Shown one piece after another: positions 1 to 64,000 of a DNA stretch of 64,000 nt. Numbering within the stretch: the first letter of the stretch is position 1; each line of letters opens with the position of its first letter. Made by a program: the position numbers and the translations under genes. The notes below the pieces were generated by a model, which had not been told where the DNA came from, made no database searches, and worked only from the letters and a program-made list of their open reading frames with translations. The stretch is from Aquimarina spinulae (lineage in GTDB: Bacteria > Bacteroidota > Bacteroidia > Flavobacteriales > Flavobacteriaceae), in assembly GCF_943373825.1 (NCBI RefSeq), contig NZ_CALSBP010000002.1, positions 3,833,501 through 3,897,500 of the forward strand. Reading direction: 5' to 3'.

Positions 1-264
1 GTAGAAAATGCAGAAATTACTACGATCGAAGGCTTATCTGAAGATGCTTCACATCCTGTTCAACAAGCCTGGAAAGAAGTAGATGTACCACAATGCGGAT
101 ACTGCCAGGCGGGGCAAATGATGTCTGCCGCTGCTTTCTTAAAACAAAATGCAAACCCAAATAAATCAGAGATCAGGGATGCAATGAGCGGTAATATATG
201 TAGATGCGCATCTTACAACAGAATAGAAGAAGCTGTAGAAGTTGCTGCCAGTAAAATGAGTTAA
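1..264 (+). CDS. (2Fe-2S)-binding small subunit of a molybdenum hydroxylase (3' end)
   Basis: The window opens inside this gene; 87 codons remain. They carry the second ferredoxin-like half of the small subunit of xanthine dehydrogenase/isoquinoline oxidoreductase-type enzymes. The motifs CGYCQAGQ and CRCASYN hold the cysteines of the helical-domain 2Fe-2S cluster. This subunit passes electrons from the molybdopterin site to an external acceptor. The stop lies 20 bp before the large-subunit gene, so the two are almost certainly cotranscribed. The N-terminal plant-ferredoxin-like half lies outside the window. Family assignment is firm; substrate is unknown. Confidence 0.9.
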
Positions 265-284
265 CCCATTTAAATTTTAAACGT

Positions 285-2450
285 ATGAAAAATAATGCAT
301 CACCTTCATTCGGTAGAAGGTCATTTATAAAAACATCGGCATTGGCTGGTGGCGGAATGTTAATTGGGTTTAATTTATTTCAGGCATGTAAACCTGAAGC
401 AACACCACCTGTTGATATACCTATTGATATTTCTCAATTAAACTTTAATGATTTTAATGCCTTTATCAAAATAGCCGATAACGGTATGGTAACTATCTTC
501 TCCCCAAATCCAGAAATAGGCCAGGGGGTTAAGACATCTATGCCTATGCTTATTGCAGAAGAACTTGATGTATCATGGGATAATGTTCATGTAGCACAAG
601 GAGCATTGGATACCAAAAATTTTACACGACAAGTAGCCGGAGGAAGCCAATCGTTAAGGCAAGGGTGGGAACCACTACGCCAAACGGGAGCTACAGCCAG
701 ACAGATGTTAGTTAATGCAGCAGCAGCCAAATGGGGAGTAGATGCTTCAGAATGTAAAACGGAAAATGGAGTAATTATAAATGCCAATGGCGATAAACTT
801 GGATACGGAGAAGTCGTTAAAGAAGCGGCAGCCCTTGAAGTACCAGAAAATATAACATTAAAAGATCCTAAAGATTTTAAAATCATAGGAAAAGATATTC
901 CTAATGTAGATGTGGATAAGATTATTACCGGAAAGTCTCTTTACGGAATGGATTATAAAGAAGATGGAATGGTATATGCTTCGGTATTAAGACCTCCTGC
1001 TTTTGGTAAAATGTTGATTGATTTTGATGATACTGCTGTTAGAGCAATTTCGGGAGTTCATGATGTGGTCAAGTTTGGAAATAAAATTGCAGTCTTAGCA
1101 AAAGATACCTGGACCGCAATGAAAGGAAAAAAAGCATTGAAAGCGAATTGGACTTCAGGTTCAAAATTAGAAAACACAGAAGATCATGATAAAATATTGA
1201 AGGACCTTCTTAATGGTAAAGAATTTAATACGCTGCGTGCCGATGGAGATGTTAAAAAAGCATTTGCTCAGGCAGATCAGGTGATCGAGAGAACTTATGA
1301 GTCTCCATTCTTACCTCATAATTGTATGGAGCCCATGAATTTCTTTGCAGATGTTACTCCAGAAAAAATTCGTTTGGTCGGCCCTATACAAACACCAGCA
1401 GGTACAGCACGTAGAGTTGCTAATTTGTTAGAGCGCGATCCAGAAGATGTTTCTGTAGAAATGACCAGAATGGGAGGAGGTTTTGGAAGACGACTCTATG
1501 GTGATTTTGCTTTGGAAGCAGCAGAAATATCAAAAATTGCCCAAAAACCTGTCAAAGTAGTATACTCTAGAGAAGATGATATGTCTGCAGGGATATATCG
1601 TCCGGCAATAAAATATAAAATCAGTGCATCAATTAAAGATGGTAAAATTAGTGGATATCATCTTAAGGAAGCTTCTGTAAATTCGAATATGTATGGGTTG
1701 ATTCCTAACTTTTTCCCGGCAGGAGCTATTGAAAATTATCAGGTAGATGTTGCTAATTATAATAGTGAAATTACAACAGGAGCGTGGAGAGCCCCGTATA
1801 CTAATTTCTTATCTTTTGCAGAACAAAGCTTCTTTGATGAATTGGCCGAACTATTAGAAATTGATCGTATTCAACTTCGTTTGGACTTACTACAGAAAGT
1901 AAAAGGAACTACAGATGATAGAATCCAGTATTCACCAGAACGATTAGAGAAAGTAATACAAGTAGCTGTAGATAAATCAGGATGGGGAAAAGCAAAAGAA
2001 GGAACTTATCAGGGGTTTAGTGCATATTATTGCCATAATACTCATGTAGCAGAGGTAGCAGATGTAGTATTAGAGAATGATGTACCTGTGGTAAAAAAAG
2101 TTACTTGTGTTGTTGATTGCGGAATTGTAGTGAACCCACTCGGAGCCAAAAACCAGATCGAGGGAGGAGTTATTGATGGTGTAGGCCATGCGATGTATGG
2201 TGATTTTTCATTTAAAGATGGAGTGCCGCAAGACAAGAATTTTAACACCTATCGTTTAATTCGTATTAATGAAACTCCTGTGGTCGAAACACATTTTATA
2301 GAAAGTGATATTGCCCCAACAGGACTAGGAGAACCCACATTACCTCCTGCAGGAGCAGCTGTAGCAAATGCAATTAAGGCAGCAAAAGGAATACGATTGT
2401 ATAAGCAACCTTTTATTAAAAATATGAACTCCAAAGCGCCATTGGGATAG
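285..2450 (+). CDS. Molybdopterin-binding large subunit, IorB-like aldehyde/isoquinoline oxidoreductase
   Basis: 721 residues, the usual length for IorB-type single-chain molybdopterin subunits. The N-terminus has a Tat signal (R11-R12 in FGRRSFIK followed by a hydrophobic stretch), so the enzyme is probably exported folded with cofactor. The molybdopterin-contact motif MGGGFGRR sits near residue 400, and the C-terminal GLGEPTLPPAG near residue 680 carries the catalytic glutamate expected of the xanthine dehydrogenase superfamily. It is followed at 8 bp by an XdhC-like gene and then a MobA-like gene, as in molybdenum hydroxylase operons. It oxidises an aldehyde or N-heterocycle by inference; the true substrate cannot be read from sequence. 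Confidence 0.88.
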   Translation: MKNNASPSFGRRSFIKTSALAGGGMLIGFNLFQACKPEATPPVDIPIDISQLNFNDFNAFIKIADNGMVTIFSPNPEIGQGVKTSMPMLIAEELDVSWDNVHVAQGALDTKNFTRQVAGGSQSLRQGWEPLRQTGATARQMLVNAAAAKWGVDASECKTENGVIINANGDKLGYGEVVKEAAALEVPENITLKDPKDFKIIGKDIPNVDVDKIITGKSLYGMDYKEDGMVYASVLRPPAFGKMLIDFDDTAVRAISGVHDVVKFGNKIAVLAKDTWTAMKGKKALKANWTSGSKLENTEDHDKILKDLLNGKEFNTLRADGDVKKAFAQADQVIERTYESPFLPHNCMEPMNFFADVTPEKIRLVGPIQTPAGTARRVANLLERDPEDVSVEMTRMGGGFGRRLYGDFALEAAEISKIAQKPVKVVYSREDDMSAGIYRPAIKYKISASIKDGKISGYHLKEASVNSNMYGLIPNFFPAGAIENYQVDVANYNSEITTGAWRAPYTNFLSFAEQSFFDELAELLEIDRIQLRLDLLQKVKGTTDDRIQYSPERLEKVIQVAVDKSGWGKAKEGTYQGFSAYYCHNTHVAEVADVVLENDVPVVKKVTCVVDCGIVVNPLGAKNQIEGGVIDGVGHAMYGDFSFKDGVPQDKNFNTYRLIRINETPVVETHFIESDIAPTGLGEPTLPPAGAAVANAIKAAKGIRLYKQPFIKNMNSKAPLG

Positions 2451-2457
2451 TACGCTT

Positions 2458-3513
2458 ATGACACACGAATTCAAAGAAATAATAGAATCTTATCATAAAG
2501 CCAAACAGCAGGGAATACCTGCTGTTATGGCTACAGTAGTAGATGTAGAAGGGTCTTCTTATAGAAGACCAGGAGTGGGTATGCTCATTCTTCAAAATGG
2601 AAAAATGACAGGTGCTGTAAGTGGGGGATGTGTTGAAAAAGAAGTGTTACGACAAGCACAATCTGTTTTCGTTTCCGGAGAATCCAAAATGATGACCTAC
2701 GATGGTAAATATAGGCTGGGATGCGAAGGACTATTGTATATTTTGATTGAAACTTTTGATATTAGTACTATTGAGATTACGACAATACAAAGACACTTAA
2801 AATCGAGAGTACCGTTTGAAATTAAATCATGGTACTCAAAAACAGAACAAGAAATCTCTACTATGGGATCTATTGTTCAATTTAAAGGAGATCAGGCATT
2901 TTGTTTTTCGCAAGATACCAGGCCAGATGATTGTTTAGAGAGTTTTGTGAGGGAAATGCAACCTTGTTTCAGATTAATAATTATTGGTACCGAGCACGAT
3001 GCAGCGCAGTTATGTAAACTGGCATCAGCTACTGGTTGGGAAGTAGATATCGTAGGTTCGCCACAACATTCTAAAAAACTAGAAGATTTTCCGGGAGCTA
3101 AAGAGATAATTCATAGTGCTCCAGAAGATTTGAATATAGATCATATAGATGATCAGACAGCTATCATTCTAATGTCTCATAATTTTGCTAAAGATTTATT
3201 ATATCTTCAGGCGTTAAAAGAAACCAGCCCGGTGTATATCGGATTATTGGGACCCGCGCAGCGTAGAGAAAAGCTATTGTCTGCTTTTATAGAGTATTTT
3301 CCCGAGGTTACCGATAGATTTCTCGATGCTATTCATGGTCCTGCCGGTTTAAATCTAGGGGCAGAAACTCCTCAGGAAATTGCAATTTCTATAATTGCTG
3401 AAATATTGTCTGTGATCAGAGGTCAAAACCCGATACCATTACAGGAGAAGAAAGGAGCGATTCATGATGATCCCAAAAGGAAAAAAATAAATGCCATTCC
3501 CACCAAAACCTAA
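2458..3513 (+). CDS. XdhC/CoxI family molybdenum hydroxylase maturation factor
   Basis: 351 residues. The N-terminal XdhC/CoxI domain (about residues 10-80) contains the family pattern GSSYRRPG and the glycine-rich GAVSGGCVE. The C-terminal half (about 170-310) is the Rossmann-like XdhC_C domain. Proteins of this family bind molybdenum cofactor, promote its sulfuration and insert it into the partner hydroxylase; the partner is presumably the large subunit 8 bp upstream. The 3' end overlaps the MobA-like gene by 23 bp in another frame, suggesting translational coupling. Confidence 0.87.
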   Translation: MTHEFKEIIESYHKAKQQGIPAVMATVVDVEGSSYRRPGVGMLILQNGKMTGAVSGGCVEKEVLRQAQSVFVSGESKMMTYDGKYRLGCEGLLYILIETFDISTIEITTIQRHLKSRVPFEIKSWYSKTEQEISTMGSIVQFKGDQAFCFSQDTRPDDCLESFVREMQPCFRLIIIGTEHDAAQLCKLASATGWEVDIVGSPQHSKKLEDFPGAKEIIHSAPEDLNIDHIDDQTAIILMSHNFAKDLLYLQALKETSPVYIGLLGPAQRREKLLSAFIEYFPEVTDRFLDAIHGPAGLNLGAETPQEIAISIIAEILSVIRGQNPIPLQEKKGAIHDDPKRKKINAIPTKT

Positions 3514-4108
3514 AATAGCACAACTTATCCTTGCAGCAGGTTCTTCTAGTAGAATGGGAGAACCAAAACAGGTGTTGCCATGGCGTAATACTACATTAAT
3601 TGGTCACGCTATAGAGAGGGCACTACTAATAAAAGAAACCTCAATCTATGTGGTTTTGGGAGCGCATTACGAGACCGTATATAAAGAGATTTGTCATTTT
3701 CCTGTTACCATACTCAGAAATGCAGAATGGCAATCGGGAATGGGTTCTACAATACGTTCTGGAATTAAGGCTATACAACAAGACAAATTGTCGTATGACG
3801 GAGTGCTAATTTCACTGGTAGATCAACCACTATTAGAGACAATTCATTTTAATGCATTAATCACTCAATTTAGTAAAGAACCAGGTGTTATTACTGCTAC
3901 AGATTTAGGTTCTGGCGTTGGGGTTCCTGCAATTATCCCATCTCAATATTTCTGCGAATTAGTGCAATTACAGGCAGATTTTGGTGCACGATACATTGTT
4001 AAAAAGCATATAGATCATATACATACAGTTGATGCTCTCGATAAAGGAGTAGATATTGATACGATAGCACAATATCATGCTATGATAAAAAGCAATTTTT
4101 CTTCTTAA
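3491..4108 (+). CDS. MobA/MocA-like molybdenum cofactor nucleotidyltransferase
   Basis: 205 residues, a NTP_transf_3 fold. The signature LILAAGSSSRMGEPKQ at residues 12-27 binds the nucleotide and the cofactor phosphate, and LVDQPLL is the second conserved motif carrying the metal-binding Asp. Members placed next to XdhC and a molybdenum hydroxylase usually make the cytidine-dinucleotide form of the cofactor (MocA activity); that specificity is inferred from context. It is the last gene of the operon, as the next gene starts 87 bp on and is a housekeeping DUF493 gene. Confidence 0.85.
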   Translation: MPFPPKPKIAQLILAAGSSSRMGEPKQVLPWRNTTLIGHAIERALLIKETSIYVVLGAHYETVYKEICHFPVTILRNAEWQSGMGSTIRSGIKAIQQDKLSYDGVLISLVDQPLLETIHFNALITQFSKEPGVITATDLGSGVGVPAIIPSQYFCELVQLQADFGARYIVKKHIDHIHTVDALDKGVDIDTIAQYHAMIKSNFSS

Positions 4109-4195
4109 AAAAGCAAAAGGAGTTTCTGTGTAACTTCGTTTTTATAAATCATAAGATGTATCTTTGGCCTAAATTTTGATCTGATACATGTTACT

Positions 4196-4480
4196 ATGAA
4201 AGACCCTGAAGAATTTTATAAAAAATTAAAAGAGCAGTTGGCAGATACATCACTATGGCCAACTTCATATTTATATAAATTTATTGTACCTACAAATACA
4301 GAAAAAATTGAACAAATCGAATCAATTTTTGATAACCTGGGTGCGGTAATTCAGACAAAACAATCTAAAAATGGTAAATATACTAGTGTATCTATCAATG
4401 TTAGAATGAAAAATCCAGATCAGGTGATTGCTAAATATAAAGAAGTTGCCGAAAAAGTAGAGGGAGTAATTTCATTATAG
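4196..4480 (+). CDS. DUF493 (YbeD-like) family protein
   Basis: 94 residues, full length for the small ACT-like DUF493 family. The fold pattern is visible: an initial helix (DPEEFYKKLKEQL), a Trp-Pro segment, a first strand with FIVPTNTE, and the final helix-strand ending VEKVEGVISL. These proteins resemble regulatory ACT domains; no reaction is known. In Bacteroidota this gene commonly sits near DUF4290 and murA, as here. Confidence 0.82.
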   Translation: MKDPEEFYKKLKEQLADTSLWPTSYLYKFIVPTNTEKIEQIESIFDNLGAVIQTKQSKNGKYTSVSINVRMKNPDQVIAKYKEVAEKVEGVISL

Positions 4481-4803
4481 TATTTAGGTTGTACCAGATA
4501 TCGTAAAGAGGTAAAACAGCCAATTTATAGGTGAGCATAAAAGTTGAGATGACTTTATTACCTGTTTTCTTTGTTAAATACCATTGATTAATAAATAAAA
4601 TATAGTATTGACAGTAGCTTACTTATTTTATTTTAGTATTTTGCGAAACGAATTATAGAATAGTCCAAAAAGTAATCAATTGTCAAACTGAATCTAAAGA
4701 GGTTATACATAATTACTTATAAATAGTTTTCAAGAACTTATATTCACAACAACTTACATATTGATTTTTTAGGCTATCTCTACACAATTTTCACATACAT
4801 TTT
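4481..4803. other. AT-rich intergenic region upstream of the DUF4290-murA operon
   Basis: 323 bp with no convincing gene. It must contain the promoter for the DUF4290-murA pair. A TTGACA followed at about 20 bp by TATTTTG lies near 4609-4642 and is a plausible but unproven promoter. No strong terminator hairpin was seen after the DUF493 gene. Confidence 0.4.
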
Positions 4804-5460
4804 ATGGATATATATAATATAGAATACAATACCGAGCGCGAAAAGCTCATTATCCCAGAATATGGTCGTCATATGCAGAAAATGATAAACCATACGGTTA
4901 CTATCGAAGATCGTGAAGAACGTAATAAGGTTGCAAAGTCGATTATAGCAGTAATGGGTAATCTGCAGCCGCATTTACGAGATGTGCCTGAGTTTCAGCA
5001 TAAATTATGGGATCAGCTGTTTATAATGAGTGATTTTAAATTAGATGTAGATACTCCTTTTCCTGTATTGACTAAAGAAAAATTACAGGAAAGACCAGAA
5101 CCTCTTGAATATCCCCAAAATTTCCCAAAATATCGTTTTTACGGAAACAATATTAAACGAATGATAGATGTTGCAAATGGTTGGGAAGATGGCGATTTAA
5201 AAAATGCACTTACTTTAACAATTGCAAATCATATGAAAAAATGCTATCTGAACTGGAATAAAGATACGGTAGAGGATAGTGCGATATTTAACCATCTTTT
5301 TGAACTAAGTGATGGTAAAATAGATCTTAAAGGAAGTAATGAAAATCTTACAGATTCTTCAAATTTAATGAGAGGAAAAAAGAAAAAACATACGACAACA
5401 AATAGTAATAATAGCGGTAAAAAGAATTACCGAAACAATCGTGGTAAAAAACGCTATTAA
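4804..5460 (+). CDS. DUF4290 family protein
   Basis: 218 residues. The first 170 match the Bacteroidota-specific DUF4290 family (opening LIIPEYGRHMQKMI, then the region around YPQNFPKYRFYGNNIKRMI). The C-terminal 30 residues are a low-complexity tail rich in Lys, Arg, Asn, Ser and Thr (GKKKKHTT to NRGKKRY), likely disordered and nucleic-acid or membrane interacting. It lies 45 bp upstream of murA on the same strand, the conserved order in this phylum, suggesting an envelope or growth-linked role. No function is established. Confidence 0.82.
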   Translation: MDIYNIEYNTEREKLIIPEYGRHMQKMINHTVTIEDREERNKVAKSIIAVMGNLQPHLRDVPEFQHKLWDQLFIMSDFKLDVDTPFPVLTKEKLQERPEPLEYPQNFPKYRFYGNNIKRMIDVANGWEDGDLKNALTLTIANHMKKCYLNWNKDTVEDSAIFNHLFELSDGKIDLKGSNENLTDSSNLMRGKKKKHTTTNSNNSGKKNYRNNRGKKRY

Positions 5461-5505
5461 AATTAATCAACTACCAATTACTAACCGCTAACGACTAACG
5501 ATTAC

Positions 5506-6822
5506 ATGGGTACTTTTCAGATAGAAGGAGGGCATCAGCTCAAAGGGGAAATTACACCTCAGGGCGCCAAAAATGAAGCCTTACAAATTCTTTGCGCAGT
5601 ATTATTAACACCAGAAGAAGTTATAATTTCTAATATTCCTGATATACGAGATGTAAATAAATTAATAGACATTCTCAGAAATTTAGGAGTGAAAATTCAA
5701 AAATTAGAAAAAGGGAAATACTCTTTTAAGAGTGATGAACTTAATTTAGAGTACCTGGAGAGTGAACAGTTTAAGAAAGAAGGAAGTGGTCTTAGAGGCT
5801 CTATTATGATTGTTGGACCTTTGTTAGCAAGGTATGGTAAAGGATATATTCCTCGTCCGGGAGGTGATAAAATAGGAAGAAGACGTTTGGATACCCACTT
5901 TGAAGGGTTTATTAACCTTGGGGCAGAATTTAGATATAATAAGGAAGAACGTTTTTATGGTGTAGAGGCACCAGAAGGTTTAACAGGTACCTATATGTTA
6001 CTTGATGAAGCTTCGGTAACCGGTACTGCAAATATTGTAATGGCAGCTGTACTTGCTAAAGGCACAACTACAATTTATAATGCAGCTTGTGAACCTTATT
6101 TACAGCAGTTATGTAAGATGCTTAATGCTATGGGAGCAAAAATCTCTGGCGTGGGCTCTAATTTGTTAGTGATTGATGGGGTTAAAGCTTTAGGTGGATG
6201 TGAACACCGTGTACTACCCGATATGATCGAGATTGGATCATGGATAGGACTAGCTGCTATGACAAAAAGTGAAATTACTATTAAAAATGTAAGTTGGGAA
6301 AACCTGGGATTGATCCCAAATACGTTTAGAAAATTAGGGATTACCCTGGAGCGGGTAGGAGATGATATTTATATCCCTGCACATACGAATGGATACCAGA
6401 TCGAAAGTTATATTGATGGTTCATTTATGACCATTGCTGATGCTCCATGGCCTGGATTTACCCCCGATTTATTGAGTATCGTTTTGGTTATAGCTACTCA
6501 AGCCAGAGGAGAAGTAATGGTGCACCAAAAGATGTTCGAGAGTCGTTTATTCTTTGTAGATAAGCTTATTGATATGGGAGCAAAAATTATTTTATGTGAT
6601 CCACATAGAGCTACAATTATAGGCCATGATTTTCAATCTACATTAAAAGCAACTACAATGGTATCTCCCGATATTAGAGCCGGAATATCATTATTAATCG
6701 CAGCATTAAGTGCCAAGGGAACATCAACTATTCATAATATCGAACAAATTGATCGTGGATATGAAAACATTGATGAACGCCTTAGAGCAATAGGAGCTAA
6801 GATTATTAGGGTTAAGGCGTAA
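5506..6822 (+). CDS. murA: UDP-N-acetylglucosamine 1-carboxyvinyltransferase
   Basis: 438 residues, the normal MurA length. It performs the first committed step of peptidoglycan synthesis, transferring enolpyruvate from PEP to UDP-GlcNAc in the cytoplasm. The inverse alpha/beta barrel repeats and the N-terminal GAKNEAL loop (Lys22 and Asn23, the substrate-binding pair) are present. The catalytic loop reads PGGDKIGRRRLDTHF: the position that is Cys115 in E. coli is Asp121 here (codon 5866-5868). Natural Cys-to-Asp MurAs remain active but are not alkylated by fosfomycin, so intrinsic fosfomycin insensitivity is expected. It is probably cotranscribed with the DUF4290 gene. Confidence 0.95.
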   Translation: MGTFQIEGGHQLKGEITPQGAKNEALQILCAVLLTPEEVIISNIPDIRDVNKLIDILRNLGVKIQKLEKGKYSFKSDELNLEYLESEQFKKEGSGLRGSIMIVGPLLARYGKGYIPRPGGDKIGRRRLDTHFEGFINLGAEFRYNKEERFYGVEAPEGLTGTYMLLDEASVTGTANIVMAAVLAKGTTTIYNAACEPYLQQLCKMLNAMGAKISGVGSNLLVIDGVKALGGCEHRVLPDMIEIGSWIGLAAMTKSEITIKNVSWENLGLIPNTFRKLGITLERVGDDIYIPAHTNGYQIESYIDGSFMTIADAPWPGFTPDLLSIVLVIATQARGEVMVHQKMFESRLFFVDKLIDMGAKIILCDPHRATIIGHDFQSTLKATTMVSPDIRAGISLLIAALSAKGTSTIHNIEQIDRGYENIDERLRAIGAKIIRVKA

Positions 6823-6988
6823 TAGATACATATTTTTGCCGCAAGAGATTAGATAACTAGCTGCAGGCCTTTCAATCATATGCCATCACTTATGGTTTAA
6901 AAGATTGCGTAAAGGCCAAAAAAGAGTTTTGGTATTTTTAATTTCTTTGAATTGTATTTTAGAAATGTATTGTTTTTAATGCTAAGAA

Positions 6989-8881
6989 TTAGACCGTTGT
7001 TTGAGATACTTTGGTGTATGGAATAGTAAAATAGAATGTAGATCCTTTACCTTTTTTACTTTCTAGCCAAATTTTTCCTGTTAGCATTTCGACATAAGCT
7101 TTGGCAATAGATAATCCAATACCTGCACCTTCTAGCGCATAACGATCTTCGAGATCTGCCTGTACAAATCGTTCAAAAATAGCTTTCTGACGATCTTTTG
7201 CGATCCCCATACCAGTATCTTTTACATAAAATTGAAGAATATCTTTATCTTTTAGATATCCAAATTCAATTCCTCCTTCATTCGTGTACTTAATAGCATT
7301 TTTTATTAAGTTAGAAAGGATTGCATTAAATTTTTCTTTGTCGGTTTTGATGATTGCATCTTCTGTCGACAAATCATTTGATAATGATAGTACAATATCC
7401 TTTTTATCTGTTTGCGGTTTAAAGAGGTCAAATAAATACTTGGTTTGTTTGTTGATATCAACCTCTTCGATATTGACTTTAACCTGATCTGCGGCTATTC
7501 TGGAGATATCGATAATATCCCTGATAATATTAAGCATGCGTGCTCCACTTTCTTTAATAAGATCCAGGTACAGTTGTTGTTCGTCACCAGTAAGTTTTGG
7601 TTCGTTTAAGAGTTCTGCAAGACCAAGAATACCATTCATTGGAGTTCTTATTTCGTGGCTCATATTGGCAAGAAAAGCAGATTTAAGGCGATCACTTTCT
7701 TCAGCTTTTTCCTTTAATCGACTTAATTCAATTTCGTATAACTTAATATCTGTGATATCTGTTAGAGTACCAACATACCCAATAATTTGATGTTTATCAT
7801 TATACTCGGGTATAGCACGACCTAATACCCAGGTTACCGTACCATCGGGTTTAAGAAATCGGTATTCGGCATCAGAGGTTTCTTTTTTACCTGTAGCTGC
7901 ATACCATCCTTGTTTTAGTTTTCTTCTATCCTCTGGGTGTACTGCATTAAGCCATCCGTCATTTAGGGCTTCTTCTTGTGATAGTCCCGAGATAGAACAC
8001 CATTTTGGATTAACAAATATGGTTTTTCCATCGCTTTGAGTCATAAATACACCTACTGGTATCAGATTGGTTAATGTTTGATATCTGCCTTTGGTAAATT
8101 GAGCTGCTTTTTCGGCAACTTCATATTTTTGTTTGTACGTTAGAGAATGAAAAATATCTTTAAAAGTAAGATAGTTTACATGGTAGGTTTCTTTTTCAAA
8201 ATACTTTAGATATAACGTAAATATAACACTATAAAAAATAGCCATAGATCCCTTTGATAATAATCCTGATAACAAGAGTTTTGGTATGTTTTCAAAATAC
8301 CAAAACGAACCTAGTGTAAAAAAGATAGCATCAAAACTAAGTACTAATACCATAGTAAACATTACTCTAAGTAATAAGCTAGAAGTATGTTTTGAAATAA
8401 ATTCGTATAAAAATATGATCAATATTGCATCCAGATAAAGTACTCCTGTTCCTACAAATAGTACCAGTACATTTGTGTAGAAGAAATCTGTAGAGATTTC
8501 GAAAGGATTATAGCTATATGCTCCTTCCATATTCATTCTAAAAGCGAGTAAAAGAAAGCATAATACAATATTGGCTATAACTAATGCGTAAATTAATTTT
8601 CGAGCTGTAGTTGCATCTTCTTTGATGTATATTAGAAGTATGGCAAAAAGTGTAGCAGAAAATAAAACAGATGAACCTGGAGAAACCACGATAGCATCAG
8701 ATATTTTGAAATAAAGTGTACTGGCCATAAAAACCTGTACAAACTGAAACAATCCCAAAGAAGCGAATAGCACTCCTAAACCTATTATCGTTCGCAAACG
8801 AAATAGTAGTAATATTAGGAAGGCAACAACAAATCCTTGAAAAAGAAAAATTAAGATTTGATAGAAAATTAGTGTGTCCAT
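6989..8881 (-). CDS. Membrane-bound PAS sensor histidine kinase
   Basis: 630 residues. The first 230 form about seven transmembrane segments, beginning IFYQILIFLFQGFVVAFLI. A PAS/PAC domain follows (about 265-385; GVFMTQSDGKTIFVNPKW, ending in the PAC-type YVGTLTDIT), then HisKA with the phospho-acceptor His near residue 409 (MSHEIRTPMNG). The HATPase_c domain carries NLIKNAIKYT (N box), DTGMGI (G1) and GAGIGLSIAK (G2). No receiver domain is attached and no response regulator gene is adjacent, so its partner is elsewhere. The ligand is unknown. It is transcribed alone. Confidence 0.9.
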   Translation of the reverse strand: MDTLIFYQILIFLFQGFVVAFLILLLFRLRTIIGLGVLFASLGLFQFVQVFMASTLYFKISDAIVVSPGSSVLFSATLFAILLIYIKEDATTARKLIYALVIANIVLCFLLLAFRMNMEGAYSYNPFEISTDFFYTNVLVLFVGTGVLYLDAILIIFLYEFISKHTSSLLLRVMFTMVLVLSFDAIFFTLGSFWYFENIPKLLLSGLLSKGSMAIFYSVIFTLYLKYFEKETYHVNYLTFKDIFHSLTYKQKYEVAEKAAQFTKGRYQTLTNLIPVGVFMTQSDGKTIFVNPKWCSISGLSQEEALNDGWLNAVHPEDRRKLKQGWYAATGKKETSDAEYRFLKPDGTVTWVLGRAIPEYNDKHQIIGYVGTLTDITDIKLYEIELSRLKEKAEESDRLKSAFLANMSHEIRTPMNGILGLAELLNEPKLTGDEQQLYLDLIKESGARMLNIIRDIIDISRIAADQVKVNIEEVDINKQTKYLFDLFKPQTDKKDIVLSLSNDLSTEDAIIKTDKEKFNAILSNLIKNAIKYTNEGGIEFGYLKDKDILQFYVKDTGMGIAKDRQKAIFERFVQADLEDRYALEGAGIGLSIAKAYVEMLTGKIWLESKKGKGSTFYFTIPYTKVSQTTV

Positions 8882-9186
8882 AAGAGTCTAATGCTACATT
8901 TAATAGGCGTTTTTAGATTCTTTGGTTAACCTATTTGTGTATAGCATATAATTTTTAAGCCCCTTAAAGCTACGAACAATTGTTAAAACATTAGATATAT
9001 AATCCCTTAAAAAACGATTTTTAATTAGTAATTATTACTTGTGATTACGCAAAAAAAAGGAGTTTAGATGTGTATTATATTGATTTACAGTTTGTTTTTA
9101 CTTCAGTTACGTTTATTTTGATTTTTTTTAAATGAGAAGATATGCTTATAAAGTACTCAAAATAGAATTTAGGTTATGGTATAGAT
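8882..9186. other. Intergenic region upstream of the histidine kinase
   Basis: About 300 bp, very AT-rich. It should hold the kinase promoter next to 8881. No ORF with coding character and no repeat was found in it. Confidence 0.4.
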
Positions 9187-9214
9187 AAAAAAAACCTGTC
9201 ATTTTTGACAGGTT
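9187..9214 (-). terminator. Rho-independent terminator of the cold-shock gene
   Basis: The perfect 9-bp inverted repeat AACCTGTCA/TGACAGGTT (9193-9201 and 9206-9214) has a 4-base loop. Read on the minus strand it is followed by a run of eight T residues (9187-9194 on plus are all A). It lies 30 bp past the stop of the cold-shock gene. Confidence 0.9.
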
Positions 9215-9244
9215 GTAGTGCTTTAAAAAATTAAGTAGTATATA

Positions 9245-9436
9245 TTAAATTACTTTTACATTTACTGCGTTTAATCCTTTTTTGCCTTCTTGCAAATCAA
9301 ATTCTACTGCATCACCTTCTCGAATTTCATCGATTAGTCCAGAGATGTGTACGAAATGTTCTTTGTTAGAATCTTCTTCAGTGATAAATCCAAATCCTTT
9401 GGCATCGTTGAAAAATTTTACTGTTCCTTTATTCAT
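9245..9436 (-). CDS. Cold-shock domain protein (CspA family)
   Basis: 63 residues, a single cold-shock domain. RNP1 appears as KGFGFI (residues 14-19) and RNP2 as HFVHIS (27-32), the aromatic surface that binds single-stranded RNA and DNA. It acts as an RNA chaperone in the cytoplasm. Compared with 66-70-residue homologues it is compact but complete. It is monocistronic, with a strong terminator just downstream. The 208-bp gap upstream allows a long 5' leader, as is common for csp genes, but no specific cold box could be identified. Confidence 0.95.
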   Translation of the reverse strand: MNKGTVKFFNDAKGFGFITEEDSNKEHFVHISGLIDEIREGDAVEFDLQEGKKGLNAVNVKVI

Positions 9437-9644
9437 TGTTAAAATTTAAATTAGTTAATAAAAATCAAAGATAACGCCAAATATCTAAATGATCATCATC
9501 AAGATGTTTTTTACTTTACTTGTTAACACAAATTTTAAGTGTTTATTGCTAATATAGGTATAAAATTGTTAATTTATCAATTATTGGTGATTCCTATAGT
9601 AGGTATAATTATGAAATATAGATGATTAGATATTATATAATTAC

Positions 9645-10121
9645 TTAAAAATATAGTTTTTGTAATTCTAATGTATAATCATATTGTAAATCTTCGTGCA
9701 GTACTGTAATCTTCTTTTTGATAGCCGATGTTTCGCGATGATAGATGTTTTTGAGAACCGTATTGTTTTGTATAGAAGGAGTGAAGTTTTTTAACTTTTT
9801 GCAAAAATAAAGAAGTAATTCTATTTCGGTTTCTTTGTTTTTCGAATATCGAATATATTTCTTTATCGTACGCAAAATTTTTCGAATACTTTTTTTAATA
9901 TAATAATATGATGCGGTGTTGATGATTTCGAATTGTTCATCAATTTCTCTCTGTATGCTTATGATATATTCTTCTTCATGAGTCGATTCGAATAATAAAT
10001 AGGTAAGTAATTCTTTGTTTTCTTTTTTAAATCGGGATAGACGAAGACATAATTCTATAAGCTCCTGATGCGAACGATCTGTTAATTCGGTTTTTAGTTC
10101 TTTTACGGTAGCAGTTTTCAT
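9645..10121 (-). CDS. Conserved hypothetical protein, helical, charged
   Basis: 158 residues, not recognised as a named family. It is predicted to be all-helical with many Lys and Glu residues and no signal peptide or membrane segment. Residues 10-70 (RSHQELIELCLRLSRFKKEN onward) look like a DNA- or protein-binding helical bundle. The reading frame is long for so AT-rich a stretch and starts with a plausible ATG (MKTATVKELKTEL), so I regard it as real. No operon partners; both neighbours are more than 200 bp away. Confidence 0.65.
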   Translation of the reverse strand: MKTATVKELKTELTDRSHQELIELCLRLSRFKKENKELLTYLLFESTHEEEYIISIQREIDEQFEIINTASYYYIKKSIRKILRTIKKYIRYSKNKETEIELLLYFCKKLKNFTPSIQNNTVLKNIYHRETSAIKKKITVLHEDLQYDYTLELQKLYF

Positions 10122-10516
10122 CTATACGTAGTGCTTGTTTTATGGTGATACATTTCCTGTATGCAATTTAAATAAAACAATAGTTTCTAGCCCGCTAACT
10201 CATTTTTAACTTATAATAATGGTATATCGATACTTTGCTCCTTTTATACCAGTGTGACTTCATGTTTTTGTGCTTTTTTTGATAACTGTTTGATATGTAT
10301 GCTGTTGGTGTATAAGGCTTTCCGAAGTTATTAACATAGTTATTAACAATAAAAGTAGGTTTTTACGTGTTAATTATTAATTAAAGTGAATAAATAATGT
10401 ATTATAACAGATTTATTTTAGTTTTAAACAAATTATTAACAATAAATCAACAAATAATTTGGTTTATTGTTAATAACTTATTATATTACAGGTAATTAAC
10501 CTTAAATCACACAATC
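10122..10516 (+). promoter_or_regulatory. AT-rich leader with four copies of TTATTAACAATAAA-type repeats
   Basis: No gene is seen in this 395-bp gap. It holds TTATTAACA at 10328-10336, TTATTAACAATAAA at 10340-10353 and again at 10433-10446, and its exact reverse complement at 10463-10476. The last two form a perfect 14-bp inverted repeat around a 16-base loop. The cluster ends about 40 bp before a 32-residue ORF that has its own terminator, so it probably contains the promoter and operators of that small transcription unit. The binding protein is unknown. Confidence 0.5.
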
Positions 10517-10615
10517 ATGAATCATTTTTATTCCACTTTTGGGTTGAATTTTAAGAGTATTGTAAATTTTTTAAGAGAACTCCCTAAGGCTTCTAGTTAT
10601 GCAATTCGTAAGTAA
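10517..10615 (+). CDS. Small ORF (32 aa) in a self-contained transcription unit
   Basis: ATG to TAA, encoding MNHFYSTFGLNFKS followed by IVNFLRELPKASSYAIRK. The peptide is mildly amphipathic and basic at its C-terminus. It is not a recognised family. Support for a real transcript is indirect: a symmetric repeat cluster lies just upstream and a textbook rho-independent terminator 46 bp downstream (10661-10690). It could be a small protein, a leader peptide or an sRNA whose ORF is fortuitous. It is too short for coding statistics to settle. Confidence 0.4.
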   Translation: MNHFYSTFGLNFKSIVNFLRELPKASSYAIRK

Positions 10616-10660
10616 TAGAGATATAACAAATTTTGGGCATTTGTTTTTTAAATCTATGAG

Positions 10661-10690
10661 AGGGATTATTTTTTGGTAATCCCTTTTTTT
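10661..10690 (+). terminator. Rho-independent terminator after the 32-aa ORF
   Basis: Stem AGGGATTA/TAATCCCT (10661-10668 and 10677-10684) with an 8-base loop, then a run of seven T residues on the plus strand. No longer gene precedes it on this strand, so it defines a short transcript starting upstream of 10517. Confidence 0.85.
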
Positions 10691-10866
10691 ATGTTTATTG
10701 CTGAAATGTATATATAAGAGGTAAGGTAAGAAGATGGTTACTTAGAGCTCTCTTAAGTAATAGTATGCGTCTTTGATAGAATACACTTCTAATAGGTTTA
10801 CATTAGATTATCCTCTTTTATCACTAGATTATATGCTTTTAATCTAAGATCAAAACTAATCTATGA

Positions 10867-10905
10867 ACTCACCCTATTTTAAATTTAACTAAAAATAGGA
10901 TGAGT
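10867..10905 (-). terminator. Stem-loop downstream of the peptide precursor gene
   Basis: Inverted repeat ACTCACCCTATTTT/AAAATAGGATGAGT (10867-10880 and 10892-10905), one mismatch in 14. It lies 15 bp past the stop of the minus-strand precursor gene. It lacks a strong T-run, so it may protect the mRNA end or be a weak terminator. Confidence 0.45.
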
Positions 10906-10919
10906 ATGTTTACATAGAA

Positions 10920-11120
10920 CTATCCGTAAACCGGGTAACATTTCCATCCATGGTTCATAAGAAAGTCTGCATTTTTAACATCCTGTTCCAAAGTCCTTCC
11001 ATTAACAGTTTTTTCACAAGTCCAACTTGTAGGATCAAGGGTTAAACTCATGTTTCCGGCATTAATAGCCGATAGGTTAGATAATTTAAATTTTCTGAGA
11101 TCTTTAAGAGTACTTTTCAT
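10920..11120 (-). CDS. Candidate leader-type natural product/bacteriocin precursor peptide
   Basis: 66 residues. The first 23 resemble Bacteroidota leader peptides: a short charged start (MKSTLKDLRKFKLSNLSAIN), then the small-residue pair AG followed by N, like the double-glycine cleavage site recognised by peptidase-containing ABC transporters. The remaining 43 residues form a compact core with two Cys (TCEKTV and WKCYPVYG), two Trp and several Tyr/Asn, which could be disulfide-bonded or modified. No transporter, peptidase or modification enzyme is nearby. The leader match is by eye; the gene could instead encode another small secreted protein. Confidence 0.5.
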   Translation of the reverse strand: MKSTLKDLRKFKLSNLSAINAGNMSLTLDPTSWTCEKTVNGRTLEQDVKNADFLMNHGWKCYPVYG

Positions 11121-11331
11121 AATATGATTTAAAAGTTAAACATACTTCTAAAGTATAGTTATTAAACGACCTTATTGAGGGCGTTTTATAAGTGTAGAGG
11201 AAATTTGGATAAGTGATTTAACTAAATTTATAAGTGAGAGAAACATGATTTTGGAATGGAAACTATTTTAATTTAATAAACCCTGTGGAAAACGAAAAGA
11301 ATATAAAATAATCCTATTGTATCTTAGAGTT

Positions 11332-11472
11332 ATGATAAAAAAATGGCTGGCATATCGATTCTTCAAATGGAGGACGAAAAAGAATAATCTGTGTATTGGT
11401 AACCTTATAAAATTATTAACCCCAGAAAGTAAGTGTTGTCATAAGTGTGGAAGGAAAGTTTATAATTGGTAG
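11332..11472 (+). CDS. Possible small Cys-rich protein (46 aa)
   Basis: ATG to TAG. The N-terminal 20 residues are strongly basic and aromatic (MIKKWLAYRFFKWRTKKNN). The C-terminal part has Cys21 and a CCHKCGR cluster (Cys35, Cys36, Cys39), which could be half of a zinc ribbon or the stub of a longer zinc-binding protein. Not recognised; evidence is only the organised composition in an otherwise gene-free stretch. Confidence 0.3.
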   Translation: MIKKWLAYRFFKWRTKKNNLCIGNLIKLLTPESKCCHKCGRKVYNW

Positions 11473-11831
11473 ATTTACTTGGGGAAAAATTAAACATTAT
11501 TTTATTATGAATCTTGGTTTCAAGGAATCAATAGATGCTCAAGTCTTTAAAAAGATATTAAACTGTTTCTTCCTAAAAACCAAGCACAGTAAGTGTGATA
11601 TCTTTAAATTAGTTTATTGAAATATTAAGGTACTAGCTCTTAAGTTCCTTTCTCCAGAATATATGCGATTACCGCTTTGATAAGAATATATTTTGTTGTT
11701 TAGATGTGCATAGTAAATGCCATTCATCATTACTGTACTTCCCCATTTTCTTTTTTTATTTCTTCCAAATAATTTCATCCCATTAATCGTAAATAACGTT
11801 TTAATATTTTTTTTTGGTTCGTTATTTTATA
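11473..11831. other. Gene-poor stretch at the left edge of the accessory region
   Basis: 359 bp, AT-rich. I see no convincing gene, terminator or element on either strand. A plus-strand open frame near 11717 is hydrophobic low-complexity translation of T-rich DNA and is not credited. Confidence 0.4.
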
Positions 11832-12362
11832 TTATTCTTTTTCATAAGTTAAGATCAGAAGTCCATCATCAAAAGCTTCTTTTTCGATCAACCTCCATTT
11901 TTTGTTTGTTATAGAATTACCAAATAAACGAATTCCATCTCCAATAATTATTGGGTTAAGTTTTAATTTAAGCTGATCAATCAAATCATTATCCAAAAGC
12001 CAGCCTGCAAAGTCTCCACCACCACATAGATAAATATCTGTTTTAGAGTTTGCTTTAATTTCCTTTACTCGATGAATTGATTTTTTTTCAATATGAACAG
12101 AGTTTGCCAGGTTTTCAATTTTCATTGAATCCGAAAAAATGTAATGTTCCATATTTGGATAGGCAGCTTGCCCCGGCTGAAGCCCATATTGAAAACCAAA
12201 CTCATACGTTCTTCTTCCCATTATTACAGTTTCAAATTTTAAAAGCTCGGCCTGATATTTTTCAACTCCCTTCCCTTGAAGTATGAATTGACTTATGTCG
12301 TCGTTCTTGCCTGCAATAAATCCGTCGAGAGAACTTGCTACGTAATAAACAATTTTTTGCAT
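11832..12362 (-). CDS. Dihydrofolate reductase-like RibD C-terminal family protein
   Basis: 176 residues, matching the YyaP/RibD_C fold. It opens with MQKIVYYVASSLDGFIAG, the family N-terminal strand and loop, and contains GRRTYEFG and the nucleotide-binding IYLCGGGDFAGWLL. Such proteins are putative NAD(P)H-dependent reductases of unknown substrate and are frequent accessory genes. No operon partner is adjacent; a palindromic spacer follows upstream at 12396. Confidence 0.85.
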   Translation of the reverse strand: MQKIVYYVASSLDGFIAGKNDDISQFILQGKGVEKYQAELLKFETVIMGRRTYEFGFQYGLQPGQAAYPNMEHYIFSDSMKIENLANSVHIEKKSIHRVKEIKANSKTDIYLCGGGDFAGWLLDNDLIDQLKLKLNPIIIGDGIRLFGNSITNKKWRLIEKEAFDDGLLILTYEKE

Positions 12363-12395
12363 ATGATTTTATATTTTTAGAATTTCTACATTAAT

Positions 12396-12536
12396 CACAA
12401 CAGTATAAGTAAGTATCGAAGTAGCGCAAATTGTTACCTTGCTTTTTGGTTTTTCTCACATTGATTGCTAACTTTTTTATCATAAGTATTATCTTTTACC
12501 AAAAAGATAAGAGTCGTTTGATTTATACTTAGTTGT
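12396..12536 (-). repeat. Weak attC-like spacer element
   Basis: It starts with CACAACAGTATAAGTAAG and ends with TTTATACTTAGTTGTT; the ends are imperfectly complementary. The interior (12432-12478) is clearly related to the interior of the element near 13.9 kb (shared GCTTTTTG...GATTGCTAACTTTT order). Considered a degenerate member of the array elements. Confidence 0.35.
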
Positions 12537-12556
12537 TATGAATATATATAATGGTA

Positions 12557-12769
12557 TTATGTTTTTTTATTTTTCCTTTTCACTGTTTTTATAAGACTAT
12601 AATCGCAAGCTCCATTCTCTAAATATTCAATTTTATGTTCAGATAGTAGTCGAACAATTATTTCTCTGGTTTTTTTTTCATCAAAACCGAGTTTTTCACC
12701 AAGGTCGATTTCGTTTAATCGGCCATTGTTTTCAATTAATGCGTTATAATATTTTTCTTTATTTTCCAT
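12557..12769 (-). CDS. Small winged-helix-like protein
   Basis: 70 residues. The pattern YYNALIENNGRLNEIDLGEKLGF followed by DEKKTREIIVRLLSEHKIEY looks like a helix-turn-helix with a recognition helix and wing, ending in a basic tail. The specific family was not recognised. It overlaps the downstream half of the broken methyltransferase gene by 11 bp, so the two are cotranscribed and may form one cassette. Confidence 0.6.
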   Translation of the reverse strand: MENKEKYYNALIENNGRLNEIDLGEKLGFDEKKTREIIVRLLSEHKIEYLENGACDYSLIKTVKRKNKKT

Positions 12770-13599
12770 ACGTTGTTTGTTTTTTTACGGCTATCATCAT
12801 ATGCGGACTAAAAGGCAAAAGATAGCTGTCGTTTTCTGTAATCTGCATAAGTTCTAATAATGTTTCTTTCTTTTTGTCATTCAACATATTCGTGAAATAA
12901 TTTTTGTCTAACCAGGCCATTCCTTCAACCGCATAAGTAGTAAGATACGTTAATTCTTGACTTATAAATTCGTTTTTAAGCTGTTCTGGTTTATGATAAT
13001 ATGCTTCTGCCAAAAGCCAGGGGAAATCATCTGGCGGATTGTGTATTCCATTTGTCAATTCATCTTTACACATTTCAAAAAATGTTTTTTTTATGAATAA
13101 GCCCATTTAAAAGACCTACCAGGGTAGATGCGGTATAATTAATGGCAAAACCCAAAATGATTCCGTTATTCTTCAAAACACGTTTCGCTTCTCGAATACT
13201 TAGCGCTCTATCTTCTTTTTTTTGAAGATGATACAAAGGGCCATGCAGCAGTATGAGATCGGCAAAATTATTAGGAAATTCGAGTTTTCGAGATTCTCCC
13301 CAATGAACAGAAAATCTGTTTTTTAATTTATCGGCCCTCTTTTGCGCTATTTTTATATGTTTGGGAATAGGCTCGACCAAATGTACCTGGTGTCCTTTGT
13401 TGGCAAGCCATTCTGAATATTTCCCTGTTCCCCCGCCAATGTCAATTATGTTTAAAGGTGAGCTTGAAATATATTTTTCTATGAGCGATTTGATTCTCTC
13501 AAATTCAAAAACACCCATTCCTTTGTTAAGCCTAGTCTCTTCAGAAGCTGTATTATAAAATAGTTCTATATTTCTGCTTATTAACTGTTTACTATTCAT
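12759..13599 (-). pseudogene. Class I SAM-dependent methyltransferase, frameshifted
   Basis: Two overlapping frames together make one methyltransferase of about 270 residues. The upstream part (13075-13599) has the SAM-binding motif IIDIGGGTGKYSEWLA, then HLVEPIPK and the motif LLHGPLYHL. The downstream part (12759-13106) continues with KTFFEMCKDELTNGI and ends AVKKQTTYGK. They are joined at a run of eight A residues in the sense strand (T at 13085-13092 on plus). Removing one A reads through from LIHKK to TFFEMCK. The downstream part's apparent Met start is only that overlap. This is either a true frameshift, a sequencing error, or a slippage site restoring the frame. Confidence 0.8.
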
Positions 13600-13873
13600 T
13601 TTTAATCATTGTATTATCATCACATTTCGAAATGCAAAATGCATTACAAAGTGATAAAGCAATTGATTTTTAATCGATTACTATTGTTGAAATTTGATAA
13701 AATAATTGGATATGATTACCTATACATTGTAAAATCCGAGGATTTATAATGCATTAATTTCTCGTTGTATAGAGAATGTCTTTTTAGTTAAGACTCTGGT
13801 AATATGTGAAATCAGTATAACAGACTATAAAGATATTAATTCTGAATTAATTTTTTTGTAGTAGTTGGTTTTA

Positions 13874-13985
13874 ATTACTGCTAACGTTTAATATTTGTGT
13901 CGTAGCTGGGTAACTGTTACTTTGCTTTTTGATTTTTCTTATGCATAGATTGCTAACTTTTACTCCCAACGAGTACACGTCAATG
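13874..13985 (-). repeat. Weak attC-like spacer element
   Basis: This sits in the 388-bp gap 13600-13987, which holds no gene. It begins TGCTAACGTTTAATATTTGT and ends CGAGTACACGTCAATGTT, imperfectly complementary. Its interior resembles the element at 12.4 kb. The rest of the gap is featureless AT-rich DNA. Confidence 0.35.
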
Positions 13986-13987
13986 TT

Positions 13988-14356
13988 TTAGTTAAGTACT
14001 TGCCTTTTTTTCCTATAAAACACATAAGATATGATCAACAAGGCAAGTGGAATAGCTGGGCCAATGGCTTGACCGTCACCAGCATTTAAATGGGCAATTA
14101 TTGCAAAGACGAGGTCAAGTGCGAATCCCAGGTAGGCTAATGTTTTGATTACCGGGTTTTTGATCAGCCAAATCGCCAATATCCCCAGTATTTTTACTAT
14201 GGCCAGAGGATATATTATTTCGGTGGGAACACCTAAGCTAGTGAACATTTTACTTACCATCTCGTATTGGACAAAATAGGTGATAGCTCCGGCTAGAAGC
14301 ATTAAACTAAATAAGGCCGTTGCTACACGGTAGATTATTAAATCTCTTTTTTTCAT
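13988..14356 (-). CDS. DoxX-like membrane protein
   Basis: 122 residues with four predicted transmembrane helices (about 10-30, 45-65, 70-90, 98-115), the size and layout of the DoxX-like family. Typical features are GAITYFVQYEMVSKMFTSLG and the second-helix LAIVKILGILAIW. These proteins are inner-membrane and of uncertain role, sometimes linked to redox or thiol stress. It is transcribed divergently from an HxlR regulator 100 bp away, a common pairing in which the regulator controls the DoxX gene. Confidence 0.8.
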   Translation of the reverse strand: MKKRDLIIYRVATALFSLMLLAGAITYFVQYEMVSKMFTSLGVPTEIIYPLAIVKILGILAIWLIKNPVIKTLAYLGFALDLVFAIIAHLNAGDGQAIGPAIPLALLIISYVFYRKKRQVLN

Positions 14357-14456
14357 CTTAAAATTTATTTACTGTTTTGTTTGGCAAATTTAGCTCGATT
14401 GCTTTAATTTGGAAAGTAACTATATAAAATATAGTGGTATCCAAAAGTATAGCGAT

Positions 14457-14852
14457 ATGAAAAACAAAGAAGGGAAGGATATAAAAATTCCAATGAAGGA
14501 GCATTTTGGTAATTACATGGTACCAGTTCGAGATGCACTAGAGGTTTTTAGTGGTAAGTGGAAGATCCCAATTATTTCGGCACTTACTTTTTACGAGACT
14601 TGTGGTTTTAAAGAGTTAGAGCGTATTGTAGAAGGGATAACACCAAAAATGTTGTCGAAAGAATTAAAGTTTCTCGAGGAGAATTTATTGATCATCAGAA
14701 AGGTAGAAGATACCCGTCCGATTACTGTTACTTACAGCATTACAGAATACGGAAAAACGTGTAAATCTGTGATGAGTGAATTGTATCGTTGGGGTGTAGA
14801 ACACAGAAAAAAGGTATTTAATATAGAAGGACAAACCTGGGACAAATGCTAG
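14457..14852 (+). CDS. HxlR-family winged-helix transcriptional regulator
   Basis: 131 residues from the ATG at 14457. The HxlR winged helix covers residues 30-115: VFSGKWKIPIISAL (the classic opening), FKELERIVEGITPKMLSKEL (recognition helix) and SITEYGKTCKSVM. A longer frame starts with TTG at 14409, but that start lies within a promoter-like stretch (TTTG near 14377-14384 and TTAATTTG at 14404-14411), so I prefer 14457. It is one of only two sizeable plus-strand genes in the accessory region. It probably controls the divergent DoxX-like gene in response to an electrophile or oxidant. Confidence 0.85.
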   Translation: MKNKEGKDIKIPMKEHFGNYMVPVRDALEVFSGKWKIPIISALTFYETCGFKELERIVEGITPKMLSKELKFLEENLLIIRKVEDTRPITVTYSITEYGKTCKSVMSELYRWGVEHRKKVFNIEGQTWDKC

Positions 14853-14895
14853 GGAATTAATCACTGAATATACTAAGAACTAACTTACTCAATTG

Positions 14896-15012
14896 TATAC
14901 AACAAAAGAATATATGTACCAGTACACATATATTCATTTTGTATTCATTATGCTTATATTTTCGTTTTGCCGTTTGAACCGTTATTAATTATACACTATA
15001 CCATATTGGCAT
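14896..15012 (-). repeat. Short-type hairpin spacer element
   Basis: TATACAAC (14896-14903) is followed by a perfect 10-bp hairpin GAATATATGT/ACATATATTC (14908-14917 and 14925-14934) and then TTTTGTATTC. The hairpin may also terminate the HxlR transcript. The tail (ATTTTGTATTC...TATATTTTC...TTTTG) recurs in the element near 15.6 kb. Confidence 0.45.
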
Positions 15013-15017
15013 TCGTT

Positions 15018-15461
15018 TTATTTCTTCAATTCCATATGTAAAATCGGGTAAGGCTTTCCAGAGGAATCCAATTCAGAGCGACCTATTACGTCAAATCCAC
15101 AATGTTTATAAAACCCAACTCCTTGTTCATTCTGTTCATTCACGTCAACTTTGGTAACATTTAAATTATTAATTGAATAGTCTAATAATGTCTTGCCAAT
15201 TTTTTTTCCTCGATATTCAGGATCAATAAATAACATTTCTAAATTCTGCTCGGCAACACCAAGAAAACCAACTATTTTCTTGCCATTGTTTCTTATGCAT
15301 CTTAATTCAACCGCATCCAAGTATGTATTTAAGATTAGGGGTTTGAAATATTCGATATCTTCTTCTTTTAAAAAGTGATGGGTTGCTCTAACCGAAGACT
15401 CCCACACATTTACCACTTCCTGGTATTCTGTTTTATTAATGGTATCTATTTCTTGTCTCAT
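15018..15461 (-). CDS. GNAT family N-acetyltransferase
   Basis: 147 residues, a single complete GNAT domain. The acetyl-CoA-binding motif A is LFIDPEYRGKKIGKTLL (about 76-92); the C-terminal motif is GVGFYKHCGFDVIGRSELDS, as in YjaB-like acetyltransferases. The substrate is unknown. Such genes are the commonest cargo of bacterial gene cassettes. It has no operon partner. Confidence 0.87.
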   Translation of the reverse strand: MRQEIDTINKTEYQEVVNVWESSVRATHHFLKEEDIEYFKPLILNTYLDAVELRCIRNNGKKIVGFLGVAEQNLEMLFIDPEYRGKKIGKTLLDYSINNLNVTKVDVNEQNEQGVGFYKHCGFDVIGRSELDSSGKPYPILHMELKK

Positions 15462-15472
15462 TTCCTTAGTTC

Positions 15473-15665
15473 TGACTAACAGTAAATTTTTGCTTCAAAT
15501 CTACTCTAAAATTTTATCTGTTAGCTTAAGAAATTAATAGAGTTTCTTTATGTGGGGAATTACTGCTAATAAAGATGTGTGTGCGTCAGTATATATCTAT
15601 TTTGTATTCTTTATATTTTCATTTTGGCACTTACTTGCTATGTTTTGTTATATAATGTTATCTAC
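15473..15665 (-). repeat. Degenerate spacer element between GNAT and DUF3841 genes
   Basis: It begins TGACTAACAG and ends TATAATGTTATCTAC. The last nine bases, GTTATCTAC (15657-15665), are the reverse complement of GTAGCTAAC at 16269-16277 on the other side of the DUF3841 gene with one mismatch. The interior resembles the element at 14.9 kb. The two arms of this copy no longer pair well. Confidence 0.45.
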
Positions 15666-15670
15666 TTTTT

Positions 15671-16258
15671 TTATTTTGCTATAAATTTATCCACTTTAAT
15701 TACATCTTCCAGCTGTAATTCCCAAAAGGTAGCTTGAATTTTCTTTTCTTGAAATGGTAAAGTATAATACTCTAAGTCAAAATTCATGTCAAAAATCTTT
15801 TCCCAACTCTTCTCAATTAGATTTTTCTCTAGTTTTGATAATTTCTCAAACTCGTCATTACCGCGTCTTTTTTCGTATTCGTTAGCCTCTATTTCAGAGT
15901 CGGCTATATAATCTTTATAACTAAGTGGCCAATGCCATAAAATGAAATCTGACAACAAAATATCTTTCTGTTCTTTTTCGATTTCTATTCGATAACCAAC
16001 GGTTCCGCTTGGTAGATGACCAGATTTCCTTAAATCAGGTTTTCTTTTATTAGAATCAAAATGTTGATACCAAGCCCATACAGGAAATTGATTTGTTTTT
16101 TCAGGTTTACCAATCCGATTACTCATTTGGATTTTCATCCATTCATAACCAGATTTGAAATCAGGCTTTACGAACTCCTCTTTTGGTATTAAAAATCCTT
16201 TCTTCTGTAATTCGTTCCATCCACTTTCATTTTGTATTGTCCAGAGTTTGATTTTCAT
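15671..16258 (-). CDS. DUF3841 family protein
   Basis: 195 residues, full length for DUF3841. Family features are the N-terminal MKIKLWTIQNESGWNELQKK, the FPVWAWYQH motif near residue 80 with its conserved aromatic residues, and DFILWHWPLSY near 125. The domain has no established function but is often a single-gene cassette in mobile arrays. It is bounded by GTTATCTAC and GTAGCTAAC, complementary in 8 of 9 positions, placing the gene in one cassette. Confidence 0.8.
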   Translation of the reverse strand: MKIKLWTIQNESGWNELQKKGFLIPKEEFVKPDFKSGYEWMKIQMSNRIGKPEKTNQFPVWAWYQHFDSNKRKPDLRKSGHLPSGTVGYRIEIEKEQKDILLSDFILWHWPLSYKDYIADSEIEANEYEKRRGNDEFEKLSKLEKNLIEKSWEKIFDMNFDLEYYTLPFQEKKIQATFWELQLEDVIKVDKFIAK

Positions 16259-16268
16259 TCAGTGAATT

Positions 16269-16465
16269 GTAGCTAACGTCTCGGCTATGGTTTGTACGGG
16301 AATTAAAAGTAGTGAACTTTCGATTAAGCACTTAGCCAAAACTTTTTATTTTGTTTTAATTTTTCATTTTAAAGCCAAATCAAAAGATTTGGCGTACATT
16401 CTAAATATAGACAGACCTTCCCTCAAAGACTAAAACCCGTATTAACTATAGCCATTGTTGTACCC
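16269..16465 (-). repeat. attC-like palindromic element
   Basis: Outer arms GGCTATGGTTTGTACGGG and CCCGTATTAACTATAGCC pair imperfectly over 18 bases; an inner hairpin AAGCCAAAT/ATTTGGCG forms the core. Plus-strand ends are GTAGCTAACG and CATTGTTGTACCC. The stop codon of the NrfD-like gene (16442-16444) lies inside the right arm, so its last residues are encoded by the element. Confidence 0.7.
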
Positions 16466-17011
16466 AGTTTTTTTTCTTTTTATTATTTCAAATATTCCCA
16501 ATGTCAGCATTACAATTACTAAACCTTGCAAAAAGAATATTCCAATTCCATACGAAGCAGATTCCATTAGTCCAGTATTCCAATATTCAGTACCGTAATC
16601 TCGATGAAAACTTGTAACTATAATTACAAAACGTTCAAAATACATTCCGCTTTTCATTCCGAATGCAACTAATAAGACATACCAAAATTTTGATGCTAAT
16701 TTTCTTATAAATAAAGTCATAGGTAAAATTAAAGCACCTAAAAACATCATCCAATATGCCCAAGCATAAGGTCCAGTTGCACGATTGATAAAGGCGTGTT
16801 CATCCGGATTAACAGCCATTCCGATTAGATAGAAAGTAAAAGTGACTATTGTATAAATAATGATTATCCAACGAATTAAATTCAGAGCTTTTTTCGTTTC
16901 AAATCGGTTTTTTAAAGTCAGTTTGACAACCATTAATATAAGAATTATTGGAATCAGGCAATAAATCAGATTCGCATCAACTATTTCAATAATCCTTTTA
17001 TATAATTCCAT
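16442..17011 (-). CDS. NrfD/ActC-like membrane protein, C-terminal-type domain only
   Basis: 189 residues with five or six predicted membrane helices. The middle matches the C-terminal region of the NrfD-like quinol-interacting subunit of alternative complex III (ActC): NRATGPYAWAYWMMF, then GMYFERFVIIVTSFHRDYG. Full ActC/NrfD proteins of this type have about 450 residues and ten helices, so this is a half-size version with its own ATG start. No other complex III gene is nearby. It is enclosed by GTTGTACCC (16457-16465) and GGGTACAAC (17043-17051), a perfect 9-bp cassette boundary. It may be a captured fragment or a stand-alone small membrane protein; quinone binding alone is unproven. Confidence 0.65.
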   Translation of the reverse strand: MELYKRIIEIVDANLIYCLIPIILILMVVKLTLKNRFETKKALNLIRWIIIIYTIVTFTFYLIGMAVNPDEHAFINRATGPYAWAYWMMFLGALILPMTLFIRKLASKFWYVLLVAFGMKSGMYFERFVIIVTSFHRDYGTEYWNTGLMESASYGIGIFFLQGLVIVMLTLGIFEIIKRKKTGYNNGYS

Positions 17012-17042
17012 TTTTAGTTTTGCTTATGTCGCTCGTCAAATT

Positions 17043-17100
17043 GGGTACAACAAAGATATAAAGGATATATGTCCTTTATATTTCCTGTATGGTTATTTAT
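17043..17100 (-). repeat. Short-type attC-like hairpin
   Basis: GGGTACAACAAAG is followed by a perfect 10-bp stem ATATAAAGGA/TCCTTTATAT (17056-17065 and 17072-17081). GGGTACAAC is the exact complement of GTTGTACCC beyond the stop of the NrfD-like gene. Confidence 0.6.
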
Positions 17101-17168
17101 AATTAATGTTTTTGATTTGGTTCACTTTCTAGACATAGCTTCCTGTATCGTTTTAAAGAAGGATGAAA

Positions 17169-17717
17169 CTAACCACCAAAATAGTTAACGATTCCATATA
17201 GTGAAGCTAAAAATATAATGGCAATCAGTATTATAAAAACCATGCCCCCTTTATATTCTTCCTCCTCCAGTTGTTCTTGTTTCTTTTTCCATTTTCTGGC
17301 TACCTGTTTGTTTTGTGACTCATATCTTGTTTTAAGATCTTTATCAAAACTAGAAACATACTCGCTAAATTTCTTATACCCTTCATAGATCTGGTATGTA
17401 TCGGTATGATTAGAAACTAACTCAATTCGTAAAAATGTATCCAATACGGCATAGCCGCTTTTTCCCCGAAGTTCAGTAAACGTACTTTCACGAGTATTTT
17501 CGTGTACCAAAACAATTTCAAAGATATTTTCGATTTTTAAGAAACTCAGAATTAGCTGTACCTTTTCTAAATAACTGCTATTAATAGTAATGGTGGTATC
17601 ATAATTATAAGATAAGATATCCAAAACGGCTCTATCAATAACTGTTATGGTTTCATCTGGTTGTTGAAACGTATATTTATCGAGTTGATATTCGTGTTTT
17701 TTTTGAACAGCTTCCAT
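17169..17717 (-). CDS. Hypothetical protein with C-terminal membrane anchor
   Basis: 182 residues, family not recognised. Residues 1-120 look globular alpha/beta (TITVIDRAVLDILSYNYDTT). A charged helix or coiled coil follows around 120-155 (KWKKKQEQLEEEEY), then one transmembrane segment at the C-terminus (MVFIILIAIIFLASLYGIV). It is the last gene of a three-gene operon: 12 bp after the RDD gene, itself 8 bp after a serine hydrolase gene. A role in envelope function with its neighbours is inferred from context only. Confidence 0.7.
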   Translation of the reverse strand: MEAVQKKHEYQLDKYTFQQPDETITVIDRAVLDILSYNYDTTITINSSYLEKVQLILSFLKIENIFEIVLVHENTRESTFTELRGKSGYAVLDTFLRIELVSNHTDTYQIYEGYKKFSEYVSSFDKDLKTRYESQNKQVARKWKKKQEQLEEEEYKGGMVFIILIAIIFLASLYGIVNYFGG

Positions 17718-17729
17718 GTTATAGGTTTT

Positions 17730-18611
17730 TTATTCCTTTTTTCTCCAATCGAGTGTCAATGTACGTGTATGTATACTATGGGGTTGTTGATAGACATATT
17801 GCACCTGACCCACAAAAGTTCCTTCGGGAAACTTCGCCAAAATTAGAGGCACAGTTACCGATTTGATTTCTTTATAATTGTTATCATTCTCTAAGTAGTT
17901 TTCGTTAAGCCTAAGTATAACAGAAACATATTTCAAATCTTTATCTTGTTCGAGTTGGTCATAAACACGTACATCAGAAGTTAGGTATGTACCCAGGCTA
18001 TCTACAAAAAGTTGTTTGGTTTCATTTGCTGCTTGTTCATTCAATGAACTGGCGACATAAGTCACCTGGTTACTTTTTATTCTTGATCTCCAGGCTTCAA
18101 GAGGTAGCATCATAAGCATCATCATTCCATAGGCAAGAAGCATTGAAAATGCTATTTGTATGCTATTAATTTTGGGTTGTTTGTGTTCAGGATTAAACGG
18201 AACTACTTTTGTTCCTGCTACCAGATCACCGATTCTCCTATTTGGGTTTACCAGGGTAACGATCACTTCTATAAACCAAAAGATACAAAATATATTTCTA
18301 ATAAAACATCTAATTGGCGAAGCCACTTTACCGCTTGAGTTTTCGACGACTTGAAGTTTTAGGACTCTTTTTGCAATGCTTCGTCCTTGTATGCAATCTT
18401 TACAGAAATAAAGAGCAAGGCCAATAAGTGTAATGTAATTAAAACCAAAAATGTCGGTGGTAGTCGGTTCATGACTTATTTCAAAAGCTGTCGAAAACCC
18501 TGAAATCATTCCCGGAATAAAAAAGAACATCTGGATAAATACCATTACGATATGGTCAAAAAGCATCGAAACAATTCTTATTCCGGCATTTACTTTCTGT
18601 TCTTTTGTCAT
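17730..18611 (-). CDS. RDD family membrane protein
   Basis: 293 residues. The RDD domain spans roughly residues 1-140 with two or three membrane helices and the family pattern GIRIVSMLFDHIVM...RNIFCIFWFIEV...NPNRRIGDLVAGTKVV. A further helix at about 150-170 leads into a soluble C-terminal part (170-293) not typical of minimal RDD proteins. RDD proteins are thought to be transporters or ion-stress factors; the role here is unknown. It lies centrally in an operon with a serine hydrolase (upstream) and a membrane-anchored protein (downstream). Confidence 0.85.
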   Translation of the reverse strand: MTKEQKVNAGIRIVSMLFDHIVMVFIQMFFFIPGMISGFSTAFEISHEPTTTDIFGFNYITLIGLALYFCKDCIQGRSIAKRVLKLQVVENSSGKVASPIRCFIRNIFCIFWFIEVIVTLVNPNRRIGDLVAGTKVVPFNPEHKQPKINSIQIAFSMLLAYGMMMLMMLPLEAWRSRIKSNQVTYVASSLNEQAANETKQLFVDSLGTYLTSDVRVYDQLEQDKDLKYVSVILRLNENYLENDNNYKEIKSVTVPLILAKFPEGTFVGQVQYVYQQPHSIHTRTLTLDWRKKE

Positions 18612-18619
18612 TTATTTTC

Positions 18620-19729
18620 TTATTTCAGGAAATGTGGTAATACATAGGCGTACATCATATCGAAAGGCTGCTTGTTTACAATAGGTTTACCATAATTACT
18701 TCCTGTAAAAACAATGACCAAATTATCTAGTTCAGGAACGAGCATGATATAGTTCCCTCCGTTTCCGAAAGTGAATTTTAATGTAATTTCCCGATCTTTT
18801 ATTTTTGCTTTTTCGGTGTACCAATAATAACCGTAGGTAGCAGCGTTTTGCCCTTCCCAGGAATTGCCAGCTGTATTAAAAAAAGAATAATTTTGCGGCA
18901 ATTCTACCTTTTCACTTAAAATTACGTTGATCATTTTTTCCGAAATCACCTGCTTTCCGTTATACTTTCCTTTATTGATGACCATATGACCTATGGTAAG
19001 CATATTTCTTGGTGATATTCTTAGATTACCGGCAGTAAAATACCTCCCCGTCATTTTATTCTTTGCCCATCGATAATGGTTTGTAATATCTAAAGGCTTA
19101 AATAAATAGTCTGAAGCAAATTCTGCAATACTAACATGAGATGCATCACTAATTACCGCTCCCATGATCATTGGAGCCGTACCTGTATAAAGCCATTTTT
19201 CCTTTGGAGAAAAAGCCATTTTTTGATCAAGGCCATATTTAACCCAGTCTTTTTGGTCAAACATTTTATCTTCACAATCCGGAAATCCCATATCTCCAAA
19301 AAACTGCTCGCAACCAATTCCGGTTCGCATGGTCAATAAATCTTCAACGGTTATCAAAGATTTTCTATCGTCCCAATTGTCTAGATTATCTTTGTTGTAT
19401 TGAGGAAGGTAGGTGAAAATAGGTTCGTCTACTTTCAGGATTCCTTTATCCACGGCGATTCCTGTTAATAGAGCCGTTATTGATTTGGTAGTTGACCGAA
19501 CATCTTGCAGGCTGTCTTTTCCATAACCGTTAAAGTACTTTTCAAAAAGAAGATTGTCGTTTTGGGAAATAAGAATGGCATTAGTCGCAGGGTATTTTCC
19601 GTTTTCTATTTCTGAAAACAATTGTTCAACAGGGTTTTTTTCTTTTGTGGTTTCCTGTTGCTTTTTAACATCAGAATTGCACGAATAGCATAACGAAAAA
19701 AACAATAAAAGATAAAGAGGTTGTCTCAT
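18620..19729 (-). CDS. Serine hydrolase, class C beta-lactamase/DD-peptidase fold, lipoprotein-like
   Basis: 369 residues. The N-terminus is a short hydrophobic signal ending in cysteines (FFSLCYSCNS), consistent with a lipoprotein. The nucleophile motif SxxK is S79-T-T-K82 (DVRSTTKSITALL); the second motif appears as YTG in KWLYTGTAPMIMG. The protein belongs to the esterase/beta-lactamase (EstB-like) group, and actual beta-lactam hydrolysis is not implied. It is first in an operon with the RDD and anchored proteins. An attC-like element lies just upstream. Confidence 0.85.
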   Translation of the reverse strand: MRQPLYLLLFFSLCYSCNSDVKKQQETTKEKNPVEQLFSEIENGKYPATNAILISQNDNLLFEKYFNGYGKDSLQDVRSTTKSITALLTGIAVDKGILKVDEPIFTYLPQYNKDNLDNWDDRKSLITVEDLLTMRTGIGCEQFFGDMGFPDCEDKMFDQKDWVKYGLDQKMAFSPKEKWLYTGTAPMIMGAVISDASHVSIAEFASDYLFKPLDITNHYRWAKNKMTGRYFTAGNLRISPRNMLTIGHMVINKGKYNGKQVISEKMINVILSEKVELPQNYSFFNTAGNSWEGQNAATYGYYWYTEKAKIKDREITLKFTFGNGGNYIMLVPELDNLVIVFTGSNYGKPIVNKQPFDMMYAYVLPHFLK

Positions 19730-19751
19730 AAAACGTATTATTTCGATAATT

Positions 19752-19942
19752 GGTTACAATGTCTCGTATAAGAAAGATATGACATGTGATAAGCAATATG
19801 TTTCGGGTTGATAATAAGCCAAATATAGTATTTTACTTTTATTTTTTTAGAAACGCCAAATTTTGTGTTTGGTGACAGTGTAAATAAACTTGACCTTTCG
19901 ATTAAGTGCAAAAGCCCTATGTTTTCTTATGCATTATTGGTA
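19752..19942 (-). repeat. attC-like palindromic element
   Basis: Arms CGTATAAGAAAGATA and CCTATGTTTTCTTATGC pair imperfectly. The core repeats GCCAAAT/ATTT...GGT, as in sister elements. The outermost box is degraded (GGTTACAATG instead of AAC-G). It is closely similar to the element at 24.3 kb, including the stretch AAGCCAAATATAGTATTTTA. Confidence 0.65.
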
Positions 19943-19950
19943 TTTCGTTT

Positions 19951-21423
19951 TTATTTCCTTTTTTTAAAAATTGAGGTTGATACTCCAGATTCTATTTTGA
20001 ATTCAATTTGATCAATTTCACCGGTTGTATTTGCGTGAACATGAAAAATAAATACTTGGGCTTTACTTTCCAAATCTAAATCGACTTGAAAATTGTTAAA
20101 CCCTTTATGCTCCATTTTGCTTTCAAAATCATGAAACTTGAATAAAAGCTTTTTATTTTTTTCGGAAATACTAATGGTTCCATATATTTTATCCTCATAA
20201 GTGCCAATGTATTCATTAAGATCATGTAATAGAGGTATTTCTTTTTTAGTTTTATACTTGTCTTTTTTTGGTTTTTTATATTCTAATGATTCTTCCCATT
20301 CATAATTTCTCTCATAATTATCGTCTACAAATATATTTAGAGCGTAATCTGTCATTATAGAAACATAATTAGTCCAAGAATTAGACATAATTGCGATACC
20401 AAACTTTTCGGTAATTACGGTTACTTTGGACACGAATCCATCTATGCCGCCGTCTTTTTGTATAAATCTTTGTTCATTGTATGGAGCTGTAAGCCATCCA
20501 TTAGAATAGCTAACTGACCTACTTGGGTTAAAAGGGGCGTGAGCACCTGTTAAATAATCAAATTGGTTTTCGCTAATGAAATTACTGTTTTCAACCTTGC
20601 CTTTGTTTGCCAGCATTTGAATCCATAATGCCATATCGTGAGGTGTCGAGGATATAGACCCTGCTGGCGCAATAACATCAATATTTTGATAATCAACCTC
20701 TGTTTTTCCATCTAACTTGTAACCTTTTGATTTTTCTTCATAATCAAAATATTGTTGAAATGAAGTGAAGGAATTATTCATTTTTAAAGGCCTGAAAACT
20801 TCTTCATAAACTAAATCATCCCAACTTTTTTTGCTTACGTTCTCTTCAATTATTCCTGCGACTAAATACATGAAATTATTGTAGCTATGTTGTTGTCTAA
20901 ATGAATATTTTGATTCCATATAAGGAAGCTTCTCTAATATTTCATCTCTTGTAATTGAAGAGTTGTGGTAATATAGCAAATCATACCTTCCTACTCCAGT
21001 CATATGAGTAAATAAGTCTTTAATAGTAGCATTTTGAGTGACATATTCGTCTGCTACCTTAAATTCTGGATAATACTTTTTTACAGGTTTATCCCAATCT
21101 AATAATCCTTTTTCTATAAGTTTTGATGCTATAAGGCTGGTTATCGGTTTTGTGTTTGAACCTATTGGAAATAAGGTGTTTTTTGTTACTGGTTTTTTAT
21201 GTTCTACATCCCGAAAACCGAGACCACCTTGATAGATTATTTTTCCATCATAGACAAGAGCTAAACCAACACCAGGAGTATTAGACTTTACTCTTAGAGA
21301 ATCTGTTAACTTTAAAAAATAATTTAGTTTTTGATCTATTGTTTTTGTTTCTGATTGACTATAGGATAAAAAATTAAAAAAAATTAAAAATATGGGTGTA
21401 CTAATATGTTTAATAAAGATCAT
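19951..21423 (-). CDS. Serine hydrolase (beta-lactamase family), secreted
   Basis: 490 residues with a signal peptide (about 1-22, ending FLSYSQ). The beta-lactamase-fold domain covers about 35-370: SxxK at S89-N-T-K92 (FPIGSNTKPITSLI), the YxN-type motif in HSYNNFMYLV, and DGGIDGF in place of the KTG/HTG box. Residues 390-490 form a beta-rich C-terminal domain of the DUF3471 type often appended to these enzymes. It is the last of three genes with the next hydrolase and a seven-helix AraC regulator. Confidence 0.88.
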   Translation of the reverse strand: MIFIKHISTPIFLIFFNFLSYSQSETKTIDQKLNYFLKLTDSLRVKSNTPGVGLALVYDGKIIYQGGLGFRDVEHKKPVTKNTLFPIGSNTKPITSLIASKLIEKGLLDWDKPVKKYYPEFKVADEYVTQNATIKDLFTHMTGVGRYDLLYYHNSSITRDEILEKLPYMESKYSFRQQHSYNNFMYLVAGIIEENVSKKSWDDLVYEEVFRPLKMNNSFTSFQQYFDYEEKSKGYKLDGKTEVDYQNIDVIAPAGSISSTPHDMALWIQMLANKGKVENSNFISENQFDYLTGAHAPFNPSRSVSYSNGWLTAPYNEQRFIQKDGGIDGFVSKVTVITEKFGIAIMSNSWTNYVSIMTDYALNIFVDDNYERNYEWEESLEYKKPKKDKYKTKKEIPLLHDLNEYIGTYEDKIYGTISISEKNKKLLFKFHDFESKMEHKGFNNFQVDLDLESKAQVFIFHVHANTTGEIDQIEFKIESGVSTSIFKKRK

Positions 21424-21483
21424 TTTTAGAAATTGATTTTTTTGAATAGAAAAAATTGATTGACTGGCGTATTATATAAAATG

Positions 21484-22956
21484 TTAATTGTCATTTTTTT
21501 GGAGTAGATTTTCGGTATCTACTCCTAATTTTTTAAGCATCATTAGGCTATTCGTATTACTGGGATTAAGTACTGCTGATTTTTTATAGTTAATAATAGC
21601 TTCTTCTTTTTCATTGTTCTTCATCAATGCTTCACCATAACTATTATAAACATTCGAAGAAGTAGGAAATACTTCTGTATTTAATTTGAACACTGTAATA
21701 GCTTTTTCAATTTCTCTATTTCCTAAATAATAATACCCTAAAGAATTTAATTGATTCTCTCCAAAATCATAATTATCGCTTTTATTTTTCTTTAGTTTCC
21801 AATACGTTATTGTAGCTACTTCAATTCCTTCATTTTCTATACTTTTTTTGAGAGGTACAGTAATAGAAGTTTTTTTTAAGGCTGATGTAGAGTCTAATAA
21901 ATGGATTCCGATATCATCAATATTTACATTATCTTTTGAATTTGTGAGTACAATCACTCCTTTATCTCCATCTTTAATGAAGCCTGCAAATGCTCTATAA
22001 CCTCCTGTGGCTCCAGTATGAAATACGATTTCTAGCTTATCACGCAACAGAATATGCCACCCTAGACCCACCTTGAGATCACTACGTATATTTGTTGTTT
22101 TTCTATGTGACAATTGCATTGCAGGGTACAAGTCACTCTTTATTAACCCCATATTGGCTGCTAAATAATTGATCATATCTGCAGCTGTAGAACGAATAGC
22201 CCCCGCACCAGCTAAAGTTGGGATGTCCCAATTTTCCACTTCCTCACCAATACTATTATGTCCAATAGCCAAGTTTTCTTTCATTTTATGTGTAAAGGTA
22301 ATACGTGTATTTTCTAGTTGTAAAGGATTAGCTATGATTTCTGTCATTAATTCTTCATAGCTCATTTGTCTTTTATTAGCCAATACATGCCCCAATAAAC
22401 CTTGAGAGTAATTAGAGTATTCATATGTAGAACCAATATCTCTGGTAATTTGATAGTTATCTAAAAAAGTATATAGTTGCTTTTCGGTATAATCGACATA
22501 CGGATTTGCTGAATTTACCGGGGCAAAGTTACCTGGCATTCCTGGAAGCGAAGAAGTATGATTAGACATTTGGGATAGTTTGATTGATTTCCCATCGTAT
22601 GTTGGCGCCGTTATTCCATTTGGTAAAAACTTTTGTAAAGGGTCGTCCAAATTTAACTCACCTTTAATTACCATGTCTGCTAATAAAACTCCTGTAAAAG
22701 TTTTTGAAATAGAGCCAATTTCAAAAACTGAGTTTTCATTTACGGGCTCATTGGTTTTTAAGGACTTCACACCATAACTATAATAGGTTATTCCTTTAGA
22801 AGTAATTACTCCTATAACTATTCCAGTATTAGTGCCGTTTTTTACACGCGATTTAACGTTTTCTTTAACCCCATCTGAAATAGTCTCGTTCTGAGTGAAA
22901 CATCCAGATAATATAATTTGAAATAGAATTAATAGTGTAATAATTTTTTTTATCAT
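21484..22956 (-). CDS. Serine hydrolase lipoprotein with C-terminal TPR repeats
   Basis: 490 residues. The lipobox ILSGC (Cys19) marks an outer-membrane or periplasmic lipoprotein. The hydrolase domain has SxxK at S82-I-S-K85 (GSISKTFTGV), YSN (TYEYSNYSQGLLG) and the third box HTGATGG. Residues about 395-480 hold two TPR-like repeats (YYLGNREIEKAITVFKLN; YGEALMKNNEKEEAIINYKK). This architecture is common in Bacteroidota, often next to AraC regulators. It lies 60 bp upstream of the second hydrolase and 80 bp downstream of the regulator. Confidence 0.9.
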   Translation of the reverse strand: MIKKIITLLILFQIILSGCFTQNETISDGVKENVKSRVKNGTNTGIVIGVITSKGITYYSYGVKSLKTNEPVNENSVFEIGSISKTFTGVLLADMVIKGELNLDDPLQKFLPNGITAPTYDGKSIKLSQMSNHTSSLPGMPGNFAPVNSANPYVDYTEKQLYTFLDNYQITRDIGSTYEYSNYSQGLLGHVLANKRQMSYEELMTEIIANPLQLENTRITFTHKMKENLAIGHNSIGEEVENWDIPTLAGAGAIRSTAADMINYLAANMGLIKSDLYPAMQLSHRKTTNIRSDLKVGLGWHILLRDKLEIVFHTGATGGYRAFAGFIKDGDKGVIVLTNSKDNVNIDDIGIHLLDSTSALKKTSITVPLKKSIENEGIEVATITYWKLKKNKSDNYDFGENQLNSLGYYYLGNREIEKAITVFKLNTEVFPTSSNVYNSYGEALMKNNEKEEAIINYKKSAVLNPSNTNSLMMLKKLGVDTENLLQKNDN

Positions 22957-23036
22957 GACTTTCGTTTTCGTTACACTTCAAAAATGTCATATAAATAAAA
23001 AAAGAACGTACTACTTTAATGTAAAAGCGTCCTGTT

Positions 23037-24191
23037 TTACACAAGTTGTTGATTACTAGTGTTTTTTCTGTACTGAGATGGTGTCGAATTGGTGTGTTTT
23101 TTAAAAGCAGTATTAAAAGAATTTTTGGAATTAAAGCCTACGTCATACATTACTTCTTGAATAGTTTTCTTTGGTAAAGATGTATTCCCTAAAAGTTCCT
23201 TGGCTTTTTCAATTCGATAACCATTGACAAAATCAAAAAAATGTTTACCAATGTGTTGATTAATTAAAATGGATAATTCTCTTGACGGAATACCTAATTG
23301 GTGTCCGAGTTTTTGAAGTGTTAAAGATGCATCCAAATATGGTTGCTTTTCTTTCATGAATTCTTGAATATGTGCTATACGCATATCTTCTATGGTATTC
23401 ACTTTTTCTTTAATAGGAGTTAGATTTGCATCTACACCTTGAAATACTTTTGGTGCCAATAATGCTTTACTAAATAACCAGCAGATAAAAATCAAACCAG
23501 AAAGTAACATTATAACTCTTAGGTTGTTTGTTGTGTCAATATTATTATAAGTAAACCTATAAACACTTTTTGATAGCGTTACGAGTGAAATAATAATGTC
23601 TATAACTAAGAACTGCGTGATCCAAGTATAGTTCACGAGAGCATTTGAGTTAGAGTAGTTTTGGTTTATAATTTTACGATATCGTATAACTTCATAAACA
23701 AGTGCAAAAAAGAGAAAAAAGTAGGTTGTATAACCAATAGAAGTTACAATTAAGGCTTCAGGTTGGTTAAAGTAATTATTTATGAATAGTTCTTGTTGAT
23801 CTATGTTAACGTTGAAAAAAGATGGATATAGTATTATTAAATTAATGAATAGTGGTAAAAACAGTAAGACATGTTTAATTTTGAGTCTAAAATTATCATA
23901 TAATATTGAAACTATGTATAGGTAAAGTAAGGGCGCTTTCAAATCAGCTAATACCTGCATGCGAAGCATTTCTATTGAATAGGAAAATGTTATAAATTTA
24001 GGATAAAAAAATGCAGTTAAATCTAAAGCAATAACAAGTAAATAAAAGGCAAATAATCCATTGCTTAATTTTTTACTAGTTTTAGTGGTTACCAAATATA
24101 AAGCAAAAAACAAGAATAAAAAGACCGAAAAACCACCTAATATTTCAATAAGATTAAACATCATATGTTTGAATATTAAGTTTGTTAGCAT
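23037..24191 (-). CDS. AraC-family regulator with seven-helix membrane domain
   Basis: 384 residues. About seven transmembrane helices fill residues 1-245 (LIEILGGFSVFLFLFFALYL onward). The C-terminal AraC domain (275-375) has two helix-turn-helix units: YLDASLTLQKLGHQLGIPS and the second with VMYDVGFNSKNSFNTAFKKH. Such membrane AraC proteins sense extracellular or membrane signals. Reading on the minus strand it precedes the two serine hydrolases, so it probably controls them. Confidence 0.88.
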   Translation of the reverse strand: MLTNLIFKHMMFNLIEILGGFSVFLFLFFALYLVTTKTSKKLSNGLFAFYLLVIALDLTAFFYPKFITFSYSIEMLRMQVLADLKAPLLYLYIVSILYDNFRLKIKHVLLFLPLFINLIILYPSFFNVNIDQQELFINNYFNQPEALIVTSIGYTTYFFLFFALVYEVIRYRKIINQNYSNSNALVNYTWITQFLVIDIIISLVTLSKSVYRFTYNNIDTTNNLRVIMLLSGLIFICWLFSKALLAPKVFQGVDANLTPIKEKVNTIEDMRIAHIQEFMKEKQPYLDASLTLQKLGHQLGIPSRELSILINQHIGKHFFDFVNGYRIEKAKELLGNTSLPKKTIQEVMYDVGFNSKNSFNTAFKKHTNSTPSQYRKNTSNQQLV

Positions 24192-24273
24192 AAATTTTTA
24201 AAACAGATTCAAATCTTATTTTACAATAGTCTGCTGATATATTTTTTATTTTAAATTCTATCATTTATAAATG

Positions 24274-24466
24274 TTCTAGAACGTCTGGTATAAGAAACGT
24301 AGGGTGGGTGATAAGCGATATGTTTTGGATTGGTCCTAAGCCAAATATAGTATTTTACTTTTATCTTTTTTAGAAACTCCAAATTTTGTATTTGGTGACT
24401 TTATAAAAAAAATTGACTTTTTGATTAAGTGCAAAAGTCTTATGCTTTCTAGCATTGTTTGCAATA
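24274..24466 (-). repeat. attC-like palindromic element
   Basis: The left end is TTCTAGAACG and the right end is CATTGTTTGCAATA. Arms GGTATAAGAAACGTAGG and CTTATGCTTTCTAGC pair imperfectly, and the core carries AAGCCAAAT and AAATTTTGTATTTGG. GTTTGCAATA (24457-24466) is complementary in 9 of 10 positions to TATTGCTAAC at 25283-25292, bracketing the gene between. Confidence 0.7.
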
Positions 24467-24467
24467 G

Positions 24468-25265
24468 TTATTTTTCGCTCAATTGTTCGTTTAATTGCTC
24501 AGAAAATAATTTTTCAATGTCTATTTTACTCAAACCATTAAAATATTTAACGTCCTCTTTGGTATATGTACTTGAAAAAATAAACCCTGTACCTTTAATT
24601 CTGTAATTTAATACACTATCGAGCTTAATTTTTAAATATCCATCTTGTAATTCTTCCAATTCGATTTTGGTTTCAATACTTGCTTTTCTTTTCGGAATCT
24701 GAATTACATAGATGTATTTGTTTTTTTCTTCAGATTCATATAGACCCATTTTGTTTTTGATATTAAGAGAGTCGATTTTTACTATAGTTTCTAAATCTGA
24801 ATTGAAGTTATAATTTTCTGTTTTCTGAGGAAGAGTGGTAGCTACAAATGAAAAACAAGAAACACCGATCATTATCGATTTTAAAATTCTATTGGGTTTA
24901 AGTGTAGTACGAAAATTATTTTTCCAAAAGAGATATGAAATAGGTAAAATTAAAAGAGAAATTAGATCTGAATAGTCTATAGTTCGATCAATTCCAATTC
25001 CGAATGAATGAGCAAAGTCAAAAAAAGGTTGCGAAAGTTCCGATTTCCAAAACACGAATAGAATTCCGGAAAAAATGTAAATCAGCTTAACTTTTTTTGG
25101 AAAGAAACAACTGAAAAAATAAGGGAAAGCAAATAACCCAGCAAAATCAGATAATTTTCCAGTCAGATAATTGTGGTATTCATATTTTAGGTAGAAGTCA
25201 TTACAAAGCAGTAGAAAAATTGAAGTAATAAATTCAATCCGATATAAATCTTTTTCTTTAGTCAC
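24468..25265 (-). CDS. Hypothetical multi-pass membrane protein
   Basis: 265 residues from a GTG at 25265, or 278 from the ATG at 25304. I prefer the GTG because the longer N-terminus would be encoded by the cassette boundary CCGTTAGCAATA, which should not be coding. About four membrane helices lie in residues 15-150 (ITSIFLLLCNDFYLKYE, LSDFAGLFAFPYFFSCF), with a soluble beta-rich C-terminal domain (165-265, PKRKASIETKIELEELQ). Family not recognised. It is bracketed by complementary 10-mers, hence a single-gene cassette. Confidence 0.6.
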   Translation of the reverse strand: MTKEKDLYRIEFITSIFLLLCNDFYLKYEYHNYLTGKLSDFAGLFAFPYFFSCFFPKKVKLIYIFSGILFVFWKSELSQPFFDFAHSFGIGIDRTIDYSDLISLLILPISYLFWKNNFRTTLKPNRILKSIMIGVSCFSFVATTLPQKTENYNFNSDLETIVKIDSLNIKNKMGLYESEEKNKYIYVIQIPKRKASIETKIELEELQDGYLKIKLDSVLNYRIKGTGFIFSSTYTKEDVKYFNGLSKIDIEKLFSEQLNEQLSEK

Positions 25266-25282
25266 GATACATTCTTGATAAT

Positions 25283-25420
25283 TATTGCTAACGGTTTTGT
25301 ACAAGGCACATTGTGATATTTATAATTTATATTATTCAGTCGTAACTGGGGTTAATTAGTAGGGGAGAGTTTAAAGTTAGCCAAATTTTGGCAATGTTCT
25401 TATATACAATGTTGGCAATA
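25283..25420 (-). repeat. attC-like element, short variant
   Basis: About 138 bp from TATTGCTAACGG to CAATGTTGGCAATA. The arms TTTTGTACAAGG and TTCTTATATACAAT pair loosely. GTTGGCAATA (25411-25420) complements TATTGGTAAC (27796-27805) in 8 of 10 positions, bracketing the S41 peptidase and AraC genes as one unit. Confidence 0.55.
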
Positions 25421-25480
25421 GTTTTTTAGATTCTAATTTTAGTTCAAGTAGTGATGAACTATAAATCGAGAATATCTTGT

Positions 25481-26527
25481 TTATTGTTTTGAGTTGATAA
25501 ACTTGATAGCCATAATAATGTTCTTATCCTTTGCTAGATTTTCAAAATTGTGTTGTTTTACAACTTCTATATCAGGAATAATAGTTTTAGTAAATTTAGC
25601 AGATCTATCCGTTCCATAACTTTCAGTAATTGCAGCCTTTGTATCATATGGTAATTCGTATAAGTCATTGGCAGTCGTACTCCCATAACTCTCTTCTCCA
25701 ATCACAATAGTATTTTTACGACCTCTAAAACCCAAAACTACAAATTCTCCTGCACTGTTCGTCATAATTCCTGATATTAGAGCAACAGGGACTTGTGGTT
25801 TTGGTTTTTGGTTTGGTTTTATAGCTGTATTTATTTTATGATTTTTATATAAAGTACCATTATAAATACTGGTAAGAATTTTTACATTTTTGTCAACATC
25901 TAGAGATAGGTGAGTGGTACCATTTCCTAATAAATGATACAATCCAGCAAGCATTACATTAGAATTACCACCAATATTTAAACGAAGATCAATTATCCAG
26001 CCTTTAATGTTGTGTGATTGATCTATTTTTGTAATGGCATCATAAATTTCTTGCGCCGCTTTATCCAACTCTTCTCTCGTGGCATCTTTTAACAGCATTC
26101 CTGGTATAAATACATAACCATATTCCTTCTCAATAACTTTTGCTTCAAAGGATTTTCCATTTTCATAGGCATCTGCAAGACTTTGATTAAATTGTTCTTG
26201 AGATAATTGTTTGCCAAGTGTACTTTTATACCAATCTTTTTCTGAAAAAAGAAGTAAATGATTTCCTCTAATGGTATCAAATAGTTTTACTGTGATTTTT
26301 AAAGACTCTTCAAAGGATTTACTTTTTAAAGCCTTCTTTTTTATATAAGGTTTCAGACCTAACCAATCTATATCTTTAGTATGCAAATAGTTTTCTTCTA
26401 GTTCTTCAAATAGTTTGTTATAAAATGTATTAATACTGTCTTTAACTGTTACATATTTGTCTTGACTGTGAGTGTTTAATGAAAAAAGTAAAAAACATAT
26501 AGTAGTACCTACAAAAATTGATTTCAT
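25481..26527 (-). CDS. S41-family (C-terminal processing-like) peptidase, secreted
   Basis: 348 residues with a signal peptide (MKSIFVGTTICFLLFSLNTHSQ). The tail-specific-protease domain shows IKGWIIDLRLNIGGNSNVML and the nucleophile region ISGIMTNSAGEFV (Ser in TNSAGE), then GEESYGSTTAND. No PDZ domain is evident between the N-terminal helical part and the protease core, so it is a short S41 enzyme. It lies 101 bp downstream of a membrane AraC gene on the same strand, probably its regulator. Confidence 0.87.
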   Translation of the reverse strand: MKSIFVGTTICFLLFSLNTHSQDKYVTVKDSINTFYNKLFEELEENYLHTKDIDWLGLKPYIKKKALKSKSFEESLKITVKLFDTIRGNHLLLFSEKDWYKSTLGKQLSQEQFNQSLADAYENGKSFEAKVIEKEYGYVFIPGMLLKDATREELDKAAQEIYDAITKIDQSHNIKGWIIDLRLNIGGNSNVMLAGLYHLLGNGTTHLSLDVDKNVKILTSIYNGTLYKNHKINTAIKPNQKPKPQVPVALISGIMTNSAGEFVVLGFRGRKNTIVIGEESYGSTTANDLYELPYDTKAAITESYGTDRSAKFTKTIIPDIEVVKQHNFENLAKDKNIIMAIKFINSKQ

Positions 26528-26628
26528 AATATTATTTTTTTAATTGATGAAAACAAAACTAAAGGCTACCATAATATTTTTTAAGAAAAATAGCGGAAAG
26601 AATGTCCATAAAAAAAATACTGGACGTA

Positions 26629-27735
26629 TTAGTTTTTATAACTCGCTTTATATTGGGAAGGAGTTAAACCCGTAACTTTTTTAAAAACAGCGTTAAATGA
26701 AGATTTAGAACTAAAACCAGCATTTTCGGCAATGGCTAATAAAGTGTATTTTTTTTGATCTTCGTTTTTTAAAAGCGTTTTTACTTTTTCAATTCTTGAC
26801 TGATTGATATACTCAGAGAACGACATTTCAAATGATTCGTAAATGAATAAGGATAATTCTTTTTCATTTGTTTCAATTAAATAGGCCAAGTCTGACAGCT
26901 TTAAATTTTTATTTTTAAAAACCTCTTCTACTTTCATATAATATTCAAGTTTTTGGGCTAATACGCTAGGTGTTTTACCTTCAATTGAATCTTGGTTTTT
27001 AAGCCTAAACGTATTGAATAAATAGTTTGATTTTGTAAGCGACTCAAACCCCACCCAATAGATATAAATTGAATTTAAAATTAAAATAATTGAATAGACT
27101 ATCCCATTATATAGATCACCTACAATATGCACAATTACTGCTAATACTAAGTTTATAATTATGACAACTATAAATACATAAGAAAATTTTAAGAGCCACT
27201 CCCAATTTTTTTGAGAAATCTTAGTTCCTCTTATTTGGGTTTTATATCGCGTTAAAAATTTTATCGTCAGGCTTAATAAAAGAAGGTTAAAAATTAAATA
27301 GACGTATTCGTTATATGTAAAGAAACCAGTTTTATATACATTCCAAAAGATATCTTTATCTAAACCTGTATGAAGTTTTATATACCAATAAGTTCGTAAA
27401 ATACCATAAAAAAAAGCTGGTAAAAATAGAAGGTAATCGTATTTTGAAATGACTTTTTCTTCTTTGGATATTTGACTTTTTATGAAAAAATAAAAACCAA
27501 CCGCAATAAGATACTTATATGGAAAAGGGAAAGAGGTTAAAGGTATAATTCCCAGGGTTGAAATCTTCATATACATTAGCGCATATATGAGATTAAAAAA
27601 GGATAATGAGAATAAAAAAAGAACAAAATTATTGAATGCTGCTTTATTATCTTTTTTTTTGAAATATAAATACAAACAAAGTAAAAAACCTTGTATGGCT
27701 CCGAAAAGAACAATTATAGCAATTGTATTTAGCAT
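26629..27735 (-). CDS. AraC-family regulator with membrane domain
   Basis: 368 residues. Roughly seven transmembrane helices fill 1-235 (IAIIVLFGAIQGFLLCLYLYF at the start). The AraC DNA-binding domain (265-365) has NLKLSDLAYLIETNEKEL and AIAENAGFSSKSSFNAVFKK before the family ending TGLTPSQYK. It has the same architecture as the regulator at 23.0 kb but is not a recent duplicate by eye. It shares one cassette with the S41 peptidase. Confidence 0.87.
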   Translation of the reverse strand: MLNTIAIIVLFGAIQGFLLCLYLYFKKKDNKAAFNNFVLFLFSLSFFNLIYALMYMKISTLGIIPLTSFPFPYKYLIAVGFYFFIKSQISKEEKVISKYDYLLFLPAFFYGILRTYWYIKLHTGLDKDIFWNVYKTGFFTYNEYVYLIFNLLLLSLTIKFLTRYKTQIRGTKISQKNWEWLLKFSYVFIVVIIINLVLAVIVHIVGDLYNGIVYSIILILNSIYIYWVGFESLTKSNYLFNTFRLKNQDSIEGKTPSVLAQKLEYYMKVEEVFKNKNLKLSDLAYLIETNEKELSLFIYESFEMSFSEYINQSRIEKVKTLLKNEDQKKYTLLAIAENAGFSSKSSFNAVFKKVTGLTPSQYKASYKN

Positions 27736-27795
27736 TCAATATTTTTCTTAAGACTCTTAACCATTTGTAATGTTACAAACTTATGATTTTTAAAT

Positions 27796-27997
27796 TATTG
27801 GTAACGGTCTTGTGTATGAGTAGTAAGGGAATAAATATGCAATAATTTTTCGGTTTAGCACTTAGCCGAATTTGCAATTTTACTGTTTCCTTTTTATCAT
27901 TTAACCGTCAAATTGCAAATTTGTCGGACTTCATTAATATGCACCAACTTTGAGTTTGGTACTTAACCCTTATTACTTATACACATTGTTGTAAAGC
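27796..27997 (-). repeat. attC-like palindromic element, well preserved
   Basis: The outer arms GTGTATGAGTAGTAAGGG and CCCTTATTACTTATACAC pair in 16 of 18 positions. A second, internal pair lies around AATTTGCAATTT/AAATTGCAAATTT. Minus-strand ends are GTTGTAAAGC-type (R''-like AACAATGTG) and CGTTACC. The stop of the SRPBCC gene (27977-27979) lies in the right arm. Confidence 0.78.
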
Positions 27998-28936
27998 GTT
28001 ATTCTTTTGTTTTTCTGACTCTATTTTTATATGATTAAGCACTCTTTTGTGTATTCTATGAATAATAAAGTCAGACCATGTTTTCCAATATATCTCTGGT
28101 GTAATATCGACTTTATACCAAGTTGTTCCTTCGATTTCTGTTTTGTTCTCACTAACTTTGGTTAGTTTAAATTGTCCCTTGTATGATTTAAAATAACCAT
28201 CTAAATGTTGAGGGTGAATATCCCAAAATGGATTAAATTCATTCATTGGTATTGGTTGTTCTTTTACGTCAAATTGCAATAAGTTCGGTTCGTTCCAAGT
28301 TGTAATTGGTTCAACAAAACTACCTGTTGTAAAATTACAATACCTTACCGCTCCAACTCCGGTTCCTTTTATTGTGGCATCAGTTGGGTATGAAATACCA
28401 GTTTTAAATATCCAATCTATAGGTTCGTCAATCTTATTAAAAGTAACTACATTTTTCCAAGCTGTTTCAATTGAAGTATTTACAATGATTTTTGTCCTAA
28501 CTGGAATTAAATTTTCTGGTTTGTTTACGTAATCAAAACTCATAGAACTAATGCAAATTATGAAAATTCCAATCGTCGTATTAGTGGGATTTATCCATTT
28601 TCCTGTATTGGATTTAAAACCCAAATATGAGCCAAACCAAACTAAAAGCCCTAGTATTGGAGAAGCCATAAATATGCAAATCAGTCCTTCAATAGCAAAT
28701 ATTAATAATCCGATAATTGCTACTCCTAAAGTTAATAAACTTAAACTGTAACTTTCATTTCTGCTGATATCTTTAAATCTACCAACAATGTAAGGCGGTA
28801 AAAAACCAATTAGAAATGGTATTACCAAGAATATAGTCCAACCATAATCTTTAAAAATTTCAATCGAAACAAATCCTATAATTGCAGAAAGAATTAAAGT
28901 GAAAGTAATTGAAATTAACTTAATGTTCTTTTTCAT
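27977..28936 (-). CDS. Membrane protein with C-terminal SRPBCC-like domain
   Basis: 319 residues. Four to five membrane helices fill residues 1-150. The C-terminal part (about 150-305) resembles a polyketide-cyclase/SRPBCC domain (TKIIVNTSIETAWKNVVTF; EGTTWYKVDITPEIYWKTW). The last residues, ALQQCV, are encoded by the downstream palindrome, which also supplies the stop codon. Complementary 10-mers GTTGTAAAGC (27988-27997) and GCTTTACAAC (28954-28963) enclose the gene exactly. Ligand and role unknown. Confidence 0.75.
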   Translation of the reverse strand: MKKNIKLISITFTLILSAIIGFVSIEIFKDYGWTIFLVIPFLIGFLPPYIVGRFKDISRNESYSLSLLTLGVAIIGLLIFAIEGLICIFMASPILGLLVWFGSYLGFKSNTGKWINPTNTTIGIFIICISSMSFDYVNKPENLIPVRTKIIVNTSIETAWKNVVTFNKIDEPIDWIFKTGISYPTDATIKGTGVGAVRYCNFTTGSFVEPITTWNEPNLLQFDVKEQPIPMNEFNPFWDIHPQHLDGYFKSYKGQFKLTKVSENKTEIEGTTWYKVDITPEIYWKTWSDFIIHRIHKRVLNHIKIESEKQKNNALQQCV

Positions 28937-28953
28937 TCGGTTTTTTTTCTAAT

Positions 28954-29153
28954 GCTTTACAACGGTCTTGTGTATGAAATGTAGCATGCAAAAAGACACT
29001 AACTTTTCGGTTTAACACAGAACCGAATTTTTATATTTTGTTTTAATTTTTTAATTCTTAAAGCCAAATTTTTAATTTGGCGGTTTTCATAAATAAATAC
29101 AAACCTTTGGGTTTAGCACTTATTAGTTATGTTTTATACACCGTGTTGGCAGG
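28954..29153 (-). repeat. attC-like palindromic element, well preserved
   Basis: Arms GTGTATGAAATGTAGC and GTTATGTTTTATACAC pair imperfectly. The core hairpin AAGCCAAATT/AATTTGGCGG is intact. Ends are GCTTTACAACGG and GTGTTGGCAGG. GTTGGCAGG complements CCTGCCAAC on the far side of the DUF1801 gene. Confidence 0.78.
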
Positions 29154-29160
29154 TCGTTAT

Positions 29161-29595
29161 TTATTTTCTACAAGCGCACTTATGGTGTTCATTGAGATAA
29201 GCAATTGTTTCCATACTAAGTTTTTCTACAACTGGAATATTTATGTCAGCTAATTTCTTAAAATAAATACAGGCTTTGCCCATTTTGAATTTCCCTAAAT
29301 CTGTTAAAAGCGCATCACTTTTATCTGTCTTCGAATAGACATAGAGTGAAAACTGAGCTTTTCGTGGTGAGAAACCCAGCAAAGGAGCGTCGCCTTCATG
29401 TCCACTTGCGTATTTATAGTGATAGCTTCCAAAACCTATTATAGTTGGTCCCCACATTTTAGGTTCAAAACCTGACCATTCACTCATTAACTCTAATAGC
29501 ATATAACTGTCAGCTTTCTTTTGATCATTATCTACAAATGATTCAATAAAATCAAAAACATCTACTTCTGTTTCGGTAGTTTTATTTTTGGCCAT
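29161..29595 (-). CDS. DUF1801 family protein
   Basis: 144 residues. The DUF1801 (YdhG-like) domain occupies about 15-135: MLLELMSEWSGFEPKMWG, IIGFGSYHYKYASG and LGKFKMGKACIYFKKLADI are typical. A Cys pair sits near the C-terminus (HHKCACRK). These small proteins have a TATA-binding-protein-like fold and no known reaction. It is a single-gene cassette: the perfect 9-mers GTTGGCAGG (29145-29153) and CCTGCCAAC (29626-29634) enclose it. Confidence 0.85.
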   Translation of the reverse strand: MAKNKTTETEVDVFDFIESFVDNDQKKADSYMLLELMSEWSGFEPKMWGPTIIGFGSYHYKYASGHEGDAPLLGFSPRKAQFSLYVYSKTDKSDALLTDLGKFKMGKACIYFKKLADINIPVVEKLSMETIAYLNEHHKCACRK

Positions 29596-29625
29596 TTCTG
29601 TAATTATTTAAGTTGTTTTCTAATG

Positions 29626-29823
29626 CCTGCCAACGTTCAGTATAAGAAACGTAGGGCAGGTAATAAACTATACGTTTCGGTTTGATACTAAGCCAAATAT
29701 AAATATTTAGTTTTTATCTTTTTTCTCATAAACGCAAATTTTATATTTGGCGATTTAGCAAATAAATACCGACTTTTCGGTTAAACCTAAAGCACTATGT
29801 TTTCTTATACATTGTTGGCTGTA
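29626..29823 (-). repeat. attC-like palindromic element, well preserved
   Basis: Arms GTATAAGAAACGTAG and CTATGTTTTCTTATAC pair nearly perfectly. The core has AAGCCAAATATAAATATT and AAATTTTATATTTGGCG. Ends are CCTGCCAACG and CATTGTTGGCTGTA. Read on the minus strand it runs from GCCAACAATG to CGTTGGC, close to the simple attC layout. Confidence 0.78.
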
Positions 29824-29839
29824 GTATTTTTTCCGTCCT

Positions 29840-30373
29840 TTAATGTATTATTATCAGTTCCGATTCTTTCCTGCACCAATTATTTACATTTCCATTATCG
29901 TCAATTAATAAATAATATGTGATGCTTTCTCTTTTATAGTTTTCCGATATAATTACGTAAAAATTCTTAAAATCATCTTTTTTATGGTATGGTTGAGAAA
30001 TTCTTAAATTCAGTCCGCTATTACTTTTAGATTTTTTAATCCGAAACTGCTTTTTATCCAAGTTTTGATAATTCATTACGTGAGTTGGGGAATCAAAATC
30101 TATTTGTTCTAGAGCATAAATTCCGAAAATTTCCAATTCTTTTTCTTCTGTTAATAATTCTCCAGTCAGACATTCGTTAACTTGAAATTTATAAGATGAG
30201 AAGTGAAAGTCAGTCGTGTATTTAGGAATTTTTATTCTTTTTTCTACAGGGAACTTTGTCAATAAACTGTCCTTGTAAAAATCAAAACCGATTTGTTCAA
30301 AAAAAGGAATTTCAACTTGTCCAAATCCAAAGTTGAAACTCAATATTAATATTGTAATCGCGATTTTTTTCAT
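29840..30373 (-). CDS. Hypothetical secreted protein
   Basis: 177 residues starting at the ATG at 30373, where a signal peptide begins (MKKIAITILILSFNFGFGQ). A longer frame to 30460 would translate a hairpin element, so it is rejected. The mature part is about 158 residues, probably beta-rich (YTTDFHFSSYKFQVNE; FYVIISENYKRESITYYLL). Family not recognised. GTTGGCTGTA (29814-29823) and TACTGCCAAC (30376-30385), complementary in 9 of 10 positions, delimit it as one cassette. Confidence 0.68.
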   Translation of the reverse strand: MKKIAITILILSFNFGFGQVEIPFFEQIGFDFYKDSLLTKFPVEKRIKIPKYTTDFHFSSYKFQVNECLTGELLTEEKELEIFGIYALEQIDFDSPTHVMNYQNLDKKQFRIKKSKSNSGLNLRISQPYHKKDDFKNFYVIISENYKRESITYYLLIDDNGNVNNWCRKESELIIIH

Positions 30374-30375
30374 AT

Positions 30376-30470
30376 TACTGCCAACGATAGAATATAACAC
30401 ATATGTCCTATATATTCTATGTACTATATCCCCACTTTGAAGATATTGATATTTTTTCAACTATAGTTGT
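30376..30470 (-). repeat. Short-type hairpin element, left copy flanking the BNR-repeat gene
   Basis: TACTGCCAAC is followed by the 8-bp hairpin AGAATATA/TATATTCT (30389-30396 and 30411-30418). The tail CCCCACTTTGAAGATATTG onward recurs at 33.87-33.91 kb beyond the next gene in the same orientation. Confidence 0.55.
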
Positions 30471-30604
30471 TCATTTCAGGAATTATTACTTCGATGTAAT
30501 TTATAACAAACCTGACTCTTTTTCTTATATCACCAATTGTATATAGTAACTATTTTCTGAACTTCTTTTCAGAAAGAAGTTTTTAGTGAGTCTCTCTAAA
30601 GAAT

Positions 30605-33600
30605 TTAATCATTTTTCTGATCCTCTTCAAGAATTAGTGCAGGTATGTTTAATGATTTGTACATGCTGTTATATGCATTCATTTCAGTGTTTATAATAGC
30701 ATCTCGTTCATTTTTATACACTTGCCAATCGTTCATTACATCCTTTAAGCGTTCTTTAGCGCCTTGAGTAACTTTTGGGTCTGCCTGATCTATATAGCCT
30801 AAAAGTTGAATAAGTTGTGCATTGAGTTTATTATTAAAATTTATAACATCCTGAAACGTTTTTTGCTTTGCTTGTATTAAGTTTTCTTCCCAGCTGTTAA
30901 TGCGCTTTATTAAAGCTTCTCCTTTTTCTATAAGTGTTTTGGCCTTGTCATTATTTTCTAAAAGTTTGGCATATGTGTTTAGTTGTGTTTTAGCCGAGCG
31001 CATTTGATTAACAGATTGATGCATTTCTCTAATGGTGTTTTCAATAGTGACAAGCATTTCTTGTTGTTTTACAAAATCTTGAGGTGTAGCATTTATTGCC
31101 GGATTTTGAAGAATGGTAGCTTGTGTCTCTACACTGTTCCCATCCAGAGTTAATCTTAAAGTGTAGTTTCCTGGTGCCACACTAGACCCAGAAAGTCCTC
31201 CAAAAATAAACACTTTGTTTATAGAAGGTAATGCCTCTCTATCAAAGTCCCATGTAAATCTATTGTATCCTTTCTTTGATGGTAAAACCCGAGGTTTTGC
31301 TGGCCCTCCTGGCCATGACTTAAAGTCTTTTGACTTTTTATTGGTATAGGTTCTTATCACTTTTGTGCCTTGTAAAATGGCCAACTCCAAATCTAGCGTA
31401 TCGGTATCCTTATCTAAATAATAATCAAATGTCACTCCGCTTTTAGGGTTTCGCCCCTGACCAATAGCTTTAGACGTTCCACCAAAAATACGATAGGTAG
31501 ATTTTGGCTTAAATACTTGAAGTGGCTTATGGGATGGTGTCATATTTTGAAATACACTCAGGTCGTCTAAAATCCAGAATCCACGACCAGATGTTGCGGC
31601 TACCAAATCATTGTCTTGTATTATTAAATCATTGATGGCAACTATTGGTAAATTCAATGTTAAACGTTGCCAATATACACCATCGTCATTAGAGATATAT
31701 AGTCCTGTTTCTGTACCTGCATATAACAATCCTTTTCGCTTTTTATCTGCTCTTACAACTCTTGCAAACCCATTTGAATCATTGAGGCCATTTACAATTT
31801 TAGTCCATGATTGTCCATAATCGGTTGTTTTAAAAATATAAGAATTGAGGTCTAAGAATTTGTATCGCATAATAACCACATAAGCAGTTGCTGGATCATG
31901 TTCGGAGATATCAATACTGTTTATGATACCATCCGAAATGCCTTCAGGTGTAATATTCTCCCAATTTGCACCTCCATCTTTGGTAATGTGTAATAGTCCA
32001 TCATCACTACCGGCATAGAGTATACCTTCCTGATGTTGAGATTCTACTAAAGTTGTTAGTGTATTATAATTTTCTCCACCAGCGGCTTCGTTGGTATATG
32101 GGCCTCCACCAGGGCCATGTTTTTCTTTTTCATTCTTTGTAAGATCCGGGCTTATCACAGTCCAGCTTATTCCTTCATCAGTGGTTTTAAAAACAACATT
32201 CCCTGCATGATAAATTGTTGTTCTATTATGTGGTGAGGTTATAATGGGAGCATTCCAATTGTAGCGATATTTAGAATCTTTAGGGGAAATGCCCAATCCT
32301 AATTCCGGGTATTGTTTAATTGATTTTTGTTCTCCAGAGGCTTTTGTCCATTTACTAATATTACCCTGGTATGTACCTCCATAAATAGTTTCTGGATTAT
32401 CTGGATCAAAGGCAATAAAAGCGCTTTCTCCTCCGGCTACAGAATACCAATCCTTCCAATCTATGCCTCCATCATTGGTACGGCTGGCAATGGCTATTGC
32501 CGAGTTATCTTGTTGACCTCCATAAACATTGTAGGGTACTAAATTATCGGTGATAACACGATAGAATTGTGATGTAGATTGATTTTGTTGTGTACTCCAG
32601 CTCTTTCCACCATTAAAAGAAATATTAGCACCTCCATCATTAGAATTAATGAGATTAGTATTGTCATGTGGATTAATCCATAAATGATGATTATCTCCAT
32701 GCGGAACAGGAATATTAGAAAAACTTTTACCTCCATCAATAGATTTCATCACGGGAGCATTCAAAACGTATACCACATTCTCATTTTGTGGATCGGCAAA
32801 AATCTCCATATAATACCAGGATCGAGTAATATTTATACGATTGCTGTTGACTTGTTTCCATTTTTTACCTGCATCATCAGAACGATAAACCCCTCCTTTT
32901 TTATCTTCTGCTTCGATAACTGCATACACACGTTCCGGATTTGCTCTAGACACAGAAATACCTGATTTGCCAAAGTCTTTTGGTAAGCCTTCTTTCATTT
33001 TGTTCCAGGTATCTCCTCCATCGGTAGATTTATACAATCCTGAATGTTCCCCGCCAGATTCTATGATCCAGGGATAACGTCGATGCTGCCACATAGAGGC
33101 GTATAAAATTCGTGGATTGGTCATATCCATAGACAAAGATGATGCGCCTGTAGTTGTATTCACAAATAGAATCTGTTCCCAATTTTTACCACCATTGGTA
33201 GTTCTATAAATTCCTCTTTCTTTTGTGGGTGCATATTGTGCACCTTGGGCAGTCACATAGATAATATCTGGATTTGTTGGGTGTATTATAACATCAGAAA
33301 TATGATGTGTATTCTCCAACCCTATATGTTCCCATGTTTTTCCTGAATCCATAGATTTGTATACCCCATCTCCCATAGAAGTCATAACGCCACGAGCGGC
33401 ATGTTCTCCCATTCCAACAACCACAATATTGGTATCGCTTTCAGACACTGCAATGGCTCCGACAGATCCGGTTTTAAAAAATTCATCTGAGACATTTTTC
33501 CACCGAATACCGTCATCAGTAGTTTTATAAACACCACCACCTGTAGCCCCCATATAATAGGTGTGAGGTTGTCCTATTACTCCTGAAGAAGCTACACTTC

Positions 33601-33760
33601 TACCTCCTCTAAACGGACCAATATTTCGCCATTTTAAACCATGAAATAAAGAGTCGGTAAGTTTTAAAACGGGCTCGTTGGTTTTCTTTTTTCTTTTTTG
33701 CGCATGATTGGTTACAGGTAATAAAAGCATACAAATGGCTAAGAGTTTTAGCGTTTTCAT
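30605..33760 (-). CDS. Large secreted beta-propeller (BNR/sortilin-like, VPS10-type) protein
   Basis: 1051 residues from the ATG at 33760, where a signal peptide starts ([20 protein letters not shown]); a frame to 33811 would add 17 residues without a signal. Residues 40-760 hold many Asp-box/BNR repeats of the form DGGxxW (for example [43 protein letters not shown]), giving one or two seven-to-ten-bladed propellers. The C-terminal 270 residues are beta then helical. This family of exported 'glycosyl hydrolase/VPS10-like' proteins is widespread in Bacteroidota with no defined substrate. Near-direct repeats flank the gene. Confidence 0.88.
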
Positions 33761-33833
33761 ATAGTTGTTTTTGATTCGTGATTTATGTGAAAGTTGAAAG
33801 AATGTAATCATTGCTTAAAGATTTGTTATAATG

Positions 33834-33912
33834 ACACACAATAACAGGATATAAGATATACATTATATGTATTATCCACTTTGAATATTGTATGTTTTTT
33901 GATCTATAATTG
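33834..33912 (-). repeat. Short-type hairpin element, right copy flanking the BNR-repeat gene
   Basis: ACACAATAACAGG, then an imperfect hairpin around GGATATAAG...ATATACAT/ATGTATTATCC, then CCACTTTGAATATTG and TTTTTTGATCTATAATTG. The tail aligns with the copy at 30.4 kb. Around it, 33761-34120 has no gene. Confidence 0.5.
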
Positions 33913-34120
33913 ATAAAAATAGCATCTTTATTCCTTGCTTTGGTACTATTTATAGAAAATGTGACAAATGTTATCCAGTATGTGATAATTTTTGTTATGT
34001 TTTTTTTGATCCCTTAAAACGGTTTATTACAACTTATATAAAAAAGCCTTCAATAGTACTAAAAAAAACCTAATTTTCAATTAAACCCAAAAAGTTCAAA
34101 TGAGTTCACTTTATTAATTG

Positions 34121-34286
34121 TCATATCAGAAAAGTAGTAAGATTATTCCGGAAATTTTCACCAATGGAGATTTCAATGTTACCAATTTCAATATCATTTT
34201 TTGTGTAGGCCGCGATTTTATCTTTATTGATAATATATGAGCGATGTACTCTTATAAACCGTTCATCTAACTTTTCTTCAAAAGCC
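34121..34286 (-). pseudogene. Truncated LytTR response regulator, C-terminal fragment
   Basis: 166 bp nearly identical to the 3' end of the intact regulator gene at 34998. On the minus strand it reads AFEEKLDERFIRVHRSYIIN, then KDKIAAYTKNDIEIGNIEIS, ending NNLTTFLI and TGA. Homology stops sharply after GGCTTTTGAAGAAAAG at 34286, with no start codon or receiver domain. It is a partial duplicate. A MazG-like cassette now lies between the fragment and the intact gene. Confidence 0.85.
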
Positions 34287-34337
34287 TTATTCCAATACCT
34301 ATTTCTAAAATAATTTTCATTTTTCTTTATTCAACTT

Positions 34338-34474
34338 GTAGCTAACGGCCTTTTGTATGAGTAGTAGTGGGTTTTTACTCACAAACCTTTCGGTTTAGAA
34401 CTAACCTTTGTTTTATGTTTACACTTTTTGTTTTATCATTTAAACCACTATTACTTATACACTATGTTGCGGTG
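34338..34474 (-). repeat. attC-like palindromic element
   Basis: Outer arms TTGTATGAGTAGTAGTGG and CCACTATTACTTATACAC pair in 15 of 18 positions. At 137 bp it is shorter than most because the GCCAAAT core is missing. Ends are GTAGCTAACGG and CTATGTTGCGGTG. GTTGCGGTG (34466-34474) complements CACCATAAC (34815-34823) in 7 of 9 positions. Confidence 0.72.
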
Positions 34475-34480
34475 TGATAT

Positions 34481-34780
34481 TTATCTTTTTTGTATCTCGT
34501 CTATTTTGTTGATCGTTACATTTATTAAATCAATATCCATTTGATTACTCATCTTTATAAGATAGATAAGTATGTCTGCCATTTCTTTACCTATCTCATT
34601 TTTATTCTTACTTAGAACTTTCTGACCTCTAAATCTAATTGTGTCATCCCATTGAAAATGCTCCAGTAATTCAGCACTCTCAAGCATTATAGATTTTGCT
34701 AAATCTCCTGGTTGTCCATCTGACCAACCTTTATTTTCATCCATTTGGATGATTTTACCTTTTAAATCTTCAAATGTCAT
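34481..34780 (-). CDS. MazG-like nucleotide pyrophosphohydrolase
   Basis: 99 residues, one all-alpha NTP-pyrophosphohydrolase domain of the MazG-like/RS21-C6 type. The metal-binding pattern is ESAELLEHFQW (the EExx(x)E-type helix) and KEMADILIYLI (the second helix with ExxD). Members hydrolyse dNTPs or modified nucleotides to monophosphates; specificity here is unknown. It is a single-gene cassette bounded by complementary 9-mers. Confidence 0.85.
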   Translation of the reverse strand: MTFEDLKGKIIQMDENKGWSDGQPGDLAKSIMLESAELLEHFQWDDTIRFRGQKVLSKNKNEIGKEMADILIYLIKMSNQMDIDLINVTINKIDEIQKR

Positions 34781-34814
34781 TTATTTAATCTTAATTTTCG
34801 TAGTGGTAGGAATG

Positions 34815-34905
34815 CACCATAACAAAGCTATAACAGCAATTGTTATTATATCCCTTGTAATTGATATGAATATGTACAAATCTAAGTGATTTTTGATCAA
34901 TTCAG
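34815..34905 (-). repeat. Short-type hairpin element upstream of the MazG-like gene
   Basis: CACCATAACAAAG, then the hairpin ATAACA/TGTTAT around 34831-34847, then a tail with ATATCCC and GTGATTTTTGATCAATTC related to the tails at 30.4 and 33.9 kb. It ends about 90 bp before the LytTR gene. Confidence 0.45.
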
Positions 34906-34997
34906 AATAACTAACTATAGACTCTTGCCTTAAGACCTGGGAAAGAGGTTTACATAGGGCGTGTTGTTACCAAAAACTATTACTTTACTAACTCTTG

Positions 34998-35696
34998 TCA
35001 TGTTAAAAAAGAAGCAAGATTGTTCCTGAAATTTTCACCAATTGGGATTTCGATGTTACCAATTTCAATATCATTTTTTGTGTAGGCTGCAATTTTATCT
35101 TTATTAATGATATATGAGCGATGTACTCTTATAAATCGTTCGTCTAACTTTTCTTCAAAAGCCGATATACTAGACTTGGTTATGTGATTTTCTTTCTCTA
35201 AATGTATTTTGACATAATCTTTTAAACTTTCTATATATAAAATAGCATCTAAGTACACTTTTACCTGTTTTCTGTCTTTTCTTATATAGATAAAAGCATC
35301 TTTGTTTTCTGGGGTAGGGGTTGGATCAGAAATGCTTACCCTTTGTAAGGTTCTAAATTTCTCTATAGCATTAAAGAAACGCTGAAAAGTTATAGGCTTT
35401 AGAATATAATCAACCGCATTTAATTCAAACCCTTCAACAGCATAATCTCTATAGGCTGTGGTAAAAATAACTTTGGGTTTGTGTACCAGGTTTTTAAAAA
35501 AATCAGTGCCCTTTAAAACAGGCATCTCGATATCTAAAAACAATAAATCTATGGTTTCCTTTTGGAGTATCATACTAGCCTCAATGGCACTACCACAAGA
35601 AGCGATCAATTCGAAATCATCTAATTGAGACAAATGTGTTTTTATAAGCCCTCTAGCCAACTTTTCATCATCAATTATTAAACATTTGTATGTCAT
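34998..35696 (-). CDS. LytTR-type response regulator
   Basis: 232 residues. A receiver domain (1-120) has the phospho-acceptor Asp55 (LLFLDIEMP), and a LytTR DNA-binding domain (about 135-232) contains VYLDAILYIESLKDYVKIHL and RFIRVHRSYIIN. Its start overlaps the stop of the sensor kinase gene by 4 bp (ATGA), a coupled two-component system. A truncated copy of its last 55 codons lies at 34.1-34.3 kb. Target genes are unknown; the divergent DUF5916 gene is a candidate. Confidence 0.92.
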   Translation of the reverse strand: MTYKCLIIDDEKLARGLIKTHLSQLDDFELIASCGSAIEASMILQKETIDLLFLDIEMPVLKGTDFFKNLVHKPKVIFTTAYRDYAVEGFELNAVDYILKPITFQRFFNAIEKFRTLQRVSISDPTPTPENKDAFIYIRKDRKQVKVYLDAILYIESLKDYVKIHLEKENHITKSSISAFEEKLDERFIRVHRSYIINKDKIAAYTKNDIEIGNIEIPIGENFRNNLASFLT

Positions 35697-36775
35697 TTTA
35701 CAGGCAATTTTAAACGTACATTAAAGCAATTGTTTTCTTTGTTAATATCTAATGAATAATCATCAAAATATAATAATTCCAGCTGTTTTTTTACATTCGT
35801 TAATCCAATGGTTTCTTTATTCGCAGAAACCACATTTTTTGCTATAGAGTTTGTAATGTCAAACTGAATAAACTTTCCTTCTATGGATATCGTTATGCGT
35901 ATGTACGCTTTTTTTAGTTCTTGAGAAACCCCATGTTTAAAAGTGTTTTCTATAAAGGTTAACAAAATTAATGGCGCAATGCTAACATCGGTTTCTATAT
36001 TATTATTAAAACTAATATCTACACGGTCGTCATATCTTACTTTTTCTAAATCGAGATAGTTTTCTATGAGTTCAATTTCCTTTTTCAACGATACATATTG
36101 GTCATTGCAACCATACAGTATATAATCTAAGATCTCCGAAAGTTTTGCAATTACCTCAGGAGCTTTGTCAGATTTATCTATAGATAAAGCATACAAATTG
36201 TTTAGGGTGTTAAACAAGAAGTGTGGATTTAACTGATGTTTTAATACCGATAATTCTGTAGCTATTTTTTGCTCTTTGAGCTGTAGATAATCCTGCTTTT
36301 CTTTATAAAAATTTGCGACGACTAATAATATTGTTGGTGTTAAAATTATTGTAGACTTACCAAAAAAGATACGAGGATTCAATAATTTCTCCCAAAATAT
36401 TGTATTAGAATCATAGATAGCATTATCACCTGACTTGAAATATTTTGGGATATGATAATATTCGTGAAACCCTACAAAAATGATAAATACACCAGCTAAT
36501 AACAACAATAAACTCATCGCAAACCGAATATTCTTTTTTGGTATTAAGAAACGTGGTATTAAAAAATACAGGCATGTGTAAGCCACAATAACCTGACACA
36601 CAATATAAATAGCAAAATGCTCTATAACTTCTTTATAGCCACTGTAATAAGTCATGTTTACAGTGCCAACAAAATAGACGTAAATACCAAGCCAAAACAA
36701 AAAATGTTTGACTATCGGAATATTAAAAAATGTTGGTGTTTTTTTAAAACTACTCATATACGCACTAAAGTACAA
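35693..36775 (-). CDS. LytS-like sensor histidine kinase
   Basis: 360 residues. Four transmembrane helices fill residues 20-150. The His_kinase domain follows, with the phospho-acceptor His near 186 in LKHQLNPHFLFNTLNNLYAL. A degenerate HATPase contains LLTFIENTFKHGV and TIGLTNVKKQLELLY. This is the usual Bacteroidota partner of LytTR regulators. Start at ATG 36775; a second Met six codons on is equally possible. Confidence 0.92.
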   Translation of the reverse strand: MYFSAYMSSFKKTPTFFNIPIVKHFLFWLGIYVYFVGTVNMTYYSGYKEVIEHFAIYIVCQVIVAYTCLYFLIPRFLIPKKNIRFAMSLLLLLAGVFIIFVGFHEYYHIPKYFKSGDNAIYDSNTIFWEKLLNPRIFFGKSTIILTPTILLVVANFYKEKQDYLQLKEQKIATELSVLKHQLNPHFLFNTLNNLYALSIDKSDKAPEVIAKLSEILDYILYGCNDQYVSLKKEIELIENYLDLEKVRYDDRVDISFNNNIETDVSIAPLILLTFIENTFKHGVSQELKKAYIRITISIEGKFIQFDITNSIAKNVVSANKETIGLTNVKKQLELLYFDDYSLDINKENNCFNVRLKLPVK

Positions 36776-36997
36776 TTTTAATGAGGATGAGAATTAAAAG
36801 TAGCTTAAAACTGGTTTTTTGTAGCTAAAAGTAGAAATATAATAGACTAAACTTTGTTTCTTTCAAATACAACTTTCCAGACGTGAAAATTACCTCTTAG
36901 TCTATTTTTTTAAATACGAATACATACTTCGGATAGCTTTACTTCCCAAATGTGTTTTGAAATATAAACACCATGTTAAACTTTTTAATTTAAGTAA

Positions 36998-39181
36998 ATG
37001 AAGAGAATTGTAATTCTTTTAGTATCAGTTTTTGTGATATTTGATGTTCAGGCTCAGTCTGAGTTAGGGAAGGGGAAAATAGTTTTTAACAACAGCAATA
37101 TTCAATTAGATGGAGAGCTAAACGAATCTGTATGGAATACTCTGGTTCCTGAAGGAGGATTCCTTAATTACATACCAAACAATGGAGATTTGGCGTCTAA
37201 TAAAACTGAAGTAAAAATGTTTCATAACGGAAAAAAATTATACATAAGTGCTGTGTATCATGATACAATTCCCGATGTTCAAATAGGATCTTTAAAACGA
37301 GATGATATCGGAACTTCTGGAGCAGAAAGTGATTCATTTGCTATCATTATAGATACCTATAACCAACAACAATCTGGTTATTTCTTTATTGTTAATATGG
37401 GTGGTGCATTAATAGATGCATTAGTTGCCAGGCGTAGAGACGGTTTTGGAATAAGTACGAGTTGGAATACGGTGTGGAATGCCAGAACTTCTGCAAAAGG
37501 GAATTTAAAAATATACGAAGTAGAAATTCCGTTAAAGGCACTGGGCTATAAGGAAGATACTCCAGAATGGGGAGTTATGTTTCATACAAGAAATATTAAA
37601 TTAAATGAGTGGACAACCAGTACACCAATAAATCGTAATTATAGCCAATTTGATTTACGATTTGCTAAAACCTTTGAGGTAGAAAATCTGTCAGAAAATA
37701 AATCGTCTCGATTTGCTGTAACGCCATCGGTTACTATGAATCATTCAGAAGATGTTGCTAATGATACCAAAAATACCAAGGTAAAACCAAGTGTAGATGT
37801 ACAATTTAATGTAAGTTCTTCTTTAAAATTAGATGCCACTATAAACCCCGATTTCTCACAGATAGATGTAGATAGACAAGTAACTAATTTAAGTCGGTTT
37901 TCGGTGTTTTTTCCCGAACGACGTAATTTCTTTTTAGAGAATAGCGACCTTTTTACGGGTTTGGGAGTAAGTGGAGTAAATCCTTTTTATTCTAGACGAA
38001 TAGGGGTAGATAGTGAAATATCCTTCGGATTAAAATTATCTGGAAACATCGCTAAAAAAACACGATTAGGGATACTTAATGTGGCAACAAAAGCCAAAGA
38101 TGATAATCCTGCCCAGAATTATGGAGCCTTGGTGGTACAACAACAATTATCCAAATCTTTTACAACAACAGGGTTTATTATCAATAGACAGGAAACAGAT
38201 GATTTTTCTTTTAGAGATAATTATAATAGAGTAGCTGGAATCAACTTAAATTATCAATCAAAAAATAATAAATGGACGGGGCTTGCAAATTTTGCTGGTA
38301 GTAATACCAATGATACTTCGGGAGATACCAATTTTTATAATTTGGGAGTTTGGTACAATACCATAAATGTATCTGGTTATGCAGGGATTAGAAAAGTAGA
38401 AAAAAACTATATTACAGATGTTGGTTTTGTGCCACGTTTATATAATTATGATGCGATTTTAGAAAGCACCACACGAGAAGGGTACACGCAAGCTAGTAGC
38501 CGTATTACTTTGACTAAATTCTATAAAGATTCTAAAACCATCGATAATCACCGCTATTTAAATATGTATAATCAAACCTATTGGGATGATCAGGGCGATG
38601 TTACACAAGCGACCATAGGAATAAATAATGATTTAGTATTTAAAAACCAGTCATTGTTATATGGCGGATTGCGATATGAATATGTAAACTTGAAATATGC
38701 GTTTGACCCATTGAATAATGGAAATGCTATTATAGCAGGTAAGTATAGGTATCTAGATGCTGGTTTGGGATATGCTTCTGCCGACAATAAAAAGCTTCAA
38801 TACGGAGGTAATGTTAGTTACGGTAGTTATTATAGTGGGTATAAAAACCAAGTTAGTGTTAATGCCCAATATAGATTAATGCCTTTAGCGCGTTTACAAG
38901 TAAGATATGAACGAAATGGTATAGATTTAAAAGCATTAGGAACAGAGACATTTCATTTAGCACGCTTTACAGGTGAAATTTTCTTTTCTAATCGATTAAA
39001 CTGGACTACCTATATACAGTACAACACTCAGTTTGATAATTTTAATATCAATAGCCGTTTGCAATGGGAGTACAAACCCTTGTCTTATATCTACTTGGTA
39101 ATTTCAGATAATTATAATCAGGATATTATACGTAAAAATTGGGGCATTGCTTTTAAAATGAATTACAGATTTGATTTTTAA
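36998..39181 (+). CDS. Secreted DUF5916 protein with CBM9-like N-terminal domain
   Basis: 727 residues with a signal peptide (MKRIVILLVSVFVIFDVQAQ). Residues 25-215 form a carbohydrate-binding family 9-like sandwich (IQLDGELNESVWNTL; VEIPLKALGY). Residues 230-727 match DUF5916, with FFPERRNFFLENSDLF and a C-terminal stretch of alternating aromatic strands ending MNYRFDF, typical of an outer-membrane beta-barrel. Substrate unknown. It is the longest plus-strand gene within the otherwise minus-strand region and is divergent from the two-component system 222 bp away, which may control it. Confidence 0.87.
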   Translation: MKRIVILLVSVFVIFDVQAQSELGKGKIVFNNSNIQLDGELNESVWNTLVPEGGFLNYIPNNGDLASNKTEVKMFHNGKKLYISAVYHDTIPDVQIGSLKRDDIGTSGAESDSFAIIIDTYNQQQSGYFFIVNMGGALIDALVARRRDGFGISTSWNTVWNARTSAKGNLKIYEVEIPLKALGYKEDTPEWGVMFHTRNIKLNEWTTSTPINRNYSQFDLRFAKTFEVENLSENKSSRFAVTPSVTMNHSEDVANDTKNTKVKPSVDVQFNVSSSLKLDATINPDFSQIDVDRQVTNLSRFSVFFPERRNFFLENSDLFTGLGVSGVNPFYSRRIGVDSEISFGLKLSGNIAKKTRLGILNVATKAKDDNPAQNYGALVVQQQLSKSFTTTGFIINRQETDDFSFRDNYNRVAGINLNYQSKNNKWTGLANFAGSNTNDTSGDTNFYNLGVWYNTINVSGYAGIRKVEKNYITDVGFVPRLYNYDAILESTTREGYTQASSRITLTKFYKDSKTIDNHRYLNMYNQTYWDDQGDVTQATIGINNDLVFKNQSLLYGGLRYEYVNLKYAFDPLNNGNAIIAGKYRYLDAGLGYASADNKKLQYGGNVSYGSYYSGYKNQVSVNAQYRLMPLARLQVRYERNGIDLKALGTETFHLARFTGEIFFSNRLNWTTYIQYNTQFDNFNINSRLQWEYKPLSYIYLVISDNYNQDIIRKNWGIAFKMNYRFDF

Positions 39182-39263
39182 ACATTCTTTGTTCTCCAGG
39201 TGTATTGAAAAAGGAGTACTTTTAATCAGGATATTATATAGAAGTACAGGCTTTAAATGTATG

Positions 39264-39457
39264 GTTAGGGTGTAGTGTATGAAACGTAACGTTTAAAAAT
39301 ACACTAGCTTTTCGGATGAACGCAGAGTTAAATTTTAAAAGCCCGTGCTGAACTTGTCGAAGTGTGGGTTTGAAAATTTGAAGGTCTTCTAAATATACAA
39401 CTACTTTTGAGCTAGGTGCTTATTAGCTATGCTTTACATAGGCACGCTGTTAGTGGT
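39264..39457 (-). repeat. attC-like palindromic element carrying a REP-like insertion
   Basis: This is the main content of the 417-bp gap 39182-39598. Arms GTGTATGAAACGTAACG and TTAGCTATGCTTTACATA pair imperfectly, and the right end is CGCTGTTAGTGG. Where sister elements have the GCCAAAT hairpin, this one has GTGCTGAACTTGTCGAAGTG (39345-39364), resembling dispersed TTCGACAAGTTCAG repeats. Confidence 0.62.
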
Positions 39458-39598
39458 CGTTTTTTATTCAGATCTAAACGTAAATGGCAAAGTATAGAAT
39501 ACTTTTTGTACTCACCATTTTTGAAATCACTTCAATACCTTATAATTCCTTATCAAAATACCTCTTTTACTTCTCTTAAGAATTCGATACGTTGATAT

Positions 39599-40123
39599 TC
39601 AATAGTTTAATCTTAAAATGTTGTAATGATGCTCGGTATGATAAGCTGTCCAAATTACGATTTCTCTGATAGTCATTCTTCCCATAAGAGGGTGAGGAAG
39701 TAGGTATGTATCTAAATCATGCTCAGTCCAATTTTGAAATTTCTTAATCAGTTTTGTTTTTTCCTTTTCCAATTTAGAGATATAAGAAATTTTATTGGTG
39801 AGTGTAATTATTGGCATATTTCTGGAAATATTAGCCACTATACCTGGATTATCAGCCAGTTTGTCTTGATATTTTTTGACGATTTGATGATATGTACGAT
39901 TGTCTCTATTGTTAGTCCCAAATTTATATTTCAAGTAAAACTTCGGTAGCCATAATGCCTTGTTTAAGGCATTTTCACTTTGAACCAAATGAACGATGTG
40001 TTCGCCAGTATTCCACTTGTCTTGAGGACCTTTTATCCAATTTTGATCTGGATGATTTCTGAGCCATTCATATAGTATTTGGTGTTTCTGCTTTAGAGTA
40101 TCGATTACTTCTGCTTTTATCAT
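39599..40123 (-). CDS. DinB family protein
   Basis: 174 residues, a four-helix DinB_2 bundle. The three metal-ligand histidines are placed as expected: HIVHLVQSE near residue 47, and TAYHTEHHYNIL near the C-terminus. These proteins are putative metal-dependent thiol transferases or hydrolases of unknown substrate. It is the last gene of a probable run with the YdhR-like and AraC genes. Confidence 0.83.
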   Translation of the reverse strand: MIKAEVIDTLKQKHQILYEWLRNHPDQNWIKGPQDKWNTGEHIVHLVQSENALNKALWLPKFYLKYKFGTNNRDNRTYHQIVKKYQDKLADNPGIVANISRNMPIITLTNKISYISKLEKEKTKLIKKFQNWTEHDLDTYLLPHPLMGRMTIREIVIWTAYHTEHHYNILRLNY

Positions 40124-40229
40124 AGTTTGAAATTTGGGTGTAATTTATTGGTCATTAAACCTAATAAAAGAATATAGATTTATAGTTACTTCTACTTTTC
40201 TATACGTAAAAATCGATCAGTATGAATAC

Positions 40230-40520
40230 CTACTTGTTTCTTAATTGAAAAATAATATCCATCATTTCAATATCTGGAGCTTCATTAATAGCGTAGGCTG
40301 ATGGTATACTTTTGGCTAAATCAGATTCTTGGTAACTTTGTAGAGACTGTACAGAATCCCAGACATATACACCTCCATATTCTCCTTCTTTGCTTGTTTT
40401 AATATAGTATTTTTGTAAAAGCCCAGGGATAGATTTAAAATTAGTTTCTCTTTCTCTTGCTCTTTTTAATAATTCTTCTTCTGGCAAATCCGATTTCAAC
40501 TTAATAATTTGCAATATCAT
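40230..40520 (-). CDS. Ferredoxin-like-fold monooxygenase-type protein (YdhR-like)
   Basis: 96 residues, one alpha/beta dimeric barrel domain. The pattern ERETNFKSIPGLLQKYYIK followed by GEYGGVYVWDSVQSLQSYQES is typical of YdhR and antibiotic-biosynthesis-monooxygenase-like proteins. Function is unknown; homologues may be cofactorless oxygenases or simple ligand binders. It is preceded at 32 bp by an AraC regulator on the same strand. Confidence 0.75.
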   Translation of the reverse strand: MILQIIKLKSDLPEEELLKRARERETNFKSIPGLLQKYYIKTSKEGEYGGVYVWDSVQSLQSYQESDLAKSIPSAYAINEAPDIEMMDIIFQLRNK

Positions 40521-40552
40521 ATGAATTAAATTTTGATTTTTAAAAATGCAAT

Positions 40553-41302
40553 CTATTCATTTTTGATGATTGAAAATTGTAAAAATCGGTCGTTTTCATT
40601 TTTCAGCAATGCTTTTGGCGTAAAACCTGTTATCTTCTTTATTCCTTTTATGAAATGTGGTTGATCAAAATAACCTCGTTGAGGATATAATTGTCCTTTT
40701 CTTATCTGACTAAATGTGGCAGCACCTTTTCGAATGCTACAATAACCTTTTAAGGAAAGTCCAAAAGTAGATTGAAAATATCGATTTATTTGCCGTTTTG
40801 ACCAACAAGCTTTTTGCGAATAATATTCAACTGTCTTATTTCCTTTTGTTTGATTAATCGATTTTAAAAGAGTCGATTTTCTTGGATCAATTAGGTCGTG
40901 TTCTTCAATACACGATAAAAAGCATCGGTTTAGGTATTCGAAGAAATGAGAGTCAACATTTTTATTAAATTCATCAAGTCCCAAATAAGATTTTTCTAAC
41001 TCCTTTATATTATTGAGTAATGAGCTGAGATTTTCTTGAATTATATTTTCGATTGCAAGCAACCTGAACTGTACTCCATATATTGTCGTTTCTGGTGAAA
41101 TAACTACATTGGTTGTATGATCCCATAAACCAGTTAAAAACACCCCGTCTAGATTGTCATTATGATAGCAAATCAATAAATCGAAAAATCCATCAGGAAA
41201 TATTGTGTAATATTGAAAATCTTTATTCTTGTTTTCAATCTTCCAGTAGCATCTTACATAATTCCCAAGGTTTTGATGAGCTTGTTGTTGAAAGTAAATC
41301 AT
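40553..41302 (-). CDS. AraC-family transcriptional regulator, soluble
   Basis: 249 residues. The N-terminal domain (1-140) is of the DUF6597 type (MIYFQQQAHQNLGNYVRCYW; YYTIFPDGFFDLLICY). The AraC DNA-binding part (155-245) includes VEYYSQKACWSKRQINRYFQ and the final RGYFDQPHFIKGIKKITGFTP. It likely controls the YdhR-like and DinB genes just downstream on the same strand. Confidence 0.85.
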   Translation of the reverse strand: MIYFQQQAHQNLGNYVRCYWKIENKNKDFQYYTIFPDGFFDLLICYHNDNLDGVFLTGLWDHTTNVVISPETTIYGVQFRLLAIENIIQENLSSLLNNIKELEKSYLGLDEFNKNVDSHFFEYLNRCFLSCIEEHDLIDPRKSTLLKSINQTKGNKTVEYYSQKACWSKRQINRYFQSTFGLSLKGYCSIRKGAATFSQIRKGQLYPQRGYFDQPHFIKGIKKITGFTPKALLKNENDRFLQFSIIKNE

Positions 41303-41435
41303 CTAAAACTCCTATTTAATATTTTGTTGCTTCTTGTTTACATTCATCTATTTATTCGTTTGTCAGTCTATTTTGAGTTGTCAAATACTTTATGAAATGT
41401 TCGTTAAGATACATAGTTTACACAAGTTAAAGATT

Positions 41436-41577
41436 AGGTATTACTAAGTCAAATTTACATATTTTGCTTTTATTTTTTTCTAAATGCTAAATTGAAAATT
41501 TGGTGATCTCATAAATAAGCACAGACTTTGAAATTAAACATGAACCGCTCTATGTTTTCATACATTGTTGTTGCCAG
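41436..41577 (-). repeat. Partial attC-like element (right half)
   Basis: Only the core and right arm are recognisable: AAATTGAAAATTTGG, then CTATGTTTTCATACATTGTTGTTG. The matching left end could not be found, so the element appears truncated. Confidence 0.5.
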
Positions 41578-41584
41578 TTTAATG

Positions 41585-42649
41585 TTATCCTCTTGCTTCT
41601 TTACCAAGTGTTTTAATAGTAGAAATATCATCAAAAACTTTGTAATAAGAATGTACTGCTGGGACACCACCTAAATGAACATATAATACTTTTGAACCCT
41701 TTGGTATCTCCTCATTTTCACACATTTTAATTAATCCATCAATAGATTTCCCTTCATAAACCGGGTCGGTTATCATTGCTTCTAAACTCGCTACTCTTTT
41801 AATACTAGCTATAGTCCCTTCATTTGGTATGCCGTAAGCAGGATGACTATAATTTGGATTTATTTCAATATCGTTTTCGTTTAATGGTTTTGCAGAACCT
41901 CCGGCATCATTGATAGTTTTGATAGTCATGTTACAAATTTTAGTAACTGCTTTTCTAGTCATTTTTGCATCATCAGCAGCATCAATGCCAATTACTCTTC
42001 TTGTTTTTTCTTGATTAGCAAAACCCACAACCATGCCTGCTTGCGTAGAGCCAGTAACAGTGCATGTTACAATCGTGTCAAAAAATACACCCATCTCCTC
42101 TTCTTGCTTAACAACTTCGTCAGCAAAATTTGCAAACCCTATACCTCCTAAAGGATGATTAGAAGCGCCTGCAGGAATTGCATAGGGTTTTCCTCCTTCT
42201 GCTCTCACATCGTCCATTACTTTTTCCCAAGTTTTTTTCTCAGTGGTAGAGTATCCATAACCAGCAACAACAGGATTTCCGCCCATAATTCTAGTTAATA
42301 AAATATTGCCTACTTTATCGTAAACAGGGTCATCCCATTCTAACCAAGTTTCTTGAACGGTATAAGATTTTAATCCTAATGAAGCCGCTACTGCAGTAAC
42401 TTGTCGTGTATGGTTTGATTGTATACCACCAATAGAAACTAAGGTGTCACAGCCTTTTTTTAAGGCATCAGCGGCAAGCCATTCTAATTTTCTAACTTTA
42501 TTGCCTCCATAAGCCAATCCGCTTGAAACATCTTCACGTTTGGCCCAAATTTCAACACCCAATTCTGCTGATAATCTTTTTAGTTTTTGAATTGGAGATG
42601 GAAAAAACAATAAACTCGTTTTATCTAAGTATTTTTCTAAATGTAGCAT
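41585..42649 (-). CDS. acdS: 1-aminocyclopropane-1-carboxylate deaminase
   Basis: 354 residues, a PLP fold-type II enzyme that splits ACC into 2-oxobutanoate and ammonia. The PLP lysine is K51 (YGGNKVRKLEW), and S78 lies in GGIQSNHTRQ, both at the numbering of the Pseudomonas enzyme. Residues separating true ACC deaminases from D-cysteine desulfhydrase are present: Glu299 in DPVYEGKS and Leu326 in YVHLGGVP (Glu295 and Leu322 in Pseudomonas numbering). It lies 118 bp downstream of an AraC regulator. In a marine-type flavobacterium the enzyme may scavenge ACC from algae or plants, or nitrogen. Confidence 0.9.
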   Translation of the reverse strand: MLHLEKYLDKTSLLFFPSPIQKLKRLSAELGVEIWAKREDVSSGLAYGGNKVRKLEWLAADALKKGCDTLVSIGGIQSNHTRQVTAVAASLGLKSYTVQETWLEWDDPVYDKVGNILLTRIMGGNPVVAGYGYSTTEKKTWEKVMDDVRAEGGKPYAIPAGASNHPLGGIGFANFADEVVKQEEEMGVFFDTIVTCTVTGSTQAGMVVGFANQEKTRRVIGIDAADDAKMTRKAVTKICNMTIKTINDAGGSAKPLNENDIEINPNYSHPAYGIPNEGTIASIKRVASLEAMITDPVYEGKSIDGLIKMCENEEIPKGSKVLYVHLGGVPAVHSYYKVFDDISTIKTLGKEARG

Positions 42650-42767
42650 ACACTTCTACTATTTTGGATAAGGTTTGTTATGATAAACCTCTTAAAATGA
42701 AACATTATATTATATTCAAATGCAAAGAAAAAGAGTATGATATTTTTTTAATTGGAAAAACCCGCAA

Positions 42768-43568
42768 TTAAACTGTGCTTAAAAGTAAATTCCCTTGATT
42801 TAAGAATTTAGAAGGACTTCTTTGGCAATATTTAGTGAAATAATTGGTAAAGTGAGCTTGGTCATAATAACCATAGTCAAGAGCTGTATGAATTATTGTT
42901 TTTGTTGTTTTAAGGTTCATACATGATTTTCTAAACCTAACAATATTTTGATATTCTTTTGCAGTGATGCCAATATATTTTTTGAAATCATACTCTAATG
43001 TTCTTTCTGATTGCATATACATATATTGTAAATCAGCGATTGAACAAATGCCTTTTTTATTTCTTAACTCAGTAATTATATTCTTGAAACGAGGTTTTAT
43101 CACTATACAACTATTAAACTCTTTTTTTAATGCAAAAGATAAATTATCAATGGATACCAATCGAGGATCTGAAAAATTCCAGTGTTTAAAAAACTGGTTA
43201 ATTTTTTTAATTAAAGGCTTCGACATAATTTCGTTTAATGGAAGTACACTATCTACTAAATCAATATTTTTTTGCTCTTTAATAAAAGCGAATAACCAGG
43301 GTTGAAATTTGATTCCGAAAACTTTAAAATGGTTATTTGCTTCTATAGTACCAGTAAACCGTTTTTGACCCCAAAATATATGTTTTTCATTGGTTAAAAT
43401 TTTATTTTCTCCAGATAATATTGAAACAGGCTCATTAACCAACATTAATTCTAAATTACCATCGGGCACATAGAATTTGTCTTCCATTGAAGTATTACAT
43501 TCAATGAAATAGACACTTACAATGTAATCATTATTCGAAGATGGTATTTTATATTCTTTAAAAATCAT
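42768..43568 (-). CDS. AraC-family transcriptional regulator
   Basis: 266 residues. The N-terminal half is a DUF6597-like sensor domain (FYVPDGNLELMLVNEPVSIL). The C-terminal helix-turn-helix pair is in CSIADLQYMYMQSERTLEYD and HTALDYGYYDQAHFTNYFTK. It is directly upstream of acdS on the same strand, so it is the probable regulator of ACC deaminase; most known acdS genes are instead controlled by Lrp-type regulators. Confidence 0.85.
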   Translation of the reverse strand: MIFKEYKIPSSNNDYIVSVYFIECNTSMEDKFYVPDGNLELMLVNEPVSILSGENKILTNEKHIFWGQKRFTGTIEANNHFKVFGIKFQPWLFAFIKEQKNIDLVDSVLPLNEIMSKPLIKKINQFFKHWNFSDPRLVSIDNLSFALKKEFNSCIVIKPRFKNIITELRNKKGICSIADLQYMYMQSERTLEYDFKKYIGITAKEYQNIVRFRKSCMNLKTTKTIIHTALDYGYYDQAHFTNYFTKYCQRSPSKFLNQGNLLLSTV

Positions 43569-43577
43569 GTTTTAATT

Positions 43578-43711
43578 GCATACAGCGGTTTGTGTATGAA
43601 ACGTTGGGCATTTCAAAGCACTTTCCTTTCAAGATACTACAAATTAATTAAATATAATTATCTTTGAATATAGTATTATTCGTCCAATGATTTATACACT
43701 TTGTTAGACAC
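43578..43711 (-). repeat. attC-like palindromic element, reduced
   Basis: Arms GTGTATGAAACGTTGG and CCAATGATTTATACAC pair in 13 of 16 positions. At 134 bp it lacks the GCCAAAT core. GTTAGACAC (43703-43711) complements GTGCCTAAC (47268-47276) in 8 of 9 positions, so the next seven genes behave as a single multi-gene unit. Confidence 0.68.
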
Positions 43712-43720
43712 TGGCTTATT

Positions 43721-43906
43721 TTATTTTTTACGCATAAATAGCACATCATCGTAAGGGTTATCATAATAAGCTTCTGTTTCGATAAACCCTAACTTTCTAT
43801 ACGAGTTGATTGCAGGTTTTAATTCTTCTTTGAAGCTTTGGAAAGACAAATCTTTACCAAGTTCTTTTTGATATTCTTTAAAAAGCTGTCTTATAGCATC
43901 AAATTC
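43721..43906 (-). pseudogene. GNAT acetyltransferase remnant
   Basis: The minus-strand frame immediately after the EamA-like stop reads EFDAIRQLFKEYQKELGKDL then SFQSFKEEL, the N-terminus of a small GNAT acetyltransferase. It jumps directly to KPAINSYRKLGFIETEAYYD and NPYDDVLFMRKK, its C-terminus. The central acetyl-CoA-binding segment (roughly 70 codons in relatives) is missing. It has no start codon of its own and is in frame with the truncated EamA gene across one TAA. Confidence 0.8.
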
Positions 43907-44395
43907 TTACTTAGTGGATACCATGACTATTTCAAAGTATAAATCATTTAGTTCTCCTTTCGTTAAAACAACGAAAACACCAAGAAACCCAAGAGTTATT
44001 GCGATAATTTTTCTTCCATTTATTTTTTCCTTTAAAATTAGTACTGAAAGAATTATTACAAAGATTGGCCAGCAATATTGTATTACCAGAACTTCAATCC
44101 CTTTGCCATTAACATATCCAAAATAAAGAAGAATGTAATATAAATAAGTTCCTAGAAATCCCAAAGATATAGAATAAACCCAATCCTTTTTTGATAACTT
44201 TAAAATCATGTTTCCTTTCTTTCTGGTAATTATGATAACAACAAAAGTCAGAAAGGAAGCTATACTCGACCAAAATAAAAATTGGTGACTATCTAAATTT
44301 GATTGACCAAGTTTAGAAACTACAGGAATCAGGGACCATAAAAGGACACAAATTAAAACATAAATAATTGATTTTGTTTTAGAATTCATTAGCAA
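43907..44395 (-). pseudogene. EamA/DMT transporter, truncated to its N-terminal half
   Basis: 162 codons with five membrane helices, equal to the first EamA repeat; complete drug/metabolite transporters have two repeats and about 290 residues. The frame ends GVFVVLTKGELNDLYF then EIVMVSTK and TAA. The last residues look like the start of the adjacent GNAT remnant rather than EamA sequence. A deletion therefore fused the two genes, followed by a nonsense change. Some half-size EamA proteins function as dimers, so residual activity cannot be excluded. Confidence 0.72.
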
Positions 44396-44457
44396 AAGAC
44401 ATAGTATGACTAACTTGATAGTACTTCAAATAAGGTCTATAAGGCATATTTTAAGAC

Positions 44458-44817
44458 CTAGTATTTTTGATCATTAATTGATTTTGTAATCGAAGATTCT
44501 ACATCTCCCGTATGCTTTGCGGTTTTGGTTTCAATCATCATTATCAAACATTCATTTTCTGAAGAAACTCTATGATTTATACTTTTTGGTACAACAAATA
44601 AATCACCCTTTTGCATAATAAAACTGGGCTTTTTTTCAATTTCCATCAAAAGGCTACCTTCAATTATATAAAACAACTCATCTTCGTTTTCGTGATTATG
44701 CCATGGAACCTTATTTCCGTTAATTTTTGCAATTTTTACGTATTGATCATTAACTTCAGCAACTATCTTTGGTGAAAAATAATTTGTTACTGTTTTAAAT
44801 TCTTCTTTTATTTTCAT
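44458..44817 (-). CDS. Cupin domain protein
   Basis: 119 residues, one cupin barrel. Motif 1 is WHNHENEDELFYIIEGSLLM, giving the metal ligands His-His-Glu; motif 2 is KGDLFVVPKSINHRV with the final His. It is a paralogue of the cupin at 45.2 kb, sharing HENEDELF and the general layout. Substrate unknown. It sits in a run with an ABM-like protein and a LysE-type exporter. Confidence 0.85.
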   Translation of the reverse strand: MKIKEEFKTVTNYFSPKIVAEVNDQYVKIAKINGNKVPWHNHENEDELFYIIEGSLLMEIEKKPSFIMQKGDLFVVPKSINHRVSSENECLIMMIETKTAKHTGDVESSITKSINDQKY

Positions 44818-44873
44818 ATTTCATCAATTTAAATAAATATTGATATTCTAATTTGACAGCTTTAGCTCTTTTT

Positions 44874-45185
44874 TTAACTCATAATGTTGTGCAATTTTAT
44901 CGTATCGTAACAATACCTGCCGTGCTTTTCTGGGATATAAGCGACTTTATAATCATCTCCGGCAAAGGCCTTTACACTGTCAAGTGAGTTAAATTGAATA
45001 ACTAGCAAAAATTCTACTTCCTTTTTCTTGTTTTGCCTATATATATTAACTTTCTGTAGGTCTTTTATTCCTTTCTTTTGTATTTGTGGAAATATTTCAT
45101 TGACAAGTAAATTTTCATAGATATCGGCATTTTCAATTGTCGTCCAACCTTTCCAGATTCTGGTAATTTTTACTTCTTTATTCAT
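44874..45185 (-). CDS. Antibiotic-biosynthesis-monooxygenase-like small protein
   Basis: 103 residues, one ferredoxin-like dimeric alpha/beta barrel. KITRIWKGWTTIENADIYEN opens the domain, with LLVIQFNSLDSVKAFAGDDY near residue 70 and a late HGRYCYDTI. The RIWKGWT opening is typical of a group of unannotated ABM-fold proteins. It lies between two paralogous cupin genes. Function unknown. Confidence 0.72.
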   Translation of the reverse strand: MNKEVKITRIWKGWTTIENADIYENLLVNEIFPQIQKKGIKDLQKVNIYRQNKKKEVEFLLVIQFNSLDSVKAFAGDDYKVAYIPEKHGRYCYDTIKLHNIMS

Positions 45186-45248
45186 CAGTTTATAATTTTA
45201 AATTGAGTGTTTAGAAATATGCTTAGATATGATTGGTACCTATTAATT

Positions 45249-45623
45249 CTAAATCCAATCAAGTTTTTCAACGGTTTTTTCACTTTTAACCTTACCAGTG
45301 TTTTGAGTTTTTTTAGGTTCAAAAAGTAAATTAAAGACTAGATCTCCGTTTGTATATGGTCTATGCTCAATTCCTTTAGGAATAATTAGGATTTCTCCCT
45401 CTTTAACTTCGACAGTTCTACCATCTCTAAAATCCATCAGCAATGTTCCTTTAAAAACCATAAAAAGTTCATCTTCATTTTCATGACTATGCCAGACAAA
45501 ATCATCTTTAAATTTGCAGAGTTTTACATATTGACCATTTAGTTCACCAACAATATATGGTGTCCATTGCTTTTCAAACAATGAAAATTTATCTATTATA
45601 TTTATGGGTTTTATTTCTTTCAT
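45249..45623 (-). CDS. Cupin domain protein
   Basis: 124 residues. Motif 1 is WHSHENEDELFMVFKGTLLM and motif 2 is EGEILIIPKGIEHRP, both with the full set of metal ligands. It is similar throughout to the cupin at 44.5 kb, a tandem duplication separated by the ABM-like gene. Substrate unknown. Confidence 0.85.
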   Translation of the reverse strand: MKEIKPINIIDKFSLFEKQWTPYIVGELNGQYVKLCKFKDDFVWHSHENEDELFMVFKGTLLMDFRDGRTVEVKEGEILIIPKGIEHRPYTNGDLVFNLLFEPKKTQNTGKVKSEKTVEKLDWI

Positions 45624-45696
45624 TACGATTTAATTTAAATTGTTGTTAGATATGCTTTAGCTCTGTTTCAATTCTGACTGGATATTTGAGAGTAAT

Positions 45697-46317
45697 TTAT
45701 TCTTTAGTTGCAAGTGCTACTTTTAGTCCAAAGGCAATTAAACCCGCCCCCAAAATACTTTCTATACTTTTTTTATGCCTTTGAAATCTATTTAAAAACA
45801 AAGAATGAGAGAAGAAAATCGCAACAAAGTAAAACCAAACTAAATGTACTAAGGATATAATACTTCCATATATTAACTGTAATGTTAGTGCAGTGTCAAT
45901 GTGGATTACTTGTGTGAAAATACTTAAGAAAAAAATCGTTGTTTTTGGGTTTAGCGCATTTGTAATAAATCCGCTTTTAAATGCACTTATCTTATCCAAG
46001 GTTTTAATATTTTCAAGTTTTGTTAATTTTTCAACTGGTGTCTTTTTAGAAAAAATAGATTTTAACCCAATAAAAATTAAGTACGTAGCACCCAAGTATT
46101 TTATGATTGAAAAAAGCACAATGGATTTGGAAATTATTAAGGTTAACCCAGCTATAGAATAGGTTATATGTACCCATAATGCAACACATATACCTATAGC
46201 AGAATAAATACCGGCGTTTCTACCATATGAAATACTATTTTTAGTCACCATAAAAAAATCAGGACCAGGGCTAATAGCCATAAATATTGAAATACTTAAA
46301 ATTGCAATAAATTCCAT
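45697..46317 (-). CDS. LysE/RhtB-family amino acid exporter
   Basis: 206 residues with six membrane helices. The family hallmark ISPGPDFFMVTKNSISYGRNAG lies after the first helix, and ALNPKTTIFFLSIF marks the fourth; GAGLIAFGLKVAL closes the protein. It exports an amino acid or related small molecule across the inner membrane; substrate unknown. It sits 111 bp after an AraC gene that may control it. Confidence 0.9.
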   Translation of the reverse strand: MEFIAILSISIFMAISPGPDFFMVTKNSISYGRNAGIYSAIGICVALWVHITYSIAGLTLIISKSIVLFSIIKYLGATYLIFIGLKSIFSKKTPVEKLTKLENIKTLDKISAFKSGFITNALNPKTTIFFLSIFTQVIHIDTALTLQLIYGSIISLVHLVWFYFVAIFFSHSLFLNRFQRHKKSIESILGAGLIAFGLKVALATKE

Positions 46318-46428
46318 AATTCAGGATTCGTAGTATAAATGATTTTCAAAATCAATTAATATTGTGAATACAAAAATATGGGGAATGAAGAAACAAAAAT
46401 AGAATATTATTAAAGTACTAGAATAAAA

Positions 46429-47244
46429 TTAACTTCCTTGGATGAGTTTTTGATAAACTTTTGGGGTAATATTATATTTCCTCTTAAAAATACGAATGAA
46501 ATGACTTTCGTCAGAAAATCCACATTTATACGCAATTTGTGCATTGCTTAAACTTCCTATATTTAACAAGGTAATTGCTCTTTCAATTTTAACATTACGC
46601 AAATATTCTCCAAGGTTTGTATGAAAATATTTTGAAAATTGTTTAGATAAATATACAGGGTGAATATTCACTTCATTGGCAAGCCAAGTAAGTGAAATAT
46701 TTTCGGTATCTTCAATATGAATTATTTCTTTTACCCTTTCAACCCAAGGTGGGGTAGTAGTTTTTTTATTATCAGGATTTCTTAAAATTTCCGAAAAGGC
46801 ATTCAACAATAGACCCTCCACAGAAATATGGGTAACATTATCTTTTATTAATGATTCAGTGTAAATATTATTAAAGATACTTTTTAATGACGGGCTATTG
46901 TATTGAATACTTCCTTCAATATAATTAGATTTTAGATGATGTTTTTCAAACCAATTTCTTTCTAATTCAACATGGAAAAACCTTGTATTCTCTTTAAAAC
47001 TCGCATTGTAATGAGCATCTTGCCAATTGTGGAATAATAAAGTTCCTCTTGAACAATCAATGCTTTTCTTTTTATTTACTTCCTTTAGTTGTCCCTCAAG
47101 GAGGTAATAAAAGTATGCGTTTTCATGATAGTGCCAAGGGACATCCATATTAGGATCACAAACTGCTTCATTTAGGATAATGCCTTTCAAATGAATCTTT
47201 TTTCTATTGGTTCCAAAATGTTGCCCCGATTTCAGTTGTTCCAT
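46429..47244 (-). CDS. AraC-family regulator with N-terminal cupin
   Basis: 271 residues. The N-terminal cupin-like ligand domain (20-110) contains DVPWHYHENAYFYYLLEG. The AraC DNA-binding domain (165-268) has LTWLANEVNIHPVYLSKQFS and AQIAYKCGFSDESHFIRIFK before the YNITPKVYQ ending. It is first in the run that continues with LysE, cupin, ABM-like and cupin genes, so it is the likely local regulator. Confidence 0.88.
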   Translation of the reverse strand: MEQLKSGQHFGTNRKKIHLKGIILNEAVCDPNMDVPWHYHENAYFYYLLEGQLKEVNKKKSIDCSRGTLLFHNWQDAHYNASFKENTRFFHVELERNWFEKHHLKSNYIEGSIQYNSPSLKSIFNNIYTESLIKDNVTHISVEGLLLNAFSEILRNPDNKKTTTPPWVERVKEIIHIEDTENISLTWLANEVNIHPVYLSKQFSKYFHTNLGEYLRNVKIERAITLLNIGSLSNAQIAYKCGFSDESHFIRIFKRKYNITPKVYQKLIQGS

Positions 47245-47267
47245 ATTTTATCCATTTTGTTTAGTTT

Positions 47268-47512
47268 GTGCCTAACGGCTCGGCTATGGTTAGTATTGGA
47301 ATTAAAATTACTGAATTTCCGATTAAGCACTTAGCCAAAACTTTTTATTTTGTTTTATATTTTCACTTTAAAGCCCACCGAAGGACTACAACTATCAAAA
47401 TTAAAATAAAAACCATAGTTGTAAATCAATGAGATTTGGCAGACTTCATAAAAACACACTAAACTTTGGGTTAAGCACCAAAACCCGTATTAAATATAGT
47501 CATTGTTGTGTG
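47268..47512 (-). repeat. attC-like palindromic element with extra internal hairpin
   Basis: At 245 bp this is the longest copy. Outer arms GGCTATGGTTAGTATTGG and CCCGTATTAAATATAGTC pair imperfectly. On the minus strand it ends CCGTTAGGC, a perfect GTTRRRY core. Inside the GCCAAAT hairpin an extra segment with the inverted repeat ACAACTAT/ATAGTTGT (near 47389 and 47416) is inserted. GTTGTGTG (47505-47512) complements CACACAAC (48031-48038) exactly. Confidence 0.78.
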
Positions 47513-47522
47513 GCGTTGTTTT

Positions 47523-48014
47523 TTACGTTTCTGCTATTCCGCCAATGCTAATTATTTTATTGTTTTCAAGTCTTATTTCAATTCCGTGTTCTGTGTCAAT
47601 TTTATAATGAATTGGAATTTTTATATTTCCATCTTGAAGAATTCTGATATAATTAATGTCTTTTATATATTCAAAATGAGATTCTTTATTTGATATATTT
47701 AATGGTTTTTCTCCTGATTTCTCTTCATTTTCATAGTGATGAGCATACAGTTTTAGATATCTCTCAAAAGTCTTTTCTTTTATTTCTTCAATAACTTTAT
47801 CTAGTTCAGTTATAAAATTCGAGTAAGTCTTTTCAAAGTCATCCAGTTCATTATTTGATGGTATTATTTCTATTTCCTCACCGTCTTCGTCATATTCCTC
47901 ATTCAAAAATATTCTTATATGTTTATTATCAAAATAGCGTGATATAAATTCTGTTTCCGCAGAAAATCCAGCCCAATCTTCCTGAATTTCACCCCAATAT
48001 TTATGTTTGCTCAT
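47523..48014 (-). CDS. Hypothetical protein, possibly immunity-like
   Basis: 163 residues, no signal or membrane segment, acidic in the middle (FLNEEYDEDGEEIEIIP). The N-terminal KYWGEIQEDWAGFSAETEF and the beta-rich C-terminus ENNKIISIGGIAE resemble immunity-type or DUF6985-like proteins, but this is a weak impression. It is a single-gene cassette enclosed by perfect complementary 8-mers (47505-47512 and 48031-48038). Confidence 0.6.
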   Translation of the reverse strand: MSKHKYWGEIQEDWAGFSAETEFISRYFDNKHIRIFLNEEYDEDGEEIEIIPSNNELDDFEKTYSNFITELDKVIEEIKEKTFERYLKLYAHHYENEEKSGEKPLNISNKESHFEYIKDINYIRILQDGNIKIPIHYKIDTEHGIEIRLENNKIISIGGIAET

Positions 48015-48030
48015 ACTTTTGTTTTAATGA

Positions 48031-48222
48031 CACACAACGGTCTTGTGTATGAAACGTAGCGTGCAAAAAGACGCTAACTTTTCGGATTATCACAGAGCCG
48101 AGTTTTTATATTTGGTTTTTTTATATCAAAAGCCAAATTTAAAAATTTGACGAACTTAGTAAATAGTAGCGAACCTTTCGATTTAGTACTTATCAGGTAT
48201 GTATTATATCCCGTATTAAGTG
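48031..48222 (-). repeat. attC-like palindromic element
   Basis: The left half is almost identical to the element at 28.95 kb (AACGGTCTTGTGTATGAAAC onward). The core hairpin AAGCCAAATTT/AAATTTGACG is intact. The right arm (TATTATATCCCGTATTAAGTG) has diverged and pairs poorly. Confidence 0.65.
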
Positions 48223-48237
48223 TTTTTTATTCTCCAA

Positions 48238-48648
48238 TTATATTTTTTCAGGTAATTTCGTCTTAATTTCTATATCATGCTTATTAAATAAGTTATAATT
48301 TATGACACTGTCTCCTTGAAGTTCGTCTAATCTCTTTATTCTGTTCATAGGCGAGTCATCTGTAATTCTCATTATTTGATGCCCATATTTTTCAATGCGA
48401 TCACTAGGAAAAACTAAATGCCCATAAATATAACACTTTGACATCTTTTTGAAAATAGATTTCAGACCAGTATTTTTTGTTTGTAAATAAACTGATAAAT
48501 CATACATGAAGTTCTCAATCCAACTAATTTCTATGATAAGAGTTCCTTCTGTTACATTTCTTTCCGCTTTTAAATAATAGGATGTATCAGCATATTCTCT
48601 TTTATGTTCTTTAATTATTTTCCATTTCATAGTGGATTTTTTTAACAA
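48238..48648 (-). CDS. Hypothetical protein
   Basis: 136 residues (130 if the Met at codon 7, MKWKIIKEH, is the start). Soluble and mixed alpha/beta, with YADTSYYLKAERNVTEGTLI and a basic helix GLKSIFKKMSK. No family recognised. Its position between two attC-like elements on the common strand suggests a single-gene cassette. Confidence 0.55.
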   Translation of the reverse strand: MLKKSTMKWKIIKEHKREYADTSYYLKAERNVTEGTLIIEISWIENFMYDLSVYLQTKNTGLKSIFKKMSKCYIYGHLVFPSDRIEKYGHQIMRITDDSPMNRIKRLDELQGDSVINYNLFNKHDIEIKTKLPEKI

Positions 48649-48679
48649 TATGAATTAATTGAACTCAATTTTGTTATTG

Positions 48680-48732
48680 CACACAACGTTTAGGCTAAAA
48701 AGCGTTTTAATGCTTTTTAGGTTTGTTAGCTG
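48680..48732 (-). repeat. Classical-length short attC-like site
   Basis: 53 bp, with a 9-bp hairpin CTAAAAAGC/GCTTTTTAG (48694-48702 and 48711-48719). On the minus strand it reads CAGCTAACAAACCTAAAAAG to GCCTAAACGTTGTGTGC, close to the simple attC organisation. GTTAGCTG (48725-48732) is the exact complement of CAGCTAAC (49714-49721) beyond the next two genes. The stop of the HEAT-like gene (48726-48728) lies inside this box. Confidence 0.72.
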
Positions 48733-49361
48733 ATTGCGATATAATTTAATGCTGTTTTTATCATTGTAATAGTATTCTCGTCTTTATTATTAAGTTTTAG
48801 CTCTTCTATTTTTTTAAGTATTATGTTTCTATAATCATCAGGAAATAAAACTTGCAAGCTTTCAATAGCATATTTTAAGTCGTACTCATCATAATGATAT
48901 TCGATTACTTCCATTAAAGCACCCTTTATTTTTTCATATTCAATAGTATACCTTGAGAGTAATTGAATTGCTGTTGTTCTGATAAGTTCTCTTTCATCAA
49001 AAGCATAGATAAGAATTTCATCCAAACCCTTTTGTAAAGGGATATTTATAGAATACAATGCATCTAACACGTTGTGTAAATTATCATCATGATAATCCTC
49101 AACCTTTATTTGACCTATAAGTATGTTCGTGGCTTCACCGGCTCCTGCATTTCTACCTATATACATTAAAATGTCATAGGCATACTTTCTGGTAGTTTCA
49201 TTGTCATCATTTTTAATATAGGTATTAATTTCAGTAATTAAACTTGTATCATTTAACTGTTCTGCAGCTCTATATGCTTCCCACGATAAAGTTTTGTTTC
49301 CTATAGCTTCATTGCCGTCTTTTACACCAGACATAAGTTCTATGAGCTCATTTATTTCCAT
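48726..49361 (-). CDS. HEAT-repeat-like helical protein
   Basis: 211 residues made of regularly spaced helix pairs typical of HEAT/ARM-like repeats (LSWEAYRAAEQLNDTSLITE; ETTRKYAYDILMYIGRNAG; ELIRTTAIQLLSRYTIEYEK; YDLKYAIESLQVLFPDDYRN). Such proteins mediate protein contacts and are common as immunity proteins. Its ATG overlaps the stop of the upstream 91-residue gene by one base, so translation is coupled. The pair forms one cassette bounded by GTTAGCTG and CAGCTAAC, both perfect. Confidence 0.7.
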   Translation of the reverse strand: MEINELIELMSGVKDGNEAIGNKTLSWEAYRAAEQLNDTSLITEINTYIKNDDNETTRKYAYDILMYIGRNAGAGEATNILIGQIKVEDYHDDNLHNVLDALYSINIPLQKGLDEILIYAFDERELIRTTAIQLLSRYTIEYEKIKGALMEVIEYHYDEYDLKYAIESLQVLFPDDYRNIILKKIEELKLNNKDENTITMIKTALNYIAIS

Positions 49362-49636
49362 TATTGATCGCTCATTTCATATAGTTCAACTGATTTTATA
49401 TTTTTTATATAAACCATATATTCTTCCTCTTTGTTATCTTCAGTATAAGTTGGGAAAACAGTCTCTTCACAACGTTTAAAAATTACCCTAGGATCTTCTT
49501 CTTTATAGTTAAAACCATTGATTTTTGTGATAAATGGTTTGTACTTTTTTGATTTTAAAATAATAGTAATCTTATCATCAAATGTTTTATAGAGAATTAA
49601 ATCGTCTAGTATTTCACTTCTTTGCGTAGATGACAT
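49361..49636 (-). CDS. Hypothetical protein coupled to the HEAT-like gene
   Basis: 91 residues, soluble, beta-rich start (DDKITIILKSKKYKPFITKI) with an acidic C-terminus. No family recognised. It overlaps the next gene by one base (TAATG) and shares a cassette with it, which suggests a functional pair such as a complex or a two-part immunity or modifier. No toxin-like motif was seen in either. Confidence 0.55.
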   Translation of the reverse strand: MSSTQRSEILDDLILYKTFDDKITIILKSKKYKPFITKINGFNYKEEDPRVIFKRCEETVFPTYTEDNKEEEYMVYIKNIKSVELYEMSDQ

Positions 49637-50083
49637 AATTTATTGTGATTTTTTAGCTTTAGTTAATATTTTTAATATTATAGTTGAAATAGGTTTGATA
49701 TTGATTGGGCTTGCAGCTAACAACCAAATATACCCAATTGAGTATATTTCTTATATGTCCTAAACAAATCTAACTTATTTTTGGTAAACATGATATTATC
49801 CAATCATATAGATATGATCTCTCTACTGTATTTGGGATGATGAGAAGACATAATAGCGTACTTTAACAAGACTAACAAGGCTTTGAATCTTTCTACACAC
49901 TTAAGATGAAATGGGTTTCGGGTTAAAAACTATTCTCTATAATTATTCAATTAAGTGTTAAAATCATACTTTTTAAGCATTAATTACCACTATTGCGGAA
50001 ACCCGTAATAAACGTATTATTTAGTACAGTATCTTTATACTAAGTTGAGTTTATATGATTGTAATTTAAGTGGTTAAATGTGT
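49637..50083. other. Right edge of the accessory array
   Basis: 447 bp with no convincing gene. CAGCTAACAACC (49714 on) and the perfect hairpin AAATATAC/GTATATTT (about 49726-49749) mark the last recognisable cassette boundary. Beyond it only AT-rich DNA precedes the hut operon; no integrase, attI-like site or promoter could be identified with confidence. Confidence 0.45.
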
Positions 50084-50114
50084 AAAACCCTCTAGTGAAA
50101 TCTTAGAGGGTTTT
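50084..50114. terminator. Bidirectional terminator between array and hut operon
   Basis: Perfect 11-bp stem AAAACCCTCTA/TAGAGGGTTTT (50084-50094 and 50104-50114) with a 9-base loop. The A/T ends of the stem give short T-runs on both strands. It lies 165 bp beyond the stop of hutF and could end the hut transcript. Confidence 0.7.
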
Positions 50115-50278
50115 ATATGTGAAGTACATATATGCTACACTATTGTGCATTTAGATGTTTTTTTCATAATCCTATTTTCGATACACCGCACCCAAAAAGC
50201 GTGGTACTCAAATTGACGCATTATGGTCAAAAAAAGCTACTTTCAATACCTCATAGCAGGTTACGCTAATCAGAAATA

Positions 50279-51661
50279 TTACCTGTTTTTTAAAGCATTA
50301 ATGGTTTTGGCAAACTTTTCTTTTATCTCCTGGTATTTTGTATGCTTTTGGTTTGCTACAATCATTTCTCCATAAGCAATAGTTCCTAACTGCATGTTTG
50401 AATCTGTAGCATATACTATAGTCGATGCCAGGTTTTTTGTAGCAGTAGTTGCTAGTAATGGTGATGAAGCATCAATAATACAGGCATTTAGCGGTTCTCC
50501 GACCTTAAAGAAATCTGTAGTAAAATTATTCATTGCTTTTCTTCCTGTTTTTGTTGCCATTTCTATTGCATACATTCCAGAATCTCCTTGTTGATGAGAA
50601 GAGTAGGTGTTTCTTTTATGAGAAATTAAGCGTTGCCCATAATCCAAAATGCGTAACTCTTCTAATGGATTAAGCCCTACATGACTATCGGTACCAATAC
50701 TCCATTTCCCACCATTTTCCTGGTATTTCCTTAACGGAAATAATCCATCACCCAAATTACCTTCTGTACTGGGGCAAAGTACTACATTAGCTTTGCTTTT
50801 TGCAATTCCCTCGATTTCGTGATCTGTTAGATGTGTTGCGTGTACCAGGTGAAACCTGTCATTCATATCTACATGATCTAATAACCATTCTACGGGACGT
50901 TTTCCCAGATATTTTACAGAATCATCGATCTCTTTTAGTTGTTCTGAAACATGAATATGAAATGGAATATTCTGAGGCCCGGATTTTGCAATCTCGGCAA
51001 TATCAGACGGTTCAACCCCTCTCATAGAATGAATGCCAATTGCAATATTAGCGTGCTGGTAGTGCTTACAAGCTGCTTTACTTGATTCTAATAATGTTAG
51101 ATATTCATCAATCGTAGGGGAGATAAACCTTCGCTGTCTATCGTTTGGTTCTTGTCCAAAACCACCTTTTTGATAAAAAATAGGAATTAAGGTAATCCCA
51201 ATACCTGCATTTTTTGCTGCGGAAATAAGACTATTTCCCATTTCTGAAAGGTTAGCGTAGGGAGCTCCGTTTTTATCGTGATGTACATAATGAAACTCGG
51301 CTACATTGGTATATCCATGACGAGCCATTTCTGTATAAAGCATAGTTGCTATAGCTTCCATTTGCTCAGGATTCATCGTTAATGCCAATTGATACATCGC
51401 TTCTCGCCACCCCCAGAAATCATCTGGGGTAGAAGTCGTGTTTTCATGTCTTTCGGCCAAACCAGCCATTGCATATTGAAAGGCATGAGAGTGCGCATTT
51501 TGAAACCCGGGAATCGCAAAACCATCAATAATTTCATTGGATTTATGTTGTGGGTCAAAAGAAGAGATATCGGTAATGATACCTTCATTATTCACCGTAA
51601 TCCCCGTATGTTTTTCCCAACCAGTATTTTGTAATAATCCTTTAAAATGATAGGTTTTCAT
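50279..51661 (-). CDS. hutF: Formimidoylglutamate deiminase
   Basis: 460 residues, an amidohydrolase-superfamily metalloenzyme. It converts N-formimidoyl-L-glutamate to N-formyl-L-glutamate and ammonia. The metal-binding HSHAFQY follows IPGFQNAH. FHIHVSEQ, HLVHATH and GTDSHVGLNPLEELR supply the other ligands and the substrate pocket. Its presence with a formylglutamate amidohydrolase fixes the two-step branch of histidine degradation. It is last in the hut operon. Confidence 0.93.
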   Translation of the reverse strand: MKTYHFKGLLQNTGWEKHTGITVNNEGIITDISSFDPQHKSNEIIDGFAIPGFQNAHSHAFQYAMAGLAERHENTTSTPDDFWGWREAMYQLALTMNPEQMEAIATMLYTEMARHGYTNVAEFHYVHHDKNGAPYANLSEMGNSLISAAKNAGIGITLIPIFYQKGGFGQEPNDRQRRFISPTIDEYLTLLESSKAACKHYQHANIAIGIHSMRGVEPSDIAEIAKSGPQNIPFHIHVSEQLKEIDDSVKYLGKRPVEWLLDHVDMNDRFHLVHATHLTDHEIEGIAKSKANVVLCPSTEGNLGDGLFPLRKYQENGGKWSIGTDSHVGLNPLEELRILDYGQRLISHKRNTYSSHQQGDSGMYAIEMATKTGRKAMNNFTTDFFKVGEPLNACIIDASSPLLATTATKNLASTIVYATDSNMQLGTIAYGEMIVANQKHTKYQEIKEKFAKTINALKNR

Positions 51662-51769
51662 CTGTTCTTTTTTATTGTTTTTTAGTTGTCAGATAGAATT
51701 CGCCATTGAACATCTCGGTTGGTATCAACTTTAATTGTTACGGCTCATTTCATAGTGTGTTTCAGAATT

Positions 51770-52573
51770 TTATTGTTGTAACGTCTCTATCAATCGCTCC
51801 ATGGTATGTTGTAATACTTGTTGTACCTCTTTTGCACGATCTTCATTATAAGTAACTTCATTGTCATCCATATATAAAATTTTATTCATTTCCAGCTGAA
51901 GCGTATGAATATTATTCTCTGGATTTCCGAAGTAACGGGTAATGTGCCCTCCTTTAAAAGGGGAGTTGTGATTAACTTCAAAAACTCCAGATTTTAATCC
52001 GTTTAACGCAGAGGTAATGAGTTCTGGGGATGCAGTTTCCTCATCGTTATTCCCCAAAATCATATCGGGAAAAGGATCTTTTTGGATGGTGCTTACTTTA
52101 TGACGAATAGAATGTGCATCCCAAAGTAATACCTTACCAAACTGCTTTTTTCTATCTTCTATCAGAGCCTTAATTTGCTCGTAGTAGGGCCAGTAATAGG
52201 TATCTAGCCTTCTTTTAATTTCCGTTTGATCGGGTTCGAATTCTTGAGATTTATAAATTTTATTGCCGTAGAAATCTGTAACAGGTGTATTGCTTGTAAT
52301 TAATCGATTATCATTATATAACGGTACACTTTTGGGATCTCTATTAAGATCGATGACCCATCGGCTTAGATTTGCCTTAATTACAGTGATTCCCATAGCC
52401 GGTGCAAATTCATACAGTCGATGTACAAACCAATCGGTATCATCAAGGTGCTTACGCATTCTTTTTTTATACTGTTTTTTAATTGCTGTAGGAAACTTTG
52501 TTCCCGAATGAGGTACACTTATAATTATAGGAACTATAGGTGTTTTGGCTTCTGTAATCTTAAATAGATTCAC
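51770..52573 (-). CDS. hutG: N-formylglutamate amidohydrolase
   Basis: 267 residues, an FGase-family zinc hydrolase. It splits N-formyl-L-glutamate to glutamate and formate. Typical motifs are ISVPHSGTKFP near residue 20, DDTDWFVHRLYEFA, WVIDLNRDPKSVPLY and LLWDAHSIRH. The gene lies between hutD (11 bp upstream in the transcript) and hutF (108 bp downstream). It is not of the arginase-like formiminoglutamase type, consistent with HutF. Confidence 0.92.
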   Translation of the reverse strand: MNLFKITEAKTPIVPIIISVPHSGTKFPTAIKKQYKKRMRKHLDDTDWFVHRLYEFAPAMGITVIKANLSRWVIDLNRDPKSVPLYNDNRLITSNTPVTDFYGNKIYKSQEFEPDQTEIKRRLDTYYWPYYEQIKALIEDRKKQFGKVLLWDAHSIRHKVSTIQKDPFPDMILGNNDEETASPELITSALNGLKSGVFEVNHNSPFKGGHITRYFGNPENNIHTLQLEMNKILYMDDNEVTYNEDRAKEVQQVLQHTMERLIETLQQ

Positions 52574-52584
52574 ACGTTTACATT

Positions 52585-53172
52585 TTAATGATTAGTTGTT
52601 ATTTCAGAAAAAACTAAGGTACTATCTTTTATGGCATTAATACGAATAGTCGTTGCTATTGGTTGGTGTACCATCAATACATCAGATTGACTAACTGCAT
52701 ATGCTTTATCATTGATATTAACGCTAACTTCTCCAGAATAGGTATAGAGAAACACCCAATCTCGCTTATTTTGAATAGGGTATGAGATATTCTCATTTTG
52801 GATAACATTACAGGCATCTAGTGTACCAACCGTGTTACCTGTGGTCATGAGATTAAAATCTGTACATACTCCTATAGAAGATGTTTTCCAACCTCCTTCA
52901 AATGTATCACTATCTAATTTAGAAAGCTGTTTAGTATGCTGGTTTTTGTGCTGTAATGTTATTTCTCCGTCCAAAACCAATAATGTTCTCGATACCCCGG
53001 GAAGCGAAGTAAAAACAGATTTTTCTATTGCAACAGTTGCCATACTTAACCTGAAATCAAAATTTAACTCCTTGTAATTTGCCGTTGGGGGATGCATAAA
53101 AAATTGCGTGGTTGTACCTCCCGACCAGGTATTGGTTTTAAATGTATCAGCTGTTATGACAGTAATTTCCAT
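52585..53172 (-). CDS. hutD: HutD family protein
   Basis: 195 residues, the bicupin-like HutD/Ves fold. Matching segments are FKTNTWSGGTTTQFFMHPP at the N-terminus (normally W-x-x-GGxT), FRLSMATVAIEKSVFTSLPG and LLVLDGEITL. The protein is not catalytic in known cases and is thought to bind formylglutamate or limit pathway overload. It lies 10 bp after hutU, so it is cotranscribed. Confidence 0.88.
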   Translation of the reverse strand: MEITVITADTFKTNTWSGGTTTQFFMHPPTANYKELNFDFRLSMATVAIEKSVFTSLPGVSRTLLVLDGEITLQHKNQHTKQLSKLDSDTFEGGWKTSSIGVCTDFNLMTTGNTVGTLDACNVIQNENISYPIQNKRDWVFLYTYSGEVSVNINDKAYAVSQSDVLMVHQPIATTIRINAIKDSTLVFSEITTNH

Positions 53173-53182
53173 ATACAGTGAC

Positions 53183-55183
53183 TTACATAAAACCTTCTAA
53201 GAATTCTTCATCTACCAAATTAGGTAATGTTACTTTAAGTTGTGGAGTTCTTTCCATTTCACGTTTTATAGCAAACATTGCTTCTTCATTTCGAGCCCAA
53301 CTTCTTCTTGAGATTCCATTATTTACATCATAAAATAGCATACGTTCCAGTTTTTCTGAAGCTTCTGAAGTTCCATCAAGTAACATCCCGAATCCACCAT
53401 TGATTACTTCTCCCCAGCCAACACCACCACCATTATGGATAGATACCCAGGTAGCTCCTCTAAAACTATCTCCGATCACATTATGAATTGCCATATCTGC
53501 GGTAAATTTACTACCGTCATAAATATTACTGGTTTCACGATAAGGAGAATCGGTACCACTCACATCGTGGTGATCTCTCCCCAGAACTACCGGAGCCGAG
53601 ATTTTTCCACTTTTAATTGCTTTGTTAAAGGCCTCAGCAATTTTGATTCTTCCTTCGGCATCGGCATATAAAATACGAGCTTGAGAACCAACCACAAGTT
53701 TATTTTGCTTGGCTTCTCTAATCCAGGTAATATTATCCTGCATCTGCTGTTGAATTTCTTTTGGAGAAACTTTCTTGATAGCTTCCATCACTTCTAGAGC
53801 AATCTGATCTGTCGTGTCCAGGTCTTCTGGTTTCCCAGAGGTACATACCCATCTAAAAGGTCCAAACCCATAATCAAAACACATAGGTCCCAAAATATCC
53901 TGTACATAAGAAGGGTATTTAAAATCAATACCGTTTTTGGCCATGATATCTGCTCCTGCACGTGAAGCCTCGAGTAAGAATGCATTTCCATAATCAAAGA
54001 AATAGGTACCTCTTGCAGTATGTTTATTAATGGCATTAGCATGCCTGCGAAGTGATTCCTGAACTTTGTTTTTGAACGCTTCGGGGTCATTGCTGATCAG
54101 AGTATTGGCTTCTTCATAACTTAGCCCTACAGGATAATACCCTCCAGACCACGGGTTATGCAATGATGTTTGATCAGATCCTAATTGAATGTAGATATTT
54201 TCATCATAAAAACGTTCCCAGATATCGACAACATTACCTTGATATGCAATAGAAACGATTTCTTTTTGATCGATTGCTTTTTGAACTCGGACTACCAAAT
54301 CATTTAAATCATCATGGATTTCATCTACCCAGCCTTGCTCATGGCGTTTTTGAGCTGCTTTTGGGTTTACTTCTGCACATATGGTAATACAACCTGCAAT
54401 ATTTCCGGCTTTTGGCTGTGCACCACTCATTCCTCCTAATCCAGAAGTTAAAAAGATTTTACCAGCAGGAGTTTCTTCAGATTTTAATGTCTTTCTAAAA
54501 GCGTTCATTACGGTAATGGTAGTACCATGCACAATACCTTGAGGACCAATATACATATAGCTTCCTGCGGTCATTTGCCCGTATTGTGTTACCCCCAGAG
54601 CATTGTATTTTTCCCAATCATCGGGTTTTGAATAGTTAGGAATCATCATTCCGTTGGTTACCACAACTCTGGGTGCATCTTTTGAAGAAGGAAATAATCC
54701 CATAGGATGCCCCGAGTATATATGCAACGTTTGTGTTTCGGTCATTGTAGCCAGATACTGTATCGTTAATACATACTGTGCCCAATTTTGAAATACAGCT
54801 CCATTACCTCCATAGGTTATTAACTCGTATGGGTGCTGTGCAACTGCATGATCCAGGTTATTCTGAATCATAAGCATGATTCCTGCTGTTTGTTTTGTTT
54901 TTGCAGGATATTCATCTATAGGACGAGCATACATCACATATTCTGGCATAAAACGGTACATATAAATACGACCGAATGTATTTAGTTCGTCTAAAAACTC
55001 GCTGGCAAGTTCTTTATGCCAGTCTTTTGGGAAATAACGTAATGCGTTTTTAAGCGCTAGTTTTTTTTCTTCGTTAGAAAGAATTTGTTTTCTCTTTGGG
55101 GCACGGCTAATTTTAGAATCCAAAGATCTCTTTGGAGGCATTGTTTTAGGAATCCCTTGAAGTATTTGTTCTTTGAAATTCAT
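53183..55183 (-). CDS. hutU: Urocanate hydratase
   Basis: 666 residues, the long form of urocanase. It converts urocanate to 4-imidazolone-5-propionate using tightly bound NAD+. The NAD-binding segment is LTSGLGGMSGAQPKAGNIAG, with QLGSDQTSLHNPWSGGYYPV and DCFGPF-like FDYGFGPFRWVCTSG further on. Conserved VISIHNGGGVGWGE-type sequence (TWVSIHNGGGVGWGEVINGG begins the end of the active site) is intact. It is third in the operon, 82 bp after hutI. Confidence 0.95.
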   Translation of the reverse strand: MNFKEQILQGIPKTMPPKRSLDSKISRAPKRKQILSNEEKKLALKNALRYFPKDWHKELASEFLDELNTFGRIYMYRFMPEYVMYARPIDEYPAKTKQTAGIMLMIQNNLDHAVAQHPYELITYGGNGAVFQNWAQYVLTIQYLATMTETQTLHIYSGHPMGLFPSSKDAPRVVVTNGMMIPNYSKPDDWEKYNALGVTQYGQMTAGSYMYIGPQGIVHGTTITVMNAFRKTLKSEETPAGKIFLTSGLGGMSGAQPKAGNIAGCITICAEVNPKAAQKRHEQGWVDEIHDDLNDLVVRVQKAIDQKEIVSIAYQGNVVDIWERFYDENIYIQLGSDQTSLHNPWSGGYYPVGLSYEEANTLISNDPEAFKNKVQESLRRHANAINKHTARGTYFFDYGNAFLLEASRAGADIMAKNGIDFKYPSYVQDILGPMCFDYGFGPFRWVCTSGKPEDLDTTDQIALEVMEAIKKVSPKEIQQQMQDNITWIREAKQNKLVVGSQARILYADAEGRIKIAEAFNKAIKSGKISAPVVLGRDHHDVSGTDSPYRETSNIYDGSKFTADMAIHNVIGDSFRGATWVSIHNGGGVGWGEVINGGFGMLLDGTSEASEKLERMLFYDVNNGISRRSWARNEEAMFAIKREMERTPQLKVTLPNLVDEEFLEGFM

Positions 55184-55265
55184 ATTTATTTTTTTTTAGC
55201 TTCATGGTTGTTACAGAATCGAATTCGATACAAACCATTGAAATTTGATTTTATACCATTTGTAG

Positions 55266-56504
55266 TTATACTAACTTTCCACGTTTCCATACCTGGGAAG
55301 GAACAAGTTTTCCCTGGTGATAAAAGATTTCGTGTACATGCTCTGTTTCAAACAGGTTAAAATCTGCAAGCATTCCAGAAACCAATCTTCCTCTATCGTC
55401 TAGGTTAAGTGCTGCTGCTGCTCTACAGGTAATTCCGGCAAGAACTTCGGCATTACTTAGTTTTTGAAATGTTCCCAGAATAGATGCCTGGGTTAGTAAA
55501 TCACCCATTGGTGCCGAACCAGGGTTCCAGTCACTGGCAATAGCTAATGCTCCTCCGGCATCCAAAATTTTTCGGGCTGGAGTAAAATCACATCCTAATC
55601 CTATTGAAGCACCGGGTAGTGCAACCGAAATCACATTACTTTGAGCTAGCATTTGTATTTCATTCTCGGTACTGGCTTCTAAATGATCTGCACTAATAGC
55701 TCCTACTTTTACAGCTACTTCGCTACCTCCTGTGTTAAACTGATCTGCATGCACGGTAATATCAAATCCCATCTGTTTTGCTTTTTCAAAATAGGGATAG
55801 ATATCAGAAGGGAGAAATGCTCCTTGCTCAACAAAAGCATCGATTCGGTTGGTGAGCTGTTCTTCTTTTAATACAGGAAAAAGAGTAGTACTCATCTCTT
55901 CGAGGTATGCTTTATGATCTCCATCAAAATCCTTAGGTAATATATGCCCGGCAAGACAGGTAGAGACTAAATCTGCTGCTGTACTACTATTTGCAGTTTT
56001 TATGGCGCGTAGCATTTTAAGCTCTTCTGTAACCGACAGTCCATATCCGCTTTTTACTTCTGCAGTTGTGATTCCTCTTTTTAATAGGGTATTCGCTCGT
56101 TTTATAACGCCGTCGGTAAGTGTTAGCTGTTCTGCCTTTCTGGTTTGTGTAACAGTATCCCAGATACCTCCACCGGCTTCGGCTATTTCTAAATAGGATC
56201 TTCCTGCATTTCGCATGGCATAATCATTGGCCCTGGATCCAGAAAAACAGATATGCGTATGAGCATCTATAAATCCGGGAGTACATACGTGATCGGTATG
56301 CAATTCTATGATTTCTGCATGTAATGCATGGGCCTTTTCTTTTAAATCAGAGAAAACTCCAATGGTGTGAATTTTTTCATCTTCAATAAGAATACCAGCG
56401 TTCTCAATAATTTCGAGATCCTGATCTTTTATTGCGCCTTTACTACCTGTTTTTTGTAATGGTATAAGTTGCGTGATCGGGCCTATTAATGTATATGTTG
56501 TCAT
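55266..56504 (-). CDS. hutI: Imidazolonepropionase
   Basis: 412 residues, an amidohydrolase of the usual HutI length. It hydrolyses 4-imidazolone-5-propionate to N-formimidoylglutamate. The metal site begins GFIDAHTHICFSGSRANDY. FDITVHADQF provides the next His, and ALASDWNPGSAP (here AIASDWNPGSAPMGDL) the catalytic Asp. KSGYGLSVTEELKMLRAI is a HutI-specific region. Between hutH (51 bp) and hutU (82 bp). Confidence 0.95.
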   Translation of the reverse strand: MTTYTLIGPITQLIPLQKTGSKGAIKDQDLEIIENAGILIEDEKIHTIGVFSDLKEKAHALHAEIIELHTDHVCTPGFIDAHTHICFSGSRANDYAMRNAGRSYLEIAEAGGGIWDTVTQTRKAEQLTLTDGVIKRANTLLKRGITTAEVKSGYGLSVTEELKMLRAIKTANSSTAADLVSTCLAGHILPKDFDGDHKAYLEEMSTTLFPVLKEEQLTNRIDAFVEQGAFLPSDIYPYFEKAKQMGFDITVHADQFNTGGSEVAVKVGAISADHLEASTENEIQMLAQSNVISVALPGASIGLGCDFTPARKILDAGGALAIASDWNPGSAPMGDLLTQASILGTFQKLSNAEVLAGITCRAAAALNLDDRGRLVSGMLADFNLFETEHVHEIFYHQGKLVPSQVWKRGKLV

Positions 56505-56555
56505 ATTATATTTTTTTCCTTTACATCGAGCTAAGGGAACTACTTAATTTTTGGA

Positions 56556-58136
56556 CTAATATTTTTCAAATTCACTAGAAAACTGTGTTTCTAGAGATAC
56601 CTGTTCTTTTAAGGATACTTGATTAGCAGTAGTAATTATAGTTTTGTTTTGGATGATTTTGATTCCTTTCTCTATATCATCTGCAAATACCCTGTCTTTA
56701 TCTGCAAAAGATACGGTTTCTCGTACTTTTTTATGAATTTCATCTAGAATAGCTCCTGATTTTAACGGTTTTCTGTACTCGAATGCCTGAGCGGCAGTTA
56801 ATAGCTCTATGGCTAGTATTTTTTCCAGATTTTCGATTACTCTTAGTGCTTTTCTACCACCAATTGATCCCATACTAACATGATCTTCCTGGCCAAGAGA
56901 AGTAGGAATACTATCTGCACTGGATGGAAAGCATAATCCTTTATTTTCACTTGCTAATGCAGCAGTGGTATATTGTAAAATCATATATCCAGAATTGATA
57001 CCTGTATCTTTCATTAATAATTTAGGAACACCAGGAGAATTACCTTCTAATGAGAGATAAATTCTTCTATCCGAAATGTTACCCAGTTCTGAAGCTGCCA
57101 GACATGCATAATCGATAGCCATAGCTAGCGGTTGCCCATGAAAACTACCTCCGCTAATGGTTAGCTCTTCGTTGATTATTATTGGATTGTCGGTTACCGA
57201 GTTTAGCTCTACTTCGAGAAGTTCTTTTAAATGTAGCCATGCATTTCTTGATGCACCATGCACTTGCGGCATACAACGTAAAGAATAAGGATCCTGGACC
57301 CGATCACAATCGATATGATCTTCCATAATTTCAGAACCTTTTAATAAAGATTTTATTCTGGAAGCGACATGGATATTTCCTTTATATGGGCGTAATTGAT
57401 GTAGTTCTTTAAAAAATGGTTTTACAGAACCTTGTAATCCCTCGATCATCATTGCTCCAATAATATCTGCTTGTGTAAGACAGCTATGTAATTTTGCAAC
57501 TACCTGTACTGCATGTGCGGCAATAAATTGAGTTCCGTTGATTAGAGCTAATCCTTCTTTTGGACCAAGATCAAGAGGCTTTAAACCTGTGATGTTAAAC
57601 AATTCTTGTGTAGTGATTATTTTATTTTGATATTCGACTTTCCCTAATCCCAGTAAAGGTAAAAACAGGTGAGAGAGCGGAGCCAAGTCTCCGGATGCTC
57701 CAACAGATCCCTGGCTGGGAACAATAGGTATGGCATCATTATTAATATGCCACAGAATTCTGTCTAATGTTTTTTCTGCAATACCAGAATATCCTTTTGC
57801 CAAAGATTGAATTTTAAGAATGAGCATGAGCTTAGCAATCTCAGTATCTATGGGGTCACCAACGCCTACACTATGACTTTGTAAGATGTTGCTTTGTAGG
57901 ATATTGGTTTCTTCTTTAGATATTTTTGTAGTACAAAGTGGTCCAAAACCGGTATTAATGCCATATACAGGTTCTCCTTTTTCTACAATATTTTCTACTA
58001 CCTGCTGACTTTTTTTTACGCTATTGCGAGAAGTTTCAGAGATAACCCCAGTGGTTTCTCCACGGGCAATTTGTATTGCTATACCTGCAGTTAGGTAGTC
58101 TTCTCCAAATGAAAAGTGGTTTGTTTTCGTTGACAT
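56556..58136 (-). CDS. hutH: Histidine ammonia-lyase
   Basis: 526 residues. It eliminates ammonia from L-histidine to give urocanate. The autocatalytic MIO electrophile arises from Ala-Ser-Gly 147-149 in GSVGASGDLAPLSHL. The catalytic Tyr region is YGINTGFGPL (59-68). GSFHGQPLAMAIDY and the C-terminal EDHVSMGSIGGRKAL are also conserved. It is first in the hut operon, its start 80 bp from the divergent LysR gene, so expression is likely set by that regulator. Confidence 0.95.
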   Translation of the reverse strand: MSTKTNHFSFGEDYLTAGIAIQIARGETTGVISETSRNSVKKSQQVVENIVEKGEPVYGINTGFGPLCTTKISKEETNILQSNILQSHSVGVGDPIDTEIAKLMLILKIQSLAKGYSGIAEKTLDRILWHINNDAIPIVPSQGSVGASGDLAPLSHLFLPLLGLGKVEYQNKIITTQELFNITGLKPLDLGPKEGLALINGTQFIAAHAVQVVAKLHSCLTQADIIGAMMIEGLQGSVKPFFKELHQLRPYKGNIHVASRIKSLLKGSEIMEDHIDCDRVQDPYSLRCMPQVHGASRNAWLHLKELLEVELNSVTDNPIIINEELTISGGSFHGQPLAMAIDYACLAASELGNISDRRIYLSLEGNSPGVPKLLMKDTGINSGYMILQYTTAALASENKGLCFPSSADSIPTSLGQEDHVSMGSIGGRKALRVIENLEKILAIELLTAAQAFEYRKPLKSGAILDEIHKKVRETVSFADKDRVFADDIEKGIKIIQNKTIITTANQVSLKEQVSLETQFSSEFEKY

Positions 58137-58140
58137 ATGC

Positions 58141-58191
58141 GTATTTCTATTTTTTTACTAAAATAATACCTATTTTTGATAATTAGAAATA
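58141..58191. promoter_or_regulatory. Operator for the LysR-type regulator in the hutH promoter region
   Basis: TATTT (58171-58175) and AAATA (58187-58191) form a perfect palindrome around exactly 11 bases, the T-N11-A signature of LysR-family sites. An adjacent inverted repeat AAAATA/TATTTT (58160-58165 and 58171-58176) overlaps it. Both lie in the 80-bp gap between hutH and the divergent regulator gene, as expected for an autoregulated switch. Confidence 0.65.
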
Positions 58192-58216
58192 CTAATTTGA
58201 TCATTAATTAATAACT

Positions 58217-59095
58217 ATGGGTTATCAGATAGAGCTTCGACACTTCACTTATTTTATGGCAGTAGCCGAGGAGTTACATTTCAGAAAAGCTGCAGATCGA
58301 CTGTTTATTTCCCAACCAGGATTAAGTAGACAAATTAAGCAAATGGAAGAAATAATTGGTGTTGCTCTTTTTGTGAGAAATAAAAGAAAGGTAACATTAA
58401 CGGCAGCAGGGGTGTATCTTAAGAAGGAATTAGATTATATTTTTAATCATATTGATTTTACGATACGACAAACTCGTTTGATTGATCAGGGAAGTAATGG
58501 GGAGATTAGAATTGGTTTTTTGGGATCTGCTATGCAAACGGTTATTCCAGAACTATTGGTTATGGTTAATAAAGAGCTCCCAGATATACAGTTTAGTTTA
58601 GAAGAAATGTCTAATCATCTGCAGGTAGAAGCTGTAGAAAAAGATCAGTTAGATCTTGGTTTTGTACGATTAGCTCGTGTACCCGAAGGCATACAAAAAA
58701 AAACAGTTCATACAGATTCATTTTCTATGGTAGTACCACTAGAGCATCGACTTACTTCAGAAACTTTTAAAAGTATTGCGCAAGTATCAGAGGAGCATTT
58801 TATTTTGTTTTCTTCAGATTATAGTTCTTTATATTACGATAAAATCATGAGTATCTGCGAGGATAAAGGATTCACTCCCAAGGTAACACATAAGTCGGTA
58901 CATGCGCAGACTATCTTTAAATTGGTAGAGAGTGGGTTAGGAGTTGCTATTGTTCCTACATCATTACAACAGGGCTTTGATCTGGGCGTAAAGTTTTTAG
59001 AGATTCCAAAAATACCTCAAAAGGCAATACTTTCTGTTATTTGGAAAAAAGACAATAGAAACCCTGCATTACAACAAATCTTGAAGTTTTTATAA
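58217..59095 (+). CDS. LysR-family transcriptional regulator, probable hut regulator
   Basis: 292 residues. The N-terminal winged helix-turn-helix (1-65) reads LRHFTYFMAVAEELHFRKAA then LFISQPGLSRQIKQMEE, and a periplasmic-binding-protein-like effector domain follows (90-290; IRIGFLGSAMQTVIP). It is closest in appearance to the BenM/CatM-like group. Divergence from hutH with a LysR-type palindrome between them indicates control of the hut operon, likely with urocanate or histidine as effector. Characterised hut systems more often use HutC or HutP, so this is a different arrangement. Confidence 0.9.
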   Translation: MGYQIELRHFTYFMAVAEELHFRKAADRLFISQPGLSRQIKQMEEIIGVALFVRNKRKVTLTAAGVYLKKELDYIFNHIDFTIRQTRLIDQGSNGEIRIGFLGSAMQTVIPELLVMVNKELPDIQFSLEEMSNHLQVEAVEKDQLDLGFVRLARVPEGIQKKTVHTDSFSMVVPLEHRLTSETFKSIAQVSEEHFILFSSDYSSLYYDKIMSICEDKGFTPKVTHKSVHAQTIFKLVESGLGVAIVPTSLQQGFDLGVKFLEIPKIPQKAILSVIWKKDNRNPALQQILKFL

Positions 59096-59145
59096 TAAAA
59101 GGCCACATGTAATATACATCTGACCTTTCTATAGTTTATATATAT

Positions 59146-59514
59146 TTATTCGTTTGGCATAGAATAAAAGAACCGTTCTTCGGTAATTTTACCATCATTT
59201 ACTTGATAGACACAAACTTCTTCTATTTGCATACGGCCTTGCTCTTTAAAGGTGCAATCCATTTTCATAGCACAGCTAAAATGATTTTCTGCAACTACGG
59301 GTTCAGATATTTCTCCGCCATGATACTCTTCGACAGAAGCATGCCAATCTTCACTTTTTTTAATCACAGCATCAATGCCCGAAGTCACTTCATTAGGCAT
59401 TCCTGGCATTTCCTTACTTACTATATTCTGAGCGTATAATTCTTTAAGAGCTTGCATATTTTCTCCCTGGCGACAGAGTTCTACTAGACGTTTGGCCACT
59501 TCTTGTGTGTTCAT
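59146..59514 (-). CDS. NTF2-like (SnoaL/DUF4440-type) domain protein
   Basis: 122 residues, a cone-shaped alpha+beta NTF2 fold. Features are VAKRLVELCRQGENMQALKE at the N-terminus, NHFSCAMKMDCTFKEQGRM, and the closing IEEVCVYQVNDGKITEERFF. No catalytic residues can be assigned. It stands alone, convergent with the LysR regulator, 94 bp downstream of the photolyase operon. Confidence 0.8.
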   Translation of the reverse strand: MNTQEVAKRLVELCRQGENMQALKELYAQNIVSKEMPGMPNEVTSGIDAVIKKSEDWHASVEEYHGGEISEPVVAENHFSCAMKMDCTFKEQGRMQIEEVCVYQVNDGKITEERFFYSMPNE

Positions 59515-59608
59515 GTTTTTTGATGTATTGGTTTATAAATGAATTGTGATACGGTAAATTACAAAAAAACGAGATTAGTAATTTTAAAAAAATGTTATAA
59601 TTTTTTAC

Positions 59609-60916
59609 CTAACCAACGGCTTTTTTATATACTGTAAGACAACGTTCTCGTGCCATTTTATGTTCTATCATAGGTTGTGGATACGTAAGCTCATTAATAT
59701 CATTTACCCAAGTACGGATATAGGAAAGTTGCTTGTCGAATTTGGTGATTTGTGTAGTTGGATTAAAGATTCTAAAATAAGGGGCTGCATCAACACCAGA
59801 ACCTGCCGCCCATTGCCAGTTGCCTACATTAGCAGACATATCGTAGTCTAGTAGTTTTTCTGCAAAATAGGCCTCACCCCACCGCCAGTCGATTAATAAA
59901 TGCTTGCATAGAAAACTAGCAACCACCATGCGTACACGATTATGCATATATCCTGTTTGATTAAGCTGGCGCATCCCCGCATCTACCAGTGGATATCCCG
60001 TTTGGCCATTCATCCACTTTTCGAATTCTTGTTCGTTATTTCTCCATTCGATGCTATCATATTTGGGTTTAAAAGAAGAGCCCTTTGTATATGGGTAATG
60101 CCATAGGATTTGCATAAAAAACTCTCTCCAGATAAGCTCTGACCAAAATACCTGATTATCTTCTGCAATAGCTTTTTTGATAACCGATCGAATTCCTACT
60201 GTCCCAAAACGTAGATGAGGGCCTATTTTTGAAGTGCCATTTTCTTTTGACGGGAAATTTCGGGTCGCCTCATAGTTTTGAATAAGATGAGGTGAGATAT
60301 CATAATCCGGAACTTTGATAGATGAGGTTACAAACCCCATTTCTTGTAATGTTACATTAGTGAGATCAGTATCCTTAACCAAATTGTTAAGATATAACTT
60401 TGTAGAGTGAATTTTTAATAAGGTGGGGTCAAATATTTCTTTCCACTTGTTTTTATAGGGGGTGTATACCACATATGGATTGCCATCTTTTTTTACAATT
60501 TCATCTTTTTCAAATATCACCTGATCTTTAAAAGTATGTAATTGAATGCTATGCTTTTGTAAAAGGTTATTGATTAGAGTATCTCTCTCTTTTGCATAGG
60601 GTTCGTAATCATGATTGGTGTATACCTGTTGTATTTCGTATTGAGAAATTAGGGTTTCAAAAACTGTTTTAGGAGTGCTGTAATAGAGGGATAAAGAACT
60701 TTTATATTGATGTTGAAGTGTTAACCTCATTTTTTGCAGTGTTTCAAAAATAAAGGTTACCCGGGCATCATTTTTTGGTAGATGACCCAAAATATGTGTA
60801 TCAAAAATAAAAATGGGTAGGACCGGATATTTTCCTTTTAGTGCTTTAAGAAACCCTGTATTGTCATCTAATCTAAGATCTCTTCTAAACCAGAATACAG
60901 TGACTTTCTCTTTCAT
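59609..60916 (-). CDS. phr: Deoxyribodipyrimidine photolyase (class I cryptochrome/photolyase)
   Basis: 435 residues. The N-terminal antenna-binding Rossmann domain (1-130) begins VTVFWFRRDLRLDDNTGFLK. The FAD-binding helical domain (210-435) contains WSELIWREFFMQILWHYP, TGYPLVDAGMRQLNQTGYMH and DYDMSANVGNWQWAAGSG, the flavin and lesion-recognition core. It repairs UV-induced cyclobutane dimers using light. At 3 bp from the SDR gene it belongs to a SRPBCC-SDR-phr operon, an arrangement seen with light-responsive genes in many bacteria. Confidence 0.93.
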   Translation of the reverse strand: MKEKVTVFWFRRDLRLDDNTGFLKALKGKYPVLPIFIFDTHILGHLPKNDARVTFIFETLQKMRLTLQHQYKSSLSLYYSTPKTVFETLISQYEIQQVYTNHDYEPYAKERDTLINNLLQKHSIQLHTFKDQVIFEKDEIVKKDGNPYVVYTPYKNKWKEIFDPTLLKIHSTKLYLNNLVKDTDLTNVTLQEMGFVTSSIKVPDYDISPHLIQNYEATRNFPSKENGTSKIGPHLRFGTVGIRSVIKKAIAEDNQVFWSELIWREFFMQILWHYPYTKGSSFKPKYDSIEWRNNEQEFEKWMNGQTGYPLVDAGMRQLNQTGYMHNRVRMVVASFLCKHLLIDWRWGEAYFAEKLLDYDMSANVGNWQWAAGSGVDAAPYFRIFNPTTQITKFDKQLSYIRTWVNDINELTYPQPMIEHKMARERCLTVYKKAVG

Positions 60917-60919
60917 AAA

Positions 60920-61618
60920 CTAGTGTACATTAAGAGTAGACATACCACCATCTACGCCTATAACCTGACCTGTAATCCAGCTACTATCATCACTTAACAA
61001 AAAACGTGCAATATTTGCGACATCTTCTGCTTGTCCTATACGTTTCATAGGATGACGATTATCCATAAGTTCTTTCTTTTTTTCATTACTTAATAATCCT
61101 TTAGCAAGAGGAGTATTTGTTAATGATGGTGCGATAACATTAACTCTAAATTTTGGAGCATATTCTGCAGCTAATGCTTTTGCAAATCCTTCTATTGCGC
61201 CTTTTGCAGCTGCAATGCTGGTATGAAAAGGCATTCCGACCTTTACGGCTACAGTACTAAAAAACACTAAACTTGCTTGTTCAGAATTTTTTAATTTCGG
61301 AAGTAGGGCGTGTATGATTTTGACCAAAAACATAAAATTGATCTGCATGTCTTCTTCAAATACTTTTGGAGTTAACATTTTGAAAGGCTTGAGATTAATG
61401 CTACCCGGGCAATATACAAAACCATCGATTCTTTCGGGAAGAACAGAAGTGTCGATTTCATCCTTTGATGCATCATAAGGTATATGAGTTACTTCTAAAT
61501 TCCCCAGATTTTCTGAAGTTCTTGAGGCAATAAAAACGTTATACTCATTATATAGTTTTAGAGCAATTTCAAAACCAATTCCATGACTTCCACCTATAAG
61601 TAGAATATTTTTTCTCAT
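60920..61618 (-). CDS. Short-chain dehydrogenase/reductase
   Basis: 232 residues, classical SDR. The NAD(P) loop is LLIGGSHGIGFEIALKLY. The usual YxxxK is replaced: the active-site region reads GMPFHTSIAAAKGAIEGFAK, so the Tyr position holds Thr or Ser-like residues while the Lys remains. RVNVIAPSLTNTPLAKGLL and GQVIGVDGGMSTL are standard. The missing Tyr suggests altered catalysis or a binding role. It lies between the SRPBCC and photolyase genes. Confidence 0.88.
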   Translation of the reverse strand: MRKNILLIGGSHGIGFEIALKLYNEYNVFIASRTSENLGNLEVTHIPYDASKDEIDTSVLPERIDGFVYCPGSINLKPFKMLTPKVFEEDMQINFMFLVKIIHALLPKLKNSEQASLVFFSTVAVKVGMPFHTSIAAAKGAIEGFAKALAAEYAPKFRVNVIAPSLTNTPLAKGLLSNEKKKELMDNRHPMKRIGQAEDVANIARFLLSDDSSWITGQVIGVDGGMSTLNVH

Positions 61619-61628
61619 TATTTAAGTT

Positions 61629-62123
61629 TTACACAAATATAATCTCATTATTTGCTTTGGTTTCTAATGTTCCGAATAATTCGATTAATTTCTTTTTGCG
61701 ATATTCAAACACTTCTTTTAACCTTGGTTTTACCACAATAGGGTGGATTAATTGACCTAGTATCCCAAAGGGTATTTTGTAATCGATAATATCTTCCATT
61801 TCAATACCACCAGGAATTTCTTTGATAAAGTGTTTATGGTGCCATAATGAGTAGGGGCCAAATCGTTGTTCGTCTACAAAATATTTCTTATTCTTTACGT
61901 GTGTTATTTCTGTAATCCATTTTTTTTTGATTCCTGCGATTGGAGTAACACTATATTGTATGATCTGACCAGGGTACATTTTACGATCAGCACCTGATAA
62001 AACCTGAAATTTCATATATTCTGGCGTTATGATTTTTAGGTTTTTCGGATCCGAAAGAAATTCCCAGGCTTTTTCTATAGATATAGGAAGGTGTTGTTTC
62101 GTTTTTAATGTATAGATTTTCAT
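61629..62123 (-). CDS. SRPBCC family protein
   Basis: 164 residues, a START-like ligand-binding fold of the kind sometimes annotated as cell division inhibitor SulA-like. Typical pieces are LPISIEKAWEFLSDPKNLKI, the loop IKKKWITEITHVKNKKYFVD and the final helix VVKPRLKEVFEYRKKKLIEL. It is the first gene of the operon with the SDR (10 bp) and photolyase. Ligand unknown. Confidence 0.87.
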   Translation of the reverse strand: MKIYTLKTKQHLPISIEKAWEFLSDPKNLKIITPEYMKFQVLSGADRKMYPGQIIQYSVTPIAGIKKKWITEITHVKNKKYFVDEQRFGPYSLWHHKHFIKEIPGGIEMEDIIDYKIPFGILGQLIHPIVVKPRLKEVFEYRKKKLIELFGTLETKANNEIIFV

Positions 62124-62207
62124 AGCTTACAAAAGTATACTAGCAAAAATATAATTTTTTGTTTAACGAATGGTGTTTTTTGTTAAACGAAATAGTGATT
62201 AATGCTG

Positions 62208-62564
62208 TCAGAAAAAACTTTTTGCCCAAGCTTTTGCTTCTTCGAGAGTACTAAAAAATGCAAAGGATTTGCCAAATAATGGCTGTTCTATAATAGCTTT
62301 ATCTCTTTCTTTATCATTACTAGATACAATTGCTAACCCTTTCATATTGTCTAATAAACCTTGTTTATATATATCTGGAGAGACTTTGTGCTCGTACTTA
62401 CGATGGCTAATCATTATAAAATTCTTTGTTTCATAATGCTTTTTAAGTGTACCTCTTAGTATTGAAGCTTTATTAAGTGAAAATTCTACATTTTCATTAA
62501 TAGTAAGTATAGCATATTGATCGTATAGGTCTATTTTACAAAATTCATTAGAAAAATGCTCCAT
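62208..62564 (-). CDS. Hypothetical protein, STAS/SpoIIAA-like
   Basis: 118 residues, soluble. Alternating strands and helices (YAILTINENVEFSLNKASIL; FIMISHRKYEHKVSPDIYKQ; FAFFSTLEEAKAWAKSFF) suggest a SpoIIAA-like/STAS fold, as in small Bacteroidota proteins of unknown role. The assignment is tentative. It lies 84 bp upstream of the SRPBCC gene on the same strand and could share its promoter. Confidence 0.65.
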   Translation of the reverse strand: MEHFSNEFCKIDLYDQYAILTINENVEFSLNKASILRGTLKKHYETKNFIMISHRKYEHKVSPDIYKQGLLDNMKGLAIVSSNDKERDKAIIEQPLFGKSFAFFSTLEEAKAWAKSFF

Positions 62565-62677
62565 TGGGGGATATGGGTATTGTTTATTAATTGTAAATAT
62601 ATGTTAAAAAGAATAACTTTTATAAAGTATAACACCAAAAAAATGGTTTATGGGGATAAAGTAATTGGTGATAAAAT

Positions 62678-62983
62678 TTAAACGTTCTTAGATCTAATTT
62701 TGGTATTGATCCAGAATAAATAAATTAATTGCACTAAACCTAGTATCCAATATAATTGATATCTTATTTTGTAGATATCAAAAAACTTAACTTCGGAATC
62801 AGAAAATTTGACTATCATAAAAGTGATTGCAGGTATCGTAATCCCAAAAAAGACTATTACAAAGAAGATTGTTGCAAACCCAGTATTTTGTTTAATATTA
62901 AATTCTGTCGAGAATTTATATTTTCTATAATTTATATAAAATAGTAAAAGAAGAATTATAATATCTATGTATATCCAAAGCAT
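62678..62983 (-). CDS. Small membrane protein
   Basis: 101 residues with three predicted transmembrane helices (about 2-18, 38-60, 78-95) joined by short basic loops (NYRKYKFSTEFNIKQNT). No family recognised. Codon and residue use are similar to neighbours. It is 53 bp upstream of nothing obvious and monocistronic as far as can be seen. Confidence 0.6.
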   Translation of the reverse strand: MLWIYIDIIILLLLFYINYRKYKFSTEFNIKQNTGFATIFFVIVFFGITIPAITFMIVKFSDSEVKFFDIYKIRYQLYWILGLVQLIYLFWINTKIRSKNV

Positions 62984-63036
62984 GTTGGTGAGCTAATATT
63001 TCGTGTTAAATATAACAATTTTAAACAAAATATATT

Positions 63037-63696
63037 CTAACAGTCTGTACAACAGTTGTCTGGCTTTACTAGTTTACAGGTTAACACAGCCAATAGGGCA
63101 CCTAGAATAGGAGCAATAAAATAAAGCCACTGGTGTTCCCAATGACCAGATAATAAAGCGGGCCCCAATGACCTGGCGGGGTTCATTGACGCATTAGTCA
63201 TCGGGCCAGCAAACATAGCTTCGAGTAGTACAACTCCTCCAACTGCTATTCCGGCCATAGTACCCGTTTCTTTAGAGCCTGTAGAAACATTAATGATAAC
63301 AACCATAAGAAAATAAGTGAGTAATGTCTCTAGAATGAATGCTCTTAGATCATCGAAAGCTGGTAGAGTACCACCAAGAAATTCACTTTCAGGAAATAAA
63401 AAGAGTAGAATACTACTAGCCACTATGGCACCAATACATTGAGCGATAATATACTTAGGTACTTCTTCCCATTCAAATTTTTTGGCGTATGCAAATGCAA
63501 TAGTAACTGCAGGATTAAAATGTGCTCCGGATATTTCTCCAAAAGCATAAATCATTGCCATTACAATAAGCCCCCAGGTAATGGCAACACCAACATGAGT
63601 GACATCTCCGCCAGTAACTTCATTAATAGTCATAGCACCAGTACCACAAAATACCATACTAAAGGTTCCTATACTTTCGGATATATATTTTCTCAT
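63037..63696 (-). CDS. Aquaporin / MIP family channel
   Basis: 219 residues, six membrane helices. The two NPA boxes are intact: GAHFNPAVTIAF (N61-P-A63) and ASMNPARSLGPAL (about residue 173); Arg after the second NPA completes the selectivity filter. The length and absence of glycerol-facilitator insertions favour a water-type channel, though solute specificity cannot be fixed. The C-terminus ends in three Cys (DNCCTDC), unusual and possibly metal or redox related. Confidence 0.92.
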   Translation of the reverse strand: MRKYISESIGTFSMVFCGTGAMTINEVTGGDVTHVGVAITWGLIVMAMIYAFGEISGAHFNPAVTIAFAYAKKFEWEEVPKYIIAQCIGAIVASSILLFLFPESEFLGGTLPAFDDLRAFILETLLTYFLMVVIINVSTGSKETGTMAGIAVGGVVLLEAMFAGPMTNASMNPARSLGPALLSGHWEHQWLYFIAPILGALLAVLTCKLVKPDNCCTDC

Positions 63697-63817
63697 TACT
63701 TTTTTATAATGACCGCAAATATACTATTAGTTATTTTAAGTTTTTGTTAACTTTTAATGTATGTTGTAATCCTTATTTTCGTCATTAAGTAATTTAAACC
63801 AAACTAAACTAACTACA

Positions 63818-64000
63818 ATGAAAAAGATCATCTTATTTCTTTCTATGGCTTTATTCTCTTTAGGAATTGAAGCTCAGGTAAAAGCACCACAACCAAGTCC
63901 TTCTTCTAAAATAGAGCAGGTTATTGGGTTGACAGATGTTTCTGTTGAATATTCTCGCCCTAGTATGCGAGGAAGAGCTATTTTCGGAAATTTAGTGCCT
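63818..64000 (+). CDS. DUF2911 family secreted protein (5' end)
   Basis: 61 codons before the window ends. A signal peptide (MKKIILFLSMALFSLGIEAQ) is followed by the DUF2911 opening ASPSSKIEQ-like PSPSSKIEQVIGLTDVSVEY and SRPSMRGRAIFG. Members are periplasmic or outer-membrane-associated Bacteroidota proteins with no known reaction. It is divergent from the aquaporin gene, with 121 bp between starts. Confidence 0.85.
   Translation, partial: MKKIILFLSMALFSLGIEAQVKAPQPSPSSKIEQVIGLTDVSVEYSRPSMRGRAIFGNLVP

Follow-up and report, generated by a model that had tools for sequence, protein, structure and literature searches.

In the 64,000-nucleotide stretch of Aquimarina spinulae DNA analysed here (the window), no fewer than 13 attC-like sites were recognized together with five clear attI-like palindromes, every one of them on the minus strand. 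The window is very probably an integrase-less portion of an integron-type system of gene cassettes that is native to Bacteroidia, a real integron class that apparently was undescribed before. This reading draws on arm complementarity between consecutive sites, cassette edges at G|TT, the position of attI, the mobility of single units, phylogeny and a missing integrase insertion, each of which is demonstrated at the level of sequence. The initial annotation had suspected a chromosomal cassette array or a distinct but analogous system, and the latter form is supported in that the logic of an integron is present with an integrase other than IntI. It had also described the array as lacking a visible integrase. 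This holds for the window, where no Phage_integrase-family recombinase was found (five places elsewhere in the genome encode one), but the genome-wide search that it proposed located a likely integrase, a 375-amino-acid tyrosine recombinase (Bint), on another contig, where the gene is followed by a palindromic attI and then by a cassette array. Bint is the likely enzyme of the window array.

Most attC-like sites in the window are ~200 nt long, and the sites examined for these features show an R'' ending in AAC, an R' beginning with GTT and joining at G|TT. The covariance check suggested in the initial annotation gave matches with a model (R1) made from window sites: the seven sites used for training were recovered by construction, and e41, f39, g34 and c47 (the last split in two pieces) were additional matches at E<0.01. 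Rfam matched nothing. Loci L014 and L016 of the same genome also hold sites at E<0.01, all on the minus strand, and the array extends rightward past the window edge (L016). Three control stretches (L015, L017 and L018, 48 kb together) gave zero sites at this level. Each of the three outcomes that the initial annotation had named as refuting thus failed to occur: covariance matches were obtained, related genomes differ at single units, and the control stretches have no sites. A whole-genome search, which scored 150 candidates out of 5,702 from a first look, produced 45 matches at E<=1 (37 of these at E<=0.05), the majority grouped in few arrays and some solitary, with three of the 45 on the plus strand.

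Covariance matches, arm complementarity and G|TT edges together confirm the array of attC-like sites that had been noticed by inspection. Its supposed ends at 14896 and 49721 are attI-like palindromes with GTT starting at 14903 and 49721, and the perfect GTTAGGC reported at 47268-47276 was read correctly, as R' of c47 begins at 47276. Two of the original generalizations stand in part. The spacers said to follow nearly every gene are real sites, but the 3.6 kb between c47 and d43 comprise six ORFs with no site; window sites all lie on the minus strand, but one ORF of 727 amino acids (36998-39181) is on the plus strand. In the following list, attI-like palindromes are scored over 39 positions against the Cellulophaga attI of locus L052, for which the shuffled maximum is 24-26.

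49719..49757, minus strand: attI-like palindrome at the array head, 30/39; R' GTTAGCTGCAAG at 49721
48676..48725, minus strand: attC-like remnant found by eye; right arm GTTGTGTGC at 48687
48022..48222, minus strand: attC-like site b48, R1 training row; R'' matches the upstream R' at just 5/10
47523..48014, minus strand: cassette gene, 163 aa, between b48 and c47, bounded by matching R' and R''
47258..47516, minus strand: attC-like site c47, with a longer loop; R'' pairs with b48 R' (8-nt run)
43582..43713, minus strand: attC-like site d43, short; R'' against c47 R' 8/10; no R1 match
41379..41574, minus strand: attC-like site e41, right end degenerate; covariance E 8.8e-11
39252..39456, minus strand: attC-like site f39, right end degenerate; covariance E 2.4e-9
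34821..34859, minus strand: attI-like palindrome, 33/39
34340..34474, minus strand: attC-like site g34, short; covariance E 0.0086 for the right half
33843..33881, minus strand: weak attI-like palindrome, 26/39, which is noise level
30383..30421, minus strand: attI-like palindrome, 34/39; R' against h29 R'' 9/10
29617..29822, minus strand: attC-like site h29, R1 training row
29161..29595, minus strand: cassette gene, DUF1801, 144 aa; cassette bounded by h29 R' and i28 R''
28947..29154, minus strand: attC-like site i28, covariance match; R'' pairs with h29 R' (9-nt run)
27977..28936, minus strand: cassette gene, 319 aa, no Pfam; cassette bounded by i28 R' and j27 R''
27789..28000, minus strand: attC-like site j27, covariance match; R'' pairs with i28 R' (10-nt run)
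25285..25420, minus strand: attC-like site k25, degenerate; R'' against j27 R' 8/10, own R' 9/10; no R1 match
24265..24467, minus strand: attC-like site l24, covariance match; R'' against k25 R' 9/10
19743..19945, minus strand: attC-like site m19, covariance match; R'' decayed, 2/10
17049..17087, minus strand: attI-like palindrome, 34/39
16442..17011, minus strand: cassette gene, 189 aa, from the ORF list, directly after an attI-like site; resembles a stretch of Aquimarina sp. AU58
16260..16468, minus strand: attC-like site n16, covariance match; R'' pairs with R' of the attI-like site at 17.05 kb (10-nt run, 13/14)
14901..14939, minus strand: attI-like palindrome at the left end, 33/39

By eye, the leader upstream of the weak palindrome at 33843..33881 resembles the leader of the genome's own attI.

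The most telling feature is that R'' pairs with the R' of the site before it and not with its own R', the very pattern that circular cassettes leave when joined at G|TT. A complementary run of at least 8 nt links R'' to the R' of the preceding site in 44 of 88 consecutive pairs, compared with 1/88 for a site's own arms, 1/88 in reversed order and 110/10,150 (1.1%) for other loci. The relationship depends on spacing: the run occurs in 29 of 30 pairs less than 1 kb apart, in 13 of 30 at 1-2 kb and in 2 of 28 above 2 kb. (An earlier site list gave 43 of 84 consecutive pairs.) Within the window, agreement at nine or more of the last 10 nt was found with the nearest-upstream arm for 6/13 sites, with the own arm for 1/11 and with other arms for 1/210. 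The mismatch to the upstream arm in 5/13 window sites counts against the model, as do the 44 of 88 consecutive pairs that lack a long run. These pairs are mainly widely spaced, which would fit, but does not prove, the presence of undetected intervening sites. Decay is seen in several window sites, and k25, likewise a point against, is the sole one that pairs better with its own R' than with the preceding R'.

The arms also bear on a possible identity of these units as Xer-dif modules (IMEX, p-dif), which host XerC/D, or Bint itself, would mobilize in double-stranded form. Such an origin would suit Bint, an Xer-like member of the simple tyrosine recombinases that has no IntI insertion (I2), and also an attI that is a double-strand palindrome. 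However, the R arms are not fixed XerC/XerD boxes; they differ from site to site, each matching the arm at the opposite end of its cassette, and recognition of double-stranded DNA leaves that unexplained. We consider this origin very unlikely.

In the integron-type mechanism that we favour, Bint would act on two kinds of site, namely a palindromic attI of ~34 bp located past its own stop codon and the attC-like sites at cassette 3' ends, with cassettes cut and joined between G and TT. In the excised circle a cassette's R'' would rejoin its own R', and one strand would form an extended, imperfectly paired hairpin, with R''/R' and L''/L' arms, as the recombined form; the integrase would insert new cassettes at attI and shift others within or between arrays. 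That a folded single strand is the substrate, and which strand serves, we infer. The 43 joined sites (133-244 nt) fold better than shuffles, with a bottom-strand z below -2 in 42/43, which agrees with recombination of the folded bottom strand but does not prove it. Two folding results weigh against the model: the strand preference is mild (mean z -5.2 for the bottom strand versus -4.2), and one window site folded as found in the array gave z -1.75.

The integrase loci show the expected arrangement. An attI was found next to the integrase gene, where it is palindromic and lies 3' of the gene. A palindrome score of at least 9 occurs within 200 bp behind the integrase in 18 of 26 loci versus 12 of 210 other ORF ends, and the palindrome behind this genome's own integrase scores 8. 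Integrase and array run in the same direction in this genome, and sites of the same attC-like type follow the Bint gene in 12 of the 26 loci from close relatives (E<=0.01), where 29 of 29 sites are on the integrase strand and downstream of the integrase. The first cassette after the integrase shows a run of at least 9 nt in 16/21 close-relative loci (13% for mismatched loci) and in 11/16 class-level loci (19%), counts that leave out six and four loci, respectively, as too short. Background at class level is high, and among the 11 matches no fewer than two (L167, L168) resemble poly-T or repeat artefacts, which counts against the model. Several families of class Bacteroidia contain Bint homologues that show first-cassette signatures.

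Catalytic residues are invariant or nearly so among 50 Bint homologues. Bint (224 bits) exceeds the cut-off of 220 for NF040815 recomb_XerA_Arch (NCBIfam; 'site-specific tyrosine recombinase/integron integrase'). This model matches at E<=1e-50 in 290 of 295 genomes of the class, many of the frames being ~300 aa long, the length of XerC/D, and its name is therefore uninformative about cassettes. With TIGR02249 Bint scores 192 bits, under the cut-off of 265. In our tree Bint and IntI group together (99/96) against XerA and XerC/D, and after cleaning IntI (17 rows, 100/100) and Bint (43 rows, 97/96) are sister groups, whereas in a rapid preliminary tree, which included four long-branch rows, IntI was placed beside six Bint rows. 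The cleaned tree thus suggests that Bint is a sister family of IntI, outside the IntI clade. The IntI insertion of ~40 residues (I2) is absent from the Bint family: the K-to-HxxR spacing is 63-69 residues for all but one of the 43 Bint rows (the exception is unmeasured) versus 106 in IntI, where 11 of the 12 measured rows have this value and the remaining one is a trimmed chain (five of 17 rows are unmeasured), and the HMMER alignment of Bint jumps over IntI4 179-240. Bint carries a ~100-aa N-terminal extension, whose predicted fold bears a weak likeness to the XPB N-terminal and SMARCAL1 HARP domains and which may help to bind folded DNA.

These results make it hard to credit that the window is an ordinary CALIN, left by a canonical IntI integron that lost its integrase. 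The array itself, the common orientation of its sites and their GTTRRRY-type boxes would fit such an origin, and canonical IntI is present above cut-off elsewhere in the phylum (105/395 genomes). However, IntI exceeds the cut-off in only one of 295 class Bacteroidia genomes, and such sites lie behind Bint, which falls outside the IntI clade and has no insertion. Among the 21 genomes of the genus, seven contain sites while lacking an integrase at E<=1e-60, which counts against the Bint model, as does the location of the likely integrase away from the window array.

Comparison of related genomes, as the initial annotation had proposed, revealed differences at the level of single units. Up to TTCTGTTGTTA at attI, 95 of 100 positions are shared between this genome and that of Aquimarina AU58, and the agreement does not continue past that point. 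The 189-aa gene at 16442..17011 is similar (74% over 550 bp) to a stretch behind the AU58 integrase. A 517-bp unit is present in three copies in one array, with differing flanks and edges at CGTT. Individual cassettes thus appear, by comparison, to be mobile between and within genomes. Least probable of all are non-autonomous palindromic repeats (MITE/REP-like, or terminators) settled 3' of genes, which would account for many long, imperfect, AT-rich palindromes behind genes, but a unit insert would self-pair, whereas R'' pairs with the prior R' across a whole gene and the homology of identical units ends at CGTT.

The proposed Bint system resembles canonical integrons in its single cassette orientation, its R'' AAC and R' GTT sites with G|TT edges, the complementarity of R'' to the R' preceding the cassette, an insertion point beside the integrase gene and integrase-less arrays elsewhere in the genome. 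In the classic layout the integrase gene is transcribed away from the cassettes, whereas here the cassettes are codirectional with it and the palindromic attI lies behind its stop codon. Bint further differs in lacking I2 and having the N-terminal extension, and the sites are mostly ~200 nt long. A related group is the 'integron-like' subgroup of simple tyrosine recombinases of Smyshlyaev et al. 2021 (PMC8138268); for members without the insertion, the available text describes neither cassette arrays nor attC or attI sites. In another flavobacterium, Riemerella anatipestifer, an aph(3')-IVb unit with a 140-bp attC-like stem-loop enters the chromosome without flanking homology, and its authors propose site-specific recombination, with no recombinase named in the accessible part of the report (PMC13148043). 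Bint may be linked to this homology-free acquisition of gene units.

Published work regards I2 as indispensable if cassettes are to be captured and as the innovation that gave rise to integrons; how I2 and attC originated is called a 'chicken-egg paradox' (PMC4792948, PMC7790495). We tentatively suggest, at somewhat less than an even chance, that Bint represents a second, older-looking integron branch across Bacteroidia in which folded-strand capture works without the I2 helix, so that attC-type cassettes preceded I2 or I2 is dispensable, the Bint N-terminal domain having taken over recognition of the distorted hairpin. If this is true, a natural sister lineage with cassette arrays but no I2 would resolve the paradox or reveal a second solution to it, and the origin of integrons would become directly testable. 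Integron finders place an upper size limit on attC sites, and those that seek IntI and shorter sites may overlook Bint arrays. Many Bacteroidota would then possess a gene-shuffling machinery, at least one relative of which is plasmid-borne, with an enzyme that is often annotated as XerD or as a plain integrase.

The window occupies positions 3833501-3897500 of contig C2 in a 6.24-Mb genome of three contigs, for which Aquimarina sp. AU58 is the nearest named relative judged by integrase (92%). Minus-strand intergenic stretches of the window were read, and the clearest repeats were aligned. These repeats share a common plan, in which a variable left arm (R'') with an AAC end is followed by an L'' box (e.g. 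TGTATAA), an AT-rich middle carrying CCAAAT...ATTTGGC and CGAAA motifs, an L' box (e.g. TTATACA), and a right arm (R') composed of CGTT and a variable tail. Seven repeats served to train a covariance model, R1, which recovers those seven by construction. Beyond its training rows, R1 matches more minus-strand sites in the window and two other loci of the same genome, and at E ≤ 0.01 it gives zero matches in three control loci (48 kb). The whole-genome search yielded 45 places at E ≤ 1 (150 of 5,702 candidates scored), three of them on the plus strand. These comprise clusters at C2:3849-3902 kb, C3:600-620 kb and C2:2747-2791 kb, smaller groups, and scattered singles. The first cluster is the window array, which continues past the window.

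When an integron cassette is excised as a circle, its attC left arm pairs with bases from the beginning of that cassette; in the array these bases stand at the end of the preceding attC site. Each R'' is therefore expected to complement the R' of the previous site rather than its own. We collected 122 sites (127 R1 matches at E ≤ 0.001, with two two-piece matches merged and three duplicates dropped), giving 88 consecutive pairs spaced by less than 6 kb. A complementary run of at least 8 nt joins R'' to the previous R' in 44 of the 88 pairs, compared with 1/88 for arms of the same site, 1/88 for reversed pairs and 110/10,150 for pairs from other loci. An earlier run on 118 sites gave 43/84, 1/84, 0/84 and 103/9,350, respectively. 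The proportion falls with spacing, from 29/30 under 1 kb to 13/30 at 1-2 kb and 2/28 above, and short sites missed by R1 are probably hidden in the long gaps.

Within the window, at least nine of the last 10 nt match in 6/13 nearest-upstream pairs, 1/11 own pairs (site k25) and 1/210 others. Examples are R'' of site i28 (CCTGCCAAC) with R' of h29 (GTTGGCAGG), R'' of j27 (GCTTTACAAC) with R' of i28 (GTTGTAAAGC), and n16 (GGGTACAAC) with an attI-like sequence (GTTGTACCC). The upstream match is absent (at most 7 of 10) at 5/13 window sites, and the window array is therefore partly decayed. The initial annotation had claimed an array of attC-like sites, which is upheld both by the minus-strand R1 matches and by this complementarity; the covariance search it proposed, run here with our own model, separates the window from the control loci.

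Single-strand folding, also proposed there, was applied to the 43 pairs with runs of at least 8 nt from the 118-site set, modelling the circular form by joining the ends. Relative to 60 shuffles, the joined bottom strand had a mean z of -5.2 (below -2 in 42/43), against -4.2 (39/43) for the top strand and -3.2 (31/43) for the bottom strand in its array arrangement; site i28 singly, bottom strand as in the array, reached -1.75. Thus, the joined form is the better hairpin, as expected, and the folding model suggests a weak strand preference. An asymmetric step, CATAG versus CTACG, is common to 23 of the 43 joined sites and possibly corresponds to extrahelical bases.

No integrase had been visible to the initial annotation. 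This holds for the window, where none of the genome's five Phage_integrase places falls, but not genome-wide: a gene for a 375-aa protein at C3:620779-621906, the genome's best match to the integron-integrase model (TIGR02249; 192 bits, below the cut-off of 265), is a candidate integrase and adjoins an array of further site copies, which is co-directional with it. Behind its stop codon stands a palindrome (attI) with the end ...TATATTCT, followed 174 bp from the stop by GTTGTTAGGCAAC, to which the opening of the first attC-like site downstream, GTTGCCTAACAAC, gives a 13-nt match. Residues 1-80 make up an N-terminal alpha/beta domain of their own, to which no Pfam family name applies; its predicted fold weakly resembles the XPB N-terminal and HARP domains. 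Upstream of the integrase (L014:9908-9999), TATTCGAATA- or ATACGTATA-type repeats about 11 bp apart, seen by eye, form a candidate operator; such repeats recur at the corresponding place in many of the relatives' loci (L049-L074).

Relatives of this integrase occur at 26 loci in Aquimarina, Flavivirga, Lacinutrix, Dokdonia, Cellulophaga, Tamlana, Arenibacter, other flavobacteria and two other Bacteroidota bins. R1 matches at E ≤ 0.01 were found in 12 of the 26, all (29/29) on the integrase strand and behind the integrase. A palindrome of about 34 bp directly follows the integrase stop codon in most of 25 loci inspected. Its arms vary by genome (GGACATATGTCC, GTGTACCAGTACAC, AATAGCAATTGCTATT, AGTTACCATGGTAACT), yet palindromy is kept, with ends near TTGTT. 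Palindrome scores of at least 9 inside 200 bp occur at 18/26 integrase loci versus 12/210 other ORF ends; this genome's own attI scores 8. A run of at least 9 complementary to the attI-side GTT... is found again downstream in 18/26 loci, an uncontrolled count, and the controlled first-cassette test, which left out six loci as too short, gave 16/21 versus 13% of mismatched locus pairs.

Several further observations concern the window. On the minus strand of 14901-49757, a single array that lacks an integrase contains five attI-like palindromes, which represent different arm families, and a sixth that is weak. This looks as though a number of integron heads, or of units bearing an attI, had been joined in series. 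At 11379 (plus strand), an attI match reaches 27/39 (shuffled maximum 26). A broken LytTR-like fragment, recognized by eye, lies at 33812-34340 (minus strand) between site g34 and the weak palindrome, and an intact LytTR response regulator lies at 34998-35696. The stretch 18620-24191 (minus strand) encodes an AraC-type regulator and two proteins with a beta-lactamase fold (369 and 490 aa, PF00144; not a resistance claim).

Comparison of related strains reveals differences at the level of single units, with edges at CGTT. This genome and AU58 match at 94% along 7.5 kb of flank and at 88% along 2.0 kb of the integrase region; 95 of the last 100 columns before the break agree, up to TTCTGTTGTTA, past which there is no alignment. 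One genome (G005) has three copies of a 517-bp unit (98-100% identity) within a single array; the flanks differ on both sides, and the edges are CGTTA and TTGTTA. Another (G018) holds two copies of a 1338-bp unit (100%) that differ upstream of CGTT. Cross-species matches are also present, if less sharp.

All 21 genus genomes searched, among them the present one, contain R1 sites at E ≤ 0.01 (7 to 51 per genome), and 4/15 other genomes of the order have such sites. The integrase (E ≤ 1e-60) occurs in 14/21 and 1/15, respectively; among the 14, one has stop codons and one is cut at a contig end. Across class Bacteroidia, TIGR02249 exceeds its cut-off in 1/295 genomes (G176:C40:3592-4530) and reaches E ≤ 1e-25 in 151/295, with model positions ~180-238 skipped by most of the matches listed. 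Because the cut-off is exceeded in 105/395 genomes of the phylum sample, canonical IntI is widespread in the other classes but almost lacking in Bacteroidia. Of 20 class-level regions, four were too short, and 14 of the 16 used belong to other families. A first-cassette run of at least 9 is seen in 11/16 of them and in 19% of mismatched pairs; of these 11, at least two (L167, L168) look like artefacts. Nine loci overlap a shorter-flank look (some positive there); of the seven usable outside it, five reach 9.

A plasmid of Chryseobacterium sp. SNU WT5 (L209) encodes a relative of this integrase (40% identity), behind which come genes in the same direction, and is possibly a mobile form of the system. 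The automatic first-cassette scan found there an inverted repeat alone; by eye, an attC-like inner junction reads GTTACCTA / TAGGTAAC. In the plasmid collection (hits H10-H15), 24 Acinetobacter records contain a match to the integrase at E ≤ 1e-60; in those listed, identity is ~52% across residues 145-374. The protein is called TnpF in a record from uncultured bacterium HH1107.

In the sections consulted of the published work, IntegronFinder 2 reports for Bacteroidetes one complete integron, from Salinibacter, where previously only lone integrases were reported (PMC9024848). One survey would call a gene intI only if it had the additional domain or the intI patch (PMC2426708), and an archaeal study treats that domain as a defining trait (PMC9668308). 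Escudero and co-workers see I2 as what led to single-strand recombination and raise the chicken-egg paradox (PMC4792948, PMC7790495), Smyshlyaev and co-workers find the insertion incompletely conserved in their integron-like subgroup (PMC8138268), and a 2026 Riemerella paper describes a gene unit entering without homology, with an attC-like stem-loop at its end (PMC13148043). The same sections contain no description of arrays driven by the present integrase family. The system differs from the canonical integron in enzyme, attI form, layout and site length, and falls outside two IntI-based definitions and the classic layout, and it agrees with the site-based definitions. It works like an integron.
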